From a virus, in IMG/VR virus record IMGVR_UViG_3300042934_000859, positions 1 through 29,859 of that record: 29,859 nucleotides of DNA. One strand, written 5' to 3'. Shown here in pieces: positions 1 through 29,859 of the stretch. The notes under the pieces are model-generated. The model ran no database searches and had not been told where the DNA came from. It saw nothing but the letters and a program-made list of their open reading frames with translations. Position numbers and translations under genes: made by a program. Positions within the stretch are counted from its first letter, which is position 1. Each line of letters starts with the position of its first letter.

Positions 1-1273
1 ATTTTATAGATGCGTCTGTTGTGTCAAACCAAATTTGATTATTATATGGAGAGACAGGTGCAGTATCACCAACATAATAGTCACCTTTTTTAGCAATACA
101 AATCCACTTAGTTTCATCAGTTGGTAATATATTTTTACATGCAACTGTATTTTGATATAAAAAACCTAAATAGGTAACTTTGTTTAAGGGTATATAATCC
201 TTATTTGGATTATATTCTTCGCAAAGTTGATATGCTACATCTCTGGCCATTCTTGCATTTTCGTTGATTATTCTAATACTTTCGGCAGAATCTCTTCCTT
301 GCTCTGCTGCAACTCTTAATCCTTCAGCTGTGTTGATAGAATTATTTGTATTATTAGCTTCAGTTGTCGCAATGTCCGCTAATTCTGCCGAATCATTCGC
401 ATTTTCTGTGGCAGTTATAGCAGCAGCTGTAGCATTGTTAGCTGCTATTGTTGCGTCATTTGCTAAATTAGCCTTACTATTTGCATTAGTAGCAGCCGTA
501 TCAGCTAAGTTTGCCTTATCATTCGCTAATGTTGCTTTCGTATCTGCAAGTGTAGCTTTTTCGTTTGCTAAATTTGCAGCAGTATCCGCAAGAGTGGCTT
601 TATCATTAGCTAAATTTGCTTTCTCAGTTGCATTTGTAGCTGCTGTATTTGCTAAAGTAGCTTTATCGTTTGCATTTTGTGCAGCTTGATTTGCATTAGT
701 TGTAGCTGTATTTGCCAAATTTGCCTTATCATTAGCATTTAAGGCTGCTGCGGTTGTATTTGTTGTTGCAGTATTTGCGTTATTTGTAGCTGTGTTTGCA
801 TTGTTTGTTGCTGTTACTGCATTTGCAATAACTGCATTTACTTGTGGTAAGACATCTATAGCATCACGTCCAGAATCAATTATATTTTCTAATGTTTCAA
901 CAACTTCACCATTTTGCTCTTTTGAAACAATTCTGCTTATATGTAACCTATCGTAACCAGTTCCAACGTATGATAAGGTTATAAACCTAGCATTTGCTAA
1001 TTGGTTAAAATATACAACTCCATTATTATAATCAACACGGTAATTATATCTCGATATTTCTGTTGTATAATCAAAAGTTTCATAGTATACTTCTGAAGCA
1101 TATGGTGACGCAACATTAGTTATTAAAACATGATTATTATAATCTGGAATTTCTTCTAAAGTAACTTTACCATTTACAATTTTTTTAACATCGTTTGTAA
1201 TTATTCTAAATGGGTCTATAGAATCTCCAGTTCTATTTGTGCCAATAACTGGCTTATGGTAAGTGTAAGCCAT
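1..1273 (-). CDS. Tail fibre / receptor-binding-type protein, C-terminus beyond window
   Basis: The frame stays open from an ATG at 1273 to the window edge, giving 424 codons with no stop, so the C-terminus is missing. The start follows AAGGAGG, which lies inside the end of the upstream small gene. Residues 1 to about 150 form a compact domain beginning MAYTYHKPVIGTNRTGDS. A long Ala/Asn/Thr-rich stretch follows with a strict seven-residue period (blocks such as ANDKATL and ADTAANL). Near the end of the visible part comes a module with NPNKDYIPLNKVTYLGFLY and a Trp-containing strand, similar to carbohydrate-binding or attachment modules of phage fibres. Position downstream of the tail-tip gene and the repeat-rich rod suggest an elongated trimeric fibre or baseplate upper protein that contacts the host surface. 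The family is inferred from architecture. A bidirectional terminator and a plus-strand gene separate it from the main tail operon. Confidence 0.8.
   Translation of the reverse strand, partial: MAYTYHKPVIGTNRTGDSIDPFRIITNDVKKIVNGKVTLEEIPDYNNHVLITNVASPYASEVYYETFDYTTEISRYNYRVDYNNGVVYFNQLANARFITLSYVGTGYDRLHISRIVSKEQNGEVVETLENIIDSGRDAIDVLPQVNAVIANAVTATNNANTATNNANTATTNTTAAALNANDKANLANTATTNANQAAQNANDKATLANTAATNATEKANLANDKATLADTAANLANEKATLADTKATLANDKANLADTAATNANSKANLANDATIAANNATAAAITATENANDSAELADIATTEANNTNNSINTAEGLRVAAEQGRDSAESIRIINENARMARDVAYQLCEEYNPNKDYIPLNKVTYLGFLYQNTVACKNILPTDETKWICIAKKGDYYVGDTAPVSPYNNQIWFDTTDASIK
358..740 (-). repeat. Heptad / double-heptad (42-bp) repeats inside tail fibre gene
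   Basis: In the fibre reading frame this segment is built from seven-residue units (for example ANLANDK, ATLADTA, ANLANEK, ATLADTK, ATLANDK, ANLADTA) that alternate to give a 14-residue, 42-bp superperiod. The bases are similar but not identical between units. The pattern predicts a long alpha-helical or coiled rod. The similar DNA units could also allow length change by recombination or slippage. Confidence 0.7.
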
Positions 1274-1276
1274 TAC

Positions 1277-1432
1277 TTATTCCTCCTTTTCCTCTATATT
1301 TTCATTTATTGGGTTAGCCAATGAAACTAAGATTTCATTGACCGCTGTTGCTTCATCAAGTCCTTTATATTCAAGTCTATTTAGAAAGACTAGTATGTTC
1401 TGTTTTGCTTGTTCAGATAATTCAAATAGCAT
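1277..1432 (-). CDS. Small helical protein upstream of tail fibre (51 aa)
   Basis: An ATG at 1432 follows a GGAGGT site about eight bases upstream and gives 51 codons, ending TAA at 1277. The fibre start lies two bases past this stop, and the fibre ribosome site sits inside the last codons of this gene, so the two are probably translationally coupled. The protein (MLFELSEQAK start, EEKEE end) looks fully helical and acidic at its C-terminus, without cysteines or membrane segments. I do not recognise a family. The position fits a small tail-associated or fibre-assembly protein, but that is inference. Confidence 0.65.
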   Translation of the reverse strand: MLFELSEQAKQNILVFLNRLEYKGLDEATAVNEILVSLANPINENIEEKEE

Positions 1433-1477
1433 AATCAAAAACCTCCAAATGAATATTATAATATTTTAGTTAAAGTG

Positions 1478-1506
1478 TTGACAGTTACCAGATATCGGAA
1501 TATACT
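1478..1506 (+). promoter_or_regulatory. Sigma-70/SigA-type promoter for the secreted stalk-domain gene
   Basis: TTGACA at 1478-1483 is a perfect -35. It is followed by exactly 17 bases and then TATACT at 1501-1506, one mismatch from TATAAT. Transcription would start near 1513, leaving a leader of about 50 bases before the ATG at 1565. It is the best promoter match in the window. On the opposite strand a perfect TATAAT lies at 1455-1460 facing the fibre genes, but no convincing -35 accompanies it. Confidence 0.85.
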
Positions 1507-1564
1507 GTAATTAGCTAGAAAATGACATGTTTTTACATAGAAAATTATATGAAAGGATATAACT

Positions 1565-2329
1565 ATGAAAATTAATATTAAAAGTTTTGTTAGTGGAATA
1601 GTGATTGGAACTGTATTAACTGCATCTTTATCAGCTTTTGCTGCTGTTAAATTAAATGTTATACCCAATCCATATCCAATATTTATTGATGGAGTTAAAT
1701 CTAAAATTAAAGGTTATAAAATTAATGGTACTGTACACATAAGTATTAATGATTTAAAAACGCTTGGAATTAGCAACCAATTTAATGAAGAAAAACAACA
1801 GATTGAAATTAAAACTACATCAAATATAAATACAAAACAATTTGAAACAAGCGAGAAAAGTTTATCAACTGAAAATAGTTCCAACACTAATTCTATTGCT
1901 TCTAATACTAAACCATCAAACAATGTTGACGGATTTTTAGTATACTCAAAAGATAATAATGAATATATTAGCATTGATAAACTTACTATGGAAGTGAATA
2001 CCAATAATATTGAGCAGAATGAAATAAAAAGCAGTGATGGAAATATACGTTACATAAAGTATTGTTTAGTTGCTGATTATTCAAAATCTGATTCAAAAGC
2101 CGCTCTCTATGATTCTATTATTTTTTACATTGAAAAAACTGGTTTAGATATAAACAACGGGCAAACAATTAAACAAAAAGTTCAATTGTGTAATCCATTA
2201 AAATTAACCTATTTTCAAAAAGGGATAACTTTACAAGAAGGATGTGTTGAAATATCTGAATATAAAAAATATCTTCAACCATTATTAACAAATAAGTTGT
2301 CAAACGTTTTTAACGATCTTTCAAAATAA
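1565..2329 (+). CDS. Secreted stalk-domain protein, plus-strand moron
   Basis: This is the only convincing plus-strand gene here (254 aa, ATG after AAAGGA). Residues 1-26 form a signal peptide: a basic start, a hydrophobic core and an AFA/A cleavage site. Residues about 28-80 (around PYPIFIDGVKSKIKGYKING) resemble the copper amine oxidase N-terminal-like 'stalk' domain common in clostridial surface proteins. A Ser/Asn-rich linker follows to about 125, then a domain of about 130 residues that I do not recognise, with two cysteines. It has its own near-consensus promoter and shares a strong terminator with the convergent gene, so it can be expressed independently of the late operon, for instance from a prophage. 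It probably acts outside the cell membrane. A lysogenic-conversion role is inferred from this layout, not shown. Confidence 0.8.
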   Translation: MKINIKSFVSGIVIGTVLTASLSAFAAVKLNVIPNPYPIFIDGVKSKIKGYKINGTVHISINDLKTLGISNQFNEEKQQIEIKTTSNINTKQFETSEKSLSTENSSNTNSIASNTKPSNNVDGFLVYSKDNNEYISIDKLTMEVNTNNIEQNEIKSSDGNIRYIKYCLVADYSKSDSKAALYDSIIFYIEKTGLDINNGQTIKQKVQLCNPLKLTYFQKGITLQEGCVEISEYKKYLQPLLTNKLSNVFNDLSK

Positions 2330-2349
2330 ATTTGCATATCAATTAAAAT

Positions 2350-2383
2350 AAAAAACTACTATTTTACGAAATAGTAGTTTTTT
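2350..2383. terminator. Bidirectional intrinsic terminator between convergent genes
   Basis: Perfect 14-bp arms (2351-2364 and 2369-2382) with a TACG tetraloop form a hairpin with an A run on the left and a T run on the right, so it can terminate on both strands. It serves the plus-strand gene ending at 2329 and the minus-strand gene ending at 2364. The stop codon and last codons of the minus-strand gene lie within the loop and right arm. Confidence 0.9.
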
Positions 2384-2615
2384 GCTGATTTATTTTTTCA
2401 ATCATTTCATCAATTTCATTAATTGATACAGATATATCATCATACAATTTTTGTAAATCTTGCATCTGTCTAGAAAGTTGTAGCTGCCTATTAATATATT
2501 GTACCTTTTCAGTTTGTAAATCTTCTTTACTTAATTGCTTTTCAATTGTTTCCACAATTGTTACTCCTCCATCTTTTATTGTATAACCTTTATTTAATGT
2601 TGTTTGATTAACCAT
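2364..2615 (-). CDS. Coiled-coil protein downstream of tail-tip gene (83 aa)
   Basis: The ATG at 2615 follows GGAGAT. The last residues (KTTIS) and stop are encoded within the terminator hairpin. Residues about 25-80 are rich in Glu, Lys, Gln and Leu with heptad spacing (KEDLQTEKVQYINRQLQLSR and onward), predicting one long coiled coil. No membrane segment or signal peptide is visible. The gene follows the Tal gene after 16 bases and is last in the main minus-strand unit before the terminator. I do not recognise a family; it may be a small tail-tip or fibre-linking protein. Confidence 0.7.
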   Translation of the reverse strand: MVNQTTLNKGYTIKDGGVTIVETIEKQLSKEDLQTEKVQYINRQLQLSRQMQDLQKLYDDISVSINEIDEMIEKINQQKTTIS

Positions 2616-2631
2616 ATAAATATCTCCTCTC

Positions 2632-5367
2632 TTACCACATTAAATCAAGAAAACCTACTGAAGCACCGTTGTATAATATATGAATTCTACTTGTATTTGC
2701 ATCATAACTTAAAGCTAAATTCTGTGAATTTCTTGATTTTACATATGAATTTCCATGCGTATGACCGCTCGAAGCATAATCGACTCCACTTAAATTACCA
2801 TTTACTCGTAAATTATTACAAGTTAAGTCTGGTAACACTACTTCACTAGCATCGATGGTTAAACCCCACGGGCCAAAAATAGTGTTACTTGTATATATTG
2901 AAACCCCTGTGCTAAATCTAATAGATTTTCCTAATGCATTTCTTGTATCTCCTATTTCTATACCATCGTCTAATTTGGCGATTCGGCCATTAATCTGACC
3001 AGCCGTTATAGTACCAGTGTAAATCCAATTACTTCTTACTGTATCTGCTACAATAGTTCCTGTAATATTAGCACTATTTACATATAGTGTATCAGCTTTT
3101 ATTACTGAACCTTCAATTTGAGTTTTATCATAAGAAAGAAAACTATTTCCATTTATATCTTGAAAATCTTTTGCTTTTACAATACCTCCAAATGTCGCAT
3201 ATCCATTCGTATCTATGCTTAATACATTTGTTCCAAAAATTCCGTTTCCTGCACCTGTTGATATTTTAATTCCATCTGTTGCATTTATGGTAGTTTTAAC
3301 TTTATTATCACTTCTGATTACCTGAATACCGTTTGCGCTGTCTATTACTACATTATTATAGCTTTTACCTAATTTAACATATGAATTTGCAACAGCAGGA
3401 GAGAGCTGAGATTCTAAAATTCCACCTGAGATTTCCAAAGCACCATTCGATATTTTAATTCCTCTTTTTGCTGATGCATCTATACTTGAAGTATAGTTAC
3501 CTATTTCGCAAACTAAATTATTAGCATTGTCGTAGGTTTCCATTTTATTAAATAGGCCAGTATTTGAAGTGATAATTTTTGAGCCAATTAACTCACCATA
3601 AATACGTCCTTTTCCCATTGCAATATTAGGAGTTACTCCTCCATCAGTAGACAGCATAATCCCTTGACCAGTAATTATTGTAACAAAGTTTGAATTAACC
3701 TTATCAACAAATACACCACCACGCTCATTGAGAGAATAAGTATTAGTACTATTCCTTATTTCAGTATTTAGAGTATTAATCCCATTTGCAATATTTTCAC
3801 TTATAAAATTATTAGCTGCTTCGCCATGATTCCATTTGTCAATGTTGATATTTACAAGATTTTTTGTATCACTTGCGGTTTGCAATAATTGATCAAGTTT
3901 AAAACTTCCATCATTTATATCTTTTTGATTACTTATTTTTATACTTAGTCTATGTCCATCAAAATCTTCTTCGACTTCAATTAACCTTGCGGATAGCATT
4001 ACATCAAGTTTTTTAACATAAATTTTCAATAAAGAACCAAGGTTTAACTTATCTGAATATATTTTTGAATCTTCATCTGCCAATTGATTAAATGCTATAA
4101 TATCTATAGTAGCATCAAATCTTGGTTGATTGTTTAGTGATAAATATTCTTGCGCTGCTCCTAATAGTTCCTGTAAAATTGGAATGTCAGTACCTTTTGC
4201 AGTAATAGTACTATCCTCAAACTCTCCTTCTTTTGTATATTCATTTAACAGAGATAGATGAGTAGAAGTTAAAAAATTGTTTATTGCAATTGAATTATTC
4301 AAGATTTGGATTTGATTATTCTTAGCTGTTATTTGGGAATTCAACAAATTGATTTCAGATTGCTTGGATGAAATATTATTTTTTATAGTATTATACTCTG
4401 ACTTTAATGCTGAAGAATCATTCCCTTGATATACTGCATCATCAATTTGAATCTGCTTCTTGTCTAAATCTAGTTTTAAATTTGTTAACTCGTTGTTTTT
4501 TGTTGTTAAAGCAGCTTGTAACGAAGAAAGTTGAGTTAAATAAGTAGTATAGGTAGGTTTAGAATTATTAACTGCGACTATATAAGCATTTAATGCATCA
4601 ATCATGGATTGTTCCATATAATCGGTATTCATATAAAATCCATAATCTGATATGTATGATTGTCCGTTATTGACAGCATTGACACTTATTCCATCAACAC
4701 CTTTTATTGAAAGTTTAGTTATTATTGAATCCTCACGTATACTTAAGTTCATTCCTTTAATATAGTTGGCATCAGATAGAAAAACCCCGTTAAAGGTGTA
4801 GTTATTTTTATAATCAATAAAATTAATTTTATTATTTGTAGCAATCCAAACACAATCCCAAATTTCAGATAATTTATTTAAACTATCTAATACATTCCCA
4901 TCAATATCTACCGCTCTATATTTAGTGTCCAAAACAACATCAACAATACCTAATGTAAAGGAAGTGTTTGCTAATACTAAATTTGCCGTTTGTGATAAAG
5001 TTTTTACTGGAATAACTGTTTCTCCAACTAAAACCCCTGTCTGAACTTTACACCTTCTATCTCTTAATTGAATAACTTTACTGTAACATGTAATCTCAAC
5101 TTTTTTAATATTATTGTCGAAAATCTTATTTATGCCTCTAATAATATAGAATTCGTCTTCATAATTTATTCTATAATCATATTTAAGATTTTTTAATTCA
5201 AGATTATCAATTTGTTTTCCTGTTTTAGTATCTTCAACATTTTCAGGCAAGCGAAAGCGTATTTCATTTACACCTGTATATTTTCTTATTCTGGTTAATT
5301 CTATTACACTTGATAGATTATCAATATAAGTTCCAGAAGGTTTATATAATTTTACAATTGATTTCAA
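2632..5367 (-). CDS. Tail-associated (Tal/baseplate hub-like) phage protein
   Basis: The protein has 911 residues. The start is TTG at 5367 after AGGAAGTGG. The N-terminal 1-250 residues (YKPSGTYIDNLSSVIELTRI...) resemble the phage minor structural / prophage endopeptidase tail family, the gp27-like hub at the tail tip. Residues about 268-365 are a strong coiled coil with repeated NNEL/NNQIQ units. Residues about 400-860 are Gly/Asn/Asp-rich, with beta-helix-like repeats around GGVFVDKVNSNF and GLFNKMETYDNANN. The C-terminus has a GHTHGNSYVK motif like phage fibre ends. It lies downstream of Dit and the tape measure, the usual place for a tip protein that seals the tube and may carry fibres. 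I see no clear peptidase active site in the sequence. Confidence 0.85.
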   Translation of the reverse strand: MKSIVKLYKPSGTYIDNLSSVIELTRIRKYTGVNEIRFRLPENVEDTKTGKQIDNLELKNLKYDYRINYEDEFYIIRGINKIFDNNIKKVEITCYSKVIQLRDRRCKVQTGVLVGETVIPVKTLSQTANLVLANTSFTLGIVDVVLDTKYRAVDIDGNVLDSLNKLSEIWDCVWIATNNKINFIDYKNNYTFNGVFLSDANYIKGMNLSIREDSIITKLSIKGVDGISVNAVNNGQSYISDYGFYMNTDYMEQSMIDALNAYIVAVNNSKPTYTTYLTQLSSLQAALTTKNNELTNLKLDLDKKQIQIDDAVYQGNDSSALKSEYNTIKNNISSKQSEINLLNSQITAKNNQIQILNNSIAINNFLTSTHLSLLNEYTKEGEFEDSTITAKGTDIPILQELLGAAQEYLSLNNQPRFDATIDIIAFNQLADEDSKIYSDKLNLGSLLKIYVKKLDVMLSARLIEVEEDFDGHRLSIKISNQKDINDGSFKLDQLLQTASDTKNLVNINIDKWNHGEAANNFISENIANGINTLNTEIRNSTNTYSLNERGGVFVDKVNSNFVTIITGQGIMLSTDGGVTPNIAMGKGRIYGELIGSKIITSNTGLFNKMETYDNANNLVCEIGNYTSSIDASAKRGIKISNGALEISGGILESQLSPAVANSYVKLGKSYNNVVIDSANGIQVIRSDNKVKTTINATDGIKISTGAGNGIFGTNVLSIDTNGYATFGGIVKAKDFQDINGNSFLSYDKTQIEGSVIKADTLYVNSANITGTIVADTVRSNWIYTGTITAGQINGRIAKLDDGIEIGDTRNALGKSIRFSTGVSIYTSNTIFGPWGLTIDASEVVLPDLTCNNLRVNGNLSGVDYASSGHTHGNSYVKSRNSQNLALSYDANTSRIHILYNGASVGFLDLMW

Positions 5368-5400
5368 ATATTACCACTTCCTTTCTGGAAAAAATTCAAT

Positions 5401-5437
5401 TTTTGCATAAAGAAAAGACCTTTATGCAAAGGTCTTT
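5401..5437. promoter_or_regulatory. Two mutually exclusive hairpins before the Tal gene
   Basis: Hairpin A pairs 5402-5412 with 5420-5430 (perfect 11 bp, seven-base loop). Hairpin B pairs 5414-5423 with 5428-5437 (perfect 10 bp, ATGC loop). They share bases 5420-5423 and 5428-5430, so only one can form at a time. The site lies between the small membrane gene and Tal. On the minus strand hairpin B is followed by TTTTCTTT, a weak terminator tail. It could be a leaky terminator or an attenuator-like switch. Confidence 0.6.
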
Positions 5438-5475
5438 AGCTGATAAATATATTTTTTGTTTTTACATAATTTTAC

Positions 5476-5685
5476 TTAATCGTTTTCTTTATTAATTAAT
5501 TTTGACAATAAATGAATAATCTCACTTATTCCAATAAATAAAGTTCCAATAATAATCGAAGTTAGTATACCACCTAATGCAAACAGTAAATTATTGTTAT
5601 TGTATGCAACTCCAATACTTAAAACTATCCCTAAAACTAATATAATCCAACCAACTGATAAAACACCTAAAGCAGTTTTATTCAT
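5476..5685 (-). CDS. Small two-helix membrane protein, probable moron (69 aa)
   Basis: I chose the ATG at 5685 because GGAGG lies eight bases upstream; the frame extends further to 5718 but without a ribosome site. Residues about 5-28 (ALGVLSVGWIILVLGIVLSI) and about 33-60 form two hydrophobic helices joined by a short Asn-rich turn, ending in a basic/acidic tail (SKLINKEND). The gene sits between Dit and Tal, which are usually adjacent in siphoviruses. It has its own candidate promoter and a hairpin behind it. That layout suggests an inserted accessory gene acting at the host membrane, such as superinfection exclusion, but the function is unknown. Confidence 0.75.
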   Translation of the reverse strand: MNKTALGVLSVGWIILVLGIVLSIGVAYNNNNLLFALGGILTSIIIGTLFIGISEIIHLLSKLINKEND

Positions 5686-5718
5686 TTTTATCCTCCACAG
5701 AATACTAATATATAACAA

Positions 5719-5748
5719 ATTATACCATGTTAATTTATTATGTGTAAG
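5719..5748 (-). promoter_or_regulatory. Extended -10 promoter for the small membrane protein
   Basis: On the minus strand a perfect TATAAT (5724-5719) is preceded by TGG, an extended -10. A CTTACA -35 (5748-5743, four of six matches) lies 18 bases upstream. The start of transcription would be near 5712, about 27 bases before the ATG. It lies just after the Dit stop codon, in a short intergenic gap. Confidence 0.65.
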
Positions 5749-5758
5749 GATTAAAAGA

Positions 5759-6538
5759 TTAAGTTAAATAGTAATATTTAAATGATAATTTCAAACTACA
5801 AGGAGAAACTGAAATTATATTTCTACCCACAACAAGAGGAAAGAGCCAATTACTGTCTTTAGTTACATTATCATATCTGTAGACGGCTAAAGCATCGGTT
5901 TTTATTTTGTTTTTTTTAAAATCTACTTTAATATTTTCTTCAGCAAATAATTGAGTTGAACCATTTGTTGCCAATTCGAAGAACATACCAGAGTTAGTTT
6001 TATTAATTAATTTAATACTTGAACCTGTTGTAATTGGTGAAATTTCAGCGATCATATGAGTCAGTATGCTACCATTATTATAAATCTCAATATCTTTTGT
6101 TGACGTTATATTATCAACATACGTTTGCCAAAATGAACACGAATAGGGGCTTGAACATTCACATTCTAAAGTTAAATAATATCCATTTGCAAATACATTA
6201 AAATCATTTGTTAAACAAATACAATTATATATATGATTATTTTCATAACATAGAAAATCCACATAATCATTTGTTACAAATATTCTAGCAAGTTCTTCAC
6301 AGCGTTCGGGAGTAATCACTTTTTCGCTTGCTAATTCCAATGTAAATCTCATATATTCACGATCAACCGAATATTTGTAATTATGATAATGATATTTATC
6401 TATTTGAATTCTCTCAGAGTTTATACTTCTGCTACTAGCAAAATTTTCTTTTGAGGCTTGAATATTTACCTTTACAAGTTTTAAGCCTATTATGGATGAA
6501 CTAATTGAATTCCAGCTAAAATCTGTTCTCTGATACAT
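5759..6538 (-). CDS. Distal tail protein (Dit-like)
   Basis: The protein has 259 aa, with ATG at 6538 after AGGAAGTGA. Its length, its position directly between the tape measure and the tail-tip protein, and its all-beta look fit the siphovirus distal tail (Dit / phage tail component) family. The N-terminal domain holds SSRSINSERIQIDKYHYHNY followed by a helix (ITPERCEELARIFVTNDYV) typical of the ring-forming half. The rest is a galectin-like beta domain. Dit forms a hexameric ring joining tail tube and tip. Six cysteines are present but form no obvious metal site. Confidence 0.85.
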   Translation of the reverse strand: MYQRTDFSWNSISSSIIGLKLVKVNIQASKENFASSRSINSERIQIDKYHYHNYKYSVDREYMRFTLELASEKVITPERCEELARIFVTNDYVDFLCYENNHIYNCICLTNDFNVFANGYYLTLECECSSPYSCSFWQTYVDNITSTKDIEIYNNGSILTHMIAEISPITTGSSIKLINKTNSGMFFELATNGSTQLFAEENIKVDFKKNKIKTDALAVYRYDNVTKDSNWLFPLVVGRNIISVSPCSLKLSFKYYYLT

Positions 6539-6586
6539 ATTGTGGTTTCACTTCCTTTCTAATGAACAGGGAAGAGAAGGGATAAA

Positions 6587-9500
6587 TTAATATCCCTTCG
6601 TAATCAATCTATTTGCAATATTTGTATATACCTGTGTTTCAACTTTATTGACAAGCTGATTAATATCCATACTTTCATTTGCTATTATTGTCGTATGTGC
6701 AGTAATTTGGACAGGATTATTACCAATATTGTTAACTAAATTAGAAGGATTAAATTTACTAATATTTGGAATGTACGACTTTAAAATATCAATTGACTTA
6801 AGCATTTCTTTAATGGAGGGGAGTTGAGACACCAAATTTCTGAATGTAACTGTATTATCAGGGTCTAGGACTTCTTCGGGTTTAATAGTATCTTTAAATA
6901 AAAATCCTTTACCATAAGCTAATCCACCTTGATCAAAAGTAATACCATACTTTGCCAATAACTTCTTAATATCAGCTATTTTTCCATAGTAATGTTCATC
7001 CGCTTCTAACTTAATTCCAGAACCATTTAAATCCTTTTTATCAATCTTTTTTCCGTCAATATAAACAGATTTATCTTTCCATTCAACATCATGACTTCTT
7101 GATTCAAGATAATCTGCCAAACCAACAATATTATTCTCATTAATAGATGGCATTAAAGAATCAAGACTTGAGTCTGGAGTAATCGGGTTCTCCATACCTA
7201 AATTTTTAGCCTGTTGAAGTTTAGAAATTAAATTATCATAAACTCCATTTGCTGTCTTATTAAGATTTTCATAATAGCTAATAACATTATCAATGGACAT
7301 TTTACTAATGTTGTCTTGCTGATTATAAAAATCCGTTGTGCCTTGCAGCATTTTATCAATGTTGGTTTGAAATGATTCATATTTTGCATCTTCAAGTTTT
7401 TTCTGGTCATTAATATTTTTCTCTTTTAAATCAAGTAAGTCATTAAGCAACCCTTTTTCTTGCTCACGAGCATAATCACGCTGTGTATCTTCTTTTTTAG
7501 ATTGTAACTCAAGTAATTCCTGTTGCAATTGCGCCTTACGTGCCTGTGCCTGTTCAGAATCATCAAGAGATAATGCATTTAATTCATTTTGTTTAGCTTG
7601 AATGTCTTTATCTTGATTGGCTATATTTCTCTCATAATCTTCCTTGGCATATAATTCATCTAAAGCTTTTATCTTACTATTAATATTATCTTGATATTTT
7701 TCTAATTCATCATCAAGATCATCCATAGCCTTTTTATGGCGTTTAGACTCAGCATCTTTAAGAGCCTCAATAGCATCAATACGTAAATTATTTACACGTT
7801 CAATAGCAGCTTCTTCCAATTGATAAGCTTGTTGAGTTAAAGAATCAATTTCATCCTGATACATCTTTTTGATTTCATCACTCTTAGCTGCTTTCATTAA
7901 TTTTGAATACTCATTTATTTGCTTATTTATAGTTATAAGCATTTTATTTTTAACAGCTAATTGTTCGTTAAGATTCTTTTCTTTTAAAGCATAATCACTA
8001 TCACCAAGCATTTTGTACTGATGTTCAAGCTTTTCAAGCTCATTATTCGCAGGTTTAAGAGAATCATTAAATTTATCAAAGGACAGACTAATTTTATCTA
8101 AATTAATTTTATCAATGTTACTTGATAACTGAATCCACTCTTTACCAGCTTTAGGCAAATCGGTTAATTGTATTTCGAAAAACCTATCAAGGGAAGACTT
8201 TAAAGAGTCATATTGCGATTTAAGATTATTATATATTGTCTTATCTTTATCATTTCCGTGAGCATTTACTGAATCTAAGGATTTATCTAAAATTGACTTA
8301 GCGTTTGTAGTCGAAAGATTATCGCCAGTTCCAGAAAACTTGACTCCTTGATTTTTTAATGAGGCTACTAATTCAGCTCGTTCTTTACGTTCTTCTTCAG
8401 CAATATTATGAATATTAATTCTTTTTTGCTTTAATAGTTTGATTTCTTCATCAAGAAGTTTAATCTTCTTCTCGTATGTTGCATTTTCTTGTAATGCCGC
8501 ATTTTTTTCAAGTAGATTATTAGTTTTATTAAGTTCCTGATTTAATTGATAATAACGATCCTTCTCTATCAACGATTCGGATTGTTGTAATTCTGCTCTA
8601 TTTCTACCAGAATTACTAGTTGTTTTTGGTTTATATGTTTTGAAAGTAACTTTTTCTAATGCCGATATTTTTGCTTGTGTATCTGCACTTGCTTTAACGG
8701 CAGAATCATAAGAAGCTTTATCAAATCCAAACATTGAAGCAGCTTGATTTTCTGATAGGTTTAGAGTTGCACCCATTGCCCTGTAAAAACCAAGGTAAGC
8801 ATCTCTTTGAGTCTGTACACTTGCTATTACTGCATCAGCTTTATCTTTTTCGGCTTGTAATGTTTGTATTCTATCCTGTTTCTTTAGCTCAAACAATGTT
8901 TTTAATAAATCCTGCTGAGAAATCATCAAATTTCCTTCAGAATTCATATACTGAATTATTTGAGGATATTGTTGAATTAAATCTAATATTTGATCTGAAG
9001 ATAATGATTGACCTTCAGAAACTTGATAATACAATTCTGACAATGATTTAAGAGAAGATTGAGTTTCATCGATTGCTTTATTTTGCTCATCAAGTTTTTG
9101 AGAGTAGCTTTCTAACTGTTGAGAAGCATTCCCTGTATCTTTTGATGTCTTATTTATAACCCCAGAAAGGGAAGGGTACATATTGTCTATTTGATCATAA
9201 ATAACTTTTCTAAAATCATTAGATACAGATGTAACATTTTGTTGCTGTGCTATATATTCGATTGCGCTTTTTTTAAATTGCTCAAAATTAGACTTATTAG
9301 GAGTTCCAATTGTAATTGAAGCTTGAAGTGCGCCTTGAGCGGCAAGATTTTTATTTAATTCTGTCAGTGCATTATTTTCATTATCAAGCATTGTTTGATA
9401 ATTATCTCTTGATTTAACTAACTGATTATAAACTTCTCCTTCTTTAATTCCTGCATTTTTAAGGGTATCAATAGCTTTTTGTACAACCTTAATTCTTTCA

Positions 9501-11953
9501 TTAGCACCTTCAAGTTCAGTTGTTATCCATCTGTCACTAATTGATAAATTATCTATTTTAGCATCTTGTAATATTTTAGCTGATTTCTTACTTAGATCAG
9601 AAGGTTTGAAGTCATAATATTCATAACCGCTGCCCAAAATATTTGAAGAACTACCTAATGCATTCTTGGTATTTTCTTTAGCAAGATTAAGTGATGCCCG
9701 AAGACTATCTTCATTGGCTTTTAATTTCTCAAAAGATTCTTCACGAACCTTTTTGATTGATTCACCACGTGCATCATTGACCAAATTTATTGCATCTTTT
9801 TCCATTCCAAGCAACTTAATTATTTGCTCTTGAACTGTCTTTAACTCTTGACGAGAAGATTCATCTTTAATAGTCAAAGAATTTAGTTGTTCATATTTAC
9901 CCAATAATTCAGTTATGCTATTTGTAGTTGTTTTGGCATTATCGGCAGATTCTTTTATTGACTGATTTAACTCTTCTTGCTTTTGCTTTGCAGAGTTGGT
10001 AATTGTTGTATATGCAGTTAAGCCTATAGCTATCCAACCAATTGGATTAGTTGCAAAAGATGTTAATATTGCAGAACCTAATGCTTTAAAAGACGTTGTT
10101 AACATTTGTGTTGTTGTTAACAACCCCATTGATTGCAATTGCATTGCAGAAGAAATAGTTCTAAATTCTAACATACTGGATGAGGCTAATTTAGTAGATA
10201 AACTAAAACTTTTCATCCCAAGAATAGCCGATGTTAAAGCCGAACCTTTCCAAATTGCTAAAGCTGTTCCTGCTAAAATTAAAACCGATTGCAAATTACC
10301 GAATGTATCAGCTAATTTAATCAAAGCATCTAATGTACCTTTTATTAGATTTGAATCTAAAGAATTTTGCCAAAAACCTTCCCAAGATGCAGTAAGTTTA
10401 TCTAGTTTGGCTTGAGTAGATTCTTGATATATATTAAATTTTTGTTCTGCTGTTCCAGCAGCATTTAATGCTGTTTCATAATTTTTTAGTGAATCATTGT
10501 AGTTACGAAGTAGGGTTATTCCTCTGTTACGTTGATAAGTTCCAAACATAGTCGTTGTCAAGTATGCTTGTTCATTTTTCGAAAGAGTGTTAAATTTAGC
10601 TCCAACTTCATCCATTATATCAGCAAAATCACGAAGCTGACCTTGAGAATCTAGGGCAGTGATACCGACATCTGAAAGTGCTTTTACTACGTCATTTAAT
10701 TTTGTTGCATCTTCTGAGTTAAAGCCTGTTTTCTTTATTGATTCATATCTGGAAATTACACTATTTAAGCTTCGACCAATAGTTGAGGCAGATTCTCTGG
10801 TTATACTACTGATGGTGGCAATCCATGAAGCACTTTTTTCCAAACTTAAATTACTATTATCTGCTGCTGATGCAACTTTCTGTAAAGCTTCTCCTATCTC
10901 GTCAGCGCCGCTGGCAGTGGAGTCTCCTAATAGTGCAAATACGTCAATTATCTTTTGCACACTTTCACCAGTGGCATTAGCGGTGGCTGTTATAATTGAA
11001 TTTGAATTATTTAGAGATATAGATGAAATTTTTGCATACTGAATAATGGCCTTCATTCTATCTTCAACTTGTGTATCATTTAAACCTTGACGGTACAGAT
11101 CAGCAGCAGTTCCAGTAATTTCTTTAGTTGTTACATACATTTCTTTAGCAAGAGTGTTATATGACTTAGCTAACGAAATAACTTCTGATTGTGTTTTATT
11201 AGTTACTATTCGAATTTCATTTAAAGAATTATCAAGCTGTGAGAGATAAGATATTCCTTCTTTTAATTGCCGAAATGAACCATATACAAGACTTGTCGAG
11301 ATACCCCAAATTGCTATTTTTTTAGCTGCAAGTTCAAGCATTTGCGTGAAAGAATAACCATCTTTATTTACATTTTTAAATTCATTCGATGCTTGTGCAA
11401 CTTTTGTTCGTAAATTATCAAACTGTAAGCCTAAATCCTTAGTAGAAACTGCTCCACCTTTACTAAAAGATTCAAGCATGCCTTGCAGCTTACTTAACTC
11501 ACTTTGAACTTCTTCGCTTGCAAATACTTTATCTTTTCCAATTTGTAATCGGGAAATGGCATTTTGCATCTTTTGAGCATAGATTTCAATGTTCTTTGTT
11601 GTCTGAGAGTTCAAACCAATTTCTTTATTTTTTGCAGTTATTTCAGTTTCTTGTCTTTTTATGAAATCAAATAAACCCGTGTAAGCAACTTTTCTTTGCT
11701 GAACCTCATCTTTGGTTAATTTTATATTGGTACTTGAAATGATTTTTCCGCTTGAAGTGACGGATTGCTCAATTTGTTTTTGTATATTTGTTAAACTGGC
11801 AGCAGTTTTTTGGATTTCTGAATTATCAATATTTAATTTAATATTAAGCTTTTCTAACTTTTTTTCTAATTCTTTAATTTTTAAATTAATGTCACCTTGA
11901 GAACCTGTCGTATCAAGTTTTGCCTTTAATAAAATTGAAAGACTATTATCCAC
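6587..11953 (-). CDS. Tail tape measure protein
   Basis: At 1788 residues this is the largest gene of the window. The start is GTG at 11951-11953 with AAGGAG upstream. Residues about 1-230 are coiled coil. About 235-420 match the phage minor tail / TP901 tape-measure core (YLSQLDNSLNEIRIVTNKTQ onward). Two hydrophobic stretches follow at about 555-585 and 625-655 (ATNPIGWIAIGLTAYTTI). Long Gln/Lys/Glu-rich coiled coils cover most of the rest. The C-terminus has AYGKGFLFKDTIKPEEVL and a final globular part. The protein sets tail length and is thought to pass into the host at infection. I see no lytic or peptidase domain. The start overlaps tiny ATG minicistrons, and a terminator lies 30 bases upstream. 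Confidence 0.95.
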   Translation of the reverse strand: MDNSLSILLKAKLDTTGSQGDINLKIKELEKKLEKLNIKLNIDNSEIQKTAASLTNIQKQIEQSVTSSGKIISSTNIKLTKDEVQQRKVAYTGLFDFIKRQETEITAKNKEIGLNSQTTKNIEIYAQKMQNAISRLQIGKDKVFASEEVQSELSKLQGMLESFSKGGAVSTKDLGLQFDNLRTKVAQASNEFKNVNKDGYSFTQMLELAAKKIAIWGISTSLVYGSFRQLKEGISYLSQLDNSLNEIRIVTNKTQSEVISLAKSYNTLAKEMYVTTKEITGTAADLYRQGLNDTQVEDRMKAIIQYAKISSISLNNSNSIITATANATGESVQKIIDVFALLGDSTASGADEIGEALQKVASAADNSNLSLEKSASWIATISSITRESASTIGRSLNSVISRYESIKKTGFNSEDATKLNDVVKALSDVGITALDSQGQLRDFADIMDEVGAKFNTLSKNEQAYLTTTMFGTYQRNRGITLLRNYNDSLKNYETALNAAGTAEQKFNIYQESTQAKLDKLTASWEGFWQNSLDSNLIKGTLDALIKLADTFGNLQSVLILAGTALAIWKGSALTSAILGMKSFSLSTKLASSSMLEFRTISSAMQLQSMGLLTTTQMLTTSFKALGSAILTSFATNPIGWIAIGLTAYTTITNSAKQKQEELNQSIKESADNAKTTTNSITELLGKYEQLNSLTIKDESSRQELKTVQEQIIKLLGMEKDAINLVNDARGESIKKVREESFEKLKANEDSLRASLNLAKENTKNALGSSSNILGSGYEYYDFKPSDLSKKSAKILQDAKIDNLSISDRWITTELEGANERIKVVQKAIDTLKNAGIKEGEVYNQLVKSRDNYQTMLDNENNALTELNKNLAAQGALQASITIGTPNKSNFEQFKKSAIEYIAQQQNVTSVSNDFRKVIYDQIDNMYPSLSGVINKTSKDTGNASQQLESYSQKLDEQNKAIDETQSSLKSLSELYYQVSEGQSLSSDQILDLIQQYPQIIQYMNSEGNLMISQQDLLKTLFELKKQDRIQTLQAEKDKADAVIASVQTQRDAYLGFYRAMGATLNLSENQAASMFGFDKASYDSAVKASADTQAKISALEKVTFKTYKPKTTSNSGRNRAELQQSESLIEKDRYYQLNQELNKTNNLLEKNAALQENATYEKKIKLLDEEIKLLKQKRINIHNIAEEERKERAELVASLKNQGVKFSGTGDNLSTTNAKSILDKSLDSVNAHGNDKDKTIYNNLKSQYDSLKSSLDRFFEIQLTDLPKAGKEWIQLSSNIDKINLDKISLSFDKFNDSLKPANNELEKLEHQYKMLGDSDYALKEKNLNEQLAVKNKMLITINKQINEYSKLMKAAKSDEIKKMYQDEIDSLTQQAYQLEEAAIERVNNLRIDAIEALKDAESKRHKKAMDDLDDELEKYQDNINSKIKALDELYAKEDYERNIANQDKDIQAKQNELNALSLDDSEQAQARKAQLQQELLELQSKKEDTQRDYAREQEKGLLNDLLDLKEKNINDQKKLEDAKYESFQTNIDKMLQGTTDFYNQQDNISKMSIDNVISYYENLNKTANGVYDNLISKLQQAKNLGMENPITPDSSLDSLMPSINENNIVGLADYLESRSHDVEWKDKSVYIDGKKIDKKDLNGSGIKLEADEHYYGKIADIKKLLAKYGITFDQGGLAYGKGFLFKDTIKPEEVLDPDNTVTFRNLVSQLPSIKEMLKSIDILKSYIPNISKFNPSNLVNNIGNNPVQITAHTTIIANESMDINQLVNKVETQVYTNIANRLITKGY

Positions 11954-11982
11954 TCATATCATCTCCTTTTAATTTCAAAAAT

Positions 11983-12015
11983 AAAAAAAAGAGGTGGCAT
12001 AAGATATGTACCTCT
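11983..12015 (-). terminator. Intrinsic terminator just upstream of the tape measure gene
   Basis: Read on the minus strand, AGAGGT (12015-12010) pairs with ACCTCT (11995-11990). An inner CAT/ATG helix is possible. The hairpin is followed by an eight-base T run (11990-11983). It ends 30 bases before the tape-measure start, so transcription must read through it to express that gene unless another promoter exists. A lone TATAAT lies at 12035-12030 on the minus strand without a good -35. Confidence 0.75.
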
Positions 12016-12091
12016 CAAAAAAATAATCTATTATAAGATTTTAATTAATTTTCATTGTTAGGAATTACTAAAAATTTTTTGAAAACATAAG

Positions 12092-12130
12092 AAAAACAGG
12101 GAGGAGATATATAATCTCAACCCTGTTTTT
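12092..12130. terminator. Strong terminator overlapping the end of the 51-codon gene
   Basis: AAAAACAGGG (12092-12101) pairs with CCCTGTTTTT (12121-12130). The inner arms GAGAT and ATCTC can pair as well, giving a long stem. An A run on one side and a T run on the other allow termination in both directions. On the minus strand it ends the 51-codon gene whose stop lies inside the hairpin. Confidence 0.85.
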
Positions 12131-12272
12131 TAGAAAATTGATTCATGAATACTAATTTGACTTCCATATGTTCGTTATACTGTTCTTCTGTTATTTTACC
12201 GCAAACTTTCAAATTATGTAAAATAGTTATCATATCTTCACATAACTCAAACAATTCTTTCTCAATATTCAC
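12117..12272 (-). CDS. Small helical protein with own promoter and terminator (51 aa)
   Basis: Reading from GTG at 12272 (GGAGAG upstream) gives 51 codons, ending TGA at 12117. A second in-frame GTG lies three codons earlier but directly on the ribosome site. The protein (VNIEKELFELCEDMITILHN start, KKQG end) is probably all helical and has two cysteines (LCED, KVCG). There is no signal peptide or membrane segment. It has a candidate promoter upstream and a strong terminator at its stop, so it looks like an independent transcription unit placed before the tape measure. No family recognised. Confidence 0.6.
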   Translation of the reverse strand: MNIEKELFELCEDMITILHNLKVCGKITEEQYNEHMEVKLVFMNQFSKKQG

Positions 12273-12313
12273 TCTAACCACTCTCCTAAATACTTTTTAT
12301 ATGATGACTTCCT

Positions 12314-12325
12314 TATGTATACATA
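12314..12325. promoter_or_regulatory. 12-bp perfect palindrome, possible operator
   Basis: TATGTATACATA is a perfect palindrome about 20 bases downstream of the TATAAT of the minus-strand promoter at 12345-12373. A separate CGACA/TGTCG inverted repeat (12341-12345 and 12361-12365) spans that promoter's -10 and spacer. Either could bind a dimeric repressor. This is inferred from symmetry and position only. Confidence 0.3.
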
Positions 12326-12344
12326 TATTTGGGAGAATAACGAC

Positions 12345-12373
12345 ATTATATAACAAAATTTGTCGAATTACAA
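12345..12373 (-). promoter_or_regulatory. Promoter for the 51-codon gene
   Basis: Read on the minus strand, TTGTAA (12373-12368) is separated by 17 bases from a perfect TATAAT (12350-12345). The -35 begins right after the stop codon of the XhlA-like gene. Transcription would start near 12338, giving a leader of about 66 bases. Confidence 0.6.
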
Positions 12374-12790
12374 TTACTTTATTATGTGAAAGGATTTTGC
12401 TATTTCATATAAAATAGTTAGTAATCCAGTTAAACCAGCAATAGATAATCCAACTGTAGATAATTTCATTTTTCCTTTTTCTTTAGCAACTTCTCGTAAA
12501 TCAATTTTTGATTTTTCTTCACTAGATTCAAACTTTTCTTCAAGGGTTTCAATCTTTTCATTAACCCTACCTTCAAGATTATCTATCTTTTTATTTGTAT
12601 CATCATTTTTTTTATTTAAACTATCAAGATTCTCATTAATTTTTGTTAATGTATCACCAAAATTATTTAGAGCTTGAGCAAATTCTTTACGATTACCATA
12701 ATCTTCTCTATCGTTATCTTCTAAGCGCCCAACGCGTTTAGTTAAGTCTGTGAACATTTCTGTTCTAATACAAGTATGGCTGTCACTCAT
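12374..12790 (-). CDS. XhlA-like coiled-coil protein with C-terminal membrane anchor
   Basis: The protein has 138 aa, with ATG at 12790 after AAGGTGA. Residues about 10-95 are charged and form a long coiled coil (repeats such as NENLDSLNKKNDDTNKKIDN). Residues about 110-131 (STVGLSIAGLTGLLTILYEI) form one membrane helix close to the C-terminus. This layout of coil, single helix and short basic tail matches hemolysin XhlA / holin-associated proteins of Bacillus-type phages, which help a holin in lysis. Its place here, between the recombinase and the tape measure, is unusual because such genes normally sit after the fibre genes next to an endolysin, and none is in view. A structural or exclusion role is an alternative. 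Confidence 0.55.
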   Translation of the reverse strand: MSDSHTCIRTEMFTDLTKRVGRLEDNDREDYGNRKEFAQALNNFGDTLTKINENLDSLNKKNDDTNKKIDNLEGRVNEKIETLEEKFESSEEKSKIDLREVAKEKGKMKLSTVGLSIAGLTGLLTILYEIAKSFHIIK

Positions 12791-12854
12791 ATTATTTCAC
12801 CTTCTCACTTCCTCCAGAATAATAGGGTAGGGAAGTACCCTTAAAATATGTGTT

Positions 12855-13871
12855 TTATTGAACGGATTGATCTATTTTAATACCGAACATTTCTTGAAGT
12901 TTTTCATCTTTCTTATCCTTTAAATAAGACGAAGTTACTTCACTTGACTCATGATGAGCTATTAATTGCAATTCATCAAGTAAGAATCCATTTTCTTTAC
13001 CTAGTTTTTTGCACATATAATGTTCACCAGTAGAATAATTTTCAAGAGCAGAATGCCTGAAACTATGTACATTAAAACCAATTTTCTTACCTTCAAGTTT
13101 TTCAAGAATGTTATTCATACAAATAAACCAATCATAAATTGCTTCAACTGATACAGGTTTTTTATTTTCATCTTTGCCTGTAATCCACATTTCTCTAAAA
13201 TCATCTGAACCGCGCTGATCTAGATATAGCTTTACACATCTTTTCGTTTCATCGAAATAAAGTAAGGGGAATTTCTTTGCTCTTTTGCCAATTACAATAT
13301 TTGTGTGATTTCTATTTTCATCAAAAAAACAATCTTTATTCACTTGATATAATTCATTTTTTCGTCCTGCGGAATCATATGCAAGAAGAAGTAATGTAGC
13401 TTTCTGATAATCTTCTAACCTAATCAATTCGTCTTTAAGTTTCATGACTTGTTCATCTGATACAAAAACAATGTCTCGTACTGGGTCTTTAACCAGTCCT
13501 TTTACCTTACGGGCAACATTATTATCATATTCAATTTCATCGTCTTCCTCACAAAAAGTTAATAAACTTCTCAAGGCACTCATAAGTCTATTATGGCGAG
13601 CATTTGAAACTTTTAAATCATCAGTAATCCAAAGACTAAATTTTCTAAAATCTTTCTTTCCTAATTCAAGAATATATTTATTATTAAGTTTTCTATAAAT
13701 ATAAAGCATAATTATTCGCCAATCGTTATAATATTGATCAATAGTACCTTTTGACTTTTTCTTTTGCTTTAACTCCATTTTATAATCTTCCATTATTTCT
13801 TTATTTAATGGATTAACCAATTCCCATTCTTGAGCATCAAATATATTATTATATACTTTTCCTCGTTTCAT
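12855..13871 (-). CDS. Tyrosine recombinase / phage integrase family
   Basis: I chose the ATG at 13871, eight bases after GGAGGTGA; this gives 338 aa. The N-terminal part (about 20-110) is the SAM-like core-binding domain (KKSKGTIDQYYNDWRIIML onward). The catalytic domain carries the full set: Arg170 in SAGRKNEL, a Lys-rich strand near 195-200 (IGKRAKKFPLLYF), His269 and Arg272 in HSFRHS, His306/307 in LIAHHESS and Tyr316 in SSYLKDK, with the usual nine residues between the last His and Tyr. It should therefore cut and rejoin DNA through a 3'-phosphotyrosine. It lies in the middle of the tail operon in the same direction, not beside a lysogeny module. Directly upstream is the first GTAGATTG hairpin element. 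Its target site is not identifiable from the window alone. Confidence 0.92.
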   Translation of the reverse strand: MKRGKVYNNIFDAQEWELVNPLNKEIMEDYKMELKQKKKSKGTIDQYYNDWRIIMLYIYRKLNNKYILELGKKDFRKFSLWITDDLKVSNARHNRLMSALRSLLTFCEEDDEIEYDNNVARKVKGLVKDPVRDIVFVSDEQVMKLKDELIRLEDYQKATLLLLAYDSAGRKNELYQVNKDCFFDENRNHTNIVIGKRAKKFPLLYFDETKRCVKLYLDQRGSDDFREMWITGKDENKKPVSVEAIYDWFICMNNILEKLEGKKIGFNVHSFRHSALENYSTGEHYMCKKLGKENGFLLDELQLIAHHESSEVTSSYLKDKKDEKLQEMFGIKIDQSVQ

Positions 13872-13906
13872 ATTTTGTTTCACCTCCAGTTGCTTAATGT
13901 TTTATT

Positions 13907-13951
13907 GCACAAAAATATCCACTAATTAGTTAATTAGTGGATACAATCTAC
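13907..13951 (-). repeat. Hairpin element copy 1 (GTAGATTG family)
   Basis: On the minus strand: GTAGATTG (13951-13944), a perfect 13-bp stem with two-base centre (13943-13931 with 13928-13916), then TTTTTGTGC (13915-13907). The stop codon of the 99-aa gene lies eight bases before it. The T run after the stem could make it an intrinsic terminator. The flanks are shared with two other copies whose stems are different. Confidence 0.85.
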
Positions 13952-13959
13952 AATAAATA

Positions 13960-14259
13960 TTAATCTTTATTAGCTATTTTCCAAACCTTATGATTTCTTA
14001 TTTGACTATCGTGATTCTGTTCCCAAACCGAAATCATTGCAATTTCTTCTCCAAATTCTACAGTTTTATATTCAGAATAATTTAACTTCCAATCATATTT
14101 ATTAATTAACTCTAATGTTTCCCTTAAAGATTTTAATGTTGCTATGTAGTCGTTATTTACATTTTGATGTTCTCTAAGCTTTGTAAGTCTTTCATTCAAT
14201 TTATTTGCTTCTTTTTTGAGATTCGAAACAATTTCATCATAAAAATTTATATTTTCCAT
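13960..14259 (-). CDS. Hypothetical protein, cassette-like (99 aa)
   Basis: I chose the ATG at 14259, eight bases after GGAGG; the frame is open further upstream to 14292 but across the ribosome site and an inverted repeat. Residues 1-60 are a probable coiled coil (NLKKEANKLNERLTKLREHQ), followed by a short beta-like part with two tryptophans. No family recognised and no membrane segment. The gene is bounded by a hairpin element of the GTAGATTG family on each side, one immediately after its stop and one upstream behind the previous gene, like a cassette. An imperfect dyad AGTGATCGGTCACT lies at 14273-14286 just before the ribosome site. Confidence 0.65.
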   Translation of the reverse strand: MENINFYDEIVSNLKKEANKLNERLTKLREHQNVNNDYIATLKSLRETLELINKYDWKLNYSEYKTVEFGEEIAMISVWEQNHDSQIRNHKVWKIANKD

Positions 14260-14312
14260 AATAAATACCTCCAGTGATCGGTCACTACCCAATAATTAAT
14301 TTGTGCCTTACT

Positions 14313-14353
14313 GCACAATAAAAGCCACTCAAAATTGAGTGGCTTCAATCTAC
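14313..14353 (-). repeat. Hairpin element copy 2 (GTAGATTG family)
   Basis: On the minus strand: GTAGATTG (14353-14346), a perfect 11-bp stem (14345-14335 with 14332-14322), then TTATTGTGC (14321-14313). The preceding stop codon is eight bases away, with the same TATTTA-type spacer as copy 1. The stem sequence is unrelated to that of copies 1 and 3. Confidence 0.88.
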
Positions 14354-14361
14354 AGTAAATA

Positions 14362-14568
14362 TCATTTAGTTGGTAAAATAGACATCAAAATATTTCTTAA
14401 ATCTATATCTCCAATATCTTTACCAGTTGCAACTTCTCTTATAGTTAAATTACTTTTAGGATTTAATTTACCTTCAATAGTAACTATTTTTCCTAACGCT
14501 GTATCCCAAACAATCCCCATAAAACCGTCATGATCGGTAAATCCATACATTGGAACACTATCTTTCAT
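14362..14568 (-). CDS. Hypothetical protein, cassette-like (68 aa)
   Basis: I prefer the ATG at 14568 because AAAGGG lies about nine bases upstream; the ATG at 14577 directly touches that site. The protein (MKDSVPMYGFTDHDGFMGIV start, NILMSILPTK end) looks like a small beta-rich domain with a final helix. There are no cysteines, signal peptide or membrane segment. No family recognised. Its stop lies eight bases before hairpin element copy 2. Confidence 0.6.
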   Translation of the reverse strand: MKDSVPMYGFTDHDGFMGIVWDTALGKIVTIEGKLNPKSNLTIREVATGKDIGDIDLRNILMSILPTK

Positions 14569-14613
14569 TTTAAACATCCCTTTCTTTTACAAATAAAATG
14601 CTTCTTTTAACGA

Positions 14614-15105
14614 CTAAATACACTTAATTCCTTTTATCGCAAATAATTCTCTAAATCTTGTTAATAGATGATTGTCACTCAAAAGTTGTTTATATGTATT
14701 TTCTACTGGATGAGTTCCTTCAAATTGATATACAAGAGAATCACCATTACCATATTCAACAAAGTAAGGAATAGCATCACTCCAGTCAGAACCATCTATA
14801 ATACTCATATGTCTAGACCAAGGTTTATCCGCAGTTCCGTCTAAAGGTATGATCTTGTCTGTATCGTAATATATTTCTACTTGATATTCTCCATTTATCT
14901 TTTTAACTGGACTTACAGTAATAGAATGAAGGAGCTGCATGGTTCTTTCGTACTGTTGAGGTGTATATGCTCTTTGATACCAGCCCACATTGACCTCTGC
15001 GTAAAGAATATCAAATACCTCTTTACCAATACGAGTCATAAAATCAATCATATACTGCTTCTCAAGAAAATCGTTAAGAGATTTTAAGTCATGAAATTCA
15101 GGCAT
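14614..15105 (-). CDS. Hypothetical phage protein, possibly minor tail (163 aa)
   Basis: The ATG at 15105 overlaps the stop of the upstream gene as TAATG, so the pair is translationally coupled. The protein has an N-terminal helix (LKSLNDFLEKQYMIDFMTRI), then WYQRAYTPQQYERTMQLLHS and a beta-rich part with several tryptophans. The layout loosely recalls gp10-like tail-completion or minor structural proteins, but I cannot assign a family with confidence. It lies between the tail tube and the tape measure, at the edge of the cassette-like region. Confidence 0.65.
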   Translation of the reverse strand: MPEFHDLKSLNDFLEKQYMIDFMTRIGKEVFDILYAEVNVGWYQRAYTPQQYERTMQLLHSITVSPVKKINGEYQVEIYYDTDKIIPLDGTADKPWSRHMSIIDGSDWSDAIPYFVEYGNGDSLVYQFEGTHPVENTYKQLLSDNHLLTRFRELFAIKGIKCI

Positions 15106-15428
15106 TAATTAATACCTCTAATCTTTATATTTTTATTCAGTTCTGATATGACTTTCTCAACGTCACAATCTTCTGTCAGCTTAATATTTAAATTAACAGT
15201 AACTGTTTTGATTGATTTTTCGAATTCTGAAAATCTTTTTAAAACGTTAGACAACTTATCTTTTAAGTCATTTAATTCTTTAATTGTGCTTAATGGAGAA
15301 ATATTTTCTGGTTCGGTGAAAATGCGTAAATTATTTAGAGTGGGCAGACCACCTGAAACATAATTATTTAATCTTTGTGAACATTTTTCACAGGCGTTTG
15401 AGCTAGCTAGTGAACAACAGCATATCAT
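15105..15428 (-). CDS. Hypothetical Cys-rich N-terminus protein (107 aa)
   Basis: The ATG at 15428 lies three bases past the upstream stop; its ribosome site AGGTGAAT covers the end of that gene. Residues 1-16 read MICCCSLASSNACEKC and hold five cysteines, suggesting a metal site or a lipid-modified or membrane-contacting start. Residues about 45-75 are helical (IKELNDLKDKLSNVLKRFSE) and the C-terminus is a short alpha/beta unit. No family recognised. It overlaps the next gene by one base. Confidence 0.65.
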   Translation of the reverse strand: MICCCSLASSNACEKCSQRLNNYVSGGLPTLNNLRIFTEPENISPLSTIKELNDLKDKLSNVLKRFSEFEKSIKTVTVNLNIKLTEDCDVEKVISELNKNIKIRGIN

Positions 15429-15430
15429 AA

Positions 15431-15877
15431 TTATTCACCTATGCTTTCATCTGTATTATCAGATTCATTCTTTAAATCTTCAAGTAATTTATCCATATTA
15501 TTTTTATAAACTTTCATTTTTTCAGTAAACTTTTTAATTTCATCTTGATTAAATGCATTAATGATAGTTTCAAAATAACCTAAATCTACAAGTATGTTAT
15601 AGAATTGTATTTGTTCATCAAAAGAATCTGAAATATCAATATCAGTAAAATGTTTTATAAATAATATATAAGAAAAATCAGAGAGTTCCATTTTAATATT
15701 ATTTTCTTTCATATATCTAGATTTTTCTAAAACTTCTTGAACCAATTCAATTATTTTTGTTTCACGAAATACCTCATCTACTAAGATAGTAAAATCTCCA
15801 ACAATTATTTTCTTCTGTGTAAATTTCTTATTTTCCAGAGTCTTAAGACTACCTAAATTCATTTTTTTATTTGACAT
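15431..15877 (-). CDS. Probable tail assembly chaperone-like protein (148 aa)
   Basis: ATG at 15877 follows GAGGT. The protein is mainly helical and acidic at its C-terminus (NESDNTDESIGE), with an N-terminal beta strand pair (KKIIVGDFTILVDEVFRETK). Size, composition and position between the major tail protein and the tape measure fit the tail assembly chaperone place in siphoviruses. A TTTAAAG heptamer at 15470-15476 sits in the correct frame for -1 slippage, but the shifted frame stops after one codon, so I see no productive gpG-gpGT style fusion. The call rests mainly on context. Confidence 0.5.
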   Translation of the reverse strand: MSNKKMNLGSLKTLENKKFTQKKIIVGDFTILVDEVFRETKIIELVQEVLEKSRYMKENNIKMELSDFSYILFIKHFTDIDISDSFDEQIQFYNILVDLGYFETIINAFNQDEIKKFTEKMKVYKNNMDKLLEDLKNESDNTDESIGE

Positions 15878-15901
15878 AGTATTAACCTCACTTATATTAT
15901 A

Positions 15902-16489
15902 TTATTTTAATTTTGAATACTTATTGCACTTAAAATCAGAAATTTCTTCCTGAATTCGTCCTTCAATAGCCTTATTTAATATAGAACATTTTCCATCCTT
16001 ATATCTTTTACATGCGATGCAATTAGATTTAAAATCCTCTAATTGTTCGACTGTAGGGAAAATACCTACATAGTCAACAGGATAAATGATGATATCTATA
16101 TGAGGATTTGCACTATCATAAAATACACCGTTTACTCTTTCACATGTTACATTATCATCTAGCCATATTAATTGTGTTTCTGTTATAGAATCAAGTAACA
16201 ATTTAAAATAGTTATTTGCATCCTTATCTATTCTGTCAAAATAAAAAACACAATCAATATAGAAGTGTTGTGTTTTATTTGGAATCAGATTCCACTGTTG
16301 CAACTTAACTTGCTCTTTAATATATTTTGTAAATTCTTTCTTATATTTTTTTGCTTCAGCAGTTTCATACATAGTAACTTGCGCTATTGGTTTTCCCTTT
16401 ATTTTTGTGATAAAACCCCTCGGCTTTATGTAATGATTTACACTGACAGGAATAGGAGATATAAGTTTTAATGTATTTAATATTATAAT
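15902..16489 (-). CDS. RusA-family Holliday junction resolvase, non-canonical start
   Basis: The frame is open from just after a TGA at 16492-16490. The N-terminal RusA signature PVSVNHYIKP lies upstream of the first ATG (16372), so that ATG cannot give a full protein. No ATG, GTG or TTG precedes the signature; the candidates are ATT (16489) and ATA (16486, 16483), right after AGGAAGTGA. Start is therefore uncertain, with up to 195 residues. RusA enzymes cut four-way DNA junctions as dimers using Asp residues. Here the usual D-x-D-N-x2-K reads DANNYFK (residues 90-96 of the long form), so the second Asp is Asn; Asp100 and Asp111/112 remain. The C-terminus adds a Cys cluster (CIACKRYKDGKC and a later Cys). 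It may be a weakened or decaying gene, an unusual start, or a sequencing error. Confidence 0.75.
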   Translation of the reverse strand: MIILNTLKLISPIPVSVNHYIKPRGFITKIKGKPIAQVTMYETAEAKKYKKEFTKYIKEQVKLQQWNLIPNKTQHFYIDCVFYFDRIDKDANNYFKLLLDSITETQLIWLDDNVTCERVNGVFYDSANPHIDIIIYPVDYVGIFPTVEQLEDFKSNCIACKRYKDGKCSILNKAIEGRIQEEISDFKCNKYSKLK

Positions 16490-16498
16490 TCACTTCCT

Positions 16499-16786
16499 TT
16501 ACTTTGATATTTGTTTTGTAAATTCTTTAATTATTGATAATAGGTTTCTTGCATCCTGTTTTTGAAATTTTAAAGTAATTTCATTTGGAGTTTCAGAAGA
16601 ATTATCAATTGATTTTAACTGAAGATATTGAGTAGTTATAGATGTTTCAGTAGGTGGAGTTGTTGATTCATCGGTAGTTGTTGTCGTTTCTGAAAATATT
16701 GAAATTTCAAGACTTGTAGCATCTGATTCAGGAATAGTTGCATCATGTAAGACTTCAGGAAATTGAGTATAGGATATATTAAGCAT
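16499..16786 (-). CDS. Hypothetical Thr-rich protein (95 aa)
   Basis: The ATG at 16786 follows GGAG. The middle of the protein is an acidic Ser/Thr-rich low-complexity stretch (ETTTTTDESTTPPTETS), and the C-terminus is a helix (LLSIIKEFTKQISK) after a strand EITLKFQKQD. No family recognised. It is the first gene after the terminator that ends the head and tail-tube unit. Its stop overlaps the ribosome site of the RusA gene. Confidence 0.6.
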   Translation of the reverse strand: MLNISYTQFPEVLHDATIPESDATSLEISIFSETTTTTDESTTPPTETSITTQYLQLKSIDNSSETPNEITLKFQKQDARNLLSIIKEFTKQISK

Positions 16787-16831
16787 TTAAATACTCCATT
16801 CTTTAATTTTTAAATAAACGAAAAACAAGAT

Positions 16832-16874
16832 AAAAAAGGGAAGGAGGGAGGCAAATTATTTCTCCGACCTTCCC
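16832..16874 (-). terminator. Intrinsic terminator after the tail tube unit
   Basis: On the minus strand GGGAAGG (16874-16868) pairs with CCTTCCC (16844-16838), with a large loop that can pair further (GGAG/CTCC). A six-base T run (16837-16832) follows. It separates the 80-aa gene from the accessory block. The sixth T and adjacent TATC make it a good canonical terminator. Confidence 0.8.
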
Positions 16875-16879
16875 AATTT

Positions 16880-17122
16880 TTATTTAGATTTGGATTGTTT
16901 AACTTCATCGGAAAAATCAACATCTTTCCATATAATATCATTGTCTTTGGGACTAAGAAAATTAGTAATACAAAACTCATCAAATGCTATTTCTGCATTT
17001 CCATCTGTTATGTATAGCTTACCATTCTTCTTAAAGATTGAATAAATTCTATCCATGTAAATACCATCACATGGACATGCTGGCGAAGTCCAGATAGCCT
17101 TTACATTGTTATATTTAACCAT
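16880..17122 (-). CDS. Small protein following major tail protein (80 aa)
   Basis: The ATG at 17122 has GGAGG upstream; the gene begins 18 bases after the tail tube gene. Residues 12-19 read SPACPCDG and a further Cys lies near 51. The core looks like a small beta barrel (GKLYITDGNAEIAFDEFCIT), and the tail is charged. No family recognised. Close coupling to the major tail protein suggests a structural or assembly role. A terminator directly follows its stop. Confidence 0.65.
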   Translation of the reverse strand: MVKYNNVKAIWTSPACPCDGIYMDRIYSIFKKNGKLYITDGNAEIAFDEFCITNFLSPKDNDIIWKDVDFSDEVKQSKSK

Positions 17123-17140
17123 AAGAATTCCTCCATATAA

Positions 17141-17899
17141 TTAAACTTCAACATAATTCATCATATCGCCAGCGTTATCAGCAAGGATATCCCATTCAAT
17201 ACTTAACTTTGCAACATTATTAACATCCATTGTTAAGCTAACATTTGATTTAGGCTTAACATTAAGTAATTGATACTGAACGAATTTATCAACCTGATCT
17301 GTACCTCTAATAGCGCTGTCAGCGTAAATTTTGTATCCCCCTGGGAAAGATACATTATCAACAGTAAACTTAGTCTTATTTGCTGAATTTACTAAATAAT
17401 AGCAAACAACAAATCCAGCACTTGCAAAAGTGGTAGCATTAAAGGTTAATGCATTCGAACCGTCAATTGAGAAAGCATTTTGAGTCGTAGTAGGATTTCC
17501 ACTAACCTGCTCAGTATCATGTGCTGTTTCACCTTTAGATGCAATTTTAAAAATCACTAATGAGCCACTTTTAGGAGCAGCAGATAATGGATTTGCACCT
17601 GCACCACCAGCATTTACAGCAATTACTTCACGTTTTGCTATATCAATAGCTCCAGTACCTAATGTAGTTCCAAAAAGCATCGCTAACCATTTTGTTTCAA
17701 AAACTTCCATCTCTGTCTTAAAAGTACCTTCACGCTGAGAGTCAAATCTAACTGATTTAACACTTTTATTCATCGCATAAACACTGTTAGCTGTAAAGTC
17801 AATTGATGAGGTAAGCGCATAGTTTGCATACAATACAGGCTTGCCTGTTGCTTGCGAAATGATTTGCATATTTGCTGCATCTTTTATTGCATAAAGCAT
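17141..17899 (-). CDS. Major tail (tube) protein
   Basis: The protein has 252 aa, with ATG at 17899 after GGAGAT. It is beta-rich with Gly/Ala/Thr-rich loops, and has SSIDFTANSVYAMNKSVKSV and FDSQREGTFKTEMEVFETKW, typical of siphovirus tube proteins, plus a conserved-looking end (NVSLTMDVNNVAKLSIEWDI). Residues about 105-185 look like an inserted loop or Ig-like addition. Position after the tail terminator-like gene fits. Tube subunits polymerise as hexamer rings around the tape measure. A short hairpin terminator lies directly upstream of the gene. Confidence 0.85.
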   Translation of the reverse strand: MLYAIKDAANMQIISQATGKPVLYANYALTSSIDFTANSVYAMNKSVKSVRFDSQREGTFKTEMEVFETKWLAMLFGTTLGTGAIDIAKREVIAVNAGGAGANPLSAAPKSGSLVIFKIASKGETAHDTEQVSGNPTTTQNAFSIDGSNALTFNATTFASAGFVVCYYLVNSANKTKFTVDNVSFPGGYKIYADSAIRGTDQVDKFVQYQLLNVKPKSNVSLTMDVNNVAKLSIEWDILADNAGDMMNYVEV

Positions 17900-17940
17900 A
17901 TTTATGATCTCCTTCCGAAACTTCTATAATATTTTACTTA

Positions 17941-17965
17941 ATAAAAATAAAAAGCCTTTCGGCTT
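17941..17965 (-). terminator. GAAA-loop hairpin terminator before the tail tube gene
   Basis: On the minus strand AAGCC-GAAA-GGCTT (17965-17952) is followed by TTTTATTTTTAT. The stem is short but the GNRA-type loop and T run fit a terminator. It begins two bases past the stop of the upstream gene and lies about 40 bases before the tube gene start. Confidence 0.7.
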
Positions 17966-17966
17966 A

Positions 17967-18683
17967 TTACTCTTTTGACATATTTTCAATTTTAATTAGT
18001 TCAGTCCAATGTTTATCTTCAATTAGTGATTTTTCACCACTAATTAAATATATACTGAAGCTATCTTTATAATTTGACATTCCAACTTTGGCTTTATAGC
18101 AATTCATTATCTCCCAAAGGGTAAAACTACGAATAATATCCTTTGATATATAATATTCACCACCATATTCACAAACCTGTAAAACATCTTCCAACCTTAA
18201 TTCATTTCTTCTAGAATTACGTTTTCTACCTTCTTGAAGCTTAAGCCAGATATCTTTTTGCCTTTCATTAGCGAACACTGGAATCTTCTCTTTTTCAGGT
18301 CTTTTTCTAGCACATATATCAAGAATTATTTCAGCAAATTCATCAAAATTATCTCTGTTTAATCGACCTTTAAAGCCTTCCATATATAATCCATAAGAAT
18401 CATGTCTGATTCTTGATTTGGTAAAAAACTTTAACGATTTATACAATAATCTTACTATGCCAAAAGAACTCATCACGATATCAAAACTTTTGATTTGATT
18501 TTTTTGCTCTTCAGATAATTCAACATTCAGACTATCTATAGTAATGTAATAGGGAAGAAGTAACTGTTCAAATTTGGGAATTTTATATTTTAAGATTTCT
18601 CCAAAACTTGGTTGGTGAATAATACAAATATCATGGAAATCTATTGGTTCTTGCATTTTATAGTATATTATATTATTTTGCAT
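17967..18683 (-). CDS. Hypothetical phage protein upstream of tube gene (238 aa)
   Basis: ATG at 18683 follows GGTGAT, 12 bases past the previous stop. The N-terminal half is helical around FGEILKYKIPKFEQLLLPYY. Residues about 145-175 are basic (NERQKDIWLKLQEGRKRNSR), followed by a short helical domain. It somewhat recalls Gp15-type or other tail assembly proteins, but I cannot assign a family. The basic linker could bind nucleic acid or an acidic partner. There is no membrane segment. Confidence 0.65.
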   Translation of the reverse strand: MQNNIIYYKMQEPIDFHDICIIHQPSFGEILKYKIPKFEQLLLPYYITIDSLNVELSEEQKNQIKSFDIVMSSFGIVRLLYKSLKFFTKSRIRHDSYGLYMEGFKGRLNRDNFDEFAEIILDICARKRPEKEKIPVFANERQKDIWLKLQEGRKRNSRRNELRLEDVLQVCEYGGEYYISKDIIRSFTLWEIMNCYKAKVGMSNYKDSFSIYLISGEKSLIEDKHWTELIKIENMSKE

Positions 18684-18695
18684 TAAATCACCAGC

Positions 18696-19184
18696 CTACT
18701 TAGCAAAATCAGTAATATGATATTGTAAAAAAACACCAATATAATCCGTACCAATAATAATTTCTTCAATTCGCTTATCACTAATTTTACCAATACCAAA
18801 TCCGCTTGTACTAAACATCATATTATCTATCTCATTTGCAATAAAACCATGTCTTTGACCACTTTCAGTTTGTACTAAACCCATATGACAAATGACATAA
18901 ATTCTTATCCATCCATTGGTAATAGAGGCACTTGACGAATCAACTATTCCTAATGAAACTGTAATATAACTTTTTTCTTCTTTAAAAGTTGTTGTTACAG
19001 GCATATATGGGTATAATTGCTTATATAATAACGAATCACGAAAATTTTGATCGTTCAATTGTGGATTAACGTTATCAATAAAATGTGGTGTATTATCAAT
19101 AAGAGCTTTTATAATATTCTCATTAAGTAGCATTTTATTTAGTGCATCTGATTTATAGTTAAATAATTTCTGAACAGAATTCAA
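18696..19184 (-). CDS. Tail terminator / tail completion-like protein (162 aa)
   Basis: TTG at 19184 follows GAGGTG with seven bases of spacing. An N-terminal helix region (LNKMLLNENIIKALIDNTPH) precedes a beta-rich domain with ITNGWIRIYVICHMGLVQTE and DYIGVFLQYHI. Length and order (after head completion, before tube) fit siphovirus tail terminator proteins that cap the tube and join it to the head. The assignment rests on context and fold impression. Confidence 0.55.
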   Translation of the reverse strand: MNSVQKLFNYKSDALNKMLLNENIIKALIDNTPHFIDNVNPQLNDQNFRDSLLYKQLYPYMPVTTTFKEEKSYITVSLGIVDSSSASITNGWIRIYVICHMGLVQTESGQRHGFIANEIDNMMFSTSGFGIGKISDKRIEEIIIGTDYIGVFLQYHITDFAK

Positions 19185-19200
19185 TTATATACACCTCACT

Positions 19201-20418
19201 CTATATCAAACTAATTATTTTTATTTGTCTTTCAATATAAATATCAGGGTAAGCTAACATGTATACCTTTAGTTTAATGTATTTGTTATAGACAGACGCT
19301 GCTGTAATGACTATGGAATTGTTATTTATGGTATATGTCGCATACTGAATAGCAGAACCATCAACATTTGTTATTTCGAAGCCAACTTGTTTCAATGGGT
19401 CAGTTATTCCATTATTTGTTACCATAACACTTAAAGAAATTGAACGGCTTGATTTTATAAAAGAATCAGACGGAGTTAAAACAATATTATAGTAATCTTG
19501 TGTAATTACATCTGATTGAATTTGAATAATAGTTTCAGCATTACCAAATTTCACTTTAATATTCGTTATACCTGTTCCAACCAAGGTAATAAGGCCAGTA
19601 GGGGAGACAGTGCAAATCATTTCATTTTCTGATATATATGTAACCTGTGAGTTATCAACTATTTCTCCATTTGCTTTACAAGAAACATCCAATTGAAACG
19701 GCGTATCGCCAAAGAATTTCTTAATTAAAGTACCATTTAGTACAATTACTTCATAAATATTTTGATGACTGTTAAAGTTAGCAATTCCTTCTACAAGATT
19801 ATCATCAACTTCATCAATTTCACATAAACTTAATTTAATTGTCTTCAGGCCAACATTGCTTAAATCATCATAACCTTCACATTTGAATGCTCTGTTATTA
19901 AGTATAAATCTTGTACCAACATCAATTACTTTTGTTAACGAATTATCTGGAATAATAACCTGATAATCTGTTGTAATGGTCGTAATCAATTTATTACTGT
20001 TTTCACCCATATTTGTTTTAAATGGAGTAGTTATAATACATGGAGTCTCAACAAGCACCCATAAAATACCGTTTTCATTGTCTTTAATATAGAATTTTAA
20101 TGTATTGTTTGACTGTTGGACTGTAGCTTTTTTATAAACAAAGTTATCTTCAATTTTTGATGTTACGATGTAACTATCATTATCCACTTTTATAATTGAG
20201 CCAGTTTGAATATTTAGTGATTTCTTACATATTACATAATATTCCCCTTGTCCTTGCGCCAAAGCATTAGAATGTTTTTGAAATAGAAAACGTGTTTCTA
20301 GAGTATCAATTAAACCATCTACTCCTTCAATGCCGCTCAATTGATATTCAAAAACTCTTTGTCCATCTGTAATCAGCTTATCATTGTAAGAGGGGTAATA
20401 ATTTGAATAATCTTTCAT
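19201..20418 (-). CDS. Head completion (stopper-like) protein with two Ig-like domains
   Basis: The protein has 405 aa, with ATG at 20418 after GGAGG. Residues 1-200 resemble a head-closure or stopper type protein (LETRFLFQKHSNALAQGQGE, then beta strands around GSIIKVDNDSYIVTSK). Residues about 220-303 form a Big_2-like bacterial Ig domain, with TVSPTGLITLVGTGITNIKV as its signature. Residues about 308-405 look like a second Ig-like domain. Stoppers are normally 100 to 150 residues, so this is a fusion. The Ig domains would decorate the neck and may bind carbohydrates or stabilise the joint. The order before the tail terminator supports the call. Confidence 0.65.
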   Translation of the reverse strand: MKDYSNYYPSYNDKLITDGQRVFEYQLSGIEGVDGLIDTLETRFLFQKHSNALAQGQGEYYVICKKSLNIQTGSIIKVDNDSYIVTSKIEDNFVYKKATVQQSNNTLKFYIKDNENGILWVLVETPCIITTPFKTNMGENSNKLITTITTDYQVIIPDNSLTKVIDVGTRFILNNRAFKCEGYDDLSNVGLKTIKLSLCEIDEVDDNLVEGIANFNSHQNIYEVIVLNGTLIKKFFGDTPFQLDVSCKANGEIVDNSQVTYISENEMICTVSPTGLITLVGTGITNIKVKFGNAETIIQIQSDVITQDYYNIVLTPSDSFIKSSRSISLSVMVTNNGITDPLKQVGFEITNVDGSAIQYATYTINNNSIVITAASVYNKYIKLKVYMLAYPDIYIERQIKIISLI

Positions 20419-20430
20419 ATTACTGTCCTC

Positions 20431-20826
20431 CTATATATAATCTTCCGATGAGTTTAATATCAATTCTTCAATGGTTGCTTTCTCGAAATTTATTAAATCT
20501 TTTAAAGCAGATATTTGAGCCTGTATATTCTTGACACCAACATCTTTACTAAATGGATTCCATGTTGTTGAAAAGTCAACCAACTGTTTTTCTAAAAATG
20601 AGAGTTTAATATAATGAGCTATTAATATTATTTTGTCATCATTTAAGTTCTCATTTATTATTTCAACCGTATCATCACAGGTAATCAAATCTTGTAATCT
20701 ATTATTATAATGCCTAACACCAGAACGAATTGCGTTGTATTTTCCTTCGTCTGTTCTTGGTAAATTTATTTCACTTGTCTTATTTATTTCTAAAAACTGT
20801 ATCCAAATCTCATCATAGGCAGTCAT
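20431..20826 (-). CDS. Head-tail connector (adaptor-like) protein (131 aa)
   Basis: ATG at 20826 follows GAGGTGG. The protein is almost entirely helical, with TDEGKYNAIRSGVRHYNNRL and a long C-terminal helix pair (IQAQISALKDLINFEKATIE). This fits gp6/adaptor-type connector proteins that sit under the portal. Order after the capsid genes supports this. The next gene starts 12 bases later. Confidence 0.6.
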   Translation of the reverse strand: MTAYDEIWIQFLEINKTSEINLPRTDEGKYNAIRSGVRHYNNRLQDLITCDDTVEIINENLNDDKIILIAHYIKLSFLEKQLVDFSTTWNPFSKDVGVKNIQAQISALKDLINFEKATIEELILNSSEDYI

Positions 20827-20841
20827 ATAACCACCTCACTT

Positions 20842-21312
20842 TTATTCATCTTCATTTGCAAATAATATATCCTGTGGCATTTTCATAATTTCGGCAAGAT
20901 ATGCTAATTTACTATTTGAATCCAATTTAATTTCTTTTGCAACATCGCAAATATATGACAACTCTTGCTTATTTGTTATCTTTCCTATTTCTGCTTTCAT
21001 TTTCATAAAATTACCTTCAAGTAATTTTACAATTTCTTCTCTGGAATGAGCATTATTTTTATACTCTTCGTTTATATTTGATATAATTTCTTTCGCGTCT
21101 TCACTATCTTCAATAATTACGAGTTCACCATCTGTAAATGTAACAGTATTCATCATAAGATACTGAACAATTTCTTCAGGTACATCTTTTATATCAACCT
21201 TGCCATTTTTGCTACCAGACCATTCAAAAACTCTTCTCATACCATCATTCATATTATAATTGACAGTAAAGCCATAATTTCTATAGCGAGCCAATTTAAT
21301 CATTTTTGACAT
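20842..21312 (-). CDS. Hypothetical protein downstream of major capsid (156 aa)
   Basis: I chose the ATG at 21312 (MSKMIKLARYRN) because GGAGG lies 11 bases upstream; an earlier ATG at 21324 touches the ribosome site. The N-terminal half is beta-like (YGFTVNYNMNDGMRRVFEWS), the rest helical and acidic (ELSYICDVAKEIKLDSNSKL). It lies between a hairpin terminator after the capsid gene and the connector gene, so a head or neck role is likely. No family recognised. Confidence 0.6.
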   Translation of the reverse strand: MSKMIKLARYRNYGFTVNYNMNDGMRRVFEWSGSKNGKVDIKDVPEEIVQYLMMNTVTFTDGELVIIEDSEDAKEIISNINEEYKNNAHSREEIVKLLEGNFMKMKAEIGKITNKQELSYICDVAKEIKLDSNSKLAYLAEIMKMPQDILFANEDE

Positions 21313-21345
21313 AAAGCAAAACATCCTCCCTGTTTTATATATAAT

Positions 21346-21373
21346 AAAAGGGAGGGGTGTTTCACCCCTTCCC
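21346..21373 (-). terminator. GC-rich hairpin / leaky terminator after major capsid gene
   Basis: GGGAGGGGTG (21350-21359) pairs with CACCCC-T-T-CCC (21363-21373), ten pairs with one bulge and a three-base loop. On the minus strand it is followed by only TTTTATTA. It lies directly behind the capsid gene and could lower transcription of the downstream neck genes. Confidence 0.75.
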
Positions 21374-21389
21374 GTTATTATTGAAACTA

Positions 21390-22436
21390 TTACAGACCAA
21401 CTTTACTTGTATTTGTTTCTTTTACATACCCTATAGCTGCTCCATACACTAATTCAATAGCAGCCTCCTGCTTAATTATCATCTTAATTCTTTCATCTTC
21501 AGGGTCTTGTTCGGTAGATTGTCTTAATCCACCATATTCTACAACAACTAAAGGTTTTAGAGAAACAGCAGAACTGAAGAAATAACCTTCGTTGACAGGT
21601 AGTTCAACTGCACTATTTGTATCATCAGTAAATGGATTAACAAGATTAACCGCAGTTGATCTTCCAATATTCGTAATATTAAGAGCATTTAACAATTCGT
21701 CTTTTGTCTTGTCTGATAGTAACTTACTAGCTATTGAGTCAGTAGTTTGTTGCATAGCAAAATAGTCAATTAAAAGAGTATCAGCAACAAATATTGGTTT
21801 ACCACCATATCCAAGCCTTGCAATTGTGGATGCAACCTTATTAAAATCAGTAAGAGTCAAATCAGCACCAGTCTTAACATTCTTTGCAGGAATCTTTCCA
21901 GATGATATTGCAGCAGCTATTACCTTATTAGCAGCAGTTAAATACAGTCTTAATTTAGCATTTGCAACATCATTAACAAGGTTTCTATAATTTTCTACGG
22001 AGTCCTGAACCATAGCTAATGGCTCATAATAAAAACCAGTTGAAAATGTTTTAGGAATAGCAACTGTTTTCTTACCAGTTTCAATTCTTACAAGGTCTGC
22101 ACCTGTACCATTTGCAGCCCATTTTACTTTTGCCTTTGTTTTTTCAGGAACATTATAAGCATAAATATCCCCAGGCTTTGAAGGTTTAAAATCTGCAAAT
22201 AAATTAAGAAGTTCAGTAGCCATAGGTTTTGCTATTTCATTTGCATTCAAAACTACTACATTATTAAACTGATGAAGCATGGAGGGGTCGGGTGATACAC
22301 TACCATCACCAAAGACCTTTGAACAATACTCTCTAATATCATTTTCATCTGATACTCCTGTTGCTTTATCTTCAAGCATTTTATTATTTACAACTCTTGA
22401 ACCGAGTTCTGTAATTTTCCTTATATCGAACGCCAT
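21390..22436 (-). CDS. Major capsid protein (HK97-fold type)
   Basis: The true start is the ATG at 22436, eight bases after GGAGG; the frame runs upstream through it. The protein has 348 aa. Features fit a phage major capsid protein: an N-terminal helical arm (DIRKITELGSRVVNNKMLED), a middle with FSTGFYYEPLAMVQDSVENY, an Ala-rich spine helix (AANKVIAAAISSGKIPA), LNALNITNIG and a C-terminal strand pattern (IIKQEAAIELVYGAAIGYVK). It lies behind a protease/scaffold-like gene and a decoration-like gene, the usual head order. It builds the icosahedral shell. Confidence 0.85.
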   Translation of the reverse strand: MAFDIRKITELGSRVVNNKMLEDKATGVSDENDIREYCSKVFGDGSVSPDPSMLHQFNNVVVLNANEIAKPMATELLNLFADFKPSKPGDIYAYNVPEKTKAKVKWAANGTGADLVRIETGKKTVAIPKTFSTGFYYEPLAMVQDSVENYRNLVNDVANAKLRLYLTAANKVIAAAISSGKIPAKNVKTGADLTLTDFNKVASTIARLGYGGKPIFVADTLLIDYFAMQQTTDSIASKLLSDKTKDELLNALNITNIGRSTAVNLVNPFTDDTNSAVELPVNEGYFFSSAVSLKPLVVVEYGGLRQSTEQDPEDERIKMIIKQEAAIELVYGAAIGYVKETNTSKVGL

Positions 22437-22464
22437 ATTAAATACCTCCAATTATGTATTATAT

Positions 22465-22998
22465 TTATTTAGTTACTTCTAGACGAACCAGAGTTTGCCC
22501 ATCAATTGTCATTGTCTCATCGTCATTAGCTACAACTAAAAATTGATTTGCAGAAGTAGCGTAATCAGCATGAGCAGTACCAGCAGTTGAGATTATGAAC
22601 TTCTTGGTTGTTACATCAAAATGTGCAACCTGTCCATTAATAAGATCAGTCACACCAGCATTTAACGTAAAAGCAGAAGTTTCAAATCTTACTCCTAACT
22701 CTAGGAATATAATTCTAGCTGCTTCTCCAACCTCATTATAAAAATCACACATCTGTTCACCATCAACATAACGTCTTTCTGGTGCGGCTATAAGATAACC
22801 TTTTGTTGTCTTGTTAGAGAGTTGCTTTGCAATTCTTTCACCATTTGCATTGAATCCTAATTCTACAATTGTAAAATTATCAACATCTGCTGTATCAATT
22901 ATTGCTCCATAGGGGAGAGTTCTTATTTTCCAACTATTTATTGAACCCACAGAGTGAGTTCCTTTAGTAATTAATGCTTTAACTAATCTTGAAGCCAT
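22465..22998 (-). CDS. Capsid decoration / head fibre-like protein (177 aa)
   Basis: ATG at 22998 follows GGAGGTAATATA. The protein is beta-rich with an N-terminal basic start (MASRLVKALITKGTHSVG) and a C-terminal Ala/Thr-rich domain (ISTAGTAHADYATSANQFLV) that ends in short strands. It lies just upstream of the capsid gene in the operon, where decoration proteins are commonly found. It has a Cys near residue 84. Assignment by position and composition. Confidence 0.55.
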   Translation of the reverse strand: MASRLVKALITKGTHSVGSINSWKIRTLPYGAIIDTADVDNFTIVELGFNANGERIAKQLSNKTTKGYLIAAPERRYVDGEQMCDFYNEVGEAARIIFLELGVRFETSAFTLNAGVTDLINGQVAHFDVTTKKFIISTAGTAHADYATSANQFLVVANDDETMTIDGQTLVRLEVTK

Positions 22999-23030
22999 AT
23001 TATATTACCTCCTAATATTATAATGTTTAG

Positions 23031-24533
23031 TTAAATACCATATCTACTCTCAAAATCTGAGTTTGTTGGTATTAAATTTTGTTGTTTACTTGCCACTTCT
23101 TTTACTACTAGTTGTCTATCATCTGATTTAATTTGAACCATATCAACCAATATAGTATTAAGAGATAGAATCGCACTCGTTCCTTCTTCATTTTCATTAA
23201 TGGATTTTTTAATTAAATCTTGGATTTCATCAGAGTCAAATTTATCCATAGCATTTACAGCTTTAAACTTAGTAGAATAATATTCTTTCTTTGAATTAAC
23301 GGCTTTTTCTATTGATTCAGAATTAAACTGATCGACAATGGGCGCCATTTCATCAATTTTTGTATTTAATGACGTGATTTTTCCTGTAGCATCATTAAGC
23401 TGTTTCGTGATGTCATTGTTGTTAATAGTAAGAGAAGCAACTGTTTCATTTGCTGTATTTAGCTGAGTAGTTAAATCATCAACTTTAATATTAAGTTCAT
23501 TAATAGATTGTTCCATGACTCCAACTTCAACCCATACAGTATCTCTTTCAACCTGTGTTTGATTAGCCAAATCAATGAAAACTTCTGTTTCTGTTTTGGT
23601 ATAAGATAATTTAAAATTGACGTATTTATCACTTACATAGTTTTCATAAACAAAGTAAGTATCATAAATAGCATAATTTGAAACCCATACATATCTAAAC
23701 TCATCAGCAGTCATTGTTTTGGATAATGCAGTCATTATTTGTTCTCTTATATCTCCATGTGATAGCTCACACAAAGCTTTATAAAACATATTTTCATTCA
23801 CCGATTTATCCTCCTTTTGGATGTTATTTATATAATCAACATCGTTTGATGTTTTTTGATTATTTTGTTTAATTGATTGTGCAATAGCCTTTTGCCATCT
23901 TTCATTTAATGACATTAATTTTGAAGAATCATAAGCAGGAGGTATTATTTTTGAACCATTCTCTCCTGAACCAAGAACTGCATGTCCTGAAAAAAGTAAT
24001 GGGCTTTTAATAATTTGAACACCATCATTAACCTCATAATTTTTATAGTAATATTCACATGAACTAAATAACGGTAATCCACTATCGTAAATCTCGTTAA
24101 TTAGCTGTAAAATTTCAACATTTCTATCTTTCCAACAATAAAAATCTGCCATTAATAATTCGATATCATTTCCTTGCTCATCTTTGATTGTTTCAAAGTA
24201 ACCACATTCTAAAGCAGTTCCTATAGCAGTTGAATTCGAACCAACATATTCATTACCATATCTATCTATTTTTATTGCTTCACCATGATCTCCAAAATGA
24301 TCATCAGGATTATTAATATCAATAGTTGGATAATAAACGCAAACAAGAGGCTTACCTTTTACAGATGGAGCAGCTTCAATGGCCAATTCTTTTGGAATTA
24401 TTTGTTTATTTCCGCTAACATTAAAATCAATCATACTAAATGTTAATTTTAATAATAGGGGGTCGTTATCAACTGATTTAATTGAATTTAATTGGAGTTT
24501 ACATATACCTTTTGTCATTTCATCAATGTTCAT
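23031..24533 (-). CDS. Probable prohead protease-scaffold fusion (500 aa)
   Basis: ATG at 24533 overlaps the preceding stop as TAATG. Residues 1-200 resemble phage head maturation proteases or DUF2213-type proteins: EAAPSVKGKPLVCVYYPTID, GDHGEAIKIDRYG, SSCEYYYKNY and SPLLFSGHAVLGSG. Candidate catalytic His and Ser residues lie in these motifs, but I cannot name them. Residues about 330-400 are a coiled coil (ELNIKVDDLTTQLNTANETV), followed by a helical acidic tail. An N-terminal protease fused to a C-terminal scaffold is common where no separate scaffold gene is present, as here. Confidence 0.6.
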   Translation of the reverse strand: MNIDEMTKGICKLQLNSIKSVDNDPLLLKLTFSMIDFNVSGNKQIIPKELAIEAAPSVKGKPLVCVYYPTIDINNPDDHFGDHGEAIKIDRYGNEYVGSNSTAIGTALECGYFETIKDEQGNDIELLMADFYCWKDRNVEILQLINEIYDSGLPLFSSCEYYYKNYEVNDGVQIIKSPLLFSGHAVLGSGENGSKIIPPAYDSSKLMSLNERWQKAIAQSIKQNNQKTSNDVDYINNIQKEDKSVNENMFYKALCELSHGDIREQIMTALSKTMTADEFRYVWVSNYAIYDTYFVYENYVSDKYVNFKLSYTKTETEVFIDLANQTQVERDTVWVEVGVMEQSINELNIKVDDLTTQLNTANETVASLTINNNDITKQLNDATGKITSLNTKIDEMAPIVDQFNSESIEKAVNSKKEYYSTKFKAVNAMDKFDSDEIQDLIKKSINENEEGTSAILSLNTILVDMVQIKSDDRQLVVKEVASKQQNLIPTNSDFESRYGI

Positions 24534-24694
24534 TATTTGTTGTCACCTCCAATCTCTTTCCAAAACAGGTCTGTAATTTCTATAATTGACATTTTTTCAA
24601 ACCCATCAATAGGCTTAATTAATCTACAACCATTAAAAGATATAATTACGTTACATTTATTTTTGAATACTAAAATATCACTTTTCTTAATCAT
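24533..24694 (-). CDS. Small protein between portal and protease (53 aa)
   Basis: ATG at 24694 has GGTGGTGA directly after the portal stop as ribosome site. It gives 53 codons and ends TAA overlapping the next ATG by one base (TAATG). The protein begins MIKKSDILVF, holds two cysteines (NKC, NGC) and ends helical (SIIEITDLFWKEIGGDNK). No family recognised. The tight coupling on both sides makes it a real gene. Confidence 0.7.
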   Translation of the reverse strand: MIKKSDILVFKNKCNVIISFNGCRLIKPIDGFEKMSIIEITDLFWKEIGGDNK

Positions 24695-24705
24695 TATGTC
24701 ACCAC

Positions 24706-26226
24706 CTACGATTGAGGAATTGCATTTCCATCGTTCGTTTTACTTCTTTGAGTATTTTCGTTATCAGGATTGTCAATAGCTGTCCTGCCATTATTTGTGT
24801 CAGTTTTGCTTATTGTTGAAAAAGTTTGTGGTGGTATAATTTTTTCACGTAATTTAAGTGTTTCAATCTCATATAAGGATTGTAGATAATATTCTTCCCA
24901 TGAAATATCACTAATGCAATCAATAATGGCTTTTGTAGAATATCCCTGTCCCTGAAGAGATTTCAATGCATCAAGTTTATCTTTTAGGCTTAAAGGGGCT
25001 TCTTTATCAAAGACAATTCTATAATCATCTGAAGTATAATTAGGTAAAATTATGTTCAGAAATTTGCTCCATATTTGATCTTCAATTTCTTCAAGCAAAA
25101 CAGCAATTTTCTTGTAGAAAACTTCAAAATTGATCTTACCTGAAGCAAAATTGCCACCTGTACCATCTTTCATCGTTCCACCAGTACCAAGACTTGAATT
25201 AATATCGGAGTTTATTGTCTCGAACTTTTTAGGGTCAAGTGCATCCGCTTTTGTATCATTAAATTCCAAATCTGACCACTCGGGAATAGCTATTACTGGA
25301 GTACCCGTTTTTTCATTATCAGATAATGCGTTTTTAACACCTGCAACAACTTTCTTTTTAAGTGGGGAAGGAGGATTTGGCGTTTTTTCATTGCCAAGTT
25401 TAAGTATTGCAACAGCGCGAATAATTTTATTAGCAATTGCGACTTCCATATCTTTAAGTTTTTTCTTATGAGTTATATCCATCAGTCCTTGCGTAGCCCA
25501 AGGTATACCTAATCTTTGATTTCTCTTTGTGGTATGGGTTCTTATTACACAAGTTCTTTCTTGAGGTAATTCAATATATCTATAATTTTGATTATCAATT
25601 AAATATTTTTCATAATCCGATTTATCAACATATGGAGATAAATTTCCCCAAATATCTTCTCGTTCGTCTTCTTTCATATTTGAGAACCAAGATAAATCTA
25701 ACCATGCTATCCATTCACCATTTTTTCTATATGCAGGAAATATATATTCAAGATTATCAAAAGTATAAAAGTAAGGATTTTTCTTATCTCCAAGCCACAT
25801 TCCAACCAAAGTTCCAGCTGTAATTTCTTGTCCAATTATATCTCTTGTTAAGGTACGATATTTGACTTTATTAAGCATCTTATTAATAAGAAGAATATTT
25901 TTTTCATAACTTTTTGACTTATTATAGACTTCAATTTTATGATTAAGGGTAGGAAGTACTTTTGCCAGATCAAATTGTTGGAAGACATCACCATTAGAAA
26001 TATAAAAATATTGAGAAATATTTTCTAATTGCTGATGATACCTGTCTGGATTAGCAAACCATTTAACTAAATCTTCTGTTTTAACTTCTTTTATAATTCC
26101 ATCATAAAATACTTTACTTATAAACCCTTCAACTACATTATGCGTGTAATCTTGATATGTGTTATTTTGTTTTTCAACTTCTTGCTCAGGGAGCAGAGGA
26201 GAAGTAACTTTTTTTGTTCTTGACAA
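24706..26226 (-). CDS. Portal protein
   Basis: The best start is TTG at 26226, eight bases after AAAGGAGGTGA; the frame opens slightly earlier with a GTG inside that site. The protein has 506 aa. It shows the portal pattern: an N-terminal stem/wing region (NPDRYHQQLENISQYFYISN, YRTLTRDIIGQEITAGTLVG), the LGIPWATQGLMDITHKKKLK region and a helical C-terminal half with a polar tail (TISKTDTNNGRTAIDNPDNE). It follows the large terminase. It forms the dodecameric ring through which DNA enters and leaves the capsid. Confidence 0.85.
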   Translation of the reverse strand: MSRTKKVTSPLLPEQEVEKQNNTYQDYTHNVVEGFISKVFYDGIIKEVKTEDLVKWFANPDRYHQQLENISQYFYISNGDVFQQFDLAKVLPTLNHKIEVYNKSKSYEKNILLINKMLNKVKYRTLTRDIIGQEITAGTLVGMWLGDKKNPYFYTFDNLEYIFPAYRKNGEWIAWLDLSWFSNMKEDEREDIWGNLSPYVDKSDYEKYLIDNQNYRYIELPQERTCVIRTHTTKRNQRLGIPWATQGLMDITHKKKLKDMEVAIANKIIRAVAILKLGNEKTPNPPSPLKKKVVAGVKNALSDNEKTGTPVIAIPEWSDLEFNDTKADALDPKKFETINSDINSSLGTGGTMKDGTGGNFASGKINFEVFYKKIAVLLEEIEDQIWSKFLNIILPNYTSDDYRIVFDKEAPLSLKDKLDALKSLQGQGYSTKAIIDCISDISWEEYYLQSLYEIETLKLREKIIPPQTFSTISKTDTNNGRTAIDNPDNENTQRSKTNDGNAIPQS

Positions 26227-26274
26227 GTGAAATGTCACCTCCTTTGTGCATATTATTTATTATAATATTTTATT

Positions 26275-28080
26275 TTACCAATAGACCATTGGGTCGTCCT
26301 CATCATATTCATCCATAGGTTTTAACAAATCTAATTCTAATAATGAAATAAAATAATTACCATATGAACTACTTGTATAACGGTCTTTTCTTGCAGTACC
26401 CACTGTTTCTAATTTAATATATCCACCAGAAAAAGAATACTCAAGATTAATAGATTCATTTACTAATAGCATTGTTTCAATATACGGTTTAATAAACCAT
26501 GCATTTAAATTAACATCTTGACTACGTGAATATTCTTTATTATATTTTGATAAGTATTCTTCGGCATCACTGTCTTCAATTAAAAAACTGCACATACTTC
26601 TCTGTAATTTATCTCGAAAATCAACTGCTATATCATTATTCAATTTAGAATTTGCCAATATAGGATATATAATCGGTTTTGCGTTTACCGCTAATGTTTT
26701 CTGCTGTAATTCATCGATTAATTTTTTGTCAAGCGATTTGTGTTCGAAAACTGTAAAAGCCTCATATTCAATTCCGCGCTCCTCATCTTTAGTGATGGTT
26801 GCTAATCTTTCAAATACTGTAATACCTGCTTGTTGAAGGTCAAGTACTATGTAATCTGCTTCAAAATCATAATAGATTTGTTTTATTCGTAATGACTGTT
26901 TCCCTGTATGCTCACCTTGATGCGATTCGATATAAACAAATTCTCTTTCATAACCTTTGGCTGTTGGTAATCCTCTGATACACGATATAATAGTATTATC
27001 GTTATTTGACCCTTTTCGTGTTGCTATATCTACACTAACAATCCGTATCTCACCATCAACTTTTTTTATATCATATGGATTTTTCTTTTTATCAAGTATA
27101 TCACTTCGCAAAGGATAGAATGACTTTTTTAGATTTCTATTTTTTTTAAACATGTCAAGTTTAAAATAGGAATTACTATTTTCACCCCAAGGGATATTTT
27201 CATACTCTTCAAGAAAAGTAATTTCATCCATAGTTGATCTGTCTCTTGCGATAGCTTTTTTTGTTTTAATATTGTGCTTAATTGCAAGTAGATAATCAAA
27301 AGCAATAAAGCCAGCTTCTTCACCTTTTAACATCATTTTTATGGTATCCAAAGTTTCTTTATACCACCATAAACCTTTATGGTATGCTGAAGATATTAAT
27401 ACCTGTCTTGGCTCTTCAACCAATTCTTTAACATTTTCATATTTGGGATTTTTTAAAAAAGGTGCTTGTCTAGCATATGCAAATGGTTTTACTATACTAT
27501 CAAACTTTTGCTTATCCATAATTCGAAATTCTTCACCAATAGTAAAAGTTGAACGCTCTCCACGGCCACTTTCTTGACAAGCAACGACCTTAACTGTAGA
27601 ACCATTATGTAATACGCACTTACAATTATTTTGAGTATCCGAAAAATCCTGAACTTCTCTTGCAATATTTGGATAATCGTCTTTCAATCTTGCCATTTTT
27701 CCAAATATAATTGCTGCCTGTTTCATAGAAGCTGCAACAATTACTATTTCAGAATTGGGATACAGACATGCTCTGGCATAAGCTAATAATGCTATTAACC
27801 ATGATTTGGCTGAAGCCCTCGAAGCAATTGTAACAAAACTTTCGCATATACTCATAAAGTATATCCAAACAATCTGATACCAAAATAATTGAACTCCAAA
27901 ATAGTGTTGAATAAATCTATGAATATTTCGTCTATAGAAAGTAATCCAATCTATAAGGTTATCTTGCCATTGCTCATTTCTGTCTTTTTCTTTTGTCATA
28001 GATTTTGGAGCTTTAAATAGATTAGAATGACCTGCATATTTTTTAAAATTATTTTCATAATTAGTGTACGATCTAGCCAT
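26275..28080 (-). CDS. terL: Terminase large subunit
   Basis: I chose the ATG at 28080 (MARSYTNY) after AAGGTGA; it overlaps the small-subunit stop by eight bases. The protein has 601 aa. The ATPase domain has a Walker A-like SRASAKSW (about 87-94), a Walker B-like TFTIGEEFR (about 178-186) and LISSAYHKG as coupling motif. The nuclease domain carries Asp in IVSVDIATRKG (about 351) and YIVLDLQQAG (about 414), typical of the RNase H-like fold. It pumps DNA into the prohead through the portal and cuts the concatemer. The usual terminase and portal order supports it. Confidence 0.93.
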   Translation of the reverse strand: MARSYTNYENNFKKYAGHSNLFKAPKSMTKEKDRNEQWQDNLIDWITFYRRNIHRFIQHYFGVQLFWYQIVWIYFMSICESFVTIASRASAKSWLIALLAYARACLYPNSEIVIVAASMKQAAIIFGKMARLKDDYPNIAREVQDFSDTQNNCKCVLHNGSTVKVVACQESGRGERSTFTIGEEFRIMDKQKFDSIVKPFAYARQAPFLKNPKYENVKELVEEPRQVLISSAYHKGLWWYKETLDTIKMMLKGEEAGFIAFDYLLAIKHNIKTKKAIARDRSTMDEITFLEEYENIPWGENSNSYFKLDMFKKNRNLKKSFYPLRSDILDKKKNPYDIKKVDGEIRIVSVDIATRKGSNNDNTIISCIRGLPTAKGYEREFVYIESHQGEHTGKQSLRIKQIYYDFEADYIVLDLQQAGITVFERLATITKDEERGIEYEAFTVFEHKSLDKKLIDELQQKTLAVNAKPIIYPILANSKLNNDIAVDFRDKLQRSMCSFLIEDSDAEEYLSKYNKEYSRSQDVNLNAWFIKPYIETMLLVNESINLEYSFSGGYIKLETVGTARKDRYTSSSYGNYFISLLELDLLKPMDEYDEDDPMVYW

Positions 28081-29053
28081 TAGTATCACCTTCTACATTG
28101 CCAACATCGACACTATCCAAATCAGCATCAATGTTATCATCAACAAGGAAATTCCTCACTCCAGTTAAGAAATTTTCTATTGGGCGAACAATGTAGTTTT
28201 TTATATAAGGTATAAATCCATCCATATCCTTATATTTCTCTTGTTGGTCAAACCATTCAGCAGGTCTAAATTGTTCTATATCTTTAACCCATATTCCAAA
28301 TGCATCGTGTGATTTTCCAGCACTTGCAGCATTAGCTTTGGCAGGGTCGACCGAAGCTGTCTTCATTAAGTCTTGAAGTTCTTTTTGAAGATTCCCAACA
28401 GAATCTTTGTTTTCTCTCGCTTTTCGAATTTCTAGGATTTTAATGCAAATTTCTCTTAAAAGAGTTAGTTCTGCTTGATTGTCACATTTATGAGTTTTCT
28501 TCCAGTTTGATAATTCTGTTTCGAGGAAAATATAATCATCTATATCATCAAAACCTTTACCCCAAAATAAAAGGAAATCTTCATCAATGTTTTCATCAAT
28601 AAAGATTTCTTTATCATCAATCAAATAATCACTATCTTTGTATCTAAAGGATTGCATGCCTGAGTTTTTCTTTCCAGTTGAGCTAAGTTTACTTTTGTAT
28701 GTACCAAATACTTTATCTATATTTTTACCTTTGGTCATAGCAGTTTCAAGTTGCGATTGAACCTGTTTAATTGCCTCTTTACTTAATCTAACATCTAAAT
28801 CTTGACAAGTAAGCTGCAATGCAACTTCAAAATTATTATAAATTTTAAAATAATCATCAAATAAGCCATTACAACAATCGCTGCATATAGACATTTTCCC
28901 ATTTGCATCTAGTACGGCATTCGTAGCATCGTAGAATTTATCAAGACTAATTGTTCTTTGACATTTTCTACAATATCCTTGACCAGACACAGGTTTATTA
29001 AGTCTGGAATTATTACTTTGTCTAGCCAATTTATTCAACTCCTTTAATTCCAT
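28073..29053 (-). CDS. terS: Terminase small subunit, zinc-finger type
   Basis: The ATG at 29053 gives 326 aa but has no good ribosome site. AAGGAG lies inside the first codons, nine bases before a TTG (residue 8), so translation might begin there. Residues about 28-61 form a Cys4 zinc module (CRKCQ ... CSDCC, FYDATNAVLDANGKMSICSD), as in the small-terminase-like proteins of clostridial and lactobacillar phages. The rest is helical and acidic, with a linker near ASAAKSHDAFG. It probably recognises the packaging site and recruits the large subunit. Position before terL supports the call. Confidence 0.7.
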   Translation of the reverse strand: MELKELNKLARQSNNSRLNKPVSGQGYCRKCQRTISLDKFYDATNAVLDANGKMSICSDCCNGLFDDYFKIYNNFEVALQLTCQDLDVRLSKEAIKQVQSQLETAMTKGKNIDKVFGTYKSKLSSTGKKNSGMQSFRYKDSDYLIDDKEIFIDENIDEDFLLFWGKGFDDIDDYIFLETELSNWKKTHKCDNQAELTLLREICIKILEIRKARENKDSVGNLQKELQDLMKTASVDPAKANAASAGKSHDAFGIWVKDIEQFRPAEWFDQQEKYKDMDGFIPYIKNYIVRPIENFLTGVRNFLVDDNIDADLDSVDVGNVEGDTNG

Positions 29054-29092
29054 TTTTGCATTCAGGATATAAAATCAACCTTTTATATTCTT

Positions 29093-29239
29093 TTAGTTTA
29101 ATTTTAAATTATATAAATGATAATTCTGATCTTTACGAATTTCTGACCAAAATATTTTACGACACTCAGTATCGCAAAACTCACCAGAATTAATTATAGT
29201 TCCACATTGTTTACATATTTTAATTTTTATATCTTCCAT
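29093..29239 (-). CDS. Small zinc-ribbon protein (48 aa)
   Basis: I chose the ATG at 29239 after GGAG; a longer frame to 29284 would begin with TTG inside hairpin element 3. The protein has C-x2-C and C-x3-C (CKQCGTI ... FCDTECR) with ten residues between, a zinc ribbon, and then a helix (IFWSEIRKDQNYHLYN). Small proteins of this type are often found in phages near packaging genes; the role is unknown. Confidence 0.65.
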   Translation of the reverse strand: MEDIKIKICKQCGTIINSGEFCDTECRKIFWSEIRKDQNYHLYNLKLN

Positions 29240-29278
29240 AACTTTATCTCCATTAATTATTTTAGCGCCATTTTCAAG

Positions 29279-29321
29279 GCACAATAAAACCCCTACAAAA
29301 ATGAATAGGGGTTCAATCTAC
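29279..29321 (-). repeat. Hairpin element copy 3 (GTAGATTG family)
   Basis: On the minus strand: GTAGATTG (29321-29314), an 8-bp stem AACCCCTA/TAGGGGTT (29313-29306 with 29295-29288) around a ten-base loop, then TTATTGTGC (29287-29279). It lies nine bases after the stop of the 108-aa gene. The flanks match copies 1 and 2, about 15 kb away, while the stem does not. Confidence 0.88.
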
Positions 29322-29330
29322 TTTGAAATA

Positions 29331-29657
29331 TTACTCTTCAAGCAAGTTAACAATCTCTTCAAAAAATTCTTCAAGAATTCTTTGTATACATGATTCGCAG
29401 CCCTCTGTAGCTATAATCATATCTTTGTAATCTTCAATGATATCTGAAATAGTTTCATCTTCTTCACCGAATTCACACTGATCACAATTTCCTTCACATT
29501 CAAAATCTATATCAGCTTCTTCATCAAGAATCTCAACTTGATCACCTGATACATCTTCAAAATCTTCCGCAGAGACTTCTTCACCGTTAATAAAATATCT
29601 TTGAGCAACTAACTCATGAGTTTCATTATCATAATAGAACTTAATCGACGTTTCCAT
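29331..29657 (-). CDS. Acidic Cys-containing hypothetical protein (108 aa)
   Basis: The ATG at 29657 gives 108 residues. The protein is very acidic (EILDEEADIDFECEGNCDQC, EEFFEEIVNLLEE) and holds two paired-Cys sites (CEGNCDQC and CESC), which could bind metal. The N-terminal part looks like a small beta unit (IKFYYDNETHELVAQRYFIN). No family recognised. The ribosome site is poor: AAAGG is about 17 bases upstream. It could be a DNA mimic or an anti-host protein, but that is speculation. Its stop is nine bases before hairpin element copy 3. Confidence 0.6.
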   Translation of the reverse strand: METSIKFYYDNETHELVAQRYFINGEEVSAEDFEDVSGDQVEILDEEADIDFECEGNCDQCEFGEEDETISDIIEDYKDMIIATEGCESCIQRILEEFFEEIVNLLEE

Positions 29658-29691
29658 ATATGTGCCGTTTAACCTTTCAGTTTATAATGTT

Positions 29692-29859
29692 TTAGTTTAA
29701 AAATTTCAAATCATTAATATATTTCTTACCATAACCCTTACGTACAATAAACATAGTAGCACCTGCATCGGAAGTCTTTTTAATGTCTTTAGAAAAATCA
29801 TTAATTCCCATTAATGATCTAACTTGAATGACTTCCTTACCTTTAGCTACTTCAAATTC
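29692..29859 (-). CDS. Hypothetical protein, C-terminal part only
   Basis: The frame is open from the window edge to TAA at 29694-29692, giving the last 55 residues. They read as a small beta-hairpin unit (VIQVRSLMGINDFSKDIKKT, then TMFIVRKGYGKKYINDLKFL). A perfect 9-bp inverted repeat with four-base spacer lies in the gene at 29797-29818. Too little is visible for a family call. Confidence 0.65.
   Translation of the reverse strand, partial: EFEVAKGKEVIQVRSLMGINDFSKDIKKTSDAGATMFIVRKGYGKKYINDLKFLN

Follow-up and report, generated by a model that had tools for sequence, protein, structure and literature searches.

A covarying two-stem RNA element with a conserved internal loop between genes of a probable SPbeta-like phage: a possible mRNA processing signal

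Introduction

Why should hairpins of unrelated sequence, set in nearly identical surroundings, recur directly behind small genes of a phage? Three such hairpins occur in a stretch of viral DNA of 29,859 nucleotides (IMG/VR record IMGVR_UViG_3300042934_000859; "the window"), and a sequence-only reading had proposed that they either form a phage-specific terminator/antiterminator module or serve as recombination sites for gene cassettes. The window contains a late gene module (terminase to tape measure) and a recombinase gene at the position of yomM in SPbeta, although its terminase is only about 35% identical to YonF of SPbeta. The late genes of SPbeta form a single operon, which is transcribed by the phage polymerase YonO (PMC5467207). 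A gene for YonO would lie outside this 30-kb fragment but is present in two better-covered relatives that carry the element, G001 and G004 (51–55% identity).

Results and Discussion

The three hairpins were found where they had been reported, on the minus strand, each immediately preceded by a stop codon, and with inner stems that pair perfectly despite their unrelated sequences. The pattern GTAGATTG-N-TTGTGC occurs three times in the window, compared with 0.00 expected from 100 shuffles. The earlier statement that the flanks are not clearly complementary was mistaken: the "conserved flanks" form the internal loop within a larger structure, whose outer stem had been missed. The left arm of the outer stem consists of what had been called a TATTTA-like spacer plus GTA, and the right arm of TGC plus the next 7 bases. 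The copies are arranged as follows.

13900..13958, minus strand: copy 1, whole structure (5′ outer arm 13958-13949; 5′ loop GATT 13948-13945; inner hairpin 13944-13915; 3′ loop TTTTG 13914-13910; 3′ outer arm 13909-13900)
14306..14360, minus strand: copy 2, whole structure (5′ outer arm 14360-14351; loop GATT 14350-14347; inner hairpin 14346-14321; 3′ loop TATTG 14320-14316; 3′ outer arm 14315-14306)
29272..29328, minus strand: copy 3, whole structure, its outer stem carrying a single A.C mismatch (5′ outer arm 29328-29319; loop GATT 29318-29315; inner hairpin 29314-29287; 3′ loop TATTG 29286-29282; 3′ outer arm 29281-29272)

The minimum-energy folds of copies 1 and 2 include the outer stem (z of -5.7 and -5.6, respectively), the arms of copy 2 being AUUUACUGUA and UGCAGUAAGG, which pair with U.G wobbles. 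Copy 3 has a z of -3.8 and, because of its mismatch, its outer stem becomes visible only by comparison with relatives.

The genes that adjoin the copies are listed below.

12855..13883, minus strand: tyrosine recombinase/integrase family gene that follows copy 1, in the position held by yomM in SPbeta
13960..14292, minus strand: small accessory gene flanked by copies 2 and 1
14362..14577, minus strand: gene for 71 amino acids, its stop codon lying 1 nt upstream of the copy 2 outer stem
29093..29284, minus strand: small zinc-finger-like open reading frame that follows copy 3; the listed start is an upstream TTG, the likely one an ATG near 29239
29331..29657, minus strand: acidic open reading frame of 108 amino acids, before copy 3

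Homologues of the 108-amino-acid open reading frame precede an element in many relatives, and homologues of the gene at 13960..14292 (L205, 2520-3080; L035, 199-948) have an element directly in front of them, at the terminase locus.

The family had been reported as three copies, and the search of related phages showed it to be larger: a model was built on 16 distinct members from IMG/VR relatives, and a search with this model found 29 more distinct sequences. In IMG/VR, most sequences that fitted the pattern did so by chance within genes, and demanding both stems eliminated them. Read from 5′ to 3′, the element comprises an outer stem, the loop GAUU, an inner hairpin, the loop UAUUG and the outer stem again, i.e., a helix of about 20 bp, free in sequence on both sides, which is broken by an asymmetric internal loop with 4 nt on the 5′ side (GAUU, GAUC or GAUA) and 5 nt on the 3′ side (UAUUG-like). 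Some divergent members have looser loops, split 5/5 or otherwise. The loop bases and the A-U pair that closes the loop are nearly invariant between the freely varying stems. Both stems covary: 96.7% of the cells in the alignment are paired, with a covariation of 0.87 (0.25 when shuffled) and with changes on both sides in 15 of the 19 pairs, whereas sliding the partners by 1–3 columns leaves at most 51% paired. Leaving out the five members that came from a core-dependent scan gives 97.1%, and RNAalifold independently recovers the two-stem fold. The 29 later members retain both stems, forming 16.7 of 17 pairs where shuffles form 13.9, although here the model that selected them rewards pairing. 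Thus, the proposal that the family is maintained by structure together with its flanks held up, in the form of covarying stems around a conserved core.

Several observations bear on whether the element acts as RNA or as DNA. The 37 conserved G.U cells pair on the gene-sense strand only (96.7% versus 84.5%), which indicates an RNA rather than a DNA element. Nearly all confident matches fall on this gene-sense strand, as do 36 of 36 matches at homing-endonuclease loci. All 25 of the members that were checked are outside open reading frames, between cistrons and in the direction of the genes; most of them begin 1–36 nt after a stop codon. Most members precede accessory genes, such as those for recombinases, homing endonucleases and antirepressors. 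The two-stem structure, the conserved loop, the sense orientation and the intercistronic position are thereby established by comparison of sequences, and by analogy with the SPbeta operon the elements would be transcribed together with their neighbouring genes. They are best read as signals made of structured RNA within the long late mRNA of a phage that is probably SPbeta-like.

An RNA signal behind a stop codon could be a transcription terminator or pause that curbs transcription entering or leaving accessory genes by read-through, perhaps specifically for the phage polymerase. In having a strong inner hairpin just after the stop codon, with UUUUAUU next in many copies, the element resembles an intrinsic terminator, and moron genes of other phages often have terminators. 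The downstream arm, however, covaries with the upstream arm and must therefore be transcribed in order to matter, which argues against a plain terminator. Moreover, the hairpin is followed by the conserved UUGUG rather than by a U-tract: near the 3′ base of the hairpin the longest T run is 2–5 (2 for L205 and L197a, 3 for L220 and L197c), so that several members have no U-run. As a plain terminator, the first of the two original proposals was thus not borne out, and termination or pausing is improbable; antitermination may still play a part.

The second proposal was that the elements are recombination sites for gene cassettes; if similar to the attC sites of integrons, they would be folded single-stranded DNA at which a tyrosine recombinase moves the cassettes. 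Comparison of relatives confirmed that the genes between copies come and go at the element borders, present or absent exactly between elements, and arrays of the form gene-element-gene-element occur (the L197 island); like attC sites, the elements follow genes and keep their ends and structure. A tyrosine recombinase gene stands behind some copies, and the one noted earlier does adjoin copy 1, but nothing was found that links it to the hairpins. It belongs to the phage families phrog_36816/phrog_1, is missing beside copy 3 and in most relatives, and counts among the accessory genes that lie behind an element. In addition, the outer stem remains whole when genes are gained or lost at its borders. 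Since both arms of every copy remain complementary, the exchanges fall outside the hairpin, and ordinary homologous recombination between repeated border sequences accounts for them. Unlike in attC, the conserved part is central, without a conserved core at the ends, and the strand bias fits RNA. The terminal core of attC (R boxes, GTTRRRY) is not among the conserved columns, and no integron integrase adjoins the copies, the nearby recombinase being of phage type. A search of 84,980 bacterial and archaeal genomes with the exact core pattern gave four matches, none with both stems. An attC-like recombination site is accordingly very improbable.

The architecture has a counterpart in phage T7. 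A purely geometric search of T7 for two helices around a 4/5 loop found nine places, none of them on the other strand, and three of the best four lie beside stop codons at the borders of genes 0.4/0.5, 4.5/4.7 and 18/18.5, places known as RNase III sites. Their loops are ACUC/UAUGA, CCUC/CAUGA and ACUC/UAUGG, respectively. The identical search of the sense strand of the window returned copies 1 and 2 only. In T7, the search, with its 6 + 8 bp setting, did not recover the site R1.1. The 16 model members, with stems of 10 and 9–13 bp around the 4/5 loop, fit the two-helix length of about 18–22 bp of a T7-type signal. R1.1 lies at nucleotide 5887 and drives both the maturation of T7 mRNA and its protection; when the stem of R1.1 is made fully complementary, cleavage shifts from single-stranded to double-stranded (PMC8708148).

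Like the T7 signals R0.5, R1.1, R4.7 and R18.5, the elements lie between cistrons, directly behind stop codons and on the sense strand of polycistronic phage mRNA, and consist of two sequence-variable helices on either side of a conserved, asymmetric 4/5-nt loop; the phage, like T7, would have a single-chain RNA polymerase of its own. They differ in the loop (GAUU/UAUUG here, ACUC/UAUGA in T7), in that the flanking A-U and U.G pairs are also nearly fixed here, in that the phage is of Firmicute type, and in that cleavage of the elements is predicted. Hairpins in the early mRNA of phage SP82 are cut by the RNase III of its Bacillus host, providing a second likeness in phage mRNA of a Firmicute. 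The preferred reading, tentative and with confidence close to evenly poised, is thus that mRNA is processed at the elements as it is at the RNase III sites of T7. A phage-encoded RNase III was looked for and none was found, so the host enzyme would have to cut. It would bind both helices and make a single cut in the unpaired 3′ loop, separating the mRNA behind the stop codon; the upstream mRNA would keep a 3′-terminal hairpin, and the next gene, usually an accessory gene, would obtain its own 5′ end, as at the T7 sites. With similar copies present at so many borders between genes, the elements also serve as passive points of gain and loss for accessory genes.

RNase III requires little sequence, so that a specific RNA-binding protein could be what recognises the near-fixed loop. 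Such a phage or host protein would control the stability, translation or antitermination of the next accessory gene, with the stems merely presenting the loop. The near-invariance of the loop and its closing A-U pair between free stems fits this, as does the association of the element with the same downstream gene at two places in the genome (copy 2; L205/L035). On the other hand, the outer stems of copies 1 and 2 end well upstream of the likely start codons, and in members before endonucleases the distance reaches about 220 nt, which makes direct masking of the ribosome site unlikely; furthermore, the elements precede genes that have no relationship to one another, and no candidate binder was identified. 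Protein binding is thus the less favoured reading, unlikely though not far-fetched. A small self-cleaving RNA, or a stabiliser of 3′ ends without specific cleavage, would also be compatible with a conserved internal loop between two stems, but the core is very short, changes in the loop are tolerated and there is no likeness to any Rfam ribozyme, which leaves such functions highly unlikely.

Comparison with 4227 Rfam families gave no convincing match in the window or in six relatives: permissive thresholds yielded chance matches only, and none of the six relatives had a match at gathering score. The idea of a skipping-rope RNA likewise had no match in Rfam. The RNA model found no match in one Clostridiaceae genome, and matched LC76P1 and LIBA6276 only at E above 0.3. 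SPbeta and TR-TP1, which are close in gene order, have no element by the model search; hence the element is not a general need of phages with YonO.

Conclusion

The elements constitute a strongly covarying RNA family, with several copies per phage genome, which is apparently undescribed so far. They could, on a more speculative and rather unlikely view, represent a new class of phage regulatory RNA in which a dedicated RNA-binding factor or the YonO system reads GAUU/UAUUG, standardising the expression of inserted genes and making the accessory genes plug-in modules of the late operon. If the processing mechanism holds, phages of the YonO type, with a polymerase unrelated to the T7 enzyme, would have reached the same geometry for cutting mRNA, and the rules for recognition of an internal loop by RNase III would be testable over many natural variants. 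The elements would then show, to the base, where accessory genes join the late operon and how an insert obtains its own mRNA.

Three copies and their anatomy

The three hairpin copies that the sequence-only reading had reported in the window lie exactly where it placed them, on the minus strand, which codes for the entire late gene module of the window. With the outer stems obtained by folding, they are as follows.

Copy 1, 13900..13958, minus strand: outer stem UUUAUUGUA with UGCAAUAAA
Copy 2, 14306..14360, minus strand: outer stem UUUACUGUA with UGCAGUAAG
Copy 3, 29272..29328, minus strand: outer stem UUUCAAAGUA with UGCCUUGAAA, one A.C mismatch

Three matches to GTAGATTG-N(20-45)-TTGTGC are present in the window and none in 100 dinucleotide-preserving shuffles, and every copy begins 1–2 nt behind a stop codon. 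The flanks had been described as not clearly complementary; on folding, the bases just outside them also pair, so that the flanks sit within a larger hairpin that had been overlooked. From 5′ to 3′, the first arm of the outer stem is followed by a 4-nt loop (GAUU), the inner hairpin, a 5-nt loop (UAUUG in copies 2 and 3, UUUUG in copy 1) and the second outer arm.

Relatives and covariation

Scans of IMG/VR with the exact core gave many matches, but both stems were kept in only four new loci (L018, L030, L035 and L040), at least three of which belong to phages with related late genes. The genome-wide bacterial scan also used the exact core, which variants would escape. Further loci came from one scan with the terminase and another with the recombinase, and further members from two stem-aware scans, the first permitting three mismatches in the core and the second demanding only AGAU[UCA] and UGU. 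A covariance model (R1), built from an alignment of 16 members, found additional copies in whole phage contigs and at homing-endonuclease loci. The relatives are all metagenomic contigs, many from one sample group, so the members are only partly independent.

Standard pairs fill 96.7% of the pair cells when 16 members are aligned, and 15 of 19 pairs have changed on both sides; double changes occupy 83 cells (21.7 after shuffling), covariation scores 0.87 (0.25 shuffled), and sliding the partners by 1–3 columns leaves at most 51% paired. The first, 11-member alignment had given 97.1% paired, with changes on both sides in 15 of 20 pairs, and RNAalifold independently returned the identical fold. 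The invariance of the AGAU[UCA] and UGU letters in the 16-member alignment is partly by construction, because five members from the later scan had to hold them; the same core conservation is seen in the 11 members gathered before that demand, with three core mismatches permitted. The 29 further distinct sequences inspected keep both stems, with 16.7 of 17 pairs against a mean of 13.9 for the best fits to shuffled versions, a comparison in which the model itself selects for pairing.

RNA or DNA

G.U pairs occupy 37 of 304 cells and are conserved at two positions adjoining the loop. Read on the opposite strand, pairing falls from 96.7% to 84.5%, because these cells become C.A mismatches. Around endonuclease genes, all 36 matches are on the gene-sense strand, and confident matches elsewhere likewise run in the gene direction. 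The highest-scoring opposite-strand matches, at 23.7 bits, weakly mirror a strong element on the sense strand of L199 and of its near-copies L200 and L203. This strand pattern is the expectation for a transcribed RNA; folded single-stranded DNA of the gene-sense strand is a formal, less likely alternative.

Genes at the element borders

None of 25 members lies inside an open reading frame, and the outer stem mostly starts 1–36 nt after the upstream stop codon (at most about 136 nt). The genes downstream vary.

Tyrosine recombinase at the place of SPbeta yomM: window copy 1, L018
Another recombinase-like gene: L253
Family of the small accessory gene at 13960-14292: window copy 2, L035, L205
Small terminase gene, immediately behind the element: L207
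Others: zinc-ribbon-like, BRO/antirepressor-like, and endonucleases with the start MLITKEV

The window recombinase (12855-13883) sits inside the tail module and has relatives at 40–48% identity in many Enterococcus, Staphylococcus and Lactobacillus phages (75–96 kb). A short hairpin, AGTGACCGATCACT, adjoins the ribosome-binding site before the 13960-14292 gene (14237-14290), and a counterpart, AGTGACTTACCACT, precedes the homologous gene in L205 and L035. By eye, a RusA-like Holliday junction resolvase frame was also seen in the late module (15902-16372).

The proposed test for gene gain and loss at the elements gave a positive answer in two comparisons. L214 carries an acidic gene, an element and an endonuclease, whereas L205 carries the acidic gene, element A, an extra gene, element B and the endonuclease; homology stops at element A's left border and restarts before element B, and the extra unit is therefore an element plus a gene. 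Similarly, L197 has element a between the acidic gene and a Zn gene and element b between the Zn gene and a BRO gene, and L220 has a single element between the acidic gene and the BRO gene; the L220 element matches element a from end to end, and what follows it matches what follows element b. A near copy of element b occurs in L265 with other neighbours. The outer-stem arms are still matched in every case, so exchange took place beside the hairpin and not within it, and homologous recombination at the repeated border sequences would suffice as an explanation.

A terminator, attC and a dedicated RNA-binding protein were the readings weighed against the main one (the ALTERNATIVES). An attC site was rejected, as the conserved part is central and not terminal, and the crossovers fall outside. 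A terminator was likewise rejected: the longest T run at the relevant place is 2 in L205 and in element a of L197, and a downstream arm would serve no purpose were transcription to stop ahead of it.

Endonuclease loci

One subfamily of the element, found before endonucleases, has a shifted core (AUAG or AUUG / UUAUUAUG) and is paired almost throughout. The leader before the MLITKEV genes is conserved between phages and contains a second hairpin family (GGGTAGCTCCCT-type) and inverted repeats; L199 has kept the leader and the 3′ end of the endonuclease and lost the middle of the gene. Relatives also have an interrupted large terminase gene, with an endonuclease-like frame as the interruption in L216 and L217.

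Shifted-core members: L214 4907; L272 3721; L274 789; L275 984; L205 3098
Leaders: L205 about 3180-3385; L209 7588-7812; L214 4975-5190; L211 7570-7706; L199 8757-8900
Interrupted terminase genes: L216 9950-12320; L217 3179-6170; L218 968-3228

Comparison with phage T7

T7 was searched by geometry alone, for six outer pairs, a 4-nt loop, eight inner pairs and a 5-nt loop. Nine places fit, all of them on the coding strand, and three of the four best are gene borders, directly behind stop codons.

0.4/0.5: loops ACUC/UAUGA
4.5/4.7: loops CCUC/CAUGA
18/18.5: loops ACUC/UAUGG

These borders are known RNase III sites; the T7 record carries no such annotation. The T7 RNase III signals have the same layout as the elements. 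Among them, R1.1 (nt 5887) drives mRNA maturation and protection, and cutting becomes double-stranded instead of single-stranded once its stem is made fully complementary (reviewed in PMC8708148); it is cut at one bond, giving 47- and 13-nt products (PMC4858673). The setting also matches: SPbeta late genes form one operon, transcribed by the single-chain polymerase YonO (PMC5467207), and YonO is encoded on G001 and G004, two long contigs that carry elements. The G001 homologue (contig 3300025012_000026, 3310-6984) is in two pieces (residues 7-536 and 530-830) about 1 kb apart, perhaps through an intron, intein or endonuclease insertion. Searching SPbeta and TR-TP1 with R1 found no element; its presence therefore characterizes this phage lineage, not YonO phages in general.

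The strongest rival is that a dedicated RNA-binding protein reads the element, because the loop is nearly fixed whereas RNase III alone needs little sequence. By analogy with T7, the element, whose structure, conservation, strand and position are shown by comparison, is probably an RNase III-type mRNA processing signal. Given the T7-like layout and matching setting, we infer cutting by RNase III of the host, which low G+C and the closest terminases suggest is a Firmicute. A single cut in the 3′ loop would leave the upstream mRNA with a 3′ hairpin and would give the next gene a fresh 5′ end.
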